58,915 bases of DNA, from NCBI GenBank assembly GCA_947631925.1, contig CANRNE010000013.1, forward strand, positions 1 to 58,915, given 5' to 3'. Origin of the DNA: an uncultured Clostridia bacterium (GTDB lineage Bacteria > Bacillota > Clostridia > Christensenellales > Borkfalkiaceae). Positions 1-58,915 of the stretch are shown here, piece by piece. The notes beneath the pieces are model-generated. The model did not search any database and had not been told where the DNA came from. It was given only the letters and a program-made list of their open reading frames with translations. Numbering within the stretch: the stretch's first letter is position 1; the number at the start of each line of letters is the position of its first letter. The position numbers and the translations under genes were made by a program.

Positions 1-118
1 AGCTGTCGAGCATAGCGAGACTGAGGTGGGGCGCATTCTGAATTCGTCATGCTGAGCGAAGTCGAAGCATATCCGCATTATAAGGACACCCTTCGACAAG
101 CTCAGGGTGACGATTCGG
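1..118. repeat. Partial copy of extragenic repeat R1 (right half)
   Basis: This stretch matches the reverse complement of roughly 46175-46310, including GAGACTGAGGTGGGGCGCAT, a CGTCATGCTGAGC block and an ACCCTTCGACA-AGCTCAG block. It has no credible coding sequence. It continues the 976-1112 type repeat, so the window begins inside a repeat copy. Confidence 0.8.
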
Positions 119-195
119 AACGAGATTTCCCCCCCCTGCATTCGACAAAATCCGTGGAAAATTTGTGAAAAGTCGGGCGGAGCGGGAAGTTGCGC

Positions 196-224
196 TTGAC
201 AAACTGCTGCGGTTCGGGTATGAT
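196..224 (+). promoter_or_regulatory. Sigma-A promoter of the HAD gene; implies a leaderless mRNA
   Basis: TTGACA (196-201), 17-bp spacer, TATGAT (219-224). The predicted transcription start is about 231, which is the A of the ATG. No Shine-Dalgarno sequence precedes that ATG. Confidence 0.75.
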
Positions 225-230
225 AATCCT

Positions 231-905
231 ATGCAGCAGACACATCGCTTTTCGCTTGGGACAAATGCCGTTTACGGCGCCGTCATCTTTGATTTTGACG
301 GCGTCATTCTTGATACAGAGCGCTATCATCTCGCCGCGTGGAATGCCGCCGCGGCGCGTTTTTCTCTCTCTTTTTCCGAGGAAGAATATCTCCCCCTGAA
401 GAGCACGGGGAGGCCGTATATCGCATCTGTCCTCGAAAAAAAGGCGGGGCGGAAGTTCTCCGAGTCGGAGCGGCGCACCCTGTTCGAAGAGAAGCAGGCG
501 TACTTTGAAGAGGGGATAAAATCGCTCGGGGAGGGGGACCTCATCGCGGGCGCGGTGGACTTTTTGCGGTTTTTGCAACGGGAGAATATCCCCGCCGCGG
601 TGGCGTCCTCGGGGACGCTCTGCACCGTGCTGGCGAAGAGGTTCGGGCTGGACGGGTACTTTTCGTTTATTCTCGGCCCGCGGGACGATCTCGCCAAAAA
701 ACCCGCCCCCGACTGCTTTCTTGCGGCGGCGAAGAGGCTGGGTTTTGCGCCTGCGGACTGCCTTGTCGCGGAAGACTCCGAGGCGGGGCTTGCCGCGGCG
801 CACGCGGCGGGCATGGATGCCATTGCCATCGGCAAGGCGAGAGGGGACTGCGTCCTCCGCACCCCCGACTTTACGAAAGTTCTCCCGCTGTTTTGCCGAA
901 AGTGA
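231..905 (+). CDS. HAD-superfamily hydrolase, beta-phosphoglucomutase-like
   Basis: A 224-aa protein with HAD motif I FDFDGVILD near residue 20, motif II Ser in VASSG, motif III Lys in AKKPAPD and motif IV in VAEDSEAG. Length and the cap-1 insertion fit the phosphoglucomutase-like/phosphatase branch. It probably acts on a small cytosolic sugar phosphate or nucleotide; the substrate cannot be read. An in-frame ATG at 165 lies upstream of the promoter, so 231 is preferred. The gene appears monocistronic, followed by repeats. Confidence 0.85.
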   Translation: MQQTHRFSLGTNAVYGAVIFDFDGVILDTERYHLAAWNAAAARFSLSFSEEEYLPLKSTGRPYIASVLEKKAGRKFSESERRTLFEEKQAYFEEGIKSLGEGDLIAGAVDFLRFLQRENIPAAVASSGTLCTVLAKRFGLDGYFSFILGPRDDLAKKPAPDCFLAAAKRLGFAPADCLVAEDSEAGLAAAHAAGMDAIAIGKARGDCVLRTPDFTKVLPLFCRK

Positions 906-1440
906 GGGCGCGCGGAGCCACCTCCCCCCTTTTCTTCGAAAAAGGTGGAGGTTCTCTTGGCGCCCCCTTGAGGGTCGCAAACGCATTTCTCGCGCACAGC
1001 ACAGTGCGCTGTGCGCGGCGTTTGCGGTGAGTGAGCGCATTTGCCGCGCGAACGATGCCCGAGGACAGGACTCTACCTGTCCGAGAAAGCTGTCACGCAG
1101 TGACTGAGGGGGTGCCATTCCCAAATACTTGCGCGAGCAAAACCACGCTTTTGCGCTTTTGCGTGGGCGGCAGGGACCGCCGCACGCCTCTTCGCGGAGG
1201 CCACCGCTCATGTCGCGCCGCCGCTCACAGCACCCCGTGCTGTTGAGCGAGAATTGCGGCGCTCCACTCCATTTGCAACGCCACCGCAGGCTTATTGTCC
1301 GATAACACGACCGCGACAGTGAGCCTGTTAAGGCAATCGAGCCAATTTCCTCGACGAAAATATTTGCGTACGCAAATATTTTCGCCGAAACAAGAAAAAG
1401 AAATCTCGCGAAACAATAAATTTTTCTCATCTTTTTTTGC
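906..1440. repeat. Non-coding composite repeat region (R1 copy A, then R2 copy 1)
   Basis: R1 copy A spans about 976-1112. It contains nested inverted repeats: CGCAAACGC (976-984) with GCGTTTGCG (1018-1026), and CGCGCACAGC (991-1000) with GCTGTGCGCG (1008-1017). R2 copy 1 spans 1271-1405. Open frames on both strands here look unlike any protein and are treated as spurious. Confidence 0.75.
1355..1384. repeat. Perfect 30-bp palindrome inside R2 copy 1
   Basis: The left arm starts CGAAAATATTTGC and the right arm ends GCAAATATTTTCG. The equivalent stem at 46658-46686 carries two compensatory base-pair changes, which suggests selection on structure. Confidence 0.8.
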
Positions 1441-1448
1441 AAATAGGG

Positions 1449-1477
1449 TTGACAAGTTGAAAAACATGTAGTATTCT
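1449..1477 (+). promoter_or_regulatory. Sigma-A promoter of the zinc-ribbon gene
   Basis: TTGACA (1449-1454), 17-bp spacer, TATTCT (1472-1477). It leaves a leader of about 43 nt with GGAGG at 1516-1520, seven bases before the ATG at 1527. Confidence 0.7.
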
Positions 1478-1526
1478 ATTTATGATAGAATTTGATATGC
1501 GTAAAGGTATATCACGGAGGGTCATT

Positions 1527-2318
1527 ATGGCATATATTTGTCGGTATTGCAAACGCGCAATCTCCCCTGACGCAAGAGTATGTCCTCACTGCAAGAGGTT
1601 GAACATCAACACTTGCTCCGTCTGCGGAACGCGCATCTACAACGACGAGAAGTACTGCCCCGGTTGCGGGACACCCATTCTCGTGGCCTGCGAAAATTGC
1701 GGGGAGCTGATTTATAAGGGCGAAGTATACTGCCCGTACTGCGGTTCCAAGAACCAGAGTCACACCCCGTCCGGGAAGCCCGTGGAGAAAAAGGCATGCC
1801 TGAACACGGTCTCCGTCTCCTTGCCCCTTCCCCCCGTGAACGCCATCCCTTACGGCATTCCCTCTCCCTACGGCGGCACGATGGGCGCACCCATCGTACT
1901 TCCCCCTGTGATGCTGGATGCCCCCGTGGAAGAGAAGAAGGAAGAGCCCGAGGAAGAGCCGAAGCGCATCCTTCGCACCCGTCCCGCGCCCGAGGTCGGC
2001 CCCACGGCCCCTCGTCCCATCACCGGCGTGAGAGTGGGCTCCGTCGGCCTCATCCTCTCCCTCCTCTCCCTCTTCTTCCTGTTCCCGACAGTCATCTTCC
2101 CCTTCATCAGCCTCATCGTGAGCGCTGTGGGCATTCATAAGGACAAGAAGAACGGCCGCGGCATCGCCCCCGGCGTCATCGGGCTCATCATCAGCCTCAT
2201 CCTCGTCCTCGCCATCATCGCGGCGGTCGTCTGGGGCGTCTTCTTTGGCGGATGGAACCTCGTCGTCGACAAAGTGCTCTCACCCGCATTCCCCGACGTC
2301 GTCTTCCCGACCCTGTAA
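1527..2318 (+). CDS. Zinc-ribbon membrane protein (DUF4190-like C-terminus)
   Basis: A 263-aa protein. Residues 1-75 hold three CxxC...CxxC zinc ribbons of the YxC-P-x-CG type (CRYCK...CPHCK, CSVCG...CPGCG, CENCG...CPYCG). A proline- and acid-rich linker of about 90 residues follows, then two hydrophobic segments joined by a short HKDKKNGRG turn, as in DUF4190-type membrane proteins. The ribbons should be cytoplasmic. Role unknown; such proteins are thought to be regulators or scaffolds. The start at 1527 has a good ribosome site; an earlier in-frame ATG at 1482 does not. Confidence 0.8.
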   Translation: MAYICRYCKRAISPDARVCPHCKRLNINTCSVCGTRIYNDEKYCPGCGTPILVACENCGELIYKGEVYCPYCGSKNQSHTPSGKPVEKKACLNTVSVSLPLPPVNAIPYGIPSPYGGTMGAPIVLPPVMLDAPVEEKKEEPEEEPKRILRTRPAPEVGPTAPRPITGVRVGSVGLILSLLSLFFLFPTVIFPFISLIVSAVGIHKDKKNGRGIAPGVIGLIISLILVLAIIAAVVWGVFFGGWNLVVDKVLSPAFPDVVFPTL

Positions 2319-2325
2319 AAAACGT

Positions 2326-2353
2326 AAAAAAACGGGCAACTGCCCGTTTTTTT
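2326..2353 (+). terminator. Intrinsic terminator
   Basis: Stem ACGGGC/GCCCGT with loop AACT, preceded by an A-run and followed by seven T. It starts a few bases after the zinc-ribbon stop codon. Confidence 0.9.
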
Positions 2354-2375
2354 GTTAGCAAAGTTTCCGATTTGC

Positions 2376-2404
2376 TTGACACGCTCCCGCCGTGGGAGTA
2401 AAAT
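2376..2404 (+). promoter_or_regulatory. Sigma-A promoter of the isochorismatase-fold gene
   Basis: TTGACA (2376-2381), 17-bp spacer, TAAAAT (2399-2404). The spacer contains the inverted repeat CTCCC-GCCGT-GGGAG, a possible operator. Confidence 0.75.
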
Positions 2405-2432
2405 AGTGAAAAAACCAACAAGGAGAATTCAC

Positions 2433-2990
2433 ATGAATCATAAGACAGCCGTTCTCGTTGTGGATATGCTCAACGATTTCGTCACGGGGGCGCTCAAATG
2501 CGACAGGGGACTCGCCATCGTTCCCAAGACGGCAGCTCTTCTCGACGGCGCGAGAAGGGCAAACGTGCCCGTCATCTTCTGCAACGACGCGCATCTCAAA
2601 GATATCGACCACGAACTCAAACTGTGGGGCGACCACGCCATTGCGGGGACGAAGGGGGCGGAAGTCATCCCCGAACTCGGCATCTGCGACAAGGACTACG
2701 TCGTTCCCAAGCGCAGATATTCGGGATTTTTCCACACCGATTTGGACCTTCTTCTCAAAGAACTCGGCGTGGACACCGTCGTCATGACGGGACTGCACAC
2801 CCATATGTGCGTGCGCCACACCTCGGCGGACGCCTACCAGCTCGGCTACAACGTCGTCGTCGCGACGGACGCCACCGACTCCTTCACTGAAGAGGACTAC
2901 ACCTACGGGCTCAAATACCTCAAAGAGGTGTACGGTGCGGAGCTCGTGACGGTGGACGCATTGCTCTCCCGTTGGGGCGTCAAGGCGTAA
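2433..2990 (+). CDS. Cysteine hydrolase, isochorismatase/nicotinamidase family
   Basis: A 185-aa protein with the family's catalytic triad: Asp11 in VVDMLNDF, Lys93 in VVPKRRYSGF and Cys126 in HTHMCVRHT. The ring of small residues around the Cys fits amidohydrolases such as nicotinamidase (PncA), but the substrate could also be another amide. The metal-site histidines of classic PncA are not obvious, so nicotinamidase activity is only possible. AAGGAG at 2420-2425 fixes the start at 2433. It is monocistronic with its own promoter and a weak hairpin behind it. Confidence 0.85.
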   Translation: MNHKTAVLVVDMLNDFVTGALKCDRGLAIVPKTAALLDGARRANVPVIFCNDAHLKDIDHELKLWGDHAIAGTKGAEVIPELGICDKDYVVPKRRYSGFFHTDLDLLLKELGVDTVVMTGLHTHMCVRHTSADAYQLGYNVVVATDATDSFTEEDYTYGLKYLKEVYGAELVTVDALLSRWGVKA

Positions 2991-2995
2991 CAAGA

Positions 2996-3030
2996 AAAAA
3001 ATTCCCGCTTGCGGGCGGGGAAATTTTCCG
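2996..3030 (+). terminator. Possible terminator (GC hairpin with A/T flanks)
   Basis: An imperfect inverted repeat, AAATTCCCGC...GCGGG...GGGGAAATTTT, directly follows the hydrolase gene. The T-run is short. Confidence 0.45.
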
Positions 3031-3037
3031 AAAACAC

Positions 3038-3066
3038 TTGAAAATCCGCCCGCGGTACGCTATAAT
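3038..3066 (+). promoter_or_regulatory. Sigma-A promoter of the proline-rich zinc-ribbon gene
   Basis: TTGAAA (3038-3043), 17-bp spacer, TATAAT (3061-3066). GGAGG lies near 3108-3112, upstream of the ATG at 3118. Confidence 0.8.
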
Positions 3067-3117
3067 GATAGTACCCCGTGCGTTACCTCGGACGGAAAGT
3101 AAAATCTGGAGGATACT

Positions 3118-3660
3118 ATGCCCTATTGCACGAATTGCGGAACGTGGGTTCCCGACAACCAAAAGACCTGCCACGCCTGCGGAAAGGCGGTGAGAGCCGT
3201 AGAGGGGACACCTGCTCCCGCGCCTCAGCCTCAACCTCAGCCCGTCTATGCGAATCCCGTCTATGTTACGGCGCCGCAGCCCGCGCCCGTCGTCCCGCCC
3301 ATCCATGTCAATTATTTCGACCCCTATCAGGGGGTGGCGCCCTATGCGTATCCCGCACAGCCCTATCCTCAGCCGCCTGTGCCGCCTTACCCTGCACAGC
3401 CCTATCCCGCACAGCCCTATTTCCAGCCGCCGATGCCTCCCGCACCGCCCGTGCCGCCGATGGGGCCGCCCATGCCGTACGGCCAGCCCATGATGCCGTA
3501 CCCTTACATGGCGCCCGTGTACGCACCCGCACCCCAAGCGGCGCCCGCCCCCGAAGAGACGCCCGCCGCCGAAGAGACGCCTGCGGAAGAGCCTGTGGAG
3601 GAGCCCGCAAAAACCAAGCGCGGCCGCAAAGAAAAGCGCGCCAAAAAATTGAGAAAGTAA
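3118..3660 (+). CDS. Zinc-ribbon protein with a proline-rich repetitive tail
   Basis: A 180-aa protein. Residues 1-25 form one zinc ribbon (YCTNCG...TCHACGK). Residues 35-145 are low complexity, rich in Pro, Gln, Tyr and Ala with repeated PAQPYP-type units. An acidic Glu/Pro stretch and a strongly basic tail (KTKRGRKEKRAKK) follow. There is no TM segment, so it should be cytosolic, perhaps binding RNA or a surface through the tail. No function is assigned. It shares a zinc-ribbon N-terminus with the protein at 1527-2318. Confidence 0.75.
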   Translation: MPYCTNCGTWVPDNQKTCHACGKAVRAVEGTPAPAPQPQPQPVYANPVYVTAPQPAPVVPPIHVNYFDPYQGVAPYAYPAQPYPQPPVPPYPAQPYPAQPYFQPPMPPAPPVPPMGPPMPYGQPMMPYPYMAPVYAPAPQAAPAPEETPAAEETPAEEPVEEPAKTKRGRKEKRAKKLRK

Positions 3661-3676
3661 AAAGTGATTTAAAAAG

Positions 3677-3703
3677 GCGCCTGCCGCAATCCGCGGCAGG
3701 CGC
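3677..3703. terminator. Strong hairpin between convergent genes
   Basis: GCGCCTGCCGC (3677-3687) pairs with GCGGCAGGCGC (3693-3703). The flanks (AAAAA left, TTT right) would let it serve both the gene ending at 3660 and glyQS ending at 3733. Confidence 0.85.
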
Positions 3704-3732
3704 TTTCATGTATTTCGCTTGTCAACCGTGGC

Positions 3733-5109
3733 TTAAAACACCACTTTTTCATCCAGATGGGCGCAGAGGTCGTCGATGGGGAGACGGATTTGCTCCATGC
3801 TGTCGCGGTCGCGGACGGTGACGGTGCCGTTTTCGAGGGTGTCGAAGTCGACGGTGATGCAGTACGGCGTGCCAATCTCATCCTGACGGCGGTACCGCTT
3901 GCCGATGGAGCCCGCCTCGTCGTAGATGACCGCAAAGCGCTTCTTGAGCAGGGCGAGCACTTCCTTGGCTTTGGGGGCGAGATTCTTCTGAAGGGGCAGG
4001 ACGGCGGCCTTATATGCCGCAATCGCGGGGTGGAAGTGGAGCACACTGCGCACGTCTCCGCCCTCGAGGGTCTCCTCTTCGTATGCCTCGGAGAGCACGG
4101 CGAGCATGAGACGGTCCGCGCCGATGGAGTACTCGATGACATAGGGGATATACCTCTCGCCCGAGACGGGGTCGACGTAGGTGAGCGACTTGCCCGAGTA
4201 TTCCTGATGGCGGGAGAGGTCGTAGTCCGTGCGGTTGTGAATACCGTTGAGCTCCTGCCAGCCCATGGGGTAGAGATATTGGATGTCGCACGCCTCCTTC
4301 GCGTAGTGGGCGAGCTTGTCGTGGTCGTGGAAGCGGAGATGGTCGGGCGAGAAGCCGAGGTCGAGGAGGAACTTGAGCGCCTTCTCCTTGAACATGCGGT
4401 AGTATTCCTCATCCGTGCCCTGTTTGCAGAACCACTGGTGTTCCATCTGTTCGAATTCGATGGTGCGGAAGATGAAGTTCCCGGGGGTAATCTCGTTGCG
4501 GAAGGCCTTGCCAATCTGCGCGATTCCGAAGGGGACCTTGGCGCGCGTCGTCCGCTGTACGTTGAGGAAGTTGACAAATTCCCCCTGCGCCGTCTCGGGC
4601 CGCAGATAAATTCTGTTCTGACTCTCGTCGGTGACGCCGCGGCTGGTCTCGAACATCAGGTTGAAGGTGCGGATGTTCGTCCAGTTGAAGTTCCCGCAGA
4701 CGGGACAGCAGACATGGTGGTCCGCGATGTATTTTTCCATCTCCTCATTGGACATGGTATCGGGATTCACGCTCCCCTTGCTGTGCGCCTCGATGAGATT
4801 GTCGGCGCGGTGACGCGTCTTGCAGGACTTGCAGTCCATCTTGGGGTCGGAAAAGGACGTCGTGTGCCCGCTCGCTTCCCAGACGCGCGAATTCATGAGA
4901 ATGGCGGCATCCACCCCGAAGGAGTTGTCGCTCTCATAGACGAAGCGCTTCCACCACGCCCGCTTGATGTTGTTTTTAATCTCCACGCCGACGGGACCGT
5001 AGTCCCATGTGTTTCCCACGCCGCCGTAAATTTCGCTGCCGGGGAAGATGATGCCGCGCGCCTTGCACAGCGCGACGAGTTTGTCCATCGTGACCTGGTT
5101 GTTTGCCAT
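3733..5109 (-). CDS. glyQS: Glycyl-tRNA synthetase, homodimeric class II type
   Basis: A 458-aa enzyme that charges tRNA-Gly with glycine in the cytosol. It shows the alpha2-type N-terminus with [19 protein letters not shown], a CxxC-type zinc-like pair (DCKSCK; CCPVCG), motif 2 [12 protein letters not shown] and motif 3 [11 protein letters not shown], then the C-terminal anticodon-binding domain (LAPKAKEVL onward). Length fits the Bacillus/Clostridium dimeric form. MANNQV at 5109 is chosen because GAGGT sits just upstream. The leader is only about 35 nt, too short for a T-box. Confidence 0.95.
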
Positions 5110-5147
5110 ACCGTACCTCGATTGTTTCAATGGGTTTGTTCCAAAAT

Positions 5148-5176
5148 ATTATAGCAACGCGCGCTGCCCCCGTCAA
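5148..5176 (-). promoter_or_regulatory. Sigma-A promoter of glyQS
   Basis: On the minus strand: TTGACG (5176-5171), 17-bp spacer, TATAAT (5153-5148). Confidence 0.8.
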
Positions 5177-5201
5177 GCGTTTTGAGGGCCGCAGAGCGCG
5201 C

Positions 5202-6233
5202 TTAAAAGCACTTTTCCGCCCGCGCCCTTCGGCAGTCTTCCACCCTGTTGCAGCGGTAGCAGAGCTCGTTTTCGAGCCCCTTCCCGTCGCGGAAGGCGGC
5301 GAGATTTTCTATCGTCGTCTCGGCGATGTTTCCGAGCGCCTCTTCCGTCAGAAATGCCTGATGGGAAGTCACGATGACGTTGGGCATGGAGAGCAGCCGC
5401 GCGAGAGTGTCGTCGCCGACGATATGCCCCGAGAAATCGCGGAAGAAGAGGTCGCTCTCCTCCTCATAGACATCGAGGCACGCCGCGCCCACCTTGCGCT
5501 CCTTGATGCCTGCCAGCAGCGCCTCGGCGTCGATGAGCGCGCCCCGCGAGGTGTTGAGAATGACGACGCCCTTCTTGCATTTTTGAATGGCGTCCGCGCC
5601 GATGAGATGGAAGGTCTCCTCGGTGAGGGGGCAGTGGAGGGAGATGACGTCGCTCCTTGCGAGGAGCTCGTCCAAGGGAACATAGTCGAAATTTGTCCCT
5701 TTTGCGGGAAATTTGTCGAACGCGAGCACATTCATGCCGAATCCGCGGCAGATTTCGATGAAGATGCGGCCGATTTTCCCCGTTCCGACGACGCCCACCG
5801 TCTTGCCGTGCAGGTCGCTCCCCACGAGCCCCGAGAGGGAGAAGTTGAACTCCCGCGTGCGGTTGTACGCCTTGTGAATGCGGCGCACCGAGGTGAGCAG
5901 GAGCGCCATCGTGTGTTCGGCGACGGCGTAGGGGGAATAGGCGGGCACGCGCACGACGTGCAGTTTTCCGAAACAGGCGGAGAGGTCGACGTTGTTGTAC
6001 CCCGCGCACCGCAGGGCGACGACGCGCACGCCGAGCGCATACAGCTTCTCCGCAACGGGGGCGGAGAGGTCGTCGTTGACGAAGATGCACACCCCGTCAA
6101 ACCCCCTTGCAAGCGCCGCGGTGTCCTGTCCCAGCCGCGTGTCGAAGTATTTGATTTGAATGTTTTCCCGCGCCGCAAACTTGTCAAAGGCGGGTCTGTC
6201 GTAATCTTTTGCGTCGAAGAATGCGATTTTCAT
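5202..6233 (-). CDS. ldhA: D-lactate dehydrogenase-type 2-hydroxyacid dehydrogenase with a Cys-rich tail
   Basis: A 343-aa NAD-dependent dehydrogenase, probably reducing pyruvate to D-lactate to regenerate NAD+ in fermentation. It has the Rossmann motif VGVVGTGKIGR, the Arg in NTSRGALID, the Glu in DVYEEESD and the catalytic His in VTSHQAFLTEEAL; the last three closely resemble the LdhA subgroup. The last residues form CxxC-x5-C-x7-C (CYRCNRVEDC...KCF), an extension not usual in D-LDH that may bind metal. AAGGAG precedes the ATG by five bases. Confidence 0.9.
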   Translation of the reverse strand: MKIAFFDAKDYDRPAFDKFAARENIQIKYFDTRLGQDTAALARGFDGVCIFVNDDLSAPVAEKLYALGVRVVALRCAGYNNVDLSACFGKLHVVRVPAYSPYAVAEHTMALLLTSVRRIHKAYNRTREFNFSLSGLVGSDLHGKTVGVVGTGKIGRIFIEICRGFGMNVLAFDKFPAKGTNFDYVPLDELLARSDVISLHCPLTEETFHLIGADAIQKCKKGVVILNTSRGALIDAEALLAGIKERKVGAACLDVYEEESDLFFRDFSGHIVGDDTLARLLSMPNVIVTSHQAFLTEEALGNIAETTIENLAAFRDGKGLENELCYRCNRVEDCRRARAEKCF

Positions 6234-6260
6234 GGTTGCTCCTTTCTATGTAGAGCCCCC

Positions 6261-7109
6261 TCACAGGCGGAATGCCTTGAAGAGCAGTCTCGCCCCCAGC
6301 GTCGCCGCCCCGAAGAGGAGGAACCACTTGAGGAATTTGAAGGCAAGCCCCTCGGGGAAGAGGAGGGAGAGCCCGAAGACGGCGCCCGCGCATGCGCCGC
6401 CGACGACGACGCGCAGGAGCCGCCTCCACCACACCTTGGGCGCCTCATGGCGGATGAGGGACACGAAGGGGAGGAAGATTGCCCCGCCCGAGAGGAGCGC
6501 CGTCATCTCGATGAGGTCTTTCCCGGGGAAAAAGAAGCAGAGCACGAGGGCACAGACGGCCATTCCCATCAAGAAATAAAAGCGAAGGCGGTAGGCATGT
6601 CTGAAGATGAGCTGCCAGAAGAGCGCGATGGCGATACCGAGCAAGAACCCCGCGAGAAGGTCGGTCGGATAGTGGACGCCGAAGTACATCCGGGAACAGA
6701 CGATGGCAATGACGAGAAGGGGGGAGAGTATCCACAGCCACCACTTCTTCGCCCGCATGTCCGCGGCGAGAAGGGCAGACGTCGTCGCCTGCGCATGGCC
6801 GCTCGGGAAGGACAGCGTGTCGCCGAGGTCCGTCGTCGAGAAGATGGGGGTGTCCACCTTGAGAAGGTCGACGACGCCCGCCGCATAGGGACGGGGACGG
6901 GCGACGGTCGCCTTGAGCGAACTGTTTAGGGCGCAGGAGGAGATTGCGGTGAAGAGGAGCTGTTCGCCCGCCTCATCCCACAGCCAATACAGGAGGATGA
7001 CGATGCCCGCGACGACGGTGCCTTCGCCGAGCGTGGAGAAGATTCCGAACACGACGGTGAGGGCGTCACAGCGGATAGACTCGAAAAATTGCAGAATAGC
7101 CTGTTCCAT
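6261..7109 (-). CDS. PAP2-family membrane phosphatase
   Basis: A 282-aa polytopic membrane protein with the three PAP2 signatures in order: KATVARPRP, SFPSGHAQ and SRMYFGVHYPTDLLAG. These supply the nucleophilic and acid/base histidines. Family members dephosphorylate lipid phosphates, for example undecaprenyl pyrophosphate in wall lipid recycling; the exact lipid cannot be read. It is divergent from glnS and lies 27 bp ahead of ldhA, possibly co-transcribed with it. The start codon is 7 nt from the -10 box, with no ribosome site. Confidence 0.88.
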   Translation of the reverse strand: MEQAILQFFESIRCDALTVVFGIFSTLGEGTVVAGIVILLYWLWDEAGEQLLFTAISSCALNSSLKATVARPRPYAAGVVDLLKVDTPIFSTTDLGDTLSFPSGHAQATTSALLAADMRAKKWWLWILSPLLVIAIVCSRMYFGVHYPTDLLAGFLLGIAIALFWQLIFRHAYRLRFYFLMGMAVCALVLCFFFPGKDLIEMTALLSGGAIFLPFVSLIRHEAPKVWWRRLLRVVVGGACAGAVFGLSLLFPEGLAFKFLKWFLLFGAATLGARLLFKAFRL

Positions 7110-7116
7110 ACCCGCT

Positions 7117-7125
7117 ATTATATCA
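7117..7125 (-). promoter_or_regulatory. Extended -10 promoter of the PAP2 gene; implies a leaderless mRNA
   Basis: TGATATAAT on the minus strand (7125-7117), seven bases before the ATG. The -35 region is poor (AGACTT at 17 bp). Confidence 0.65.
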
Positions 7126-7173
7126 TATTTCCCAAAAAAAAGTCTCGAAAAACTACCATTTTTCCGAAGAATA

Positions 7174-7182
7174 TGCTATAAT
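7174..7182 (+). promoter_or_regulatory. Extended -10 promoter of glnS
   Basis: TGCTATAAT (7174-7182) with a weak -35. The leader of about 27 nt carries ACGGAG before the ATG at 7216. Divergent with the PAP2 promoter, about 50 bp away. Confidence 0.7.
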
Positions 7183-7215
7183 TAGCTTGGTATACTTTCT
7201 GACGGAGCAAAAACT

Positions 7216-8838
7216 ATGGCGGATGCGGAAAATTTCATCCAGCAAATCATCAACGACGACCTTGCGGAGGGCAGGGTGAGCGCCATCAAGACGCGCTTTC
7301 CCCCCGAACCCAACGGCTATCTGCACATCGGACACGCCAAGAGCATGTTCGTCAACTTCGGCACCGCATTGAAGTACGGCGGCACGTGCAACTTATTCTT
7401 TGACGACACCAACCCGTCCAAGGAAAAGACGGAGTATGTGGACGCCATCCGCCGCGACATCGAGTGGCTGGGCTACAAATGGGAGAAGGAGGTGTACGCC
7501 TCCGACTTCTTCCCCATCATCTATGACTATGCCGAGCGGCTCATCGTCGAGGGCAAGGCGTTTGTGTGCGACCTCTCCGCGGACGAAATCAGGGAGACGC
7601 GCGGCACACTCACAGAGCCCGGGAAGGAGAGTCCCTATCGCAATCGGACGCCCGAGGAAAATCTGCGCCTCTTCCGTGAGATGAGGGCGGGAAAATACGC
7701 CGACGGCGAGAAGTGTCTGCGGGCGAAGATTGACATGGCGTCCCCCAACATCAACCTGCGCGACCCCGTCATCTACCGCATTCTGCACGAGACGCACCAC
7801 CGCACGGGGGACAGCTGGTGCATCTACCCCATGTACGACTATGCCCATCCCATCTGCGACTTCTTGCAGGGGGTGACACATTCGCTCTGCACGCTCGAAT
7901 TCGAAGACCACCGCCCGCTCTACGACTGGGTGGGGCAGACGCTCGGGTTTTCTCCCAAGCCGCGGCAGATAGAATTTGCCCGCCTCAACCTCACCAACCT
8001 CGTGATGAGCAAGCGCTATCTCAAAAAACTCGTCGAGGAGGGCTCGGTGCACGGCTGGGACGACCCCCGCATGCCCACCCTCGCGGGACTGCGCAGCCGC
8101 GGAATCCCCGCAGGCGCCATTCTCGACTTCTGCGCCCGCGCAGGGGTGACGAAGGCAAATTCGGAGTGCGAAATCAGCTACTTCGAGGCCGTCGTCCGCG
8201 ACTGGCTCAACCTGCGCGCCCCCCGCGCCATGGCGGTCGTCGACCCCGTCAAGCTCACAATTACAAACTATGAGGGGGAGGAAGAGGTCGACTTCGAAGT
8301 CAACCAGCTCGCCGAGAATGCGGGCACGCGCAAGATAAACTTCTCGGGCGACCTCTACATCGAGCGGGGGGACTTCTCCCTCGACCCGCCGCCCAAGTAC
8401 CACCGCCTGAAAATCGGCGGTTATGCCCGCCTCAAGAATGCCTACATCGTGCGCGCGGACGAGGCGGTCACCGACGAAGAAGGGAACGTCACCGAAGTCA
8501 GATGCACCTACTTCCCCGAGAGCCGCAGCGGCGCGGACACGAGCGGGATTAAGGCAAAGGGCGTCCTTCACTGGGTGGATGCGCACACCTGCGTCGACGC
8601 GACGCTCAAGCGCTACGACCACCTCCTTCGCGACGCCGACTACGCGGGGCAGGACTTTTCGGAGCGCATCAACCTCGACAGCGAGCATATCTTTGCCGCC
8701 AAAGCGGAACCCTATCTTGCGGCGCATCCCGGGGAAGCCTTCCAGCTCATGCGCACGGGCTACTTCAAGACGTGCACCGAAAACGGCAAACCCGTCCTCT
8801 CGGAGATTGTCTCCCTGAAGGACAACTTCAATAAGTAA
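7216..8838 (+). CDS. glnS: Glutaminyl-tRNA synthetase
   Basis: A 540-aa class I synthetase that charges tRNA-Gln directly. It has the GlnRS-type RFPPEPNGYLHIGHAKS (HIGH motif), FDDTNP, and the KMSKS-like VMSKRYL, followed by the two beta-barrel anticodon domains. Length and N-terminus match GlnRS rather than GluRS. Many Firmicutes instead make Gln-tRNA with GatCAB, so GlnRS here is worth noting, though other Clostridia have it. The next gene follows after 13 bp. Confidence 0.95.
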   Translation: MADAENFIQQIINDDLAEGRVSAIKTRFPPEPNGYLHIGHAKSMFVNFGTALKYGGTCNLFFDDTNPSKEKTEYVDAIRRDIEWLGYKWEKEVYASDFFPIIYDYAERLIVEGKAFVCDLSADEIRETRGTLTEPGKESPYRNRTPEENLRLFREMRAGKYADGEKCLRAKIDMASPNINLRDPVIYRILHETHHRTGDSWCIYPMYDYAHPICDFLQGVTHSLCTLEFEDHRPLYDWVGQTLGFSPKPRQIEFARLNLTNLVMSKRYLKKLVEEGSVHGWDDPRMPTLAGLRSRGIPAGAILDFCARAGVTKANSECEISYFEAVVRDWLNLRAPRAMAVVDPVKLTITNYEGEEEVDFEVNQLAENAGTRKINFSGDLYIERGDFSLDPPPKYHRLKIGGYARLKNAYIVRADEAVTDEEGNVTEVRCTYFPESRSGADTSGIKAKGVLHWVDAHTCVDATLKRYDHLLRDADYAGQDFSERINLDSEHIFAAKAEPYLAAHPGEAFQLMRTGYFKTCTENGKPVLSEIVSLKDNFNK

Positions 8839-8851
8839 AAAGGAGACAGCG

Positions 8852-9919
8852 ATGTTACAGGGGAACTTACTCATCTCGGCAGAGGCAACAATTGCAATCA
8901 TTGCGGTCTGCCTCGGCGTGTTCGCCATCGCCTCGGTTTTATACGGCGTCTTCCGCAAATTCTCCCAGATGGGCTGGCTGCCGTGGCAGCTTCCCATCAT
9001 CTTTGGCATCGCCCTCCTCACGGGGTACGTCCCCGCGGACATGGGGGTGGCACAGCGGTATGCGGCGGTCGTCGCCATCTTTGTGGGGGGAACCGCCATC
9101 GTGTTTGCCGTCGGCGGAATCATCCGCTACTTCATGCACGCAAGACTCCGCCCCGCGAATATCTTAATCCGCGCCTTGGACCGCGTGCTCGGCGCCGTCA
9201 CGGCGCTGCTCGGCTATGCCGTCATCGTGCTGTGCATCGGCGGGCTCGCCCTGCCTTTCCTTACCAATGTCATCCCCGACATCGCCGCAACCATCGGCAT
9301 TGCGGAGATTCCCATCGTGGCGTCCATCCTTCCCTACGCCCTCGACTTCTTCGTCGTCACCGTCCTCGCCTGCACGATTCAGGCGGGCTACCGCGTGGGA
9401 TTCGGCAGAGCGCTCATCTATCTCATCATGTTCGCCCTGACGCTCGCGAGCGCCGCCGCAGCCATCTGGCTCACCCTTGCAGTCACCCCCTTCAAGGCGT
9501 TTGCAAACCTCATCGCGGGGGGATTCTCCTCCCTCTCGGCGCCCCTTGCATCCCTGCTCGGGAAGGGCATCGCCGTCGTCATTCTCTTCATCGTCTTCTT
9601 CCTCGTCTCGTGCATTCTCGGCTTCCTGCTGAACAAACTTCTGCGCAAGATAAAGTACGTCCGCGTGCTCAAGTGGATAGACGGAATTTTGTATTCCGTT
9701 CTGCTGCTCGCCATCGTGCTCGCCCTCTTCGCGGGGGTGCACTACGGCATTCAGTACGTCGCGCACGCCGATCTCTCCGCCATCATGGAGCAAATCCCCG
9801 AGCAACTGCCCATCCCCGACATTCAGGAGATTGCGCTCCGCCTCGAGGCGTTTGTGACGAGCTCGACGCTCTCCCGCATGCTCTATCTCTCCAATCCGCT
9901 CCTGCTCATCTCCGTATGA
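8852..9919 (+). CDS. Polytopic membrane protein, CvpA-like (apparently duplicated)
   Basis: A 355-aa protein with about eight hydrophobic helices. Two similar halves, each with a RALDRVLGAV- or KWIDGILYSV-type segment followed by a long TM helix, resemble the CvpA fold (DR-x-LGA-x-x-G). A soluble C-terminal tail follows. CvpA relatives act in the membrane in colicin V production and envelope stress; the role here is unknown. AAGGAG lies 6 nt before the ATG. Probably co-transcribed with glnS. Confidence 0.65.
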   Translation: MLQGNLLISAEATIAIIAVCLGVFAIASVLYGVFRKFSQMGWLPWQLPIIFGIALLTGYVPADMGVAQRYAAVVAIFVGGTAIVFAVGGIIRYFMHARLRPANILIRALDRVLGAVTALLGYAVIVLCIGGLALPFLTNVIPDIAATIGIAEIPIVASILPYALDFFVVTVLACTIQAGYRVGFGRALIYLIMFALTLASAAAAIWLTLAVTPFKAFANLIAGGFSSLSAPLASLLGKGIAVVILFIVFFLVSCILGFLLNKLLRKIKYVRVLKWIDGILYSVLLLAIVLALFAGVHYGIQYVAHADLSAIMEQIPEQLPIPDIQEIALRLEAFVTSSTLSRMLYLSNPLLLISV

Positions 9920-9952
9920 TTTTTCCGCCGCTCCGCATACTTCCGTTAAGGT

Positions 9953-10306
9953 ATGCTCAGCGACACGTTTGAAAAACTGCTCGGCGCGTTGGCGCGCGCC
10001 CTGCCCGAGGAGGGCTTTCGAATCGTAGAGGGGAAAGAGCTCTTTGCGGAGCTCTCCGCGGAGGAAATTTCCCGCGCCGTCGGACTGCTCGAGGCGCAGG
10101 GCTTTCTCGAAGTCCGCTATGCGGAGGGGGACGCGTACTGTCTCCGCCTTCTGCCCGCCGCCCGCGCCTATCTCGACCGCGAACAAAAGAGGCGGGAGGA
10201 AGAGGCTCGGTTTTTGCGGCGCAGTCTCCTCTTTTCCGCCGTCGGCGCGTTTTCGGGGGGCGCGCTCGCGGGGGCATTTTCTTTCCTGCTCTCCCTGTGG
10301 GTGTAG
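9953..10306 (+). CDS. Small predicted helix-rich protein with one C-terminal TM helix (pair member A)
   Basis: A 117-aa protein. Residues 1-75 read as a compact helical/winged-helix-like domain (ELFAELSAEEISRAVGLLEA, then QGFLEVRYAEGDAYCLRLL). A basic/acidic linker and a glycine/alanine-rich TM helix follow. It is similar in layout and spacing to the next gene, suggesting tandem duplication. The start is supported only by a weak AAGG. Function unknown; a membrane-tethered nucleic-acid- or protein-binding role is inference. Confidence 0.65.
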   Translation: MLSDTFEKLLGALARALPEEGFRIVEGKELFAELSAEEISRAVGLLEAQGFLEVRYAEGDAYCLRLLPAARAYLDREQKRREEEARFLRRSLLFSAVGAFSGGALAGAFSFLLSLWV

Positions 10307-10307
10307 C

Positions 10308-10670
10308 ATGGACGAACGGCTCTCCAAGCGGGAGAACGCGGTCATGGGTGCCGTGTTTGCGCTCTCGCAGGGGAAGGAACGCTTCCTCGTCTCCCCCTAT
10401 GAACTGCTCGCCCTGCTGCCCGAAAAATTTGACGAGCAATCCCTTGAGCGGGCGCTCTTCTCCCTCGAACTGGGCGGGTATTTCGAAGTCGTTTTCTCCG
10501 AACGAAAGGGGGAAAAGACGTACTGCATCCGCATGAAGGAGGAGGGACTTTGCTTCCGCCGCACGGACCGCATGCGAAAGCGCACCCTTCTTCTTCGCCT
10601 CGTCTATGCCGCCCTGTGCGGGGTGCTCTCCGCCCTCGTCGGGGTGCTCGTAAAACTGCTTCTTTCATAG
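10308..10670 (+). CDS. Small predicted helix-rich protein with one C-terminal TM helix (pair member B)
   Basis: A 120-aa protein starting one base after the previous stop codon, so translation is probably coupled. It repeats the layout of member A: YELLALLPEKFDEQSLERAL, then LGGYFEVVF...TYCIRM, a RRTDRMRKR basic linker and a C-terminal TM helix. The positively charged linker should leave the soluble domain inside the cell. No family was recognised. The operon likely ends here, because uvrB has its own promoter 16 bp downstream. Confidence 0.65.
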   Translation: MDERLSKRENAVMGAVFALSQGKERFLVSPYELLALLPEKFDEQSLERALFSLELGGYFEVVFSERKGEKTYCIRMKEEGLCFRRTDRMRKRTLLLRLVYAALCGVLSALVGVLVKLLLS

Positions 10671-10685
10671 CCTTTTTTCAAACGC

Positions 10686-10714
10686 TTGACAATCGTTGGG
10701 CGTTTGTGTATAAT
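10686..10714 (+). promoter_or_regulatory. Sigma-A promoter of uvrB
   Basis: TTGACA (10686-10691), 17-bp spacer, TATAAT (10709-10714); transcription would start near 10721. No LexA/DinR box was recognised. Confidence 0.85.
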
Positions 10715-10744
10715 AAAAACGTATGTTTGTAACAGGGCGGGCAA

Positions 10745-12706
10745 ATGGACCATTTCGATTATAAACTTCATGCGCCGTTTGCGCCGACGGGGGACCAGCC
10801 CGAGGCCATCGCCTCTCTCACGGAGGGGGTGCTCGACGGAATCCGCGCGCAGGTGCTCGTCGGGGTCACGGGGAGCGGCAAGACGTTCACGATGGCGAAC
10901 GTCATCAAAAATGTCGGACGCCCCGCCCTCGTCATCGCGCACAACAAGACGCTCGCCGCCCAGCTCTGCAACGAGCTCCGCGCCTTCTTTCCCGAGAATC
11001 GCGTGGAGTACTTCGTCTCCTACTACGACTACTACCAGCCCGAGAGCTATATTCCCTCGACGGACACCTACATCGAGAAGGACATGTCCGTCAACGACGA
11101 AATAGACAAACTGCGCAACGCCGCAACCTGTTCGCTCGGGGAGCGGGACGACGTCATCGTCGTCTCCTCCGTCTCCTGCATCTACGGCCTCGGCGCGCCC
11201 GAGGAATTCTTCCGCCTCGGCATCTCCATCCGCCCGGGGCAGGCCATGGAGCGCAACGAACTTTTGTCCCGCCTCGTGGACATCCAGTATTCGCGCAACG
11301 ACATGGACTTCAAGCGGTCCACCTTCCGCGTGCGCGGGGATGTGGTGGAAATTTTCCCCGCATCCAACTCCGAAGTCGCCCTCCGCGTGGAATTTTTCGG
11401 CGACGAAATCGACAGAATTTGCGAGGAGGACGTCGTCACGGGGAAAGTCCTCTCCGAGCTCAAACACGCCGTCATCTTCCCCGCCAGCCACTACGCCGTG
11501 GGCAGTGAAAAGCTCGCCGCGGCGCTCGCGATGATAGAAGAGGACCTCGACGGCGAAGTCAAGGCATTCGAGGCGGAGGGGAAACTCCTCGAGGCACAGC
11601 GCCTCCGCCAGCGCACCGAGCACGACCTCGAGATGATGCGCGAAATCGGCTACTGCTCGGGGATTGAGAACTATTCCCGCTATTTCGACGGCAGACGGCC
11701 GGGGGAGCCCTCCTTTACTCTCCTCGACTACTTCCCCAAAAACTTCCTCGTCTTCATCGACGAGAGCCACATGACGGTCCCGCAAATCCGGGCAATGTAC
11801 AACGGCGACCGCGCAAGAAAGATAAATCTCGTCGAATACGGCTTCCGCATGCGCTCCGCCTTCGACAACCGTCCGCTCACCTTCGAGGAATTCGACGAGC
11901 GCATTCCCCAGGTCATCTTCGTCTCGGCGACGCCCGCGCCCTATGAACTCGGCGAGGCGGGCAACGTCGTCGAACAGCTCATCCGCCCGACGGGACTTTT
12001 GGACCCGCCCGTGACCGTAAAGCCGACGCGCGGGCAGATAGACGACCTGCTCTTCGAAGTCCGCGAGACGGTGAAGGGGGGCGGCAGGGTGCTCATCACC
12101 ACGCTCACCAAGCGCATGGCGGAGAATCTCACCGACTATCTCAAGGAGTCGGGCGTAAAGGTGCGCTACATGCACTCGGACATCGACACGCTCGAACGCA
12201 TTGAGATTATCGACGGCCTGCGCGCGGGGGAATTTGACGTGCTGTGCGGGATCAACCTTCTCCGCGAGGGGCTCGACCTTCCCGAAGTCAAACTCGTCGC
12301 CATCCTCGACGCCGACAAGGAGGGCTTCCTGCGCAGTGAGACTTCCCTCGTGCAGACCATCGGCAGGGCCGCGCGCAACGCGGAGGGGCGGGTCATCATG
12401 TATGCGGACGAGATGACGGGCAGCATGGAGCGCGCCATCGGCGAGACCAACCGCCGCCGCGCCAAACAGCAGGCATACAACGAGGCGCACGGCATCGTGC
12501 CCAAGACCATCGTCAAGGAGATTACCTCCACCATCTCCATCACGGGAAAGGCAAAGAAGGGGACGGATATCGCGAAGAAGGACATCCCCGAAGAGATAGA
12601 AAAACTCAAAACGCTCATGCGAATCGCCGCAAATGCCCTCGACTACGAGCGGGCCATCGAGATTCGCGAGACCATCAACGAACTTCGGAAGAGATTGCGC
12701 AAATAG
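10745..12706 (+). CDS. uvrB: UvrB, excinuclease ABC subunit B
   Basis: A 653-aa DNA repair helicase-like ATPase that loads onto damage with UvrA and recruits UvrC. It has Walker [10 protein letters not shown] (Lys46), the beta-hairpin [10 protein letters not shown] that clamps DNA, the DESH Walker B motif, [10 protein letters not shown], helicase motifs V/VI ([18 protein letters not shown]) and a C-terminal UVR domain ([16 protein letters not shown]). Full length. It heads a likely operon with the HAD gene at 12726; uvrA follows after a possible terminator. Confidence 0.97.
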
Positions 12707-12725
12707 GCGTGCAAAAGGAGTACCC

Positions 12726-13322
12726 ATGAAAATAGCCGTAGACATCGACGATACGTTGAACGTGTTGGACCGCGTCGGGCGCGCGGGCGCGTACATCGAG
12801 CGCAACCACCTGCCCTTCAAGCTCAAGAACGAGAATTCCTGCGCCTTTGCCGAGACGTACGACTGGTCGTACGATGACGTCTTGAAATTTATCAAAGAGG
12901 GCGGCATCGTCACCTTCACAGACGCGGAAGCGAGAAAGGGGGCGGCGGAAGTCCTCGCGGGCTGGCGGCGGGACGGACACGAAGTCATCATCCTCACCGC
13001 GCGGCTCAAGGACTGGTTCGGCAACCCCGAGAAGGTCTCCCGCGACTGGCTGGAGAAGCGGCACATTCCCTATGACGAACTCGTCGCGGAGATTCCCTTC
13101 GGCGAAAAGGGGAAGTACTGCGCCGAGCACGGCATCTCCGTTCTCGTGGACGACAACCCCGAGGCATGTATGAGCGCGCAGGCGCTCGGCGTGCGCGCCG
13201 TCCTCGCCGTGGGCAAGCACAACCTCGCCCGCGCCGCAGAGGTCAACTACGGCGGCGCCAACTGGCGGCAGATAGACGCAGCCGTCCGCCACATCTTCAA
13301 ACTTTCCGAAGCTACACTCTAA
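12726..13322 (+). CDS. HAD phosphatase, 5'(3')-deoxyribonucleotidase (NT5C)-like
   Basis: A 198-aa protein beginning MKIAVDIDDTLN, where DxD is HAD motif I. Motif II is ILTAR, and VLVDDNPEA supplies motif IV acidic residues. The short cap and overall pattern fit the bacterial 5'-nucleotidase type C group, which dephosphorylates (deoxy)nucleoside monophosphates. AAAAGGAG lies 5 nt before the ATG. Its position between uvrB and uvrA suggests a possible nucleotide-salvage link to repair, but this is only context. Confidence 0.75.
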   Translation: MKIAVDIDDTLNVLDRVGRAGAYIERNHLPFKLKNENSCAFAETYDWSYDDVLKFIKEGGIVTFTDAEARKGAAEVLAGWRRDGHEVIILTARLKDWFGNPEKVSRDWLEKRHIPYDELVAEIPFGEKGKYCAEHGISVLVDDNPEACMSAQALGVRAVLAVGKHNLARAAEVNYGGANWRQIDAAVRHIFKLSEATL

Positions 13323-13328
13323 CATTCC

Positions 13329-13354
13329 GCCCCTCAAAGGGGGCTGTATTTTGT
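13329..13354 (+). terminator. Possible terminator abutting the uvrA start
   Basis: Stem CCCCT/AGGGG (13330-13342) followed by a T-rich run (TGTATTTTGTT) that ends four bases before the uvrA ATG. uvrA has no clear ribosome site. Confidence 0.5.
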
Positions 13355-13358
13355 TAAT

Positions 13359-16172
13359 ATGAACGACTTTATCATTGTCAAGGGCGCGAAGGAAAACAAC
13401 TTAAAGAACATCGATGTCAAAATTCCGCGGGGCTCTCTCACCGTCTTTACGGGTCTCTCGGGCAGCGGGAAGTCCACGCTCGCCTTCGACACCATCTTCG
13501 CCGAGGGCCAGCGCCGCTATATGGAGAGTCTCTCCTCCTACGCCCGCCAATTCCTCGGCATGATGGAAAAACCCGACGTGGAGAGCATCGAAGGGCTCTC
13601 CCCCACCATCTCCATCGACCAGAAGACGACCTCGCACAACCCCCGCTCCACGGTGGGGACGGTGACGGAGATTTACGACTATCTCCGCCTTCTCTTTGCG
13701 CGCGCGGGAACGCCGCACTGCCCCAACTGCGGGCGGGAAATCAAGCGGCAGACGGTGGACGAGATTGCGGACAAGGTCATGGAATTGCCGACAGGGAGCA
13801 AGATTCTCGTCACCGCGCCCGTCATTCGGGGCAAGAAGGGGGAATATAAGAAGGAGCTCGCCGCCTACCGCAAGAGCGGCTTTGCCCGCGTCAAGATAGA
13901 CGGCATCGTCTATGACCTGCAGGAGGAGATTTCGCTCGAGAAGAACATCAAGCACAACATTTCCGTCGTCGTCGACCGCCTGGTCGTCAAAGAGGGCATT
14001 CTCCGCCGCCTGACGGAATCCCTCGAGACGGCGCTCCGCCTCTCGGACGGGCTCGCCGTCATCGACTGCGAGGGCGAGGAGACCCTCTTTTCCTCCCGCT
14101 ACGCCTGTCCCGACTGCGGCATCTCCATCGAGGAAATCGAGCCTCGTCTCTTCTCCTTCAACACCGTCTGGGGGGCATGTCCCTCCTGCTCGGGGCTGGG
14201 CTTTACGCAGAAGGTGGACGCCGACCTCATCTGCCCCGACCGCACCAAGACGCTCCGCGAGGGCGCCATTCGCATCAGCGGGTGGAATTTGGACTCCTCC
14301 GCCGTCACGCAGACCTATCTCGGCGCGCTCTCCAAGCGGTACAACTTCTCCATGGACGTCCCCGTAAAGGACCTTCCCCAAGAAGTCTTCGACCTGCTCA
14401 TGTACGGCAACGGCGGGGAGAAGATTCCCCTCGAATACAACACCAAGACCTTCCACTCCACCTATCAGGCGGCATGGGAGGGCTTTGTCAACAACTTGCA
14501 ACGCCGCTATGAGCAGACCTCTTCCATCGGCGTGAAGTGGGACATCGAGCGGTACATGCGCACGAGCGACTGCCCCGTCTGCCACGGGCGGCGGCTCAAA
14601 AAGGAGGCGCTCGCCGTCACGGTGGGGGAGAAGAACATCTCCGAAATCTGCGACATGCCCGTGGGAGCGCTCAAGGAATTTCTCGCGGGAGTTCCCCTCA
14701 CCGCCACGCAGCACGCCATCGCGGACGGAATTCTGAAGGAGATTCGCGCCCGCCTCGACTTTCTCATCGGCGTCGGGCTCGACTATCTCACTCTCTCGAG
14801 GAGCGCGGCGACGCTCTCGGGAGGGGAGAGCCAGCGCATCCGCCTCGCCACGCAGATTGGAAGCGCGCTCACGGGCGTGCTCTACATTCTCGACGAGCCG
14901 TCCATCGGACTGCACCAGCGGGACAACGAGAAGCTCCTCGCGTCCTTGAAGGGCCTTCGCGACATCGGCAACACCCTCATCGTTGTCGAGCACGACGAGG
15001 ACACGATGCGGGCGGCGGACTATCTCGTGGACATGGGCCCCAAGGCGGGCATCCACGGCGGGGAAGTCGTCGCCTGCGGCACCGTGGAGGACATCATGAA
15101 CGAGCCGCGCTCGATTACGGGGGACTACCTCGCGGGGCGGCGGCACATTCCCGTCCCCTCCGTTCGGAAGAAGCCCGACGGCAGATGGCTGAAGGTCTAT
15201 GGCTGTGCCCAAAACAACTTGAAAAACATCGATGTCGCCATTCCGGCGGGACTCGTCACCCTCGTCACGGGGGTGAGCGGGTCGGGGAAGAGCTCCCTCG
15301 TCAATGAAATTTTATATCCCATTCTCGCGAACGGGCTCAACGGCGCCCGCCTTCCCCGCGGAAAGAGCGGAGATTGCGAGGGGTTGGAATACTTCGACAA
15401 AGTCATCGCCATCGACCAGTCTCCCATCGGCAGGACGCCCCGCTCCAACCCCGCAACCTATACGGGAGTCTTCACCGCCATCCGCGACCTCTTCGCCGCG
15501 ACGACGGACGCCAAGACGATGGGCTTCAAGTCGGGACGGTTTTCCTTCAACGTCGCGGGCGGCAGGTGCGAAAACTGTCAGGGCGACGGCATCATGAAGA
15601 TAGAGATGCACTTCCTGCCCGACGTGTACGTCCCCTGCGAAGTGTGCGGGGGAAAGCGGTACAACCGCGAGACGCTCGAAGTTTCCTACAAAGGAAAGAA
15701 CATCGCCGACGTGCTCGACATGACGGTGGAGGAGGCGTGCGACTTCTTCAAGAACCAAGCCTCCATCTACAACAAGATTTCCACCCTCAACGAGGTAGGG
15801 CTGGGCTATATCAAGCTCGGGCAGTCCTCGACGACGCTCTCGGGCGGCGAGGCACAGCGCGTGAAACTTGCGACCGAGCTCTCCAAACGCTCGACGGGGA
15901 AGACTTTCTACATTCTCGACGAGCCGACGACGGGCCTCTCGAGCTACGACGTCGAAAAATTGGTGAAGATTCTCCTGCGCCTGCGCGACGGCGGGAACAC
16001 AGTTGTGGTCATCGAGCATAATTTGGACGTTGTGAAGATTGCCGACTACATCATCGACCTCGGCCCCGAGGGCGGGGACGGCGGCGGGGAAGTGGTCGCC
16101 TGCGGCACTCCCGAGGAAATTGCGGCATGCCCGCAGTCCTACACGGGGCAATTTTTGAAAAAGATTTTGTGA
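13359..16172 (+). CDS. uvrA: UvrA, excinuclease ABC subunit A
   Basis: A 937-aa damage-recognition ATPase of nucleotide excision repair. It has two ABC ATPase halves: Walker A GLSGSGKST and signature TLSGGESQRIRLA in the first, Walker A GVSGSGKSS and signature TLSGGEAQRVKLA in the second. Zinc modules CPNCG...CPDCG and CENCQGDG...CEVCGG are intact. Length is typical. The start follows a hairpin with no evident Shine-Dalgarno sequence, so how translation begins is unclear. The aminotransferase follows by 7 bp, so the two are probably co-transcribed. Confidence 0.97.
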   Translation: MNDFIIVKGAKENNLKNIDVKIPRGSLTVFTGLSGSGKSTLAFDTIFAEGQRRYMESLSSYARQFLGMMEKPDVESIEGLSPTISIDQKTTSHNPRSTVGTVTEIYDYLRLLFARAGTPHCPNCGREIKRQTVDEIADKVMELPTGSKILVTAPVIRGKKGEYKKELAAYRKSGFARVKIDGIVYDLQEEISLEKNIKHNISVVVDRLVVKEGILRRLTESLETALRLSDGLAVIDCEGEETLFSSRYACPDCGISIEEIEPRLFSFNTVWGACPSCSGLGFTQKVDADLICPDRTKTLREGAIRISGWNLDSSAVTQTYLGALSKRYNFSMDVPVKDLPQEVFDLLMYGNGGEKIPLEYNTKTFHSTYQAAWEGFVNNLQRRYEQTSSIGVKWDIERYMRTSDCPVCHGRRLKKEALAVTVGEKNISEICDMPVGALKEFLAGVPLTATQHAIADGILKEIRARLDFLIGVGLDYLTLSRSAATLSGGESQRIRLATQIGSALTGVLYILDEPSIGLHQRDNEKLLASLKGLRDIGNTLIVVEHDEDTMRAADYLVDMGPKAGIHGGEVVACGTVEDIMNEPRSITGDYLAGRRHIPVPSVRKKPDGRWLKVYGCAQNNLKNIDVAIPAGLVTLVTGVSGSGKSSLVNEILYPILANGLNGARLPRGKSGDCEGLEYFDKVIAIDQSPIGRTPRSNPATYTGVFTAIRDLFAATTDAKTMGFKSGRFSFNVAGGRCENCQGDGIMKIEMHFLPDVYVPCEVCGGKRYNRETLEVSYKGKNIADVLDMTVEEACDFFKNQASIYNKISTLNEVGLGYIKLGQSSTTLSGGEAQRVKLATELSKRSTGKTFYILDEPTTGLSSYDVEKLVKILLRLRDGGNTVVVIEHNLDVVKIADYIIDLGPEGGDGGGEVVACGTPEEIAACPQSYTGQFLKKIL

Positions 16173-16179
16173 GGAAGCC

Positions 16180-17352
16180 ATGTTCAACCGTGAAATGCTG
16201 ACGCTCGGAAGACAGAGGTCCGTCATCCGCGAGCTGTTTTCCTACGGCAAACAGAGAAAGGCGGAGATAGGGGAGGAGAACGTGTTCGACTTCTCCATCG
16301 GCGCGCCCGCGGCGCCCACCCCCTCATCCGCGCAGGAGGAGCTCGTGCGCCTTCTTCGAGAAGTCCCCTCCGAGACCCTGCACACCTACACGCAGGCGGC
16401 GGGGTTATTTTCCGCGCGCGAAGCGGTTGCGAAGTCCCTCTCGACGCAATCGGGGGTACCCATGTCCGCGAATCTCGTGTACATGACCTGCGGCGCGTCC
16501 GCTTCGCTCGCCATCGTCATGACCGCGATTTTGGAGAAGGGAGACGAGGTCTTGGTGCCCTGTCCCTACTTCCCCGAGTACGAGGTCTTCATCTCCCGCG
16601 CGGGGGGAAAACTCGTGCCCGTTGCGACAAATTCCGCGTTTCACCTCGACCTCGACGCCATAGAGCGCGCCATCACGCCCAAGACGCGCGCCATGCTCAT
16701 CAACTCCCCCAACAATCCGACGGGAGCGGTGTATTCCGCCGAAGAATTGCGCGCCCTCGGACAGCTTCTCCGCAAAAAGAGCAAAGAGGGGCCGATTTTC
16801 CTTTTGTCGGACGAACCCTACCGCGAGCTCACCTACGGGGCGCCCGCCGCGAGCCCGCTCTCCTTCTACGACGACACCGTCGTGCTCTATTCCTTCTCCA
16901 AATCCGTGACATTGGCGGGGGAGCGCATCGGCTATCTTGCCGTCTCTCCCCGTGCAAACGGGGCAGAGACGCTGTTTGACGCCGTGTGCGGCGCAGGAAG
17001 GAGCCTCGGCTATATCTGCGCGCCCGCCCTCTTCCAATACGCCGTCCCCGCCTTCCTCAAGAGCAGTACGGATGTGGAATTTTATCGCACCAACCGAGAC
17101 CTTCTGTATGGGGCGCTCACGGACATGGGGTATGCCTGTTGTCCCGCAGAGGGGGCGTTTTATCTCTTCGTGAAGGCGCCGGGCGGGGACGCCGTGCGCT
17201 TTTCGGAGTACGCGAAGGCGCATGAACTTCTCCTTGTCCCCTCGGACAGTTTCGGCACGAAGGGCTACGTCCGCATCTCCTATTGTGTCCCTAAGTCCGT
17301 CATTGAAAAAAGTTTGCCTACATTTCGCGAAATTTTTTCTGCTTCGTTTTAG
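16180..17352 (+). CDS. Pyridoxal-phosphate aminotransferase, class I/II
   Basis: A 390-aa fold-type I aminotransferase in the aspartate aminotransferase group. The PLP lysine is Lys241 in YSFSKSVTLAGERIGY, the Asn in SPNNPTGA binds the cofactor ring region, and the Arg in KGYVRISYCV should bind the substrate carboxylate. Substrate is not readable; aspartate, alanine or an aromatic amino acid are possible. GAGG lies before the ATG. The link to uvrA may only be shared transcription. Confidence 0.88.
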   Translation: MFNREMLTLGRQRSVIRELFSYGKQRKAEIGEENVFDFSIGAPAAPTPSSAQEELVRLLREVPSETLHTYTQAAGLFSAREAVAKSLSTQSGVPMSANLVYMTCGASASLAIVMTAILEKGDEVLVPCPYFPEYEVFISRAGGKLVPVATNSAFHLDLDAIERAITPKTRAMLINSPNNPTGAVYSAEELRALGQLLRKKSKEGPIFLLSDEPYRELTYGAPAASPLSFYDDTVVLYSFSKSVTLAGERIGYLAVSPRANGAETLFDAVCGAGRSLGYICAPALFQYAVPAFLKSSTDVEFYRTNRDLLYGALTDMGYACCPAEGAFYLFVKAPGGDAVRFSEYAKAHELLLVPSDSFGTKGYVRISYCVPKSVIEKSLPTFREIFSASF

Positions 17353-17370
17353 GCGCCGACGCCTGCAAAC

Positions 17371-17399
17371 GCATAAAACAGTTTAACCTCCGCATAATG
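17371..17399 (+). promoter_or_regulatory. Candidate forespore (sigma-G/F-like) promoter of spoVT
   Basis: GCATA (17371-17375), 17 bp, then CATAATG (17393-17399). This compares with the published GHATR-N17/18-CATNNTA type consensus, with one mismatch in the -10. SpoVT is sigma-G controlled in Bacillus subtilis. Predicted transcription start is about 17405-17407. Read by eye only. Confidence 0.5.
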
Positions 17400-17419
17400 G
17401 GTAATACGGAGGTTTTTTT
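17385..17419 (+). terminator. Terminator-like hairpin overlapping the spoVT ribosome site
   Basis: AACCTCCG (17385-17392) pairs with CGGAGGTT (17407-17414), with a 14-nt loop and seven T ending at the spoVT ATG. The right arm is the only Shine-Dalgarno sequence. It may end uvrA/aminotransferase transcription and block spoVT translation on read-through RNA. Confidence 0.7.
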
Positions 17420-17965
17420 ATGAAAGCTACGGGTATCGTGAGAAGAATCGACGAGCTGGGGCGGGTGGTCATTCCCAAGGAGATTCGCAAGACACTGCGC
17501 ATTCGCGAGGGCGACCCCTTGGAACTCTTCACCGACAAAGGGGAACTCATGCTCAAAAAATATTCCCCCATTGCCTCGGTGGACCGCTTTGCGGAGGGGA
17601 CGGCGAAGTCGCTTGCCGAACAGAGCGGACTGCTCGCCGCCATTTCGGACACCGACGCCATTCTTGCGGCGTGCGGGACGGGAAAGAAGTGGCTGCTCGG
17701 CAAGACGGTCTCGGAGAAACTCACGGAGATTATGCTCTCGCGAAGATGCTATGCGGCGGCAAAGGCGGAGAGCGGGGACATCGTGCCCATCACGTCGGAC
17801 GGCGAGGGGGAATTCACGGCGCAAGCAATCGTTCCCATCGTCGCAAACGGGGACTGCCTCGGCTCCGTCATCCTGCTCTCGGCGGAGGCGGGAGCGATTT
17901 TGGAGAGCCCTGCCGTAAAGCTCGCCCGTCTCACGGCGGACATCATCGCGGGACAGTTCGAATAA
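17420..17965 (+). CDS. spoVT: Stage V sporulation protein T (AbrB-family regulator with GAF-like domain)
   Basis: A 181-aa transcription factor. Residues 1-50 form the swapped-hairpin AbrB domain (MKATGIVRRIDELGRVVIPK...GDPLELF), near-identical in pattern to SpoVT. The rest is a GAF-like ligand domain. In Bacillus, SpoVT tunes sigma-G-dependent genes in the forespore. The neighbours YabM-YabN downstream keep the Bacillus order spoVT-yabM-yabN, which strengthens the call. Translation may be controlled by the upstream hairpin. Confidence 0.93.
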   Translation: MKATGIVRRIDELGRVVIPKEIRKTLRIREGDPLELFTDKGELMLKKYSPIASVDRFAEGTAKSLAEQSGLLAAISDTDAILAACGTGKKWLLGKTVSEKLTEIMLSRRCYAAAKAESGDIVPITSDGEGEFTAQAIVPIVANGDCLGSVILLSAEAGAILESPAVKLARLTADIIAGQFE

Positions 17966-17969
17966 AAAA

Positions 17970-17994
17970 AACGCCCCTTCCTCGGGGCGTATTT
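17970..17994. terminator. Hairpin between spoVT and the YabM-like gene
   Basis: ACGCCCC (17971-17977) pairs with GGGGCGT (17984-17990). A run of A precedes it and ATTTC follows. It sits eight bases before the next ATG, which lacks a clear ribosome site. Confidence 0.6.
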
Positions 17995-17998
17995 CATC

Positions 17999-19369
17999 AT
18001 GAAACGTTCCTATCTCAAAAACGCCGCCCTGCTCTCCTTCGGAAGTCTTGCGGCAAAGGGGATTGGCGCCCTCTACCGCGTTCTGCTCCTCTCCGCCGTC
18101 GGGAGCTACGGCATGGGGCTGTACCACATGGCGTACCCGCTCTTCTGTCTCCTTCTCACCTTCTCCTCGGCGGGAATTCCCACCGCGCTCGCCCGCATCG
18201 TCGCCCGCGAGAACGCCGCGGGAGGGGAGAGCGGGACGCTGAAGGCCGCCCTGAAACTCTTCTCCCTCTTGGGACTTGCGGGCACGGGGCTGCTCCTCTT
18301 TCTCGCCCCCGCGGCGGCGAAACTGCAGGGAGAGCCCTCCCTTTCCGCCTGCTATACCGCCCTCGCACCCTCCGTCTTTTTCATCGCGCTCATCGCCGTG
18401 CTCCGCGGGTATTTTCAAGGCAAACACGACATGCTTCCGACGGCGCTCTCGGAGATTTTCGAACAGCTCATCAAAGTGGCATTCGGGCTGTTTTTTGCAT
18501 ACAGGTATACATTTTCGCCGCAAAAAGCGGTGACGGGGGCGCTGTTTGCGGTGACCCTCTCCGAGCTGTTTGCGCTCCTCTTTCTCGCGATTCCCCTCAA
18601 AAAAGAGCGCCGCCCGCTCTATGCGCGGCAGACGGGAGCGGGGGAGATTGCCCGCGCCGCCCTGCCCGTCATGGCGGCAACGTCCATTCTCCCTCTCTCG
18701 GGAACGCTCGACAGCGTCTTCATCGTGCGCCTGCTTTCGAAATCTGCGGAGAATGCCGTCTCCCTCTACGGACTGTATGCGGGCGGTGCGCTCGCCCTCG
18801 TCGGGCTCCCCGCTTCCGTCATCTACGGGCTTGCGGCGGCGTCCGTGCCCGCAGTCGCCGCCCTGTTCGGCGCGGGACGAGAGGAGGAGGGAATGCGGCG
18901 GGTGCATGTCGCCCTTCTCATCACGCTATCCCTCTCCCTCGCCGCGGCGGCGGGACTGTTTTTTCTCGCACCAATCGCCGCAAAACTGCTCTTTCCTACC
19001 CTTTCCGAGGGAGATTCTGCCGTCCTCATTCGCCTCATCCGCACGATGTCCCTCTCCGCCGTCCCCCTCGCGGGGGTGGACACGCTCGCCGCCTGTCTTG
19101 CGGGCATGGGGCGGGCAAAGTGCGCGGCGGGCGCCATGGGCGTCGCCGTTCTCGTCAAACACGCCCTGCAGCTTCTCCTCATCCCGCGGCTCGGCATCAT
19201 GGGCGCGGCGATTGCGGCAAACACCTGCTATTTGATTGCTTTTTTCCTCGATTTGGTTTATACTGAAAAAAAAGAGACGAGGAAGGCGTATGATTATTGT
19301 CGTGGGACTCGGCGTCGCGGCGGGCGAGCTCGGCGTTGCGGCGAAACAAGCTATCGAACAGGCGGATGA
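17999..19369 (+). CDS. MOP-superfamily flippase, SpoVB/YabM-like
   Basis: A 456-aa membrane protein with about twelve to fourteen TM helices, of the MATE/MOP lipid-flippase type (GVGSYGMGLYHMAYPLF-like N-terminus, SAGIPTALARIVARE, TLDSVFIVRLL). Relatives export wall or envelope lipid-linked precursors; YabM/SpoVB act in spore cortex or envelope assembly. Its last 26 codons overlap mazG by 80 nt in another frame. An A8 run at 19266-19273 offers a -1 slip that would stop at the TGA overlapping the mazG ATG. The start is supported by alignment with the family N-terminus, not by a ribosome site. Confidence 0.85.
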   Translation: MKRSYLKNAALLSFGSLAAKGIGALYRVLLLSAVGSYGMGLYHMAYPLFCLLLTFSSAGIPTALARIVARENAAGGESGTLKAALKLFSLLGLAGTGLLLFLAPAAAKLQGEPSLSACYTALAPSVFFIALIAVLRGYFQGKHDMLPTALSEIFEQLIKVAFGLFFAYRYTFSPQKAVTGALFAVTLSELFALLFLAIPLKKERRPLYARQTGAGEIARAALPVMAATSILPLSGTLDSVFIVRLLSKSAENAVSLYGLYAGGALALVGLPASVIYGLAAASVPAVAALFGAGREEEGMRRVHVALLITLSLSLAAAAGLFFLAPIAAKLLFPTLSEGDSAVLIRLIRTMSLSAVPLAGVDTLAACLAGMGRAKCAAGAMGVAVLVKHALQLLLIPRLGIMGAAIAANTCYLIAFFLDLVYTEKKETRKAYDYCRGTRRRGGRARRCGETSYRTGG

Positions 19370-20675
19370 AGTCATCGTCCGCTGTGAAAATCTCCCCTGC
19401 GTGCAGACGCTGAAGGACGCGAATATCCGCTATACGACGGCGGATTCTCTGTACGCGTCGAGCAGAAATTACGACACCTTTGCGCGAAAACTCGCCGCGG
19501 AAATCCGGCGCAGGGCAAAGGGGAGACGGGTCGCCTACTGTGTGGACGGGGGTGCGTCCGAGGACGCCACTGCCCGCCTTCTTCATGCGGACACCGTCTT
19601 CGAAGGGGTCTCCAAGGGGAGCTATTATGCCGCTAAGGCGAAATTTTACGGCGGATACTCTGCGGTCTCCGCCTTCTGGCTTGCGGAGAAGCGCGTCGCC
19701 CTTCCCCTCGTGGTCTATGACCTCACGAAGAGCAATTCGGGGGACGTGAAATTGCTGCTTGCGGAGCGGTTCGGGGACGAAATTCCCGCGATTTTCTTCA
19801 CGGAGCACGGACAAATCGAGGCGCCGCTCTACGAACTGGACCGCGTCGGCGCCCTTGCCGCGGCCATTCCAGAGGTCCCTCTGCTCGAAAAGAAGCGGTT
19901 CGACTTCGAGGACTTTGTGGAAATTCTGCGCAGACTCCGCGCCCCCGACGGCTGTCCGTGGGACAGGGTGCAGACGCACGAAAGCATCCGAATCAACGCC
20001 ATTGAGGAGGCCTATGAGCTCGTCGACGCCATCGACCGAAAGGACCCCGCGCGCATGTGCGAGGAGGCGGGGGATGTGCTCATGCAGGCCCTCTTCCACA
20101 CCCTCATCGAAGAGGACGCGGGCGGATTTTCGGTGGGGGATATGGTGTCGGGCGTGTGCGAAAAACTCATCACAAGGCACACCCATGTGTTCGGAACAGA
20201 CAGGGCGCAGGGCGCGGACGGCGCGCTCGCCGTGTGGGAGAAGAACAAGATGACGGAGAAGCACCAGACGACCTATTCGGACGCCGTCAACGACGTTCCC
20301 GCCTGCTTTCCCGCCCTTCTTCGCGCGCAAAAGATTGCAAAGCGCATGGAAAAGGGGGGCTGGGACGCCGCCACAGTGGAAAATTTCGAGAAAAAATTCC
20401 GCGAGGAGTATGCGGAGTTCAGGGAGGCGCTCGCCTCGGGGGAGAGGGCCCGCATCGAGGAAGAACTCGGCGACGTGCTCTTCTGCACCGTCGAGCTCGG
20501 GCGCATGGCGGGGGAGGACTGCGAGATGGCCCTCCTCGACACCGTGAAAAAACTTCAGCGCCGCTACACGGCCTACGAGGCGCTCGTGCGCGCCGACGGC
20601 AAGGATGTCCATGCCCTCTCCGTGGCGGAAAAGGACGCCTACTACAAGAGGGCGAAAGATGATACACGCGCTTGA
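19290..20675 (+). CDS. mazG: YabN-type protein: tetrapyrrole methylase-like domain fused to MazG pyrophosphohydrolase
   Basis: A 461-aa two-domain protein. Residues 1-215 resemble a SAM-dependent tetrapyrrole methylase (MIIVVGLGVAAGELG start). The rest is a MazG module with LRAPDGCPWDRVQTHESI and the metal-binding EEAYELVDAI and EEAGDVLMQ helices, plus a second partial MazG repeat (EEELGDVLF). MazG hydrolyses nucleoside triphosphates to monophosphates. AGGAAGG precedes the ATG. dusB overlaps its end by 17 nt. Confidence 0.92.
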   Translation: MIIVVGLGVAAGELGVAAKQAIEQADEVIVRCENLPCVQTLKDANIRYTTADSLYASSRNYDTFARKLAAEIRRRAKGRRVAYCVDGGASEDATARLLHADTVFEGVSKGSYYAAKAKFYGGYSAVSAFWLAEKRVALPLVVYDLTKSNSGDVKLLLAERFGDEIPAIFFTEHGQIEAPLYELDRVGALAAAIPEVPLLEKKRFDFEDFVEILRRLRAPDGCPWDRVQTHESIRINAIEEAYELVDAIDRKDPARMCEEAGDVLMQALFHTLIEEDAGGFSVGDMVSGVCEKLITRHTHVFGTDRAQGADGALAVWEKNKMTEKHQTTYSDAVNDVPACFPALLRAQKIAKRMEKGGWDAATVENFEKKFREEYAEFREALASGERARIEEELGDVLFCTVELGRMAGEDCEMALLDTVKKLQRRYTAYEALVRADGKDVHALSVAEKDAYYKRAKDDTRA

Positions 20676-21600
20676 CATCGCGGGCATGGTATGCCCCAAC
20701 AACGTCTTTCTTGCCCCCATGGCGGGATATACCAACTATCCCTTCCGCAAGATGTGCACCTCGCTCGGCGCGGGGCTTGCCTTCACCGAAATGGTGAGTG
20801 CAAAGGGGCTGCATTACGGCAATGAGGAGACAAAATCCCTCCTGTATGCGGAACATGAGGCCCCCAAAGCCGCCCAACTCTTCGGAAACGACCCCGAAAT
20901 CATGCGCGAAGCGTGCGAGAGCGAGGCGCTCGCCCCCTTCGACCTCATCGATATCAACATGGGCTGTCCCATGCCGAAAATCACGCGAAACGGCGAAGGG
21001 AGCGCCCTGCTTGCGGACATGCCCCTTGCGGAGAAGGTCATCGCCGCCTGTGTCAAGAGCGGAAAGCGCATCTCGGTGAAGTTCCGCACGGGGCTCGACG
21101 AGGCGCATAAGGTTACGGCGGAGTTTGCGAGAATGTGCGAGGGCGCGGGCGCCTGCATGATTACCGTCCACGGCAGGACGAAGGACAGGATTTACGCAGG
21201 CCCCGTCGACTACGAGGAGATTGCCGCCGCCAAGCGCGCGGTCGATATTCCCGTCGTCGCCAACGGCGGAATTTGGAACGACAAGGACCTTAAAAAGATG
21301 TTTGAGAGAACGGGAGCAGACGCCTTCATGGTCGCCCGCGCCGCCCTCTACCGCCCGCAGGTCTTCTGCGACCTCTTGGGGACGGAGCCGCCGCCCATCC
21401 TCGGGCTCTTTCTCGAAGAGCTCGAGGAGACCAAGCGCATCTACGGCGAACACTTTGCGTGCGTTTTCCTGCGCAAAATGGCGGCATTTTACATCAAGGG
21501 CCGTCCGCGCGGAAATCACTACAAGCGGCAGCTCTTCGAGGCGCAGACGACAGAGCAAGTTGCCTCCCTCGCCCGCGAAATTTTCGCCGAAACGCCGTGA
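20659..21600 (+). CDS. dusB: tRNA-dihydrouridine synthase
   Basis: A 313-aa FMN enzyme that reduces uridine to dihydrouridine in tRNA. It has a TIM-barrel start FLAPMAGYTNYPFR, the catalytic Cys103 in INMGCPMPKITRNGEGSALL, RTGLDE, and the GGIWN and VARAALYRP phosphate-binding segments. The gene overlaps mazG by 17 nt, so it shares that operon. In Bacillus the position after yabN is held by other genes, so the linkage here is lineage-specific. Confidence 0.93.
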   Translation: MIHALDIAGMVCPNNVFLAPMAGYTNYPFRKMCTSLGAGLAFTEMVSAKGLHYGNEETKSLLYAEHEAPKAAQLFGNDPEIMREACESEALAPFDLIDINMGCPMPKITRNGEGSALLADMPLAEKVIAACVKSGKRISVKFRTGLDEAHKVTAEFARMCEGAGACMITVHGRTKDRIYAGPVDYEEIAAAKRAVDIPVVANGGIWNDKDLKKMFERTGADAFMVARAALYRPQVFCDLLGTEPPPILGLFLEELEETKRIYGEHFACVFLRKMAAFYIKGRPRGNHYKRQLFEAQTTEQVASLAREIFAETP

Positions 21601-21631
21601 TTTTCACCAAAACAACCCCAAAGGAGGGAGT

Positions 21632-23955
<2,324 letters not shown>

Positions 23956-24154
23956 ACGCGTATAAGCTACGCGATACTGTGTCGAAGATGCGCTTCCCTT
24001 GGTCACGTACGTGCGTAGTACGCTCCCTGCGGGAATGCTCCTTCTCCTTGTCTCGCTTGCTTCTCCGCGTTTTGACGGGACCCCAAAAGCAGAGACAAGG
24101 CGCTCCCGATTTCATACAAACACCATAACACCGTAATTTTCATAAGGAGAACAT
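23956..24154. other. gyrB-gyrA intergenic region with inverted repeats
   Basis: Contains the palindrome CACGTACGTG (24005-24014) and a 9-bp inverted repeat CCTTGTCTC (24046-24054)/GAGACAAGG (24092-24100). No T-run follows the repeat and no consensus promoter was seen. AAGGAGA precedes gyrA. Could be a leader structure or a degenerate repeat. Confidence 0.5.
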
Positions 24155-26767
24155 ATGGCAAAACGCGAAACAAGTCCCGAACTTACCGAGGAATTCAAAA
24201 AGACGCTCGAGATGACGAAAATTCTCGACGTGGAGGTGAATGATGAGCTCACCCGCTCCTTCATTGCGTATGCGATGGCGGTCAACAAGTCGCGCGCCAT
24301 TCCCGATGTCAGGGACGGTTTGAAGCCCGTCCACCGCCGCATTCTCTATGCGATGCACGAGATGGGACTGTACAACGACAAGGCGTACAGAAAGTGCGCG
24401 CGTATCGTCGGTGACGTCATGGGTAAATTCCACCCGCACGGCGACAGTTCGGTCTACGATGCCCTCGTCCGTCTCGCGCAGGACTTCACCATCAACTTCC
24501 CCCTCGTCGACGGGCACGGCAACTTCGGCTCGGTGGACGGAGACCCGCCCGCTGCCATGCGTTATACCGAGGCGCGCCTCACAAAACTCGCCGCCGAGAT
24601 GCTCAAGGACCTCGACAAGGAGACGGTGGACTTCTTCCCCAACTTCGACGGCATCGAAATGGAGCCCGCCGTGCTGCCCGCCCGCTTCCCCAACCTTCTC
24701 GTCAACGGGTCGGACGGCATCGCCGTCGGCATGGCGACGAATATCCCGCCCCACAACCTCGCCGAAGTCATCGACGGGACGGTCGCGATGATTGACAACC
24801 CCGACATCACGGTGGATGAACTCATGGACTACATCCCCGCGCCCGACTTCCCGACGGGGGGCATCATCATGGGCAGAAGCGGCGTGCGCAAGGCATACCG
24901 CACGGGACAGGGCAACATCGTCATCCGCTCCAAGTGCGAGATAGAAGAGCACGGCACGGGCGGCAATGCGAGAAGCCGCATCATCGTGACGGAGATTCCC
25001 TATCAAGTCAACAAGGCCCAGCTCATCATCCAGATTGCGGACATGGTCAAGGACAAGCGCATCGAGGGCATCTCCGACATCCGCGACGAGAGCGGCAGAG
25101 AGGGCATGCGCATCGTCATCGAATGCAAGAAGGACGCCAACGCGCAAGTCGTCCTCAACACCCTCTTCAAGCACACCAATTTGCAAGTCTCGGACGGCAT
25201 CATCCTTCTCGCCCTCGTCGAGAACGGCACCGAGCCCCGCTATCTCAACATCCGCGACATCCTCTACTACTACCTCGAGCACCAGAAGGACGTCATCGTC
25301 CGCCGCACCCGTTTCGACCTCAACAAGACGGAGGAGCGCGCCCACATCGTCTCCGGTCTCGTGCTCGCCCTCGCCAACATCGACGAGGTCATCCGCATCA
25401 TCAAAGAATCCGCGGACAAGAACGACGCCTGCTCCAAACTCATCCAATCCTTCGAACTGTCCGAAAAACAGGCGAACGCCATCCTCGAAATGCGTCTGCA
25501 GCGCCTCACTTCCCTCGAAGTCGAGAAGCTCAAGGAGGAGCTCGACGCCCTCATGGCGACGATTGCCGACCTCAAGGATATCCTCTCCAGCGACAAGCGC
25601 GTGCTCGACATCATCAAGGCGGACCTTCTTGCCATCAAGGGGAAATACCCCTCCGAGCGCAAGACGGAGATTTCCGTCGACTACGGCGACATCGAGGACG
25701 AGGACCTCATCGACGAGGAGGACGTCGTCATCTCCATGACGCACGGCGGCTATGTCAAGCGCATTCCGCTCTCCGAGTACCGCGCCCAGCACCGCGGCGG
25801 CGTCGGAATTACGGGGCACAAGCCCAAGGAAGAGGACTTCGTCGAGAGCATGTTCGTCTGCTCCACCCACCACAACATCCTCTTCTTCTCCAACTTCGGA
25901 AAAGTGTACTCCCTCAAGGGGTACATGATTCCCGAGGCGACGCGCCAGTCCCGCGGCAGGGCGATGGTCAACCTCATCCAGCTCTCCGCAGGCGAGAAAA
26001 TCGCAGCGTTCCTGCCCGTCTATGAGAACGGCACGGGCTATCTCGTGATGGCGACCAAGCGCGGCCTCGTCAAGAAGACGGCGACGAGCGAATTCGAGAG
26101 CATCAAGAAGAACGGAAAGATTGCCATCAAGATAGCAGAGGACGACGAGCTCATCTCCGTGCAGTTTACGGGCGGCGGCGACGAGATTATGATTGCCTCT
26201 CACAGCGGCAAGTGCATCCGCTTCGCCGAGAGCGACGTCCGCCCGATGGGAAGGGACACGATGGGCGTGCGCGGCATCAGCCTCTCCAAGGGCGACGAAG
26301 TCGTGGATATGCTCGTCCTTCGCGAGGGATTTGACATCCTCACCGTCTCCGAGAACGGCTACGGCAAGCGTTCGGACCCCGCCGACTACCGCCTGCAATC
26401 CCGCGGCGGTAAGGGCATCAAAGCGGGCATCTTCAATGAGAAGACGGGCGCGCTCGTCAACATGAAGCTCGCGAGCGACCTCTATGACGTCATGCTCGTC
26501 ACCAGTGCGGGCATCGTCATCCGCATGCACCTCGAGGCCATCTCGAAGATTGGCAGAGCGACGCGCGGCGTGCGCCTGATGAACGTGCGCGAGGGGATTG
26601 TCGCGACCGTCGCCGTCACCGACCGCGACGACGAAGCCGAGGTGGAGGCACCCGAAGAGACGGCGGCGGACCTCTCCCCCGAAGATCTTCAAGGAGCGCC
26701 CGAAGAAGCCGACTCCACCGAAAACGATGCACCCATGTCCGAGGACGGACCTTCGGAAAACCAATAA
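24155..26767 (+). CDS. gyrA: DNA gyrase subunit A
   Basis: An 870-aa DNA-breaking subunit. The catalytic Tyr137 lies in [10 protein letters not shown], with the quinolone-determining region just before it ([11 protein letters not shown]). The C-terminal beta-pinwheel carries a GyrA box (QSRGGKGI), which favours gyrase over ParC. The last ~40 residues are acidic. A copy of the word GCACCCATGTCCG sits in this tail (26729-26741). Confidence 0.97.
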
Positions 26768-26775
26768 GATACGTT

Positions 26776-26815
26776 GCGCCGCGCTTGAAATTTTCAAGCG
26801 CGGCGCCCCATTTTT
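26776..26815 (+). terminator. gyrA terminator
   Basis: A perfect inverted repeat, GCGCCGCGCTTGAAA (26776-26790) and TTTCAAGCGCGGCGC (26792-26806), followed by five T at 26811. Confidence 0.85.
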
Positions 26816-26830
26816 ACAAGAAACATTCTT

Positions 26831-26871
26831 AAAAAACCGACCCCATTCCCGCAATTTGCGGGAATGGGGTC
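26831..26871 (-). terminator. veg terminator
   Basis: GACCCCATTCCCGC (26839-26852) pairs with GCGGGAATGGGGTC (26858-26871). On the minus strand it is followed by six T, fitting termination of veg. Confidence 0.85.
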
Positions 26872-26875
26872 ATAT

Positions 26876-27130
26876 TTACCCCTCCGCCCGCTTGACGGGC
26901 TTCACTTTGACGCTGCCGCACAGGACTTCGGCATACGAATAGGACGTCTTCCCCAAGAATCCCTTGTCGTCGGGGCTGACAGTGAACAGGGCGGGGTAGA
27001 CCCCGGAGAGCCTTCCGCAGTACCGAAGGACCTTATTTCTGCCGAGATTTACGGTGACGTCCACTTGTTTCAGGAAGTATTCCGCGATGGTCTCTTTGAC
27101 GCGCGCAATATCGTGTTTCGGCTTAATCAT
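26876..27130 (-). CDS. veg: Veg family protein
   Basis: An 84-aa SH3-like small protein. The pattern LGRNKV...GRLSGVYPALFTV and KTSYSYAEVLCGSVKV matches Bacillus Veg (YPSVFV...VSYSYADILTETV). Bacillus Veg stimulates biofilm gene expression and is expressed strongly in vegetative growth and outgrowth. It is convergent with gyrA. A TATAAA about 35 nt upstream on the minus strand may be its -10. Confidence 0.85.
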   Translation of the reverse strand: MIKPKHDIARVKETIAEYFLKQVDVTVNLGRNKVLRYCGRLSGVYPALFTVSPDDKGFLGKTSYSYAEVLCGSVKVKPVKRAEG

Positions 27131-27200
27131 GCTCCGATTCTTGCCCCATGTTGCGCTTTTTATACCTTTTTGGGAAGGGGGAATCGAAAACAGGCCCCTT

Positions 27201-27257
27201 GCCCACCCCTTGCGGGGCGGGTGTCACGAGCAACACGAGTGACGGAAGGGGTGGCGC
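27201..27257. repeat. Extragenic repeat R3, copy 1
   Basis: Matches the reverse complement of about 58849-58910, sharing GCCCACCCCTTG and GACGGAAGGGGTGGCGC. No coding capacity is credible in 27131-27409. Confidence 0.7.
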
Positions 27258-27347
27258 TTGTCCATACACCACCCCCTCAGTCGCCTACGGCGCCATAAAT
27301 TCCCTTCCTCTCGGCAAAATTCGGCAAAACATTCGCCGATGTTTCCC

Positions 27348-27376
27348 GCATATGCCGAACATTTGCGGCATAGGAT
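27348..27376 (+). promoter_or_regulatory. Candidate sigma-E-like promoter
   Basis: GCATATG (27348-27354), 14 bp, CATAGGAT (27369-27376), compared with the mother-cell KMATATT-N14-CATACAHT type consensus (one and two mismatches). It drives a spore-envelope-type gene 34 nt downstream. Confidence 0.5.
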
Positions 27377-27409
27377 AGAAGGAAGTCAAAATGCGGGAGT
27401 GAAATTTTC

Positions 27410-28882
27410 ATGAAAACACAGACGCAGGTATTCCGTGGCTACGGAAAACGCAAACAGCTCAATGTGCAGACGGCCGTCGAGTGCAGATTCACGCAGGAGA
27501 TAGAGACAATTCTCTCCACCCACTGCGGCCTCGTCGTCACGGGCGCGGACGTCACGGACGGCGAAGTCCGTTACTACGGCAAGGCGCATTTCTCCCTCGT
27601 CTATGAGGATTCCGAGCGGCACGTCTGCCGTGCGGAGAAGGGCGTGGAGTGGTCGGCGACCGAGAAGGACGACTTCCTCTTCCCCGCGCTCACCGCCCGC
27701 CTCAACGCCGCCGTCGAGAACATTTCGGTGAGAAGAGAGGGCGCGAGCGTGTATGCGCAGGCGCTCATCGGCGCGGACATCTCCTTTTATGGGGAACAGA
27801 ACTTCGAATATTTGGCAGGGGGAGATCTCATCATGCGGCGGGAGACCGTCGGCGTGCTCTCCGCCCACCTCGTCTCGGGCACGGCGGAGACGGAGGACGA
27901 ATTCGACACCGATTTCGTCGGCGACATCCTCCAGCATGCGGAGACCGTCAACCTCATCGAACTCGTCTGCGAGACGGGCGCTCTCAAGGTGGAGGGGGAA
28001 ATCAATCTCTGCATCCTCGCCCTGAAGGGGAATTCCCTCGTCTCCTTCGAACGCCTCGTGCCCTTCTCCATGGAAATTCCCTGCGACGCGGCGGCATTCG
28101 GCGCACGGGCGGAGGCAAACGTCTCCGTCGCCAACGTCACCATCCACGCGGAGGCAGACGAGGAGAAGAGCAAGTGCACCGTGTTTGCGGAATTTACCCT
28201 CACCGCCGAGGGCTGCGTGTATGAAGAGAGCGAAGTGGACGCCGTGACGGACGCCTTTTCTCCCACCCATGAGACGCATCTCGTCTTTGCGACGGCGGAG
28301 AGCGGCGGCGTGGGGGATACCTTCCGCGTCACCGAGCGCGTCTCGGGGAAGTGTACTCTCTCCTCCCCCGTGACCTTCTCCGACGCCCTGCAGGCCATCA
28401 CTCTCCAGCGCGCGGAGGCAGACCTCGTCGCAACCGCAGAGGGGAAGCGGGTCGAGGGCGTCGCGGCGGCAACCCTCATCGTGCTCGGCGCGGACGGCGC
28501 GCACAGAGGCGTGGAGATAGGACTTCCCTTCTCCGTCCCCGTGGACGCGCAGAACGCTACGGTCTCTGTCCTCGTCTGCGGCATGTCGGCGCGGCAGAAG
28601 CAGGAGGGGGAGATTGACGCGGAGGCGACCTTGAAGATTACCGTACAGGAAAAGCGCGCCTTCTCGGCGCACCTCGTGGCGAGCGCGGAGGAGGGGGAAC
28701 AGCTCCCTTTGGAGGACAGCGCCGTGAGCGTGTACATTCCCCGCGCGGGCGACGGGCTCTGGGAGCTCGCAAAGAGCCTGAAAAAATCCCCCGAAGAGGT
28801 GGAGGCGAGCAACCCCGACATCGGCTTCCCCATCGGCGAGGGCCAGCGCGTCATCGTGTACCGCAAGAAGACAATTTTATAA
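27410..28882 (+). CDS. SPOCS (DUF3794) and LysM protein, SipL-like spore morphogenesis protein
   Basis: A 490-aa protein. Residues 1-430 hold about three repeats of the SPOCS/DUF3794 type (VECRFTQEIETIL..., LVYEDSERHVCRAEKGVEW). Residues ~440-490 form a LysM domain (YIPRAGDGLWELAKSLKKS...EGQRVIVYRKK). This layout matches Clostridioides SipL, which binds SpoIVA and drives coat assembly around the forespore in the mother cell. The sigma-E-like promoter fits. Neighbour ispE is separately terminated and promoted. Confidence 0.85.
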   Translation: MKTQTQVFRGYGKRKQLNVQTAVECRFTQEIETILSTHCGLVVTGADVTDGEVRYYGKAHFSLVYEDSERHVCRAEKGVEWSATEKDDFLFPALTARLNAAVENISVRREGASVYAQALIGADISFYGEQNFEYLAGGDLIMRRETVGVLSAHLVSGTAETEDEFDTDFVGDILQHAETVNLIELVCETGALKVEGEINLCILALKGNSLVSFERLVPFSMEIPCDAAAFGARAEANVSVANVTIHAEADEEKSKCTVFAEFTLTAEGCVYEESEVDAVTDAFSPTHETHLVFATAESGGVGDTFRVTERVSGKCTLSSPVTFSDALQAITLQRAEADLVATAEGKRVEGVAAATLIVLGADGAHRGVEIGLPFSVPVDAQNATVSVLVCGMSARQKQEGEIDAEATLKITVQEKRAFSAHLVASAEEGEQLPLEDSAVSVYIPRAGDGLWELAKSLKKSPEEVEASNPDIGFPIGEGQRVIVYRKKTIL

Positions 28883-28888
28883 CAATTT

Positions 28889-28918
28889 CGCCTCCGCTGC
28901 ATGCGGAGGCGTAATTTT
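28889..28918 (+). terminator. Intrinsic terminator
   Basis: CGCCTCCGC (28889-28897) pairs with GCGGAGGCG (28903-28911); TAATTTT follows. Confidence 0.8.
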
Positions 28919-28929
28919 GGGAAAATTTC

Positions 28930-28958
28930 TTGCAATCCCGCCCGAAATGTGCTACAAT
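28930..28958 (+). promoter_or_regulatory. Sigma-A promoter of ispE; implies a leaderless mRNA
   Basis: TTGCAA (28930-28935), 17-bp spacer, TACAAT (28953-28958), then seven bases and the ATG at 28966. There is no ribosome site. Confidence 0.75.
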
Positions 28959-28965
28959 GGTGTCG

Positions 28966-29820
28966 ATGGATACCGTGCACGTCAACGCCTATGCCAAACT
29001 CAACCTCACCCTCGACATCGTGGGAACGGGCGAGGGGTATCATCTCATCGATTCGGTGATGGCGACGGTGGACCTCTTCGACCGCATTGTGCTCAAAAAG
29101 CGGAAGGGGCTCTCCCGCATCTTCGTGCACGGCGCCCAAATCCCGCCCGAACAAAATTCCGCGCTTGCGGCAGCGGAGGCATTTTCCGACCGCTTCGGCG
29201 TGGACGGCGCGGACATCACCGTGTACAAAAATATCCCGATAGGCGCGGGCATGGGTGGCTCGTCCGCGGACGCAGCGGGGGTCATCGCGGGCATGGGTAG
29301 GCTGTATGCGGTCTCGGACATGAGTGCCATGTACGAGCTCGCGCAGTCGCTCGGGAGCGACGCCCCCTTCCAGCTCCACGGCGGGATTTGCCGCGCCCGA
29401 GGGCGGGGAGAACTTCTCACGCCGCTACCCTTTCACGAATTATACTTCCTCGTCCTCGTCCCCCGCGTGCCCGTACTTTCTGCCGCGGCGTACCGCACGT
29501 TTGACGAAATGGGACTTTCGGGGGGCGCCCGCACCGGGTTGGCGGCAGAGGAGCTCGAGGGGGGAAGGGTTGACTGGGCGGCGAAGTGCTTCGGAAACGA
29601 CCTCTATCCCGCCGCCTGCGCGTTGGAGCCCGCCGTGCGCGAGGCATATCTCTATCTCAAATCGCTCTCCCCGGGCGGAGTCTCCATGACGGGGTCGGGG
29701 AGCGCCGTCTTTGCCTGTTTCGAGAGCCGTGAGCTCGCCGAATGGGGGCAGAGCAGATACCGCGGCAAGTGCCGCACCTTTGTGCTTAAGACCGTTCCGC
29801 AAGAGAACGGAAGGAAGTGA
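28966..29820 (+). CDS. ispE: 4-diphosphocytidyl-2-C-methyl-D-erythritol kinase
   Basis: A 284-aa GHMP kinase of the MEP isoprenoid pathway. It has the diagnostic start VNAYAKLNLTLDIVG, the phosphate loop IGAGMGGSSADAAG and the C-terminal MTGSGSAVFA. An in-frame ATG at 28957 overlaps the -10 box, so MDTVHV at 28966 is the start. A four-gene run follows (292-, 99- and 397-aa proteins) with 4-10 nt gaps or overlaps, likely one operon. Confidence 0.94.
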   Translation: MDTVHVNAYAKLNLTLDIVGTGEGYHLIDSVMATVDLFDRIVLKKRKGLSRIFVHGAQIPPEQNSALAAAEAFSDRFGVDGADITVYKNIPIGAGMGGSSADAAGVIAGMGRLYAVSDMSAMYELAQSLGSDAPFQLHGGICRARGRGELLTPLPFHELYFLVLVPRVPVLSAAAYRTFDEMGLSGGARTGLAAEELEGGRVDWAAKCFGNDLYPAACALEPAVREAYLYLKSLSPGGVSMTGSGSAVFACFESRELAEWGQSRYRGKCRTFVLKTVPQENGRK

Positions 29821-29824
29821 TTAT

Positions 29825-30703
29825 ATGGAAGAACGCATCATCGACAGGGACAAGCGCATCAAACTCGTCAAGACGGGGGAGGGCACGGACGCCGTGGACG
29901 AGACGGCGGAGAATGCCGCGGAAGACGAAGAGGAGGAATTTTTCCTCGAACTTCCCGAAGATTTCGACGAAAACGACCTCACGCCCGAGCAGACCGAGGC
30001 GCTCGAACGGGCCCGCCGCCGCTCCGAACAGCACGCCCGCGAGGAGCATGCAAAACTTCTCGAGGACGGGGAACGGCTCTTGGAGCAGGGGAAGTTCGAA
30101 GACGCCGTGCCCCTCTTCGAACAGGCCGCCCTCTATGACTTCGACGACGGCGATGCCAAGCACAAGTTCTGGCTCGCCCGCACCAAAAATTACACCGACT
30201 TCGACGTCTTCTTCGAGGAGGGCGCCGCGCAGGAATTTGCGGATGCCGACCCCGACGTGCGCGCGGGTGTGCTCGGGAAGATGGGGAGCGAACTTCAACG
30301 GCGCAGAGAGGAATGCCGCATTGCCGCGGAGCCCCTTCGCTCGGGCTATGCCGTCCGCCAACAGGAGCGCGCCGAGGCGTTTGAAGCCAACCGCAAGTAC
30401 TACAGCGTGCGCTTTTGGGCAGTTCTCGCCGTCGTGGCGGCGTTTGCCGTCGCCTGCGCCGTGAGCGGAGCGTATATTCTTCGCGTCAAGGGGAATACCC
30501 CGCTCATCTGCTGCATCGTCTTTGCCGCGCTCACCGTCCTCGCGCTCGGGGTCTTCCTCTTCTATGCGCACAAACTGTACGTCGCCCGCGGGTATGTGCG
30601 GGTGAATCTCGACCCCGCCGCCACCGAAGAGGGGACGCTTCTCTTGGAACTCAACAAAAAACTCGCCGCCTATGACCTCGTGTTCGGGAAGGAGGAGGCA
30701 TGA
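29825..30703 (+). CDS. TPR-like membrane protein of unknown function
   Basis: A 292-aa protein. An acidic N-terminus (~residues 20-60) precedes a charged helical region with one TPR-like unit (GERLLEQGKFEDAVPLFEQAALYD). Two TM helices follow near residues 195-250, then a short cytoplasmic tail. The topology leaves the TPR-like domain inside the cell. AAGGAAG lies upstream. Overlaps the next gene by ATGA, so translation is coupled. Confidence 0.7.
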   Translation: MEERIIDRDKRIKLVKTGEGTDAVDETAENAAEDEEEEFFLELPEDFDENDLTPEQTEALERARRRSEQHAREEHAKLLEDGERLLEQGKFEDAVPLFEQAALYDFDDGDAKHKFWLARTKNYTDFDVFFEEGAAQEFADADPDVRAGVLGKMGSELQRRREECRIAAEPLRSGYAVRQQERAEAFEANRKYYSVRFWAVLAVVAAFAVACAVSGAYILRVKGNTPLICCIVFAALTVLALGVFLFYAHKLYVARGYVRVNLDPAATEEGTLLLELNKKLAAYDLVFGKEEA

Positions 30704-30999
30704 ACTTCAAGACTTGTCTCACAATCGCCATTGTCGGCCTCGTCCTCGAGGTCCTCTGCGCGCCCGTCGTCCTTTTCGGGCTCTGGCTGCCCTTTACATT
30801 CCTCGGCATCCTTGTCGCCTTTGTCGGCGTGGTGATGCCCTTTGTCGGCATTGCGCTCGGCATCGTCGCCGTCGTCCTCGGAAGAAAGAGCCGCGCCGTC
30901 CTCGCAATCGGGGTGCTGAATATCGCCATTCCCGTCGTCTTTGCGCTCCTCTGCGTCGTGATGTTCTCGACGGGGGTCTGGGTGATTCGCTTCATGTGA
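30700..30999 (+). CDS. Small membrane protein, DUF4190-like
   Basis: A 99-aa protein with three hydrophobic segments (VGLVLEVLCAPVVLFGLW, FVGIALGIVAVVLGRKSR, ALLCVVMFSTGVWVI). The GLGIVAVVLGRKSR-type turn resembles DUF4190. It starts inside the stop codon of the previous gene (ATGA). Function unknown; probably works with its neighbours in the membrane. Confidence 0.7.
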   Translation: MNFKTCLTIAIVGLVLEVLCAPVVLFGLWLPFTFLGILVAFVGVVMPFVGIALGIVAVVLGRKSRAVLAIGVLNIAIPVVFALLCVVMFSTGVWVIRFM

Positions 31000-31009
31000 G
31001 GTCTCGGAC

Positions 31010-32203
31010 ATGGGTGCTTCAAAAACCGTCAAACGGTTGATTTTTGCCGTAAAATTATTCGTCGTTTTTGCATGCGCGTTCCTCTTCGGCTATTTTCTGT
31101 GGAAATTCGGCTACTTCTCCCAATTTTCCGCCATCGACAACGTGCTCGCCCTCTTACCCTTTGCCCTTTCTCTTTGCGCGTGCGGGCTGCTCTCTGCCGC
31201 GCTTTTTTTACAACATACCCGCCGTTTTGCCCTGTTATGCGCGCTTTTCGCCCTCTTTTCCGCGCTGTGCTTCGGCCTCTTTCCCGTCTCCCTCTATCAG
31301 GCATGGTGGGCGCCCCGCATGACGACGGAAATCGGCGGCGACCCCTCTTTGGACCCGTGGAAGCCCTTCTCGGGGGACAAGGTTGCGACGCTCCCTTCTC
31401 CCGCGTCTTTGAATCTGAAAGAAGACCTTCCCATACTGGACGGCGCGCTCGCGCTCTACCCCGTCTACGCCGCCATGGCGCAGGCGGTCTACGACCAAAC
31501 TGCGTATGAGGGGTCGGAAAGTGTGCAATTTACCGACACCGTTCGCGCATTTTCCCTGCTCGTTGCGGGGGAGCGCGACCTCGTTCTGATGGCGGGTCCC
31601 TCCGAAAAACAGCTCGCCGAGGCGCGCGCCGCAGGGGTGGAACTCACCCTCACACCCATCGGACAGGAGGCGTTTGTCTTTCTCGTCGGCGAAACCAACC
31701 CGACAGAGAGCATCACCTTGCAGCAAATCCGCAACATCTACTCGGGCAAGACCAAGGACTGGCGGACGCTCGGCTGGGCGGAGGGGGGACGCATTCTCGC
31801 CTACCGCAGGCCGGAGGGCTCGGGGAGCGAATCCGCCCTTCAGCGCCTCATGAAGGGGCTCCCCCTCATCGCGCCGCAGCCCCTCTTCGATTCATCCCTT
31901 CTCGGGAGTAACAGCCTCATGCAGCAGGTTTCGGTGGAATACCGCGGCGTTCAGCCCGCGCTCGGCTACTCCTACCGCTTCTTCGCGACGGTCATGAATC
32001 CCAACCCCGCAGCGAAGATGCTCGCAATCGGCGGGGCGGCGCCAGACGAGGAGACTATCTCCCGCGGGGCGTACCCGCTCACCGCGAAATTTTACGCCGT
32101 CACCCGCGCGGACGCCTCCGAAAACACGAAAAAACTCGTCGCGTGGCTCACGGGCGAAGAGGGGAGCAGCCTCATTTCGGCCGTCGGATATTTTCCCCTG
32201 TAA
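31010..32203 (+). CDS. Membrane-anchored PstS-like substrate-binding protein
   Basis: A 397-aa protein. Three TM helices occupy residues ~10-95. A periplasmic-binding-protein-like domain follows (residues ~130-397), with the PstS-type segments AFVFLVGETNPTESITLQQIRNIYSGKTKDW and RRPEGSGSESALQRLM quoted here in parts. Those segments bind phosphate or another anion in classic PstS. The anchor by several TM helices, not a lipobox, is unusual. Ten nt after the 99-aa gene; GAGGT precedes the ATG, whose context is the repeated word CGGACATGGGTGC. Confidence 0.75.
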   Translation: MGASKTVKRLIFAVKLFVVFACAFLFGYFLWKFGYFSQFSAIDNVLALLPFALSLCACGLLSAALFLQHTRRFALLCALFALFSALCFGLFPVSLYQAWWAPRMTTEIGGDPSLDPWKPFSGDKVATLPSPASLNLKEDLPILDGALALYPVYAAMAQAVYDQTAYEGSESVQFTDTVRAFSLLVAGERDLVLMAGPSEKQLAEARAAGVELTLTPIGQEAFVFLVGETNPTESITLQQIRNIYSGKTKDWRTLGWAEGGRILAYRRPEGSGSESALQRLMKGLPLIAPQPLFDSSLLGSNSLMQQVSVEYRGVQPALGYSYRFFATVMNPNPAAKMLAIGGAAPDEETISRGAYPLTAKFYAVTRADASENTKKLVAWLTGEEGSSLISAVGYFPL

Positions 32204-32230
32204 ATTTCCGAAAAATTTTTCCCAAAGACC

Positions 32231-32259
32231 TTGAAGTGCGCGCGAATTTGGGATATAAT
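32231..32259 (+). promoter_or_regulatory. Sigma-A promoter of the phosphotransferase gene
   Basis: TTGAAG (32231-32236), 17-bp spacer, TATAAT (32254-32259). Confidence 0.75.
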
Positions 32260-32298
32260 ACAGAGGTGAACTGCGGCATGCCGCACAAGGAGAATTTC

Positions 32299-33039
32299 AT
32301 GGAACTCATTCACGAGAGCGCAGGAAAAAAACTGTACCGCGACGGGGACCGCCTCATCAAATCCTTCAACAGCAGTTATTCCAAGGCGGATATTCTCAAC
32401 GAGGCGCTCAATCAGGCGCGCGTCGAGGAGACAAAACTCCACATTCCCAAACTCTGCGGCGTCGAGGTCATCGACGGCGAATGGTCGATTGTCCGCGAAT
32501 ATATCGGCGGGGAGACGCTCGAGGAGATTATGGCGCGCCACCCCGACCGCATCGATGAATGCCTCAACTTCTTCGTCGAGCTGCAAATTTCGATGAGCAA
32601 GGAGAGGGTGCCCCTTCTCGGCCATCTGCGCGACAAGATGCACGCAAAAATTTCGGCGAGCGCATTCCCCGCGACCGTCCGCTACGATTTGCACGTCCGC
32701 CTCGACGGCCTTCCCCGCCACACCAAACTGTGCCACGGGGACTTCCAGCCGAGCAACGTCGTCATCACGAAGGACAACGTGCCCTATATCATCGACTGGG
32801 CGCACGCCACGCAGGGCAACGGCTCTGCCGACGCCGCGCGCACCTACCTCATCTTCATGTTGCAAAAGAAAGAGGCGCTCGCGGAGAAATATCTGGAGCT
32901 GTACTGCGAGAAGACGGACACCGCCGTCCGCTATGTCCAGCGCATTCTGCCCATCGTCGCTTGCTCGCAGTCGGTGAAAAAGAAGCCCGAGGAGCAGGAA
33001 TTCCTCGCCAAGTGGGTGAACGTCTGCGACTGGCAGTAA
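32299..33039 (+). CDS. Aminoglycoside-phosphotransferase-fold kinase
   Basis: A 246-aa protein of the APH/choline-kinase-like fold. The catalytic loop is LCHGDFQPSNVV (Brenner motif HGDxxxxN) and the metal-binding motif is YIIDWAHA. The N-lobe is short but has a VREYIGGETLEEI hinge. Substrate unknown; family members phosphorylate aminoglycosides, choline or small metabolites. Resistance should not be assumed. AAGGAG fixes the start. It has its own promoter. Confidence 0.78.
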   Translation: MELIHESAGKKLYRDGDRLIKSFNSSYSKADILNEALNQARVEETKLHIPKLCGVEVIDGEWSIVREYIGGETLEEIMARHPDRIDECLNFFVELQISMSKERVPLLGHLRDKMHAKISASAFPATVRYDLHVRLDGLPRHTKLCHGDFQPSNVVITKDNVPYIIDWAHATQGNGSADAARTYLIFMLQKKEALAEKYLELYCEKTDTAVRYVQRILPIVACSQSVKKKPEEQEFLAKWVNVCDWQ

Positions 33040-33061
33040 TCAAATCGGTCTTTGATAACAA

Positions 33062-33084
33062 ACAAAAAACGCCCTGCAAAGGGC
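33062..33084 (-). terminator. Terminator of the leftward two-gene operon
   Basis: ACGCCC (33067-33072) pairs with GGGCGT (33079-33084). On the minus strand it is followed by a T-run complementary to 33062-33066. It may also terminate the + strand gene. Confidence 0.7.
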
Positions 33085-33150
33085 GTATTCCATAGGGAAC
33101 CATATAAACAAAATTTTTATCCGAATACACCTTTGGGCGAGTCAAGGAAG

Positions 33151-33453
33151 TTAATTCGTTTTCCGCAATCCCAAACGACGGTTCAGGTCGTCGAGATCAA
33201 ACGTTTTGTCTTTCAAAATCACGCTGTCATATTCCGCGGTAAATTCGCCTGCGGCTTTGGATTTTTCTTCGTCAAAAACAAATTGCGGGTTGATCTCGCG
33301 GGTTGCGAAAAAGGAATCGTAGTCGTCCGCCGCACTGTAGATGTCATATAACATATCTTCGCCGATTTCGTCCGTTATTCCAAACTCTTCCATCATGTAT
33401 TTCGCAATAAAATCAACCGCCCGCTGCGAAAATTTAATTTTTACCTTTTCCAT
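33151..33453 (-). CDS. Acidic unknown protein, second gene of the accessory operon
   Basis: A 100-aa protein with roughly 22 Asp/Glu and 16 Lys/Arg, predicted helical (FSQRAVDFIAKYMMEEFGI), ending DLDDLNRRLGLRKTN. Its GGAGG site and ATG lie inside the 3' end of the upstream gene, with a 20-nt overlap, so the two are translationally coupled. AT-rich codons unlike the surrounding genes suggest horizontal transfer. It could be a partner or antitoxin-like factor, but no family was recognised. Confidence 0.65.
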   Translation of the reverse strand: MEKVKIKFSQRAVDFIAKYMMEEFGITDEIGEDMLYDIYSAADDYDSFFATREINPQFVFDEEKSKAAGEFTAEYDSVILKDKTFDLDDLNRRLGLRKTN

Positions 33454-33793
33454 AATTTCCTCCGAAATTTTTTAATGCCTTGCTTTCGTCCTTTTTATGA
33501 TATTTTCTAATGCTTTTTACAACTTTTTCATTGCACGTGATGTTTGTAAGCGTGCGGTTATACCGATTTACTTTGTCATATTGTTTTGTGCCGTCTTTGT
33601 GCTTATACGGTTTTGATTGTATCGACCTTCCGAATAAATTCCGTACCAAGTCCGTCTTTTTCAAATCCCGTTTTGGTTCGGCAATTCGATTCTGTGCGTG
33701 CGAAGAAACGGTATACTTCCCCATACGCACGCGCGGCGTATCTTTTTTAGCCATTTCTTTTTTCGGCTTAAAAAGAAAACCCAATATGCTCAT
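33434..33793 (-). CDS. Basic unknown protein, first gene of the accessory operon
   Basis: A 119-aa strongly basic protein (about 30 Lys/Arg). The segment YTVSSHAQNRI followed by RYNRTLTNITCNEKVVKSI loosely resembles small DUF4258/BrnT-like folds (S-x-HAxxR). That similarity is weak and not a firm assignment. AAGGAAGG precedes the ATG by about nine bases. Divergent from the WYL regulator and probably controlled by it. AT-rich codon use marks it as accessory. Confidence 0.65.
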   Translation of the reverse strand: MSILGFLFKPKKEMAKKDTPRVRMGKYTVSSHAQNRIAEPKRDLKKTDLVRNLFGRSIQSKPYKHKDGTKQYDKVNRYNRTLTNITCNEKVVKSIRKYHKKDESKALKNFGGNYGKGKN

Positions 33794-33854
33794 ATTCTAA
33801 ACCCTTCCTTTCATTTTGTCAAGTGAAATAGCATCTTGTTCCACTCGCATTTTC

Positions 33855-33883
33855 ATTATAGCAAAAAAATTCTTGCAATTCAA
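33855..33883 (-). promoter_or_regulatory. Promoter of the leftward accessory operon
   Basis: On the minus strand: TTGAAT (33883-33878), 17-bp spacer, TATAAT (33860-33855). The operator-like repeat begins ten bases upstream of its -35. Confidence 0.7.
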
Positions 33884-33892
33884 CAAAATTCC

Positions 33893-33922
33893 GTCTACCA
33901 TATTTCGGGTTTTATGGTAGAC
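33893..33922. promoter_or_regulatory. Operator-like inverted repeat between divergent promoters
   Basis: GTCTACCATA (33893-33902) and TATGGTAGAC (33913-33922) are perfect 10-bp arms separated by 10 bp. A third half-site, TTGGTAGAC (33957-33965), lies in the spacer of the rightward promoter. Confidence 0.8.
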
Positions 33923-33948
33923 AATATTAATTATTTCAGTGGATTTCC

Positions 33949-33977
33949 TTGACATTTTGGTAGACAGTTTGTATAAT
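33949..33977 (+). promoter_or_regulatory. Promoter of the WYL regulator gene
   Basis: TTGACA (33949-33954), 17-bp spacer, TATAAT (33972-33977): full consensus. AGGAG (33984-33988) is close to the predicted start of transcription, leaving a leader of about 12 nt. Confidence 0.85.
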
Positions 33978-33995
33978 ATCTACAGGAGTTGCCCG

Positions 33996-34763
33996 ATGAA
34001 CGACAAAATCAAAGTAAAAGTCTCGGCTTTCGTTGCCAACATTTTAGAAATCGATGCGCTGAGCTTCGAATTTACCAAAAACGGAAAGTCCAATAAGAAT
34101 GGGCTTTTGAATAAGCTCATTCCTACGCTTGTGGAAGCGCGCAAGGAAAGACGTAACCAAATCGAAAATATATTAAAAACCGAATACAATCAATCGGACA
34201 GTGAAAATATATATAACGCTGTGAACACCGTCATCGACAAGGTGTATTTCAACGATGAGAATCTGGGGACGCTGGAAGAATCTATTTGGATTCGTCCTTC
34301 AAAAGAAAATATTTCGGTTTTTGACGAAATAGAGACTTCCGAAATTTTGATAACCGCACAAGAGTTATCGGTATATATACGTGGGCTACTGAACGAATAT
34401 AGTATGCTTCCGTTATACAAGAGAGAAGCGTTGATATTCGACAGAGAGCTGGATATTTTCTCTACTGCTTGCTGTACAAGTCGGATATTATATTTCCGGA
34501 ACAAAGAAACAAATGAGCGACACAAAGTATTCGCGTTTGATTATTTTTACGGATATTGGATGAACTCGGGCAATTATTGCGTATTCTACGATATTAACAA
34601 GAAAAAAATCATGGCGACGCCACTTTATGATATGCAAGACGCATATATCATCAAGCAAAAATTCAAGCCGAGTGAAAGACTGATAGAGCGATTGCAGGCT
34701 TACTGTGACGAATGCGACTTTGAAGCAGTCGTAAGCATGGAGGGCGAACAAGATGTTCTTTAA
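33996..34763 (+). CDS. WYL-domain regulator with a ribbon-helix-helix-like N-terminus
   Basis: A 255-aa protein. Residues 1-50 (VKVSAFVANILEIDALSF, KNGKSNKNGLLNKLIPTL) resemble the ribbon-helix-helix domains found before some Clostridia WYL domains. Residues ~145-215 form a WYL-like domain (ALIFDRELDIFSTACC, HKVFAFDYFYGYW, NYCVFYD), with the WYL tripeptide diverged to NYC, then a C-terminal cap. The RHH-WYL layout is that of WYL1, the accessory protein of some Cas13d loci; no Cas gene is present here. AGGAG and the promoter position exclude the upstream ATG at 33939. The inverted repeats suggest autoregulation. Confidence 0.75.
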   Translation: MNDKIKVKVSAFVANILEIDALSFEFTKNGKSNKNGLLNKLIPTLVEARKERRNQIENILKTEYNQSDSENIYNAVNTVIDKVYFNDENLGTLEESIWIRPSKENISVFDEIETSEILITAQELSVYIRGLLNEYSMLPLYKREALIFDRELDIFSTACCTSRILYFRNKETNERHKVFAFDYFYGYWMNSGNYCVFYDINKKKIMATPLYDMQDAYIIKQKFKPSERLIERLQAYCDECDFEAVVSMEGEQDVL

Positions 34764-34884
34764 TAAAGAAAAGAAGAAAAGCAACTATGTAAAAGCCAAA
34801 ACCCCGGAGGCGAGGAAAAAGCAAAAAGCGGCAATCGCCGCTTACTATGTGAAAAAGAACAACTCGACAAAAAAGAAAAAATAA
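34753..34884 (+). CDS. Tiny, very basic protein overlapping the WYL gene
   Basis: A 43-aa ORF, MFFNKEKKKSNYVKAKTPEA at its start, with 18 Lys/Arg and an AIAAYYVKKN segment. It begins 11 nt before the WYL stop codon, in another frame, consistent with coupled translation. Its ribosome site is poor. Similar codon use to the rest of the island. Could be a nucleic-acid-binding peptide or a spurious ORF. Confidence 0.5.
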   Translation: MFFNKEKKKSNYVKAKTPEARKKQKAAIAAYYVKKNNSTKKKK

Positions 34885-34983
34885 GCGAGGTTCCCGCTTG
34901 TTGCGGGGCGATTGGGGCAAAACTGCCCACAATCCTTATCCTGCTTTCCATTGGAAAGAAAATATGCCCACTCTTGCGGTACA

Positions 34984-35018
34984 AATAAGCGGTTTGACTA
35001 ATCGTCAAACCGCTTATT
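34984..35018. terminator. Long perfect stem-loop, likely bidirectional terminator
   Basis: AATAAGCGGTTTGAC (34984-34998) pairs with GTCAAACCGCTTATT (35004-35018), with loop TAATC. There is no strong T-run. Confidence 0.6.
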
Positions 35019-35079
35019 CATAGAATCCCTATGAAAGACGCACGAAGCAGGTCGTTTTTTGGTGTGATCGCGATAGGGG

Positions 35080-35193
35080 GAGATTTCTCGACTGCGCTCA
35101 AAATGACAGCGTATTGTCATTTCGACCAAGCCGCCGGTCGCCCACTTTTGTCATTTCGACCAAGCGAACGAAGTGAGCGCGTGGAGAAATCTC
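35080..35193. repeat. REP-like inverted repeat pair
   Basis: GAGATTTCTCGACTGCGCTC (35080-35099) and, inverted, GAGCGCGTGGAGAAATCTC (35175-35193). Between them are two copies of TCATTTCGACCAAGC-type sequence. A single inverted copy of this word occurs near 51705-51722. Confidence 0.75.
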
Positions 35194-35423
35194 AAAACCT
35201 ATCCCGGCTCGGCGGAGGCTGTCACTTCAGTGACACGAGGGAGCCATGGCATCGAATCGACTATGGACGTAGTGCAGAGCAACGCGATAAATCATATCGC
35301 CGTACTCGTCTACGACTCTTTCGATGGGCTCTTGTGACATGCTTCAACCCGGTTCACTGAAAAAACGTTCCACAACGCCGTTTTGTGACGCACATCATAA
35401 AAATCACCGAAAAAATCAAAAAT

Positions 35424-36503
35424 TCATGAAAGGCAGGAGAGGATTGTATGGGCTGCGAAGAGGACCTCGTCTTTGGTCGTCTGCATGCCGAAGGAGAAGC
35501 GGACGCCGCACCGCGCCGCATGTTCATTGCGGCCCATCGCGAGCATCACGTGGGAGGGCTTGGGGTCGTGCGCCGAACACGCCGCCCCGCCCGAGGCCGC
35601 TACTCCGTGCAAGTCGAGCGCATAGAGAAGGGTCTCGCCCCCCTCAAAGGTGATGTGCGAGATGTTGGGAACGCGGCATCTCCCGTCCACGGTCATCTTT
35701 TCTCCCAGAGCGGCGGAAAGCGTCCCCTCGAAAAGTTCCCGAAGTTCCCCCGTGTGGCGGCAGAACTGCTCCCGTTCCTCGGCGGCAAGTTCGAGCGATT
35801 TTGCCATTCCCATGGCCGCCATGAGGTTGGAAGTCCCCCCGCGCAGGCCGCGTTCCTGCTCCCCGCCCACAAGAAGAGAACGAAGGGGAATGCCCTGCTT
35901 GACGACGAGAACGCCCGCCCCCTTGGGTCCGCCGAGCTTGTGCGCGGAGAGGGAGACGGCGTCCGCATCGCGGAGAATTTTTTGTATGTCCTGCGAGCAA
36001 GCCGCCTGAACGCAATCGGAAAAGAGTATACCGCCGCGGGCATGGGTGGCACGTGCGATTTCGGAGAGGGGTTGCAGGCTTCCGACCTCATTATTGGCAC
36101 CCATGACCGCAACAAGACCTACATGTTCGGGCATGGTATGCTCAAAATCCGTCAAAATTCCGTCCCCGTCCACCTTTCCGAAAAAGACGGGCGTGCCCCG
36201 CACGGGCGCAGCGGAGAGCACTGCGGCGTGCTCCGTCGGGGAAAGATACAGGGGTCCGTCGCCGAGACAGCGAATTGCCCAGTTGTCGGCCTCCGTCCCT
36301 CCGGAGGTAAAATACACCTCCCGCGCGGAGACGCCGAGCACGCGGGCAATGCGGTCGCGCGCGTCGAGAAGCGCAGCGGCGGCCTTTCTTCCCGCGGCGT
36401 GGAGAGAATCGGGGTTGGCAAACAGTTCCGCGGCGGCGAGCATTTCCTCCGAGACTTCCCGCCGAAGGGGAGCCGTTGCCGCATAGTCGAGATACGCATT
36501 CAT
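35424..36503 (-). CDS. iscS: Cysteine desulfurase, NifS/IscS-like
   Basis: A 359-aa PLP enzyme that takes sulfur from cysteine for Fe-S clusters or thio-modified tRNA. It shows AYLDYAATAP, the PLP lysine in SLSAHKLGGPKGAG and the active-site loop ASGGAACSAHDP holding the catalytic Cys. MNAYLD at 36503 is the start, because the promoter lies between it and the upstream ATG at 36542. That promoter implies leaderless mRNA. No iscU or thiI neighbour is in view, so the sulfur acceptor is unknown. Confidence 0.92.
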   Translation of the reverse strand: MNAYLDYAATAPLRREVSEEMLAAAELFANPDSLHAAGRKAAAALLDARDRIARVLGVSAREVYFTSGGTEADNWAIRCLGDGPLYLSPTEHAAVLSAAPVRGTPVFFGKVDGDGILTDFEHTMPEHVGLVAVMGANNEVGSLQPLSEIARATHARGGILFSDCVQAACSQDIQKILRDADAVSLSAHKLGGPKGAGVLVVKQGIPLRSLLVGGEQERGLRGGTSNLMAAMGMAKSLELAAEEREQFCRHTGELRELFEGTLSAALGEKMTVDGRCRVPNISHITFEGGETLLYALDLHGVAASGGAACSAHDPKPSHVMLAMGRNEHAARCGVRFSFGMQTTKDEVLFAAHTILSCLS

Positions 36504-36509
36504 AATTTT

Positions 36510-36538
36510 ATTATAGAGCAATCCGCGGCGGTTGTCAA
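36510..36538 (-). promoter_or_regulatory. Sigma-A promoter of the cysteine desulfurase; implies a leaderless mRNA
   Basis: On the minus strand: TTGACA (36538-36533), 17-bp spacer, TATAAT (36515-36510), six bases, then ATG. Both boxes are full consensus. Confidence 0.85.
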
Positions 36539-36621
36539 TCAAAACTTCGTCCGCCTCGGGGCGCGGGCGGAAATGCGCGAAAAATCGCGCGCCGCCGACG
36601 GGCTTCGACAGCCTTTTTTTC

Positions 36622-36650
36622 TTCTATTTGCGAATGCCGCCGCATACATT
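36622..36650 (+). promoter_or_regulatory. Candidate sigma-E-like promoter of the spoIVF pair
   Basis: TTCTATT (36622-36628), 14 bp, CATACATT (36643-36650). The -10 fits the mother-cell consensus CATACAHT exactly; the -35 has two mismatches. The spoIVF operon is sigma-E dependent in Bacillus subtilis. Confidence 0.55.
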
Positions 36651-36701
36651 AAAATTGCCCGTGCGAACCGCGGGACAAACGCAAAATCGAGAGGTGTTGT
36701 T

Positions 36702-37415
36702 ATGAACGATGAACTCCGCTATGCAGAGATGCTCGAGATCCCCGTCGAGACGGTGACCGTGAGCCGCAAGGAAAAGAAGAAGCGCCGCGAGGAACTCTCC
36801 GACAAGCTCGTCAAGGAAGTCAACGAGAAGATGGCGGAGGACCCCGCCTACGCAGAGAGCACTTCCATCGAGAGAAACTATGAGAAGAAGCCGCGTTCTA
36901 CGGTGGCAAAGCGGGTGCTCGTCGGCGAACTTGCCGCCGTCGTCGTCCTCTGCCTCGGCATCTTCCTCACAAACATCTTCCTGCCCGACAGCGCCATCAA
37001 TACCTTTGTGAAGGGGCTCTTCCGCGGCGACGCCGCCGCGGCCGATACGCGCACGTACAGCGATTTCAACCTGAGTTCCGTCGTCAGCCCCTACGATGAT
37101 GTGGAAATCTCCGTCTCCGACACGGGCGTCATGACGTTTACTGCCGCGTGCACCGTCTATGCCCCCTGCGCGGGCAAGGTGGAGCGCGTCTCGGGAAATG
37201 CCGAGGAGGGCTACTACGTCGTTCTGCGCCATTCGGACTCCTTTACGACGCTCATCAGCGGGCTGGACAGCGTGTATTTGGGGGAAGGGGACTCCGTCTA
37301 CAACACCCCCCTTGCGCATGCCGACGGGTCGAGAGCCGTGCGCGTGATGTTCTATGACAACGAGACGCTCATCACGAATTACACGCTGGGAGAGGGCGGC
37401 ATTTCGTGGAGCTGA
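36702..37415 (+). CDS. spoIVFA: SpoIVFA-like membrane protein with a degenerate LytM (M23) domain
   Basis: A 237-aa protein. Residues 1-70 are charged and cytoplasmic. One TM helix lies at about 72-95 (VLVGELAAVVVLCLGIFL). The C-terminal domain has the LytM pattern (VYAPCAGKVERVSG, YYVVLRHSDSFTTLISGL, LGEGDSV) but lacks the zinc-binding HxH. In Bacillus, SpoIVFA holds and inhibits the SpoIVFB protease that activates pro-sigma-K. The SpoIVFB-like gene follows by four bases. Confidence 0.8.
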   Translation: MNDELRYAEMLEIPVETVTVSRKEKKKRREELSDKLVKEVNEKMAEDPAYAESTSIERNYEKKPRSTVAKRVLVGELAAVVVLCLGIFLTNIFLPDSAINTFVKGLFRGDAAAADTRTYSDFNLSSVVSPYDDVEISVSDTGVMTFTAACTVYAPCAGKVERVSGNAEEGYYVVLRHSDSFTTLISGLDSVYLGEGDSVYNTPLAHADGSRAVRVMFYDNETLITNYTLGEGGISWS

Positions 37416-37419
37416 GTAG

Positions 37420-38259
37420 TTGAATTTCTTGGGGAAAAGCCTGCGGTTTCACCCGCTCTTTTTGGCGGCGGGGATATTCTCCGCCCTCACGGGAACGTTG
37501 CCCGCCTTCCTTGCGGCATGCCTCGCCGCGTTCGAACACGAGTGTGCGCACGCCTTTGCCGCGAGAAGGTGCGGCTATGTCCTCGATAAAGTTGTCTTGA
37601 TGCCGTACGGCGCGGTCATCTCGGGAGACATCACGGGGATAAGCAAGAAGCAGCTTCTCGGCGTGCTCGCGGCAGGCCCGCTCGCAAACCTTGCGACGGG
37701 CATTTTCTTCGTCGCGCTCTGGTGGATGTTTCCCGAAACCTATCCCTATACCGACCTCGCCGCGGCCGTCTCCTTTTCGCTGTTTGCGGTAAATCTTCTG
37801 CCCGCATATCCCTTGGACGGCGGACGCATGTTGCGCCTTCTCCTCTCCCGATGGGGGGAGCGGCGGGCGAAAATTGCCTGCACGGCTATAAGTTTCGTCC
37901 TCGCGGCAGCCCTTCTCGGGCTCTTCGTGTGGACCTGCTTTTCGGAGCCCAACTTCTCCCTGCTCGCCTTCACCGTCCTCCTCGTTGCGGGAGCGGGAAA
38001 GGGCGGGGGAAACTACGCGCGCATCACCTTCTCTTCCAAGCGCTTCAACGGCGGGGTGGAGGAAAGGCGGGTCGCCATCTCCGCATCTCTGCCCGTCAGC
38101 GCCGCCATCCGCTTTCTGCGGGACGACAGATATCTCACCCTCTTGCTCTTCGAGCGGGGGGAATTTGTCGGCGAGCTCTCCGAGGAGGAGTACGTGGGCG
38201 CGCTGGGCAAGGGGGCGTATGACGCGCCGCTCTCTTCCCTTCTTCCCGCGCCGCTCTGA
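37420..38259 (+). CDS. spoIVFB: SpoIVFB-like intramembrane metalloprotease (M50)
   Basis: A 279-aa polytopic membrane zinc protease. The HExxH motif is HECAH (His40, Glu41, His44) in the second hydrophobic segment, and the second-site motif is NLLPAYPLDGGR. A C-terminal region of about 80 residues resembles the CBS-like part of SpoIVFB. It would cleave pro-sigma-K in the mother-cell membrane under SpoIVFA control. The start is TTG at 37420, preceded by GGAG. rsmA next door has its own promoter. Confidence 0.88.
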   Translation: MNFLGKSLRFHPLFLAAGIFSALTGTLPAFLAACLAAFEHECAHAFAARRCGYVLDKVVLMPYGAVISGDITGISKKQLLGVLAAGPLANLATGIFFVALWWMFPETYPYTDLAAAVSFSLFAVNLLPAYPLDGGRMLRLLLSRWGERRAKIACTAISFVLAAALLGLFVWTCFSEPNFSLLAFTVLLVAGAGKGGGNYARITFSSKRFNGGVEERRVAISASLPVSAAIRFLRDDRYLTLLLFERGEFVGELSEEEYVGALGKGAYDAPLSSLLPAPL

Positions 38260-38265
38260 TTTTGC

Positions 38266-38294
38266 TTGCCAATCGCACGAAAGCGTGGTATAAT
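38266..38294 (+). promoter_or_regulatory. Sigma-A promoter of rsmA; implies a leaderless mRNA
   Basis: TTGCCA (38266-38271), 17-bp spacer, TATAAT (38289-38294), six bases, then the ATG at 38301. Confidence 0.82.
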
Positions 38295-38300
38295 CGGGGT

Positions 38301-39110
38301 ATGGACTACGGGGAAATTCTGAGGCGGCACGGCTTCGGATTCAAGAAAAAATTCGGGCAGAACTTTCTGTCCGACGAAAATCTGCTCGCCGCCATCGTCC
38401 GCGATGCGGAGGTGGAGGGGGAGACGGCCGTCGAAATCGGGGCGGGCGCAGGGGCCCTCACGCGCGCCCTTGCCGCGAGCGCTTCCCGCGTCGTCGCCTT
38501 TGAAATCGACAGATCTCTCGCGCCCGTGCTCTCGGAGACGCTTATGGGCTGCGAAAACGTCGAGGTGCGCTTTTCGGACTTCATGAAGTGCAACCTTGCC
38601 GCCCTCGAGGAGGAGCTCGGCAGCTACTCCGTCGTCGCCAATTTGCCCTACTATGTGACCACGCCGCTCGTGATGCGGCTCGTCGAGGAGGGGAAGAATT
38701 GCCGCTCCGCCACCGTGATGGTGCAGGAGGAAGTCGCGCTTCGGCTGTGCGCCAAGGCGGGGACGGCGGACTACGGCGCCGTGACCTGTGCCATCGCGCG
38801 GCGGGGGACGGCAACGATTGTAAGAAAGGTGCCGCGCACGCTCTTCTATCCCCGCCCCAATGTGGACTCCGCCGTCGTCAGGCTCGACTTTACGAAGGGG
38901 GGATTTGCCGCCGACGCGAAGAAGTACCGCGCCGTCGTGCGCGCGGCGTTTGCGGCCCGCAGAAAGACGCTCGAGAACGCGATGATGAATGCCTTCCGCC
39001 TCAGCCGCGAAGAGGCCGCCGACCTCTTGGCGCGTGCGGACATCCCCAAAGGGGTGCGCGGGGAGGCCCTTTCCCCCGAACAGTTCGCCCGCATCGCAGA
39101 ACTTTTATGA
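38301..39110 (+). CDS. rsmA: 16S rRNA (adenine(1518)-N6/adenine(1519)-N6)-dimethyltransferase
   Basis: A 269-aa SAM methyltransferase (KsgA) that dimethylates two adenines near the 3' end of 16S rRNA during small-subunit maturation. It has FKKKFGQNFL, motif I EIGAGAGALTRALA, the catalytic NLPYYVTTPLV and FYPRPNVDSAVVRL. Start MDYGEILRRHGF is set by the family N-terminus and the promoter. It follows spoIVFB closely but is transcribed separately. Confidence 0.95.
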   Translation: MDYGEILRRHGFGFKKKFGQNFLSDENLLAAIVRDAEVEGETAVEIGAGAGALTRALAASASRVVAFEIDRSLAPVLSETLMGCENVEVRFSDFMKCNLAALEEELGSYSVVANLPYYVTTPLVMRLVEEGKNCRSATVMVQEEVALRLCAKAGTADYGAVTCAIARRGTATIVRKVPRTLFYPRPNVDSAVVRLDFTKGGFAADAKKYRAVVRAAFAARRKTLENAMMNAFRLSREEAADLLARADIPKGVRGEALSPEQFARIAELL

Positions 39111-39116
39111 AGAAAC

Positions 39117-39148
39117 GCCCGCCGCAAGTGTTCGGCGGGCTGTTTTTT
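39117..39148 (+). terminator. rsmA terminator
   Basis: GCCCGCCG (39117-39124) pairs with CGGCGGGC (39133-39140); a T-run follows at 39143-39148. Confidence 0.9.
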
Positions 39149-39159
39149 GCGCCCGCTTT

Positions 39160-39275
39160 CGGACATGGGTGCCCCGTTTTTGTTTATGAAAGGACTCTTG
39201 TCCCAAAAACGCGGGAGTTTTTCGGACAGATGCGGACATGGGTGGCGGAAAGGCATAAATCGCGGACATGGGTGC
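39160..39275 (+). repeat. Cluster of three CGGACATGGGTG words
   Basis: Copies at 39160-39172, 39233-39245 and 39263-39275, all on the + strand; two continue GCCCCGTTTT. The region 39149-39329 has no credible gene. Confidence 0.8.
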
Positions 39276-39329
39276 CCCGTTTTACCCGCGGGAAGCATGC
39301 AATCGGAGGAAAAAAATTCGTTCAAACGC

Positions 39330-39357
39330 TTGTTTTTTGTGTAAAATATGCTATAAT
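39330..39357 (+). promoter_or_regulatory. Promoter of the alpha/beta hydrolase
   Basis: TTGTTT (39330-39335), 16-bp spacer, TATAAT (39352-39357) with an extended TGC. Confidence 0.75.
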
Positions 39358-39377
39358 AGAAAAAAGGGAAGGAGACT

Positions 39378-40292
39378 ATGGAACTCAAATCGTTTGACGG
39401 CGCCGAATTGTATCTCCACGAGTGGGTGGATGTTGCCTCTCCCAAGGGGATTGTCCAGATTGTCCACGGCATGGCGGAACATGCTCGGCGGTATGACGCA
39501 TTCGCGCAATTTCTCAATGCGCACGGCTATCTTGTCGTCGCCGACGACCATCGCGGGCACGGCAGGACGGATGAGGAGAATCTCGGCTACCACGCGGGGG
39601 ACATGTTCGCGGACACCCTGCGCGACGAGGCGGAGATTACGGGGTTTTATAAGAACAGATACCCCGGGCTCAAGTTTATTTTATTCGGCTTTTCCTACGG
39701 CTCCTTTTTGGCGCAGGCGTACCTTTCGAAGTACGGCGACCTCATCGACGGCGCCGTCATCGGGGGGAGCTGTTACAAGAAGGACTTCGAGGTCTACCTC
39801 GGCTCCGTCGTCGCCGCGCTCGGCTGTGCGTTCGTCGGGGAAGACCGTCCCGCGAAGTTCATCCGCAAGCTCTCCTTCGGCGCCTATGAGAAGAAGTTCG
39901 ACGACCGCGAATGGCTGTCCGTCGACGCCGAGAACAACGCCGCCTACAAGGCGGACCCGCTCTGCGACTTTACCTGTTCCAACCGCTTTTACTCCGACTT
40001 CTTCCGCGGCCTGCGCTCCCTCTACACGAAGGAATATCTGCAAGGGCTGCGCCGCGATTTGCCCATCCTTCTCATCTCGGGGGAGGACGACGCCGTCGGC
40101 AACATGGGCGCGGGCGTGAAGAAGCTCTTCCGCTACTACACCGAAAAGGCGGGCATGGTGCGCGTGCAGCTCGTCCTGTTCCCGTCGTCCCGCCACGAAT
40201 TTCTCAACGAGAAGGCGGGACGGGAGGAAAAGTGGGGGACGGTGCTCGGCTTTTTGGACGGCGTTCCCGCGCGGCAGGCGAGCGAATTTTGA
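39378..40292 (+). CDS. Alpha/beta hydrolase, lysophospholipase/monoacylglycerol lipase-like
   Basis: A 304-aa serine hydrolase. The oxyanion region is IVHGMAEHARRYD, the nucleophile elbow is FGFSYGSF, and a later Asp (SGEDDAVG) and His (FPSSRHEFLNE) complete the triad. The HGMAEHxxRY start is typical of lysophospholipase-type enzymes. It likely cleaves a lipid ester in the cytosol; the substrate is unknown. GGAAGGAG lies 5 nt before the ATG. Stands alone between the rsmA terminator and the SecB-like gene. Confidence 0.85.
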   Translation: MELKSFDGAELYLHEWVDVASPKGIVQIVHGMAEHARRYDAFAQFLNAHGYLVVADDHRGHGRTDEENLGYHAGDMFADTLRDEAEITGFYKNRYPGLKFILFGFSYGSFLAQAYLSKYGDLIDGAVIGGSCYKKDFEVYLGSVVAALGCAFVGEDRPAKFIRKLSFGAYEKKFDDREWLSVDAENNAAYKADPLCDFTCSNRFYSDFFRGLRSLYTKEYLQGLRRDLPILLISGEDDAVGNMGAGVKKLFRYYTEKAGMVRVQLVLFPSSRHEFLNEKAGREEKWGTVLGFLDGVPARQASEF

Positions 40293-40378
40293 GAAGAGTT
40301 CCCCGAATTTCGCGCCGACTGTTTAGGCGGCGGGAAAGGGTGTGATAAATAAAGCAGAAACATTATGAGGTATTTGTC

Positions 40379-40825
40379 ATGATAGATTATTCCATGAAGG
40401 CGCTCACCGCCGACGAACTCTCCTTCAAAGTCAACCCCATCAAGTTGGAGCCCAATGCCCGCTTCGAGATCAAGCCCTACTTCTCCCGCCGCATTCAGAC
40501 CTCCAAGGAGAACCCGAAAATCAACATCGTCGTGCTCGAGTGCAAGATAGAATCAACGGAGGATGCGCCCAAGCCCTTCAACCTCGTCGCGCGCTTCGTG
40601 GGCGTGTTCGAAGTCAACAACATGAACACCAACGAGGACAGAAGAATCTTTGCCGTCAACGCGACGGAGACGATGTTTCCCTATCTGCGCGCGTCCGTCA
40701 GCAATCTCACGAGCGCGGCGCTCATCAATCCGCTCAATCTGCCCGTCGTCTCGGGGGCGACCCTCTTCCCCGACGACAGACAGGAACAGTACACCGTCAA
40801 TTTCGATTCCAAGACGGTCAACTGA
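40379..40825 (+). CDS. SecB-like chaperone family protein
   Basis: A 148-aa protein. The region ETMFPYLRASVSNLTSAA and then INPLNLPVV closely matches the SecB C-terminal core (FPYLRxxVSNLTxxAGxPPxxLPPINF). The N-terminal half is strand-rich, as in SecB. SecB is typical of Proteobacteria; in other bacteria SecB-like proteins occur with toxin-antitoxin genes, but no such pair is adjacent. Role inferred: binds unfolded proteins. A terminator separates it from lon. GAGGT precedes the ATG. Confidence 0.75.
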   Translation: MIDYSMKALTADELSFKVNPIKLEPNARFEIKPYFSRRIQTSKENPKINIVVLECKIESTEDAPKPFNLVARFVGVFEVNNMNTNEDRRIFAVNATETMFPYLRASVSNLTSAALINPLNLPVVSGATLFPDDRQEQYTVNFDSKTVN

Positions 40826-40839
40826 CCGAAATGATTTGG

Positions 40840-40868
40840 GCGGGCGGAGGTTGCTCCGCCCCCTTTTT
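40840..40868 (+). terminator. Terminator between the SecB-like gene and lon
   Basis: GGCGGAG (40843-40849) pairs with CTCCGCC (40854-40860); C3 then T5 follow. Confidence 0.85.
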
Positions 40869-40907
40869 ATGCAGAGAAAATTTTTACAAGCGAGGTGAAA
40901 AACAGCC

Positions 40908-43208
40908 ATGGATGGCGCATCCGTTGAAATTTTGCCCGTCCTGCCCATGCGCGCGCAGGTCGTGTTTCCCGACGCAACGGTCTCCTTCGATGTGGGGAGA
41001 GACCTCTCTCTTGCCGCGCTCGAAAATGCGGGCGAGCACGACAGCCGAATCTTCATCACAAAACAGCGCGTGGAGGCGGAGGACCCCGACCCGTCCGCCC
41101 TCTGCGAGGTGGGCACCGTCGCCGTCCTTCGCCAGACGGTGAGAATCGCCAACCGCACCCGCATCACGGTAGAGGGACTCTACCGTGCCCGTGCGCGCGA
41201 ATTCCGCAAACGGGACGGCTATTTTTACGCCCTCACAGAGCCCTTTCCCCCCGAACACGGAGACGCTGCGGAGGAGGATGCAACCTTCCGCGTCGCAAGG
41301 GACATCGTCCGTGAGATGCGGGTGGGCGCGGGCAACGAAGAGACGGAGGCGCTCCTCTCCGTACAGGACCCCGACGTCTTCGTCAACCTCACCGCCCAGC
41401 GGTCGGGCATCAAGGACATCTTGAAGCAGAGAATTCTCGAGGAACCCACCGTGGGCGGCCGCCTGCGCATGCTCGCGGAGTGTCTCTCCGCCGAGTCGGA
41501 GATTGTCAATCTCGAGCGCAAGATTGCGGCGGAGGTGCGGAAGAGCGTGGACAAATCGCAGAAGGAATACTTCCTCCGCGAACAGCTCAAGGCCATCCAT
41601 GCAGAGCTGGGGGACGACGCGGACACGGGGGACAAACTGCGCGAGCAGATTTTGGCAAAACATCTCCCCGCCGAAGTGGAGGAGAAGGCTCTCTTCGAAC
41701 TCTCCCGCATGGACCGCATGCCCGCGTCCTCGCCCGAATACACCGTCTCCCGCAACTATCTCGACTGGGTGCTCGACCTCCCGTGGACGGAGCAGACCGA
41801 GGACACGGAATCCCTCAAAGAGGTCGAGAAGATGCTCGAAGAGGACCACTACGGGCTCGAGAAAATCAAGGAGCGCGTCGTCGAATATCTCGCCGTCTTA
41901 AAGCTGACGGGGACGCTCAAGGCGCCCATTCTCTGCCTCGTCGGGCCTCCCGGCGTGGGCAAGACGAGCATCGCGCGCTCCGTCGCCCGTGCCTTGGGCA
42001 GAAAGTTCGTCCGCATGAGCCTCGGCGGGCTCAAGGACGAGGCGGAAATCCGCGGCCATCGCCGCACCTACATCGGCTCCATGCCGGGGCGCATTCTCTA
42101 TGAGATGAAGAACGCGGGGTCGATAAATCCCGTCTTCCTCCTCGACGAAGTGGATAAAATCTCTTCGGATTTGCGCGGCGACCCCTCGAGCGCCCTTCTG
42201 GAAGTGCTCGACCCAGAGCAGAACCACACCTTCCGCGACCGCTACCTCGAAGTCGCCTACGACCTCTCCAAGGTCATGTTCATCGCGACCGCCAATACCC
42301 TCGACACCATCCCCATGCCGCTGCGCGACAGGATGGAGATTATCGAGCTCGCGGGCTATACCCCGCAGGAAAAGGAGGAGATTGCCCGCCGCTACCTCGT
42401 CCCCAAGAAGCGGGCGGAGTGCGGCCTCTCCGAGGAGCAGATCCGCTTCACCAAGGGGGCAATCGGGGCCGCCATCGAGGGCTATACGATGGAGGCGGGC
42501 GTGCGTTCGCTCGAGCGCGTCATCGGCGCCGTGTGCAGAAAGGCGGCGGTGCGCATCGCAGAGGGCACGGAAGAGGGCCCCATCTCGGTCACCAAGCAAA
42601 ATCTCGAGACCTTCCTCGGCGCAAGGCGCTTCCTCCGCGAGGAGGGCATGTTGAAGAAGGACGAAGTGGGCGCCGCCACGGGGCTTGCATGGACGGCGGT
42701 GGGGGGAACGACGCTCTCCATCGAAGTCTCCGCCATGCAGGGCAAGGGGGAAATTCTCCTCACGGGCAAGCTCGGCGACGTCATGAAGGAATCCGCCCGC
42801 GCCGCCATCTCCTACATCCGCTCCCATGCCGAAGAGTACGGCATCGACAGCGCGGAATTCGAGAAGAAGGACATCCACATCCACGTCCCCGAGGGGGCGA
42901 CCCCCAAGGACGGGCCGTCGGCGGGCATCACGATGGCGACCGCCATTCTCTCGGCGTTTACGGGCAAACCCGTGCGCAGGGACGTCGCCATGACGGGGGA
43001 GATTACCCTGCGCGGCAAGGTGCTTCCCATCGGCGGCCTCAAGGAGAAGGCGCTCGCTGCCAACCGCGCGGGCATCCGCGACGTCATCATTCCCGAGGAG
43101 AACAAAAAGGACGTCGAGGAGATTCCGCCGCAGATTCGCAAGGAGCTCCACTTCATCTGCGTCTCCGACGTGGGCGAAGTGTTCCGCAGCGCCATGGCGG
43201 GGGTGTGA
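40908..43208 (+). CDS. lon: ATP-dependent protease La (Lon)
   Basis: A 766-aa cytosolic AAA+ serine protease that degrades misfolded and regulatory proteins. It has an N-terminal substrate domain (LPVLPMRAQVVFPDA start), Walker A GPPGVGKTS (Lys352), Walker B VFLLDEVDK, and the Ser-Lys dyad Ser671 in PKDGPSAGIT and Lys712 in GGLKEKALAA. Length is slightly short for LonA. Followed by engB one base later, the same lon-ysxC order as in Bacillus. No promoter was identified with confidence. Confidence 0.96.
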   Translation: MDGASVEILPVLPMRAQVVFPDATVSFDVGRDLSLAALENAGEHDSRIFITKQRVEAEDPDPSALCEVGTVAVLRQTVRIANRTRITVEGLYRARAREFRKRDGYFYALTEPFPPEHGDAAEEDATFRVARDIVREMRVGAGNEETEALLSVQDPDVFVNLTAQRSGIKDILKQRILEEPTVGGRLRMLAECLSAESEIVNLERKIAAEVRKSVDKSQKEYFLREQLKAIHAELGDDADTGDKLREQILAKHLPAEVEEKALFELSRMDRMPASSPEYTVSRNYLDWVLDLPWTEQTEDTESLKEVEKMLEEDHYGLEKIKERVVEYLAVLKLTGTLKAPILCLVGPPGVGKTSIARSVARALGRKFVRMSLGGLKDEAEIRGHRRTYIGSMPGRILYEMKNAGSINPVFLLDEVDKISSDLRGDPSSALLEVLDPEQNHTFRDRYLEVAYDLSKVMFIATANTLDTIPMPLRDRMEIIELAGYTPQEKEEIARRYLVPKKRAECGLSEEQIRFTKGAIGAAIEGYTMEAGVRSLERVIGAVCRKAAVRIAEGTEEGPISVTKQNLETFLGARRFLREEGMLKKDEVGAATGLAWTAVGGTTLSIEVSAMQGKGEILLTGKLGDVMKESARAAISYIRSHAEEYGIDSAEFEKKDIHIHVPEGATPKDGPSAGITMATAILSAFTGKPVRRDVAMTGEITLRGKVLPIGGLKEKALAANRAGIRDVIIPEENKKDVEEIPPQIRKELHFICVSDVGEVFRSAMAGV

Positions 43209-43209
43209 C

Positions 43210-43791
43210 ATGCAGGCGAAATTTCTGACCTCCGCCGCGACGGAGCGGCAGCTCCTCACCTTCGACAAACCCATGATTGCCGTGTGCGGGAAGTCCAATT
43301 CGGGCAAATCCACCCTCATCAACCTGCTCGCGGGGCAGAAAAAACTCGCCAAGACGAGCGCCGCGCCGGGGCGCACCCGCCTCGTCAACTACTTCGATTT
43401 CGGGGAGTTCGTCCTTGCAGACCTCCCGGGATACGGCTACGCCGCCGTCTCGCACGAGGAAAAGGCGAAGTGGGCGAAGACGCTCGATGCCTTCTTTGCG
43501 AAAAAGGAGAGCATCGCCCATGTCTTTCTGCTCACCGACATCCGCCGCGACCCCTCCGCCGACGACTTGCAGATGGTGGAATTTCTCAACTACCACATCC
43601 TGCCCTTCACGGTTATCGCGACCAAGAGCGACAAGCTCTCACGCATGCAGCAAAGGGCGCGCTCCCGCGCCGTCGCAAATGCCTTCGGACTGGGTGAGGC
43701 CAACGTCATTGCCGTCTCGGGACTCACGGGGGAGGGCAAGGACGACTTAATCAAGCGGATACGGACGGTCTGCTCCCTCAAAGATGAATAA
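43210..43791 (+). CDS. engB: Ribosome biogenesis GTPase EngB (YsxC/YihA)
   Basis: A 193-aa TrmE-Era-Era-like GTPase needed for 50S subunit assembly. G1 is GKSNSGKST, G3 DLPGYGYA, G4 TKSDK and G5 AVSGL. The start KAxFxxSAATERQL-like and length fit the family. Translation is probably coupled to lon (one base gap). A strong terminator follows. Confidence 0.96.
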   Translation: MQAKFLTSAATERQLLTFDKPMIAVCGKSNSGKSTLINLLAGQKKLAKTSAAPGRTRLVNYFDFGEFVLADLPGYGYAAVSHEEKAKWAKTLDAFFAKKESIAHVFLLTDIRRDPSADDLQMVEFLNYHILPFTVIATKSDKLSRMQQRARSRAVANAFGLGEANVIAVSGLTGEGKDDLIKRIRTVCSLKDE

Positions 43792-43797
43792 AAAAAC

Positions 43798-43830
43798 AAC
43801 CCCCTGCCGCAGACCGCGGCAGGGGGTTTT
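43798..43830. terminator. Strong bidirectional terminator
   Basis: AACCCCCTGCCGC (43798-43810) pairs with GCGGCAGGGGGTT (43816-43828), flanked by A-run and T-run. It serves engB and the convergent MgtC-like gene. Confidence 0.93.
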
Positions 43831-43839
43831 GCCAATCTT

Positions 43840-44562
43840 TCAGCCGATTTGTTCGATATAGTACACGCAATCGAGGACGGAGAGCGCCTCGACGATGTCG
43901 CTGTGGCTCTTCTTTCGAAGTTCCTTTTTCACGATGGTGAACTTCACCGTGTACACACTGAGGCCCGAGTTGGCGTAGGCGGGGTTGAGTTCGAGGTTGT
44001 CGACGGTGAGCCCGAATTCCCGCGCCGCCGTGACGAATTCGCGGATACTCCCCCGCGACTGCAGCTCGAGGTGAATCTCGAAGTGGTTGGACTTATCCTT
44101 GATGTATTTCTCCATCTTGGAGAAGGCGAGCAGGCCCACGAGCAGCACGATAAACCCGATGAGGGCGGCGGTGTACAGCCCGAAGCCGAGCACGGAGGAG
44201 AGGATGGACATTGCCCACATCGAGACGGAAGTCGTCAGCCCCATAATCTGATTCTTCGAGGAGAAGATGATGGTGTTTGCCGTGATGATGGAGATTCCGA
44301 TGAACACGGCGGCAGACAGAATGGGGAAGCCGACTTTTAAGTCGGGATTGGTGATGAAGTACAAATCCCCGATGCCCGCGTACAGCGAGGCGATGGAGAG
44401 CACGATGAAGGTGCGCAGACCCGCGGCATGGCGGTTCCTCGACCGCTCACAGCCGAGGACGACGGACATGATGACGATGAGCGCCGTCTTGAGCGCGATG
44501 GAGCCGATATTCACTTGCCCCGCCCATTCTCCGAGCAGAAAGACGATATAATCGTTTGGCAT
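43840..44562 (-). CDS. MgtC/SapB-family membrane protein
   Basis: A 240-aa protein with about five TM helices at the N-terminus (ALKTALIVIMSVVLGCERSR, AAGLRTFIVLSIASL). The Arg- and Cys-containing second helix is the MgtC signature. The C-terminal 90 residues form an ACT-like cytoplasmic domain. Family members affect magnesium limitation or membrane ATP use, but the role here is unknown. It follows the antiporter by 3 bp, so the two are co-transcribed. AGAGGT precedes the ATG. Confidence 0.85.
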   Translation of the reverse strand: MPNDYIVFLLGEWAGQVNIGSIALKTALIVIMSVVLGCERSRNRHAAGLRTFIVLSIASLYAGIGDLYFITNPDLKVGFPILSAAVFIGISIITANTIIFSSKNQIMGLTTSVSMWAMSILSSVLGFGLYTAALIGFIVLLVGLLAFSKMEKYIKDKSNHFEIHLELQSRGSIREFVTAAREFGLTVDNLELNPAYANSGLSVYTVKFTIVKKELRKKSHSDIVEALSVLDCVYYIEQIG

Positions 44563-44565
44563 ACG

Positions 44566-46032
44566 TTACCTCTTGTTGATGAATTTTTTGCGGTTGTATT
44601 CCTCTCCCGCGGAGGACTCCGTCTCGGGCGGCTCGATGGCCTCGAGGAAGGCCTCCTCCTCGGGCGAGCGCGCATATTCCTTGACGGAAATCTGTTGTTC
44701 GATGGCGCAGAGCTGTTGTTTGAGGGCGGCGACTTCCTCCTCCCGCGTGGGCGGGGCGGCGCTCTCCGTCTCCGCCGCGGCTTCGGCATGCCTTCCGTAC
44801 GACCCCGAAAGGTAGAGGGACAGTTTCGCGAGGGCGGGGCCGATGAGCTCATAGAGAATGCTCGAGGAGAGGACGACCGTGGTGAGCATGTTGCCCAAGT
44901 CCGCATGCCCGCCGTCGATGAGAACACGGGCGCCGAGCGCAGCAAGTCCGATGGCCACCCCCGCCTGCGGGGCGAGCGCCATGCCGAGGAAGTTTCGCAC
45001 CTTCTTGGGCTTTTTGACGATGGCACAGCCCGTGAACGCGCCGAGGTATTTTCCCCCGAGCCGCACGACGAAGTACAAAATTCCCACGACGATGAGGGGA
45101 ACGCCGGCGGCGGAACTCCCCGTCGCGACGAGGGAGCCGAGGTCGAAACTCAGTCCCGAGCGCACAAAGAAGAGGAGCAGAACGGGCGGGGAGAAGTAGT
45201 TGAGCTGTTTGAACAGCTTGTCATCCCCCGTGACGTTGATGTACACCGTCCCCATCGCCATACAGCCGAGCAGGGGAGAGACGTCCACCGCGGCGCCGAT
45301 TCCGCACATCGCAAAGAGGAAGGCGACGGACACGATGAGGCGGTTGTCCGTGGAGCGCTTCGCCATCAGGAACTTTAAGATAAACCCGAAGACGATGCCG
45401 ATGCCTATCATCATGATATTCCACGCGATGGGAAGAAGGATATCCCCCGCCGTGAAAGAGGTGCCCAGCGTCGCGAGCGCCACCGACACGGCGACACTGT
45501 ACGCAATGAGGCTGACGACGTCGTCGAGCGCGACGACGGAGAAGAGGGTGTCGACGAAATCTCCCTTCGCCCCCGTCTGGCGGATGGTCATCATCGTGGA
45601 GGCGGGCGCCGTCGCCGAGGCAAGCGCCGCGAGGATGACGGAGAAGGAGAGGTCGAGCCCGAGAATCCAGAAGGTGAGCACGAACACGAGCACGGAGGCG
45701 AGCAGGGCCTCGAAGAGGGTGATGACGACCACCTTCCCCCCGTTCTTTTTGAGGGAGGAGAAGCGGAAGTATTCGCCCACGCTGAATGCGATGAAGGCGA
45801 GCGCGATGTCCGAGATGAAGTCCATGCCGTCGACGACGACTTTGGGAACGAGGTCGAGGACATACGGCCCGAGCAGAATGCCGACGAGAATGTACGCGGT
45901 GACATTGGGAAGGCGCAGAAGTTTGGTGATGCGCGTCCCCAAGAATCCCGCGAGCAACATAATCGCCACGGATATGATGACGACGGACACCGACGAAGGC
46001 CCGCCGAGTTGTTCATAGAAATTGTTCAGCAT
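44566..46032 (-). CDS. Cation/proton antiporter, CPA2 (KefB/NapA-like) family
   Basis: A 488-aa membrane antiporter with about 12-13 TM helices. The N-terminal VTAYILVGILLGPYVLD and the SATAPASTMMTIRQTGAKGDF and ALDDVVSLI segments hold the family's Asp-containing ion site. A C-terminal cytosolic stretch of about 75 residues is rich in Glu/Gln with heptad character (EEEVAALKQQLCAIEQQI). Likely exports Na+ or K+ in exchange for H+. Adjacent to the MgtC-like gene, which hints at shared ion homeostasis. AAGGGA precedes the ATG. Confidence 0.88.
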   Translation of the reverse strand: MLNNFYEQLGGPSSVSVVIISVAIMLLAGFLGTRITKLLRLPNVTAYILVGILLGPYVLDLVPKVVVDGMDFISDIALAFIAFSVGEYFRFSSLKKNGGKVVVITLFEALLASVLVFVLTFWILGLDLSFSVILAALASATAPASTMMTIRQTGAKGDFVDTLFSVVALDDVVSLIAYSVAVSVALATLGTSFTAGDILLPIAWNIMMIGIGIVFGFILKFLMAKRSTDNRLIVSVAFLFAMCGIGAAVDVSPLLGCMAMGTVYINVTGDDKLFKQLNYFSPPVLLLFFVRSGLSFDLGSLVATGSSAAGVPLIVVGILYFVVRLGGKYLGAFTGCAIVKKPKKVRNFLGMALAPQAGVAIGLAALGARVLIDGGHADLGNMLTTVVLSSSILYELIGPALAKLSLYLSGSYGRHAEAAAETESAAPPTREEEVAALKQQLCAIEQQISVKEYARSPEEEAFLEAIEPPETESSAGEEYNRKKFINKR

Positions 46033-46082
46033 GATTTTCCCTTGCCCGCCCCCAAAGCGGCGCCAAGGACATCCTTCCCCGA

Positions 46083-46100
46083 AATAGTAGGAATACTATT
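46083..46100. promoter_or_regulatory. Palindrome at the antiporter promoter
   Basis: AATAGTA (46083-46089) and TACTATT (46094-46100) with GGAA between. It overlaps the minus-strand -10 box and may bind a repressor. Confidence 0.55.
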
Positions 46101-46126
46101 ATAACAAAGTTAAATAAAAAAAACAA
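46098..46126 (-). promoter_or_regulatory. Promoter of the antiporter-MgtC operon
   Basis: On the minus strand: TTGTTT (46126-46121), 17-bp spacer, TATAAT (46103-46098). Confidence 0.75.
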
Positions 46127-46174
46127 GAGGGAAGGGGAAAATTTTTGAAAAAATCGTACAAAGTTGCAGGAGAA

Positions 46175-46430
46175 GTCTCATTCCAATCCGTCACTCTGAG
46201 CCTGTCGAAGGGTATCTTTATGATAATGCGGATATGCTTCGACTCGCCGCGATGCGGCGGCTCAGCATGACGATTTTAGAATGCGCCCCACCTCAGTCTC
46301 GCTTCGCTCGACAGCTCTCTCGGGCAGGTAGAGCCCTGCCCTCGGTCATCGTTCGCGCGGCGAATGCGCTCACTCTTCGCAAACGCCGCGCACAGCGCAC
46401 TGTGCTGTGCGCGAAGAATGCGTTTGCTAC
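46175..46430. repeat. Extragenic repeat R1, copy B (inverted)
   Basis: Its reverse complement aligns with 976-1112 and then with 1-118. The extended hairpin (GCGCACAGC/GCTGTGCGC) is kept. The GGGCAGG/CCTGCCC stem here corresponds to GGACAGG/CCTGTCC in copy A, a compensatory change. Confidence 0.82.
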
Positions 46431-46565
46431 CCACGGAGGCGCCATGCATGCCCCTCCCGAGGAATCGCTCCTCATGCCCCCTCCCGCGGAGGGGGGGCAG
46501 GGGGGTGGGTACGAGTTCTAAATTCTTTGCCTTAGGCGGAATTCACTTCCGCCGTGGGCGACACA
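46431..46565. other. Non-coding GC-rich linker between R1 and R2
   Basis: No gene seen. It contains C- and G-rich runs (CCCTCCCGCGGAGGG-type inverted repeat near 46484-46501). Confidence 0.5.
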
Positions 46566-46706
46566 ATTTGCAACGCCACCGCAGGCTTAGTGTCGGATGA
46601 AACGAATCCGCTTGCGCGGCTAAGAGCAGGAGAAGGTACGAACGCCCATCCGCTCGACGAAAAGATTTCCGCAGGAAAGCTTTTCGCCGAAACAAAAAAA
46701 GAAATC
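46566..46706. repeat. Extragenic repeat R2, copy 2
   Basis: Direct match to 1271-1405, sharing ATTTGCAACGCCACCGCAGG at the start and TTTTCGCCGAAACAA near the end. The hairpin at 46658-46686 has one mismatch. Confidence 0.82.
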
Positions 46707-46779
46707 GCATAAAATAAGCTTCCCACCGACCCTAAAAGGAAAAACTTGGCATTTTTCACAAAAAAATGCGCCCAAAGAC

Positions 46780-46808
46780 TTGTTTTTTCTCCCCGAATAG
46801 TGTACAAT
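46780..46808 (+). promoter_or_regulatory. Sigma-A promoter of ppdK
   Basis: TTGTTT (46780-46785), 17-bp spacer, TACAAT (46803-46808); AGGAGG lies upstream of the ATG at 46846. Confidence 0.78.
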
Positions 46809-46845
46809 TACTGTTGGCAAAAAACTAATTCAGGAGGAATTTTCA

Positions 46846-49491
46846 ATGGCTAAAAAGTATTGCTATCTTTTCACCGAGGGCAACGCGAACATGCGCGAGC
46901 TTCTCGGCGGCAAGGGCGCAAACCTCGCGGAGATGACCAACATCGGGCTTCCCGTCCCGCAGGGATTCACCATCACCACGGAGGCTTGCACGCAGTACTA
47001 TGAGGACGGCAGGCAGATTAACGACGGTATCCGCGCCGAGATTATGGAGTACATCGACAAGATGGAAAAAATCACCGGTAAGAAGTTCGGCGACAAGGAA
47101 AACCCGCTGCTCGTCTCCGTCCGCTCGGGCGCACGCGCTTCCATGCCCGGCATGATGGACACCATCCTCAACCTCGGTCTCAACGAAGAAGTCGTCGAGG
47201 TCATCGCGAAGAAATCGAATAACCCCCGCTGGGCTTGGGACTGCTATCGCCGCTTCATCCAGATGTTCTCGGACGTCGTCATGGAAGTCGGAAAGAAGTA
47301 CTTCGAGGCCCTCATCGACAAGATGAAGGAAGAGAAGGGCGTCAAGCAGGACGTCGAGCTTGACGCAAACGACCTCAAGACGCTCGCCAACCAGTTCAAG
47401 GCGGAATATAAGTCCAAGATTGGCAAGGACTTCCCGTCCGACCCCAAGGAACAGCTCTTCGAAGCCATCAAGGCGGTCTTCCGTTCTTGGGACAACCCCC
47501 GCGCAAACGTCTACCGCATGGACCACGACATCCCCTACAGCTGGGGCACGGCGGTCAACGTGCAGATGATGGCGTTCGGCAACATGGGCGACAACTGCGG
47601 CACGGGCGTCGCGTTCACGCGCAACCCCGCCACGGGTGAAAAGGGCCTCATGGGCGAATTCCTCACCAACGCACAGGGCGAGGACGTCGTCGCAGGCGTC
47701 CGCACACCCATGCCCATCTCCAAGATGGCGGAAGTCTTCCCCGAAGTCTACAAGCAGTTCCAAGAAGTCTGCACCATTCTCGAGAGCCACTACCGCGACA
47801 TGCAGGACATGGAGTTCACCGTCGAGAACGAGAAACTCTACATGCTCCAGACCCGCAACGGCAAGCGCACCGCCGCTGCCGCCATCAAGATTGCATGCGA
47901 CCTCATCGACGAGGGCATGATTTCCGAGCAGGAAGCCCTCATGCAGATTGATGCGAAGTCCCTCGACATGCTCCTTCACCCGCAGTTCGACCCCAAGGCG
48001 CTCAAAGAGGCGGACAAGAAGGACGTCGTCGGCAAGGGCATCGCGGCTTCCCCCGGCGCGGCCGCAGGCACCATCGTGTTCACCGCGGAGGACGCGGTCC
48101 GCGAGGGCAAGGCGGGCAAGAAAGTCGTGCTCGTCCGCCTCGAGACCTCTCCCGAGGACATCGAAGGCATGAAGTATTCGCAGGGCATCCTCACGGTGCG
48201 CGGCGGACAGACCTCCCACGCGGCAGTCGTTGCGCGCGGCATGGGAACCTGCTGCGTCTCGGGCTGCGGCGACATCAAGATGGATGAAGAGAACAAGTGC
48301 TTCACCCTCAAGGGCAAGACCTATCACGAGGGCGACGTCCTCTCCCTCGACGGCTCCACGGGCAACATCTACGATTGCCTCATTCCCACCGTCCCCGCCG
48401 ACCCCAACAGCGGCTACTTCGGACGCATCATGGAGCTTGCGGATAAATATAAGGCGCTCGGCGTCCGCACGAATGCGGATACCCCCAAGGACGCGGCGCA
48501 GGCAGCGAAGTTCGGCGCACAGGGCATCGGCCTCTGCCGTACCGAGCACATGTTCTTCGATCCCGCGAGAATCGGCGCCTTCCGCAGAATGATTTGCGCG
48601 GACACCGTGGAAGAGAGAGAAAAGGCGCTCGCCAAGATTGAGCCCATGCAGCAGGCCGACTTCGAAGGCCTCTTCGAGGCGCTCGGCGGCAACCCCGTCA
48701 CCATCCGCTTCCTCGACCCGCCGCTCCATGAATTCGTTCCCACCGAGGAGGAGGACATCGCCGCCCTCGCCAAGGCCATGAAGAAGACGGTAGGGGAAAT
48801 CAAGCAGATTATCGCAGACCTCCACGAGTTCAACCCGATGATGGGCCACCGCGGCTGCCGTCTCTGCGTCACCTATCCCGAAATCGCCGTCATGCAGACG
48901 CGCGCCATCATAAAGGCCGCCATCGCCGTCGCACGCCGCCACAAGGATTGGAAGGTCGTGCCCGAAATCATGATTCCCCTCACCGGCGAAGTCAAGGAAT
49001 ACAAGTTCGTCAAGGACATCGTCGTCAGGACCGCGGAAGAGGTCATCAAGTCCAAGCACAAGAAGATTAAGTACGAAGTGGGCACGATGATTGAAATCCC
49101 GCGCGCCGCACTCACCGCGGACGCCATCGGCAAGGAGGCGCAGTTCTTCTGCTTCGGCACCAACGACCTCACCCAGATGACCTTCGGCTTCTCCCGCGAC
49201 GACGCAGGCAAGTTCCTTCCCGCCTACTACGCGAACAAGATTTACGAGAGCGACCCGTTCTCCCGCCTCGACACGACGGGCGTCGGCCAGCTCATGGAGA
49301 TGGCTGTGAAGAAGGGCAAGAAGGCCAACCGCAAGCTGCACGCAGGCATCTGCGGCGAGCACGGCGGAGACCCGTCCTCCATCGAGTTCTGCCACAAGAT
49401 AGGCCTCGACTATGTCTCCTGCTCGCCTTATCGGGTGCCGATTGCAAGACTCGCTGCCGCGCAGGCGAATATCAAATTCCCGAGAAAGTAA
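46846..49491 (+). CDS. ppdK: Pyruvate, phosphate dikinase
   Basis: An 881-aa enzyme that interconverts pyruvate, ATP and Pi with PEP, AMP and PPi, giving reversible glycolysis in anaerobes. It has the N-terminal ATP-grasp part (LLGGKGANLAEMTN), the phosphohistidine in GGQTSHAAVVARGMG, and the C-terminal PEP-binding barrel with GLCRTEHMF, MGHRGCRL and the catalytic Cys in ICGEHGGDPSS. Full length. Codon use is strongly biased, fitting high expression. The last 13 codons recur downstream at 49575-49615. Confidence 0.97.
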   Translation: MAKKYCYLFTEGNANMRELLGGKGANLAEMTNIGLPVPQGFTITTEACTQYYEDGRQINDGIRAEIMEYIDKMEKITGKKFGDKENPLLVSVRSGARASMPGMMDTILNLGLNEEVVEVIAKKSNNPRWAWDCYRRFIQMFSDVVMEVGKKYFEALIDKMKEEKGVKQDVELDANDLKTLANQFKAEYKSKIGKDFPSDPKEQLFEAIKAVFRSWDNPRANVYRMDHDIPYSWGTAVNVQMMAFGNMGDNCGTGVAFTRNPATGEKGLMGEFLTNAQGEDVVAGVRTPMPISKMAEVFPEVYKQFQEVCTILESHYRDMQDMEFTVENEKLYMLQTRNGKRTAAAAIKIACDLIDEGMISEQEALMQIDAKSLDMLLHPQFDPKALKEADKKDVVGKGIAASPGAAAGTIVFTAEDAVREGKAGKKVVLVRLETSPEDIEGMKYSQGILTVRGGQTSHAAVVARGMGTCCVSGCGDIKMDEENKCFTLKGKTYHEGDVLSLDGSTGNIYDCLIPTVPADPNSGYFGRIMELADKYKALGVRTNADTPKDAAQAAKFGAQGIGLCRTEHMFFDPARIGAFRRMICADTVEEREKALAKIEPMQQADFEGLFEALGGNPVTIRFLDPPLHEFVPTEEEDIAALAKAMKKTVGEIKQIIADLHEFNPMMGHRGCRLCVTYPEIAVMQTRAIIKAAIAVARRHKDWKVVPEIMIPLTGEVKEYKFVKDIVVRTAEEVIKSKHKKIKYEVGTMIEIPRAALTADAIGKEAQFFCFGTNDLTQMTFGFSRDDAGKFLPAYYANKIYESDPFSRLDTTGVGQLMEMAVKKGKKANRKLHAGICGEHGGDPSSIEFCHKIGLDYVSCSPYRVPIARLAAAQANIKFPRK

Positions 49492-49542
49492 GTTCGCGGC
49501 GCGAGACGAAGCACACCGCCGAACGAAAATGTTTTCATGACA

Positions 49543-49574
49543 CGAAACCGTCTCTATGAGGCGGTTTCGCTTTT
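49543..49574 (+). terminator. ppdK terminator 1
   Basis: CGAAACCGTCTC (49543-49554) pairs with GAGGCGGTTTCG (49558-49569) with one G-T pair; CTTTT follows. Confidence 0.85.
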
Positions 49575-49615
49575 ACGCCGCCGCGCAAGCGAATATCAAA
49601 TTTCCGAGAAAGTAA
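49575..49615 (+). pseudogene. Duplicated 3' tail of ppdK (remnant)
   Basis: 37 of 41 bases match 49451-49491. The reading frame still gives AAAQANIKFPRK and stop. The three differences inside those codons are synonymous third-position changes (GCT/GCC, CAG/CAA, TTC/TTT). It has its own terminator downstream. Probably the end of a second or displaced ppdK allele. Confidence 0.8.
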
Positions 49616-49638
49616 TCGGAAATAAATAAAAATTTCAG

Positions 49639-49672
49639 ACAGGACTGCTGCAAGCGCGGCAGTCCTGTTTTT
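49639..49672 (+). terminator. Terminator 2 after the ppdK tail remnant
   Basis: ACAGGACTGC (49639-49648) pairs with GCAGTCCTGT (49659-49668), followed by T5. Confidence 0.88.
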
Positions 49673-49692
49673 GCATTTTGAAGGGCAATCCG

Positions 49693-49705
49693 CGGACATG
49701 GGTGC
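49693..49705 (+). repeat. CGGACATGGGTGC word
   Basis: An isolated copy in the ppdK-kinase spacer; otherwise 49673-49774 is without visible features. Confidence 0.75.
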
Positions 49706-49774
49706 CTCAAATTCGCTCAAAGTCCGCAAAAATCCCGCAAATACGCGGGCGGAAAGAAAATTTTGCAAAACCTC

Positions 49775-49803
49775 TTGCAAACCGCGCGAATTTGTTGTAT
49801 AAT
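49775..49803 (+). promoter_or_regulatory. Sigma-A promoter of the TGS-kinase gene
   Basis: TTGCAA (49775-49780), 17-bp spacer, TATAAT (49798-49803). The leader holds a hairpin CCCGAC/GTCGGG (about 49811-49827). Confidence 0.8.
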
Positions 49804-49859
49804 AAAGAACCCGACACGGCGTCGGGAATATTTTGATACTATATGTAAGGGGAATTTTT

Positions 49860-51518
49860 ATGATACAAGTGGAATTCAACGGCAAAAAAATGTCTGTAGC
49901 GCCCGGGACCCGCGTCCGCGAGCTCGTGGAGGAGGGGGACAGGCAGAACCTCGTCCTCTGTCAGGTGGGCGCGCAAGTCAAGGAACTCAACTACATCCTG
50001 TCCGAAAAGAACGACGGCATGGCAATCAAACTGCTCAACCTCAGCAATGCCGAGGCGGGGCGGGCGTACAGCGCCAGTCTGCGCTACATCATCGCCATGG
50101 CGTTTTATCGCATCTATCCCGATGTGAAAATCCGTTTTTCCTACAACATCTCCCGCTCCATCGCCTGTCAGGCGCTCACCGAGAACTTCAACATGTCGCG
50201 GGCGGTGGATGCCATCTCCGAAGAGGTGAAGCGCATCATCGAGGCGGACCTTCCCATCGAGCGGGTGACCGTTACCATCGAAGAGGCGACGGAAATCTAT
50301 AAGAAGTTCCACCTCGACGACAAGATTGAGATTCTCAAATACCGTCCCGAGAACACCGTGCATCTCTACAAATGCGGCAACTATTATAATTATTTGCACA
50401 ATTATATGGTCCCGTCGACGGGGTGCATCCATAACTATACCATCACGCCGTACAGCCCCGGAATTATCATCCAGTATCCCCGTCACGACCTCGAGACCAA
50501 CGTCCCCGAGTTCGAGGAGGAGGCAAATTACTGTAAGACGCTCCAGCGCGCATACAACTGGGCGAAGGCGACGGGGACGCAGACCGTCGACGACATCAAC
50601 CGCAAGATAGACCGCGGCGAGACGCTCGAGTTCGTGCAGATGTGCGAGGCGTATCACAACCGCCAGCTCACCGAGCTGGGGGACATGATTGAAGGGGACA
50701 TCGAAAACGTGCGCCTCATCGCGATTGCGGGCCCCAGTTCGAGCGGAAAGACGACATTCTGCAACCGTCTGCGCATCGAGCTGCTCTCCCGCGGCATCAA
50801 TCCCGTCACGATCTCGATGGACGACTACTACTTCGAGAAGGATAAACTGTGCGAAATTCAGGGAAAACCCTTGGGCGAGCTCGACCTCGAGCACATCAAC
50901 TGCCTCGACGTGGGGCTCTTCAATAAGGACCTCTTCGACCTCATCAACGGCGAAGAAGTCACCCTGCCCCGCTTCAACTTCCAGACGGATAAGCGGGAGG
51001 CGGGCAAGACCATCCGCGTCGAACAGAACGTGCCCATCATCATTGAGGGCATCCATGCCCTCAACGAGAAGCTCACAAAGTCCATTCCCAAACATCAGAA
51101 GTTCAAGATTTACATTGCCCCGCACGCCCAGCTCAACATCGACAACCACTCCCCGCTCTCCGTCACCAACGCGAGACTCATCCGGAGAATCGTGCGCGAT
51201 ATGAAGTTCCGCAACTGCTCCGCGGCGAACACCATCGACATGTGGCAGTCGGTGCGCAACGGGGAATTCCGCTGGATTTACCCCAATCAGGAGAACGCGG
51301 ACTTCGTGTTCAACTCCAGCTTGGGCTATGAGCTCTGCGTGCTCAAAAAGCAGGCGATGGAGGCGCTCTCCGCAATCTCCGCACAGGCCCCGCAGTACCT
51401 CGTCGCCAATCGGCTCATGAAGACGCTGAAGTACTTCCGCTCCATCGACGACGACTCCCTCGTCCCCTGCAACTCCCTCCTGCGCGAATTCATCGGCGGC
51501 AGCTGCTTCAACGTCTGA
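49860..51518 (+). CDS. Uridine-kinase-like nucleoside kinase with TGS and ThrRS-like N-terminal domains
   Basis: A 552-aa protein. Residues 1-60 form a TGS domain (VEFNGKKMSVAPGTRVRELV). A ThrRS-editing-like region follows (to ~200; YIIAMAFYRIYPDVKIRF). The C-terminal half is a P-loop kinase with AGPSSSGKTTF, TISMDDYYFEKDKL and IIIEGIHALNE, as in uridine kinase. This fused architecture is known in Clostridia and others. Its substrate is unproven. AAGGGG precedes the ATG. Monocistronic: promoter and terminator flank it. Confidence 0.85.
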   Translation: MIQVEFNGKKMSVAPGTRVRELVEEGDRQNLVLCQVGAQVKELNYILSEKNDGMAIKLLNLSNAEAGRAYSASLRYIIAMAFYRIYPDVKIRFSYNISRSIACQALTENFNMSRAVDAISEEVKRIIEADLPIERVTVTIEEATEIYKKFHLDDKIEILKYRPENTVHLYKCGNYYNYLHNYMVPSTGCIHNYTITPYSPGIIIQYPRHDLETNVPEFEEEANYCKTLQRAYNWAKATGTQTVDDINRKIDRGETLEFVQMCEAYHNRQLTELGDMIEGDIENVRLIAIAGPSSSGKTTFCNRLRIELLSRGINPVTISMDDYYFEKDKLCEIQGKPLGELDLEHINCLDVGLFNKDLFDLINGEEVTLPRFNFQTDKREAGKTIRVEQNVPIIIEGIHALNEKLTKSIPKHQKFKIYIAPHAQLNIDNHSPLSVTNARLIRRIVRDMKFRNCSAANTIDMWQSVRNGEFRWIYPNQENADFVFNSSLGYELCVLKKQAMEALSAISAQAPQYLVANRLMKTLKYFRSIDDDSLVPCNSLLREFIGGSCFNV

Positions 51519-51549
51519 CGCCCCTCGGATACAATCAAAGATACGATGC

Positions 51550-51578
51550 AAAATGGCGCTCCGCGCCATTTTGTTTTG
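51550..51578 (+). terminator. Intrinsic terminator
   Basis: AAAATGGCGC (51550-51559) pairs with GCGCCATTTT (51563-51572), then GTTTTG. Confidence 0.88.
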
Positions 51579-51619
51579 AAAAGGAATGTTCTACAACAGG
51601 TTTGCAATGCAAAACGAGC

Positions 51620-51770
51620 GGCCGCGTTCATCATGATGAGACAGGGTGCTCCGCCGCAGGCGGTGAGGGGGGCGCTCATATCAGAACCCCTTTCCCCCGC
51701 TGTGCGGCTTGGTCGAAATGACGGAAAATGACCTTCGGGCGGGCGAGAGGGGGCTGAATTTTCCCGTTTG
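51620..51770. repeat. Degenerate REP-like repeats
   Basis: Contains GCTTGGTCGAAATGACGG near 51708-51725, the inverse of the words at about 35118 and 35152. No credible gene in 51579-51835. Confidence 0.55.
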
Positions 51771-51835
51771 GGCGGGGATTGGGCGCGGTTTTTTGGTTTT
51801 TTTGGTGGAATGTTGCAAAAAAACGGCCAAAAGTC

Positions 51836-51864
51836 TTGCGCTTCTTTTGTCGGCATGCTATAAT
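51836..51864 (+). promoter_or_regulatory. Sigma-A promoter of upp
   Basis: TTGCGC (51836-51841), 17-bp spacer, TATAAT (51859-51864) with an extended TGC. Confidence 0.8.
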
Positions 51865-51892
51865 AATCACGGCCCCGAAGAGGAGGTACAAA

Positions 51893-52531
51893 ATGAACGC
51901 TTTTCCCAACGTATTCATCTTCGACCATCCGCTCATCAAGCACAAAGTTTCCATTCTCCGTGACAAGAACACGGGGATGAAACAGTTCCGCGAACTCGTC
52001 GAAGAGATTACGACGATGATGACGTACGAGAGCATGCGCGACGTGCAGCTCGAACCTGTGGAAGTGGAGACTCCCCTCGAAAAGACGGTGCAGTGGCGCG
52101 TTCCCGAGGAGAGCGTCGCCATCGTTCCCATCCTCAGGGCGGGGCTCGGCATGGTCAACGGCGTCCACAAGGTCTTCCCGACGGCGCGCGTGGGACACAT
52201 CGGCATGTATCGGGACGAAGTCACGCTCGAGCCGCATGAATACTATTGCAAGCTCCCCGACGGCATCGAAAACAAGACGGTGTTCCTCGTAGACCCCATG
52301 CTCGCAACGGGCGGCTCCGCCTGCGATGCGCTTGCGGCACTCAAAAAACGCGGGGCGAAACACATCAAATTCATGGCCATCATCGCAGCCCCCGAAGGCA
52401 TCCAAGCGGTGGCGAAGGCACATCCCGACGTCCCCGTCTACGTCTCCACGCTCGACCGCTGTCTCAACGAACACGGCTACATCTTGCCCGGGCTCGGCGA
52501 CGCGGGGGACCGACTTTTCGGAACCAAGTGA
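51893..52531 (+). CDS. upp: Uracil phosphoribosyltransferase
   Basis: A 212-aa enzyme of pyrimidine salvage (uracil + PRPP to UMP). It has the family start [32 protein letters not shown], the PRPP loop [14 protein letters not shown] and the C-terminal [22 protein letters not shown] lies 5 nt before the ATG. The RadC-like gene follows 32 nt later with its own AGGAGG, probably in one operon. Confidence 0.96.
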
Positions 52532-52563
52532 AGGAGGCGCGCAGGCGCCATCAGGAGGAAACA

Positions 52564-53292
52564 ATGGACCAAACCCATGCAGGACACAGGCAGAGAATGC
52601 TTGTTCGGCTGCTCGAACACCGCGAGAGCCTGAACGACCACGAACTGCTTGAAATCCTGCTTTTTTTCTCGATTCCGCGCGTCAACACCAACGAACTCGC
52701 GCACACCCTCCTCTCCTCCTTTCAAAATCTTGACGGCGTCATGCGCGCAAGCTACGAACAGCTCCTCTCAATCAACGGAATCGGGAAGAATACCGCCATG
52801 CACATCCTCTGCCTCCAAGAGGTCCTTCGCCGCATCAAGGGCGTGGAGAAGGAGGAACGGCGGGATGCGCTCAACATGCGCAACTTCTCCGAATGGGCGG
52901 CAAGCCACCTCTCCGCGCTCACGACGGAAGTGGTGGAAATTTTTTTCTTCAACAACCATCAGGAGATGTGCTTTACCCGCAGGTTCACGGACAACTGCTT
53001 CGACGAGGCGTCCGTCAACGCCGAGGAAATCAACAAACTCTTCGCCTCCCAACGGCCGCATGCCGTCATCGTCGCGCACAACCACCCCGACGGCGCCTCC
53101 GCGCCCTCCGACCAGGACGACATGTTCACCGCCCAAATTCAGGTCATCTGTTCGCTGCACGGCATCCTTTTGTACGACCACATCATCGTGGGAACGGGAA
53201 AGCCGTATAGCTATAACCTCAGCGGGCGGCTGGATACCATTCGGGAGAATTTCAACATCAACAACCTCTCAAAACGCAAAGATTTGATGTAA
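52564..53292 (+). CDS. radC: RadC-family JAB1/MPN-domain protein
   Basis: A 242-aa protein. The N-terminal helix-hairpin-helix part has INGIGKNTAMHI. The C-terminal JAMM-like metal site is AHNHPDGASAPSDQDDMFT (HxH...D). Historically named for DNA repair, but the family's role is unsettled. Slightly diverged from the usual HNHPSG. AGGAGG fixes the start. Confidence 0.88.
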   Translation: MDQTHAGHRQRMLVRLLEHRESLNDHELLEILLFFSIPRVNTNELAHTLLSSFQNLDGVMRASYEQLLSINGIGKNTAMHILCLQEVLRRIKGVEKEERRDALNMRNFSEWAASHLSALTTEVVEIFFFNNHQEMCFTRRFTDNCFDEASVNAEEINKLFASQRPHAVIVAHNHPDGASAPSDQDDMFTAQIQVICSLHGILLYDHIIVGTGKPYSYNLSGRLDTIRENFNINNLSKRKDLM

Positions 53293-53310
53293 AAGTAGCG
53301 AAAATTTAAG

Positions 53311-53332
53311 TATTTCGATAAAAATCGAAATA
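53311..53332. repeat. Perfect 9-bp inverted repeat
   Basis: TATTTCGAT (53311-53319) and ATCGAAATA (53324-53332) around an AAAA loop, just after radC. Confidence 0.7.
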
Positions 53333-53351
53333 AGAAATCCATAATATTTCG

Positions 53352-53384
53352 ACGCCGTAACCGAGGTGGGGGACGGCGTTTTTG
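53352..53384 (+). terminator. Intrinsic terminator
   Basis: ACGCCGT (53352-53358) pairs with ACGGCGT (53373-53379); a T-run follows. Confidence 0.8.
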
Positions 53385-53414
53385 TTTGTTTTGCGGCAAG
53401 ATTTGCGATTTTGC

Positions 53415-53443
53415 TTGCTTTCGCGGCGCAAAAAGTGTATAAT
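53415..53443 (+). promoter_or_regulatory. Sigma-A promoter of the asparaginase; implies a leaderless mRNA
   Basis: TTGCTT (53415-53420), 17-bp spacer, TATAAT (53438-53443), six bases, then the ATG at 53450. Confidence 0.78.
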
Positions 53444-53449
53444 CGAGGC

Positions 53450-54424
53450 ATGAAGAAGATTCTGCTCATCGCAACGGGCGGCACGATTGCGGCAAGGCCG
53501 ACCGAGAGCGGGCTCGCGCCCGTCATCACGCCGCAGGAGCTCCTCTCTTACGTTCCCGAGATTGCAAACGTCGCGGCGGTGGAGGAGGTGCAGCCCTTCC
53601 TCTTGGACAGCACGAACATCTCCCCCGACCACTGGCTGAAGCTCGCCTCCGTCATCGAGGCGCGGTATGCCGACTTCGACGGCTTTGTCGTGACGCACGG
53701 GACGGACACGATGGCGTATACCGCCGCCGCGCTCTCCTATCTCATCGCGGCGTCCCCCAAGCCCATCGTGCTCACGGGCTCGCAGAAGTCCATCTTTCTT
53801 CGGGACACCGACGCGCGGGAGAACCTCGCGGGGGCGTTTTCCTACTGCGCGGACGACGGCGCGCACGGCGTGCACATCGTCTTTGACGGGAAGGTGATTT
53901 TGGGCACCCGCGCCAAGAAGACGCGTACCCGCAGCTACAACGCCTTTTCGAGCATCGACTACCCCGAGGTCGCCATCATCAAGGACGGCAAGCCCTGCTA
54001 CTTTATCCGCGAGGAGGAAACGGGCGGCCCCGTCTTTTCGCACGCGCTCTCGAAAGGGGTATTTGTTCTCAAACTCATACCCGGGCTGAGTTCGGACATC
54101 TTCGACTATCTCGATACGCACGCGGAGGCGCTCGTCATCGAATCCTTCGGCACGGGCGGCCTTCCCGCCTACGGTGGCTGGGAAGAGCGGCTGGCGGCAT
54201 TTTTGAGGCGCGGAAAGACCGTCGTGTTCACCACGCAGGTGGAGCGGGAGGGGAGTGCGCTCGACCGCTATGAAGTGGGCGGAAAGCTCAAGCGGTACGG
54301 CCGCGTGCTCGAGGCGCGCAGCATGACGCTCGAGGCGGCAGTCTGCAAGCTGATGTGGCTCCTCGCGCAAGGGGGCGACCTCGAGGCGCGCTTCTATTCC
54401 CCCGTCGCGCACGACATTCTTTGA
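53450..54424 (+). CDS. ansA: L-asparaginase, type I
   Basis: A 324-aa cytosolic enzyme that hydrolyses asparagine to aspartate and ammonia. It starts MKKILLIATGGTIAARP, with the first catalytic Thr in ATGGTIA and the second triad in THGTDTMAYTA. FGTGGLPAYGGW and the Lys region GSQKSIF fit. No signal peptide, so type I. The HAD gene follows 52 nt downstream, likely co-transcribed. Confidence 0.94.
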   Translation: MKKILLIATGGTIAARPTESGLAPVITPQELLSYVPEIANVAAVEEVQPFLLDSTNISPDHWLKLASVIEARYADFDGFVVTHGTDTMAYTAAALSYLIAASPKPIVLTGSQKSIFLRDTDARENLAGAFSYCADDGAHGVHIVFDGKVILGTRAKKTRTRSYNAFSSIDYPEVAIIKDGKPCYFIREEETGGPVFSHALSKGVFVLKLIPGLSSDIFDYLDTHAEALVIESFGTGGLPAYGGWEERLAAFLRRGKTVVFTTQVEREGSALDRYEVGGKLKRYGRVLEARSMTLEAAVCKLMWLLAQGGDLEARFYSPVAHDIL

Positions 54425-54476
54425 GCTATCGGAGGGTCCATTCTCGGACATGGTACCCTCGTTTTGCGTCTGAAGT

Positions 54477-55154
54477 ATGATAGATACCTTTTTATTCGAC
54501 CTCTACGGCACCCTCGTCGACATCAAAACGGAGGAGGGGAGCGATGCGTTCTGGGAGGAGGTCAGCCCGCTCTTTTGCTTGCCTCCGGAGGCGGCGCGCA
54601 AGGCGTATTTTGCAACCTGTGCGCAATTTTCCGACCCCGAAAGGGAATTTGACCTGCTCGAGGTCTTCTCCGTGCTCTGCCCCGCACCCCCCATGCAAGT
54701 TGCGGAAAGATTTCGCGCGGCGTCCCTTCACAAGCTCCGCCTCTACGACGGGGCGGAAGAACTGCTCTGCGGCCTGAGGACGCGGGGCGCCAAGCTCTAC
54801 CTTCTCTCCAACGCACAGGCATGTTTTACGCGGGCGGAACTTGCAAAATTGGGACTTGTGTCGCGTTTTGACGGCATTTTGCTCTCTTCGGAGATAGGCT
54901 TTAAGAAGCCCGCGCGGCAGTTTTTCGAGGCGGCCTTCCGAAAATTTTCCCTGTCGCCCGCGCAGTGCCTCTACGTGGGAAACGACAGGCGGGACGACGT
55001 CATGGGGGCGCATCGGGCGGGCATGCCCTGTGCGTACATGCAAACCGAGCAATCGGGGCACTATGAAGAGGGCGAGCGCGCCGAAACGGAGGCGCAATCG
55101 ATGGAGGAACTTACCCGTGCGCTCTTTGGCATTGCCGAGGGCGAAAAAACCTAA
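54477..55154 (+). CDS. HAD-superfamily phosphatase (YjjG/PpaX-like)
   Basis: A 225-aa HAD hydrolase. Motif I is FLFDLYGTLVD, motif II LLSNAQ, motif III Lys in GFKKPARQFF and motif IV YVGNDRRDDVMGA. The helical cap places it near YjjG/pyrophosphatase-like enzymes; substrate unknown. No clear ribosome site precedes the ATG at 54477; a degenerate CGGACATGG word lies in the gap (54445-54457). Confidence 0.83.
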   Translation: MIDTFLFDLYGTLVDIKTEEGSDAFWEEVSPLFCLPPEAARKAYFATCAQFSDPEREFDLLEVFSVLCPAPPMQVAERFRAASLHKLRLYDGAEELLCGLRTRGAKLYLLSNAQACFTRAELAKLGLVSRFDGILLSSEIGFKKPARQFFEAAFRKFSLSPAQCLYVGNDRRDDVMGAHRAGMPCAYMQTEQSGHYEEGERAETEAQSMEELTRALFGIAEGEKT

Positions 55155-55171
55155 GAAAGCAGGGAAACGGT

Positions 55172-56755
55172 ATGGATAAAACGGCAGAAAAACAGACGGG
55201 GAAGACGGTCGGACTGCAGATTGTCGGCATCGGCGCGCTCACGGGCGGTTTTGTCGGCGTCGTCGTCACACTCTTCAACTGCCTTGCGGAGATGACGGAG
55301 GCGTTCACGCGGGGATATTATGAATATCTCCTCGAGCATCCCGCCTTTATTCCACTGCTCTTTCTCGCCCTGCTCCTCGGCGCGGTCGTCATCGGAGGCC
55401 TTCTTCGGGCAATCCCGGTGCTGCGCGGGAGCGGATTCCCCCAGACGGAAGGTGCGGCGCAGGGGCTTCTCCGCTTCAAATGGTACAAAATGCTGACGGG
55501 CGCGTTTGCGGCGAGCCTTGTCTGTATCTTTTTCGGGCTGTCCGCGGGCGGCGAGGGGCCGAGTCTGATGATGGGCGGCGCCATCGGGGACGGATTTTCC
55601 ACGATTTTCAGGCGAAATGCCGTCGTCCGCCGCTATCTCATCACGGGCGGCGCCTGCGCGGGCCTCGCAGTCTCCCTGAATGCCCCTCTGACGGGCATCG
55701 TGTTTGCGTATGAGGAGACCCACAAACGGTTCACGCCCGAAGTGTTCGCCTGCTCCTTCACGTCCGTCGTCGTCGCGGTGCTCATCCGCAGCGTGCTTGC
55801 CCCCTGCATCGGGCTGTTTAACCGCCCCCTGCTACATCATTTTGTCCTTGAGGAGACTGCAGTGGACTTTCTTCCGTATGCGCTCCTCGCGGCAGTCATC
55901 GTCTCCGTTGCCGGAATGGGGCTGTATTTTCTCGCCCTGCTCGCAAAAAAACTCTTCAAAAAAATCAAATGCAGGGGACAATTTGCGACCTGGACGGTGC
56001 GCATGCTCATTCCCTTCCTGCTCGCGGGCGTGTGCGGCCTTATCTGCTTTTCGTCGGCGGGCAGCGGCCTCTTATTTCTCGAAGAACTCGGCGGCGGCGC
56101 GGCGGAGCTGAAGACCATTTTCTCCTCGCCCATCTGGGTGACGCTGCTCGTGGCGGTTATTCTGCGCCTCGTGCAGGTTGCCGTCAACCTCGGCGGAGAG
56201 GTTCCTTGCTGTTCGTCCCTTCCCATGTTCGCCCTCGGCGCGGGCATGGGTGCCCTGCTTTCCGTCCTATTCACAAAAATCGGCATGAATCCCGCCTATG
56301 CGGACACCCTCGCCGTCGTGTGCCTCTGCACCTTCTTTGCCGCCGTCGTCAAGGCGCCCTTCACCGCGATTATCATGTCGATGGAGCTCACGGGAAGTTT
56401 CACCTTCCTGCTCCCCGTTGTGCTGGCGGTCGCGGTGAGCTATCTCGTCGGCTTCCTCTTCCGTACCGAGCCCATCTATGAAAAATTCCTCGAAGAGCTC
56501 GTCGAAGAGCACGAACGGGAGAAGATGACCGTCCGCGTGCGCGTGGGCGGCATGATGGCGGGACGGGAGATACGGGACGTGCTCTGGCCGGATTCCGCCC
56601 TCGTGTTGCACGTGCTGCGCGGCGAGGAGGAGTGCATCCCCACGGGCGATTTGCAGCTCGAAGAGGGGGACATCCTCACCCTCGAGGCCCGTCCGCTCGA
56701 CGAACGCGAATACCTCGCGGCGCTCCGCGATACCGTGGGAGAAATTCTTCCGTAA
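55172..56755 (+). CDS. ClC-family chloride channel/antiporter with a C-terminal TrkA-C-like domain
   Basis: A 527-aa ClC protein with about 16-18 membrane helices. Anion-site segments are RGSGFPQTEG (GSGIP type), GGEGPSLMMGG with the gating Glu128, and PFTAIIMSMELTG. The usual GREGP motif reads GGEGP here, losing the Arg/Lys. The C-terminal 80 residues resemble a TrkA-C regulatory domain (GGMMAGREIRDVLW, TGDLQLEEGDILTLEARP). Likely exchanges Cl- for H+. Seventeen nt after the HAD gene. Confidence 0.9.
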   Translation: MDKTAEKQTGKTVGLQIVGIGALTGGFVGVVVTLFNCLAEMTEAFTRGYYEYLLEHPAFIPLLFLALLLGAVVIGGLLRAIPVLRGSGFPQTEGAAQGLLRFKWYKMLTGAFAASLVCIFFGLSAGGEGPSLMMGGAIGDGFSTIFRRNAVVRRYLITGGACAGLAVSLNAPLTGIVFAYEETHKRFTPEVFACSFTSVVVAVLIRSVLAPCIGLFNRPLLHHFVLEETAVDFLPYALLAAVIVSVAGMGLYFLALLAKKLFKKIKCRGQFATWTVRMLIPFLLAGVCGLICFSSAGSGLLFLEELGGGAAELKTIFSSPIWVTLLVAVILRLVQVAVNLGGEVPCCSSLPMFALGAGMGALLSVLFTKIGMNPAYADTLAVVCLCTFFAAVVKAPFTAIIMSMELTGSFTFLLPVVLAVAVSYLVGFLFRTEPIYEKFLEELVEEHEREKMTVRVRVGGMMAGREIRDVLWPDSALVLHVLRGEEECIPTGDLQLEEGDILTLEARPLDEREYLAALRDTVGEILP

Positions 56756-56763
56756 ACGCAGAA

Positions 56764-56799
56764 CCGCCCGCCGAAAGAGTTCGGCGGGCGGCGTTTTTT
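56764..56799 (+). terminator. Strong intrinsic terminator
   Basis: CCGCCCGCCGAA (56764-56775) pairs with TTCGGCGGGCGG (56780-56791); six T follow. It lies between convergent genes. Confidence 0.92.
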
Positions 56800-56814
56800 A
56801 TACCGTTGCGGGAC

Positions 56815-57834
56815 TTATGCCATGAGCGCGTCCGGCGGGAGTTCCATCAGATGACTCACCCGCGTGCGCACAACGAAGCGATATTTCACGCTCTGCGACT
56901 CGAAAAGTACATACAGGGTGCCGTTTTTGAGGCAAATTTCCTCGCTCATGCAGGGCATCGCGAGCGTCTTTTGGGGATTGCCCACGAAGAGAAGGGGAAC
57001 ATTGCTTCCCCCGACGGAGAAAGTCTTGTCCGTCGTTGCCTTGAAGACGTTCTCCGTAACCATGAGGCGAGAGTCGGGCAGGCCATAGGAAGCGGAGAGG
57101 TAGAAGTGGTCGTCCGTCATCTCCATTCCCTGCACCTCGTCGGGCATCGAGAGCACAAAGGAGGGCACCATGTCCGCGATTCCATAGACGGAATCCGCGT
57201 CGAGCGGGTACGCATACGCGAGCGTGTGGCGCGTCTCCCCGTTATATTCGAGGTGGTGAGAGGGGTCGGTCGGGTACTTGTCCGCATGGTAGAATTCCGC
57301 GACGACGAGCATACCGTCATAGACACAGCAGGTGGCGTTTTCGGAGAATCCCGTCTGAAATTTCCCCTCGATTTCCACCTCTGCGCCCCGCGCGTAGGGG
57401 AGATCGAAGAGTTTTTCGAGGGAGACAACGATCACATCCTCCTCGCTCGCGATGTAGGCGTACTTTTCCGAGCAGGCGATGCCCCCGAAGTGGCTCTCGA
57501 TTGTCTGTCCGCCCTCCGTGAGGACGGCATAATCGGCATATCCGTTGTTCTTGTTGCTGATGGTTTTGTCGTTGTGGATGAGATACACGCGGGAGGGTTC
57601 CCCCTCGATGTAGCCGCTCATGGCAAAATCGTACCCCCCGTCGTTTTCGGGAAGGGTGCACAGCCCCTGCGGGGAGATGCCGTCGGAAAGCCCCGGGATG
57701 CGCACCCCGTAGGATGCCGCCCCGTCGAATTCGGGATGCGTCAGGGCAAACCACCAGACGCAGAGAAAGACGAATACGGCGGCAAAGAAGACGCAAAGCA
57801 CAGAGAGCACGGCGTAACTTTTGCGATGTTTCAT
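56815..57834 (-). CDS. Signal-anchored extracellular protein, possibly beta-propeller
   Basis: A 339-aa protein. Residues 7-30 form a signal anchor (SYAVLSVLCVFFAAVFVFLC). The rest is strand-rich with repeated aromatic/acidic turns (YAYIASEEDVIVVSLEKLFD, CCVYDGMLVVAEFYHADKY, HFYLSASYGLPDSR), suggesting a propeller-like fold outside the membrane. It ends PPDALMA. No enzyme motif seen. AGGAGG precedes the ATG and the gene has its own promoter. Confidence 0.72.
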   Translation of the reverse strand: MKHRKSYAVLSVLCVFFAAVFVFLCVWWFALTHPEFDGAASYGVRIPGLSDGISPQGLCTLPENDGGYDFAMSGYIEGEPSRVYLIHNDKTISNKNNGYADYAVLTEGGQTIESHFGGIACSEKYAYIASEEDVIVVSLEKLFDLPYARGAEVEIEGKFQTGFSENATCCVYDGMLVVAEFYHADKYPTDPSHHLEYNGETRHTLAYAYPLDADSVYGIADMVPSFVLSMPDEVQGMEMTDDHFYLSASYGLPDSRLMVTENVFKATTDKTFSVGGSNVPLLFVGNPQKTLAMPCMSEEICLKNGTLYVLFESQSVKYRFVVRTRVSHLMELPPDALMA

Positions 57835-57853
57835 GATTTCCTCCTATAATATT

Positions 57854-57882
57854 ATTGTAACAGAGTACGGGCCGTCTGTCAA
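57854..57882 (-). promoter_or_regulatory. Sigma-A promoter of the signal-anchored gene
   Basis: On the minus strand: TTGACA (57882-57877), 17-bp spacer, TACAAT (57859-57854). Confidence 0.82.
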
Positions 57883-57952
57883 GAAATTTTCAAAGAAAGT
57901 GCATAGACGGGGCAGTTTCGGCGCAACATAACGGCGTAAGGGAGGAAGCGGA

Positions 57953-58549
57953 ATGCAATTTTTCGAGACGCAGACCTATCGCAACCTCGCAAGAGGATTT
58001 GCGGGAGAATGTCAGGCAGGGATGAGATACCAACTCATCGTGAAGGCCGCCATGCAACAGGGGTATGAGACGCTCGCGGATACCATTCGCACCATCGCGA
58101 AGAACGAGACCAATCATGCGAAGGTATTCTTCGAGACCATGCTCGAGTATGCGGGGAGCCGCGAAGACGTCAAAATCGACGCGGAGTTCCCCTTCCACGG
58201 CGGAACCATCGAGGAGAGCCTGCGTTTTGCGGCAATCGACGAACAGGACGAAGCGGAGAACCTGTACCCCGGGTTTCGTCGGATTGCGGAAGAGGAGGGG
58301 TTTGGGCAAATTGCGCTCAAATTCGAACAGGTAGCGAAGGTGGAGGCCAACCATCGGATTATCTTCGAATACCTGCACGAGGCGTTCAAGGACGGCTCCC
58401 TCTACAGTGCGGAACGTCCGATGCTCTGGATCTGCGGCGAGTGCGGATATATGCACACTTCCAAGGAGGCTTGGAACGTATGTCCGCTCTGCGGCGCGTC
58501 TCAGGGAGAAGTTCAGCTGCATCTTCCCTTCAAAAAGGAGAATATATGA
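57953..58549 (+). CDS. rbr: Rubrerythrin
   Basis: A 198-aa peroxide-reducing non-haem iron protein of anaerobes. A ferritin-like diiron domain (residues 1-145) carries paired glutamates/His (GECQAGMRY, KNETNHAKVFFE, KVEANHRIIFEY). The C-terminal rubredoxin-like knuckles are CGECGY and CPLCGA. GGGAGG precedes the ATG. Two tiny ORFs follow without gap. Confidence 0.94.
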   Translation: MQFFETQTYRNLARGFAGECQAGMRYQLIVKAAMQQGYETLADTIRTIAKNETNHAKVFFETMLEYAGSREDVKIDAEFPFHGGTIEESLRFAAIDEQDEAENLYPGFRRIAEEEGFGQIALKFEQVAKVEANHRIIFEYLHEAFKDGSLYSAERPMLWICGECGYMHTSKEAWNVCPLCGASQGEVQLHLPFKKENI

Positions 58550-58647
58550 AAAAGACGAACAAGACGGAAAATGCGCAGACCGCAAAGAATGTGAAGAACA
58601 CGAAGAGCGGTAAGAGCTGCGGAAGAAATTCCAAGGACTGCGGCTGA
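58546..58647 (+). CDS. 33-aa Lys/Asn-rich peptide with two cysteines
   Basis: Begins MKKTNKTENAQT and ends KSCGRNSKDCG. AAGGAG (58536-58540) has good spacing to an ATG overlapping the rubrerythrin stop (ATGA), so it is likely translated. The C-x6-C tail might bind metal or be redox-active. No family recognised. Its link to rubrerythrin suggests a peroxide/iron context (inference). Confidence 0.65.
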   Translation: MKKTNKTENAQTAKNVKNTKSGKSCGRNSKDCG

Positions 58648-58648
58648 C

Positions 58649-58765
58649 ATGAAAAAACGGCAAAAGGGAAGTGAAATGCGCTCGGCATCGGACAGCCTCG
58701 GAAGTTATACGGGCGTGCCCGACGACGGAAGCGAGCGTCCCGTACAGGACGCGGACGACCTTTGA
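58649..58765 (+). CDS. 38-aa small protein ending QDADDL
   Basis: Starts one base after the previous stop codon: MKKRQKGSEMRSASDS, then GSYTGVPDDGSERPVQDADD and L. The basic front and acidic Pro/Gly-rich end look like a short conserved protein rather than random sequence. The ribosome site is weak. A strong terminator follows at once, defining the operon end. Confidence 0.55.
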   Translation: MKKRQKGSEMRSASDSLGSYTGVPDDGSERPVQDADDL

Positions 58766-58770
58766 GCCCC

Positions 58771-58807
58771 GCGGGGAGCGATTTTTCGCTCCCCGCCTAC
58801 GTTTTTT
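58771..58807 (+). terminator. Strong terminator of the rubrerythrin operon
   Basis: GCGGGGAGCG (58771-58780) pairs with CGCTCCCCGC (58787-58796); T6 at 58802. Confidence 0.9.
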
Positions 58808-58810
58808 GCG

Positions 58811-58915
58811 AATATGCTTCGACAGGCTCAGCATGACGATTTTAGAGCGCCACCCCTTCCGTCGCTCTCTTCGTTCGCGCCACCCACCCCTCAAGGGGTG
58901 GGCAAGTGACTTGGC
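58811..58915. repeat. Partial R1 and R3 repeat copies at the window end
   Basis: 58811-58848 matches 46231-46290 (ATATGCTTCGAC...GCTCAGCATGACGATTTTAG); 58849-58912 matches the inverse of 27201-27257. No gene. Confidence 0.75.

What the first reader, a model, noticed from the sequence alone, without database searches (positions are those of the whole stretch)
196..53452. Six genes with the -10 box 6-7 nt before the start codon: a leaderless mRNA class
At the HAD gene (ATG 231), PAP2 (7109, minus), ispE (28966), cysteine desulfurase (36503, minus), rsmA (38301) and asparaginase (53450), a good -10 box ends 6 or 7 nt before the ATG. Five of the six also have a -35 box at exactly 17 bp. RNA polymerase would start at or next to the A of ATG, and none has a Shine-Dalgarno sequence. 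Other genes here use clear AGGAGG sites, so two initiation modes coexist. Leaderless mRNAs are common in Actinobacteria and archaea but little described in Clostridia. Coordinates span the set.
Basis: partly seen in the sequence, partly recalled or inferred. Interest (0 to 1): 0.7.

Follow-up and report, generated by a model that had tools for sequence, protein, structure and literature searches.

The report
Leaderless genes in uncultured gut Clostridia
In an uncultured group of gut bacteria, a conserved set of ordinary genes appears to be copied into messenger RNAs that begin at the start codon, without the usual ribosome landing site, a mode reported as rare in this class.

Summary
Observation confirmed; interpretation supported by sequence tests. 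All six genes have a -10 box ending 6 or 7 nt before ATG and no Shine-Dalgarno motif. It is not chance: the genome (1.92 Mb MAG) holds 46 TATAAT-N6-ATG sites against 10.8 per spacing at N9-14 (p 3e-12; 6e-10 without five repeat-related sites). None of 298 other phylum genomes reaches p 1e-3; 34 of 37 genus genomes, own included, reach 1e-4. The base before ATG is a pyrimidine in 72 of 73 coding-like N6 sites from three species, against 68% of called ATG starts: the initiator signature expected if RNA starts at the A of ATG. Orthologues keep the state: ispE in 21 of 22 genus loci; uvrC and a nadD-like gene also in another family. rsmA (2 of 23) and asparaginase (1 of 21) do not. About 5% of genes (15 of 321 called) look leaderless. 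The genus includes Candidatus Gallimonas (inferred). Transcript maps of Clostridia report few leaderless mRNAs. No RNA data: start sites and translation mode are inferred. Known mechanism, new lineage, unusually conserved gene set.

The parts
196..201 (+). -35 box TTGACA of the HAD gene
   Evidence: 17 bp before the -10 box
219..224 (+). -10 box TATGAT of the HAD gene, 6 nt before ATG
231..905 (+). HAD-like hydrolase, predicted leaderless
   Evidence: PF00702/PF13419; start chosen by a caller blind to upstream signals
7117..7122 (-). -10 box TATAAT of the PAP2 gene, 7 nt before ATG; no good -35
6261..7109 (-). PAP2-superfamily protein, predicted leaderless
   Evidence: PF01569; a G018 protein with nearly the same N-terminus starts at a TATAAT-N6-ATG (seen by eye)
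28930..28935 (+). -35 box TTGCAA of ispE
   Evidence: TTG invariant and C in 20 of 21 aligned genus promoters
28950..28958 (+). extended -10 TGC-TACAAT of ispE, 7 nt before ATG
   Evidence: TG and TAnAAT invariant in 21 of 21 aligned genus promoters
28966..29820 (+). ispE (GHMP kinase), predicted leader 0-2 nt
   Evidence: PF00288; arrangement in 21 of 22 genus loci
28889..28911 (+). terminator-like hairpin just upstream of the ispE promoter
   Evidence: pattern match only; suggests that ispE has its own transcript
36533..36538 (-). -35 box TTGACA of cysteine desulfurase
36510..36515 (-). -10 box TATAAT, 6 nt before ATG
35424..36503 (-). cysteine desulfurase-like (class V aminotransferase), predicted leaderless
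   Evidence: PF00266; TATAAT-N6-ATG in 10 of 22 genus orthologue loci, own included
38266..38271 (+). -35 box TTGCCA of rsmA
38289..38294 (+). -10 box TATAAT, 6 nt before ATG
38301..39110 (+). rsmA (ksgA), predicted leaderless
   Evidence: PF00398; arrangement shared only with G002 among 23 genus loci
53415..53420 (+). weak -35 TTGCTT of asparaginase
53438..53443 (+). -10 box TATAAT, 6 nt before ATG
53450..54424 (+). asparaginase, predicted leaderless
   Evidence: PF00710; arrangement in own genome only among 21 genus loci

Best explanation
These genes are transcribed from ordinary sigma-70-type promoters placed so that RNA polymerase starts at the A of the ATG (6-nt gap) or a base or two before it (7-8 nt gap). 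The mRNA then has no room for a Shine-Dalgarno site and is translated as a leaderless message, by recognition of the 5'-terminal AUG with initiator tRNA. Many other genes in the same genome carry Shine-Dalgarno sites. Shown from sequence: the box, its spacing, the -35, the initiator base, the absence of SD, the conservation. Inferred: the transcription start and the translation mode.
For: Spacing peak at 6-7 nt in called genes and genome-wide: 46 against 10.8 per control spacing; 34 of 37 genus genomes p<1e-4; best of 298 other phylum genomes 1.4e-3. A pyrimidine precedes ATG in 24 of 24 coding-like own N6 sites (one of the 24, C4:18707, is probably a repeat), 21 of 22 in G015 and 27 of 27 in G018, and in 27 of 27 N6 ORFs of 60 codons or more in G051, another family, against 191 of 281 called ATG starts and 71 of 150 listed phylum N6 sites. 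A -35 with at most 2 mismatches in 14 of 16 sites of called genes, against 18% of 1241 similar boxes; for coding-like N6 sites 17 of 24 in own, 20 of 22 in G015, 17 of 27 in G018, and 19 of 27 in G051. SD-like motif in 1 of 24 coding-like own N6 sites. ispE: boxes invariant, spacer variable, 21 of 22 genus loci. 13 of 32 own N6 ORFs of 50 codons or more have a relative among the N6 ORFs of G015 or G018. ATG preferred: N6 counts 10 ATG, 2 GTG, 1 TTG.
Against: No RNA 5' ends. rsmA and asparaginase lack the arrangement in nearly all relatives, and cysteine desulfurase in 12 of 22. Predicted 5' ends are no less structured than SD-led ones: mean MFE of the first 40 nt -5.53 (n 92) against -5.50 (n 145), p 0.97. 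About half of the own N6 matches do not start a coding-like ORF (22 of 46; some are real small or atypical genes, others repeats or a tRNA promoter), and 15 of these 22 also have a pyrimidine before ATG. For 7-nt gaps the pyrimidine rule does not hold at the base before ATG. Whether leaderless translation operates in this organism is untested.
Confidence: 0.88

Rival explanations
1. Very short leaders (1-3 nt) rather than strictly leaderless mRNAs: RNA polymerase starts at a fixed distance from the box and the gap wobbles by a base or two.
For: ispE gaps are 7 (16), 8 (3) and 6 (2) nt, and the base 7 nt after the box is a purine in 18 of 21.
Against: For the 6-nt class the pyrimidine-A step falls on the A of ATG. 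This rival concerns a subset of genes and does not exclude the main reading.
Confidence: 0.35
2. The promoters are real, but the genes are also transcribed from upstream promoters and translated with an SD site; the near-ATG start is minor. This was reported for most candidate leaderless starts in Clostridium phytofermentans.
For: PMC5171806 (passages read): such genes there generally have another upstream start and a typical RBS.
Against: 23 of 24 coding-like own N6 sites lack SD-like motifs; a terminator-like hairpin lies just before the ispE promoter.
Confidence: 0.07
3. Chance or composition: AT-rich stretches before start codons mimic a -10 box.
For: In 298 phylum genomes the median N6 ratio is 0.83, so unrelated matches are common.
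Against: Ratio 4.25 in own and 2.0-5.9 in 35 relatives (the 36th, G003, 16.9, is inflated by a repeat); -35 boxes, initiator base and orthologue sharing are separate from the spacing count.
Confidence: 0.02
4. Start codons are misplaced and the true starts lie downstream behind normal leaders.
For: The start call for ispE is ambiguous by three codons. For 3 of the 13 shared proteins the aligned starts differ by 4-15 residues.
Against: For 10 of the 13 the aligned starts differ by 0-2 residues; relatives of ispE and cysteine desulfurase align at or within a few residues of the ATG.
Confidence: 0.03

Closest known systems
Leaderless genes with a -10 motif next to the ORF in Deinococcus-Thermus (PMC12340547; outline and one Results section read)
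   Same: -10-like motif 6-7 bp before the start codon, coexisting with an RBS motif at other genes
   Different: There the motif is TANNNT and occurs at nearly one-third of D. radiodurans genes; here the box is close to TATAAT, usually with a -35 at 17 bp, at about 5% of called genes
TA-led genes of the 953-genome survey (Zheng 2011, PMC3160421; passages and one section read)
   Same: Same definition: a TA-like signal just upstream of the start
   Different: In Firmicutes that survey found them concentrated in Lactobacillales and Mycoplasma; 'clostridi' occurs 0 times in its main text
Rare leaderless mRNAs in mapped Clostridia (passages read: PMC5171806, PMC9045289, PMC7438776, PMC6873888, PMC6239172)
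   Same: Same class of bacteria, starts at or near the start codon
   Different: Reported there as 4% of intergenic sense TSS, mostly with an RBS; 2-3% of transcripts; 15 genes; about 70 (2%); 11 ORFs. Definitions differ (under 6 or under 10 nt, TSS or genes), so the comparison with 5% of genes here is loose
Gut Cappable-seq (PMC4782308; passages read)
   Same: Leaderless starts found in a gut microbiome sample by 5'-end mapping
   Different: 10 and 15% of TSS in Akkermansia and Bifidobacterium; the Lachnospiraceae species mapped was not among those singled out

Membership tests
Leaderless mRNA | Transcription starts at or within a few nt of the start codon | not testable with these tools
   Inferred only, from box spacing and initiator base
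Leaderless mRNA | -10 box 6-7 nt before the start codon, enriched genome-wide | tested here: met
Leaderless mRNA | No Shine-Dalgarno site | tested here: met
   0 of 6 in the window have an SD-like motif; 1 of 24 coding-like own N6 sites has GGAG
Leaderless mRNA | AUG start codon | tested here: met
   N6 with ORF of at least 100 codons: 10 ATG, 2 GTG, 1 TTG in the 459 kb sample
Leaderless mRNA | Initiator signature (pyrimidine before, purine at the start) | tested here: met
   For the 6-nt class 72 of 73 coding-like sites in three species, against 191 of 281 called ATG starts; not at the same base in the 7-nt class
Leaderless mRNA | Unstructured 5' end (a correlate rather than a defining feature; my own addition) | tested here: not met
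   No difference from SD-led genes in the first 40 nt
Leaderless mRNA | Translated from the 5'-terminal AUG | not testable with these tools
   Needs toeprinting, reporters or ribosome profiling
Sigma-70-type promoter | -35 hexamer at 16-18 bp | tested here: met
   At most 2 mismatches in 14 of 16 sites of called genes, against 18% of 1241 boxes; 17 of 24 coding-like own N6 sites

The most novel reading that the evidence does not exclude
A fixed set of housekeeping and repair genes (such as uvrC, ispE, a nadD-like gene, aroA, a ThiF-family gene and fumarase) has been kept leaderless by selection in one genus of uncultured gut Clostridia and, for uvrC, ispE and the nadD-like gene, in other families of its order. 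It would form a second translation channel that the cell could favour as a group, for example through initiation-factor balance, while SD-led genes stay on the normal route.
Probability: 0.25. Interest if true: 0.75.

Novelty: new member of a known kind. Interest (0 to 1): 0.55.

Why it matters
Leaderless initiation is reported as rare in Clostridia, on the evidence of a few cultured species. Here it looks like a clear, genus-wide second mode in an uncultured gut group, detectable from genomes alone and conserved at particular genes. It gives a case for asking whether being leaderless is itself selected, and it could affect gene-start calling in gut MAGs, since callers that expect SD sites may misplace such starts (inference, not tested). 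The base before ATG offers a simple sequence test for leaderless genes without RNA data.

Tried and rejected
Chance: made unlikely by the spacing, -35, initiator and orthologue tests. Misplaced starts: unlikely for most genes tested. A structural signature at the 5' end: no difference. Anti-SD loss as a cause: GGATCACCTCCTT, the usual 16S 3' end, is found in 5 of 37 genus genomes and not in own; missing rRNA ends in MAGs are the likely reason, so loss in own is not excluded. Conservation of rsmA and asparaginase: not found. A first ispE column profile missed loci on the minus strand (14 of 22 aligned) and was replaced. rpsP (C2:76842) was dropped from the sample's 16 sites because an in-frame ATG overlaps the box (judged by eye). 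The weak HTH match C1-73494 to G018 L324 (28%) was not counted as an orthologue. No Rfam family reached its threshold in the window. G003's excess (104 sites) is largely a repeated 15-mer and its variants. Paper searches for leaderless genes in this group or in gut MAGs: no paper; 18 papers, 10 listed, none of the listed with the word leaderless.
Full report
The observation. All six sites exist at the stated places. The boxes are TATGAT (HAD), TATAAT (PAP2, cysteine desulfurase, rsmA, asparaginase) and TACAAT (ispE). The gap is 7 nt for PAP2 and ispE and 6 nt for the other four. Five have a -35 at 17 bp; that of asparaginase is weak and PAP2 has none. No SD-like motif is present.

Genome-wide test. 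The window lies in a 1.92 Mb MAG of 75 contigs, 98% complete. In 321 genes called on coding score alone in a 459 kb sample, exact TATAAT ends at offset 6-7 in 12 genes (8 outside the window), in 3 at the 16 other offsets from 0 to 17 together, and in 30 at offsets 18-47, where leadered promoters would lie. SD-like motifs peak at offsets 4-7. The whole genome has 46 TATAAT-N6-ATG and 65 TATAAT-N9-14-ATG, so 10.8 per control spacing; five of the 46 appear to belong to a dispersed repeat. Over 37 genus genomes, own included, the ratio runs from 2.0 to 16.9 (the top one, G003, inflated by a repeat), median 3.46, and 34 of 37 give p<1e-4. Over 298 other genomes of the phylum the median is 0.83 and the smallest p is 1.4e-3. 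Among 24 genomes from other families of the order, G051 (2.88) and G041 (2.58) have the highest ratios and G039 (0.66) the lowest. In AT-rich genomes the background is high and the test weaker, so absence there is not shown. No genome with known leaderless genes was run as a positive control.

Initiator test. If RNA starts at the A of ATG, the base before it should be a pyrimidine. It is in 117 of 126 listed same-genus N6 sites (four genomes) and in 71 of 150 listed phylum sites. Among N6 sites that start coding-like ORFs it is 24 of 24 in own, 21 of 22 in G015 and 27 of 27 in G018, and 27 of 27 ORFs of at least 60 codons in G051. One of the own 24 (C4:18707) overlaps the repeat and is probably not a gene. 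Called ATG starts in general have 191 of 281; 72 of 73 against that rate gives p 2e-11. Own N6 sites without a coding-like ORF have 15 of 22 (17 of 24 rows, two of them duplicates). The 7-nt class does not follow the rule at that base.

Promoter test. 14 of 16 sites in called genes have a -35 with at most 2 mismatches, against 18% of 1241 similar boxes. For coding-like N6 sites the figures are 17 of 24 (own), 20 of 22 (G015), 17 of 27 (G018) and, for ORFs of 60 codons or more, 19 of 27 (G051). One of the 16 (rpsP) is probably false, leaving 15 of 321 genes, 4.7% (Poisson interval 2.5-7.2%), about 63 genes if scaled to the genome.

Conservation. Protein searches covered 23 genus genomes and 14 from other families. 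ispE has the box 6-8 nt before ATG in 21 of 22 genus loci, down to about 40% protein identity; the -35 TTG, the TG before the box and TAnAAT are invariant in the 21 while the spacer varies. Among 8 loci from other families that were examined, G041 and G043 have TATAAT-N6-ATG and G046 TATAAT-N8-ATG before ispE. Cysteine desulfurase has TATAAT-N6-ATG in 10 of 22 genus loci; 9 of the other 12 have an SD-like motif. rsmA: 2 of 23. Asparaginase: 1 of 21. PAP2 and HAD were not searched, but G018 has a PAP2-like protein at an N6 site (by eye). Of 32 own N6 ORFs of at least 50 codons (some of them probably not genes), 13 have relatives among the N6 ORFs of G015 (32 ORFs) or G018 (31 ORFs): 11 with G015, 10 with G018; G015 and G018 share 16 with each other. 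By chance about 0.4-0.6 would be expected for each pair if there are 1700 genes (one search used slightly smaller sets of 26-30; the gene number is assumed). The 13 include uvrC, an M24 peptidase, aroA (EPSP synthase), a ThiF-family gene, an HMA protein, an integrase, fumarase, a CAAX-protease-like gene and a nadD-like gene. The fumarase and CAAX-protease-like genes form a divergent pair, both with TATAAT-N6-ATG, in own, G015, G029 and G003. uvrC (51-55% identity) and the nadD-like gene (about 30%) are N6 genes in G051 too.

Identity. The relatives found by name are uncultured Clostridia and relatives from gut samples. NCBI places Candidatus Gallimonas in Clostridia incertae sedis; its placement in the GTDB order Christensenellales, and the host meaning of sample names such as Lapin, are from memory.

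Mechanism. The simplest account is a normal promoter placed so that transcription starts at the A of ATG, and translation from the 5'-terminal AUG. [quoted passage not shown] Folding gave no support for a special 5' end. The start site and the translation mode remain inferred.

Novelty. Leaderless genes are known in many bacteria (PMC3160421), and a -10 motif 6-7 bp from the ORF is described in Deinococcus-Thermus (PMC12340547). In Clostridia, transcript maps report few; Sporomusa, from memory placed in another class, has seven. In the paper searches made here no account of leaderless genes in this group was seen in the listings; most subscription papers are not in the library. So it is a known kind in a new lineage, with an unusually conserved gene set.

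Noticed in passing
window 68-82 (-); G000 C4:18684, C15:31944, C21:22293: A dispersed repeat carrying TATAAT-GCGGAT-ATG, four copies in the own genome, one at the edge of the window; it inflates the raw N6 count.
   Followed up: partly
G003, many contigs: A same-genus genome has dozens of copies of TATAAT-AAGGAC-ATG and near variants, apparently a large dispersed repeat family.
   Followed up: no
window 33793-33822 (-): TTGACA-17-TAGAAT directly abuts an ATG with no gap, before a 119-aa ORF in a low-GC stretch (42% against 59% for the window); RNA would start inside the ORF, so that start is doubtful.
   Followed up: no
L223 78-179 (G000 C6 near 81987): A tRNA-Ser gene lies 8 nt after a TATAAT box, so its precursor would have a 5' leader of only about 2 nt.
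   Followed up: partly
L019 16656-18794 (G000 C3): Shikimate kinase fused to a glutamyl/glutaminyl-type tRNA synthetase in one 713-aa ORF (Pfam), itself with TATAAT 7 nt before ATG.
   Followed up: no
L242 150-1280 and L006 7437-8501: Two ORFs with HD domains joined to another domain: cytidylyltransferase-like plus HD, and HD plus NUDIX.
   Followed up: no
L239/L240 (G000 C21 near 14781-14865): Divergent fumarase and CAAX-protease-like genes with two TATAAT-N6-ATG promoters about 70 bp apart, kept in four genomes.
   Followed up: partly
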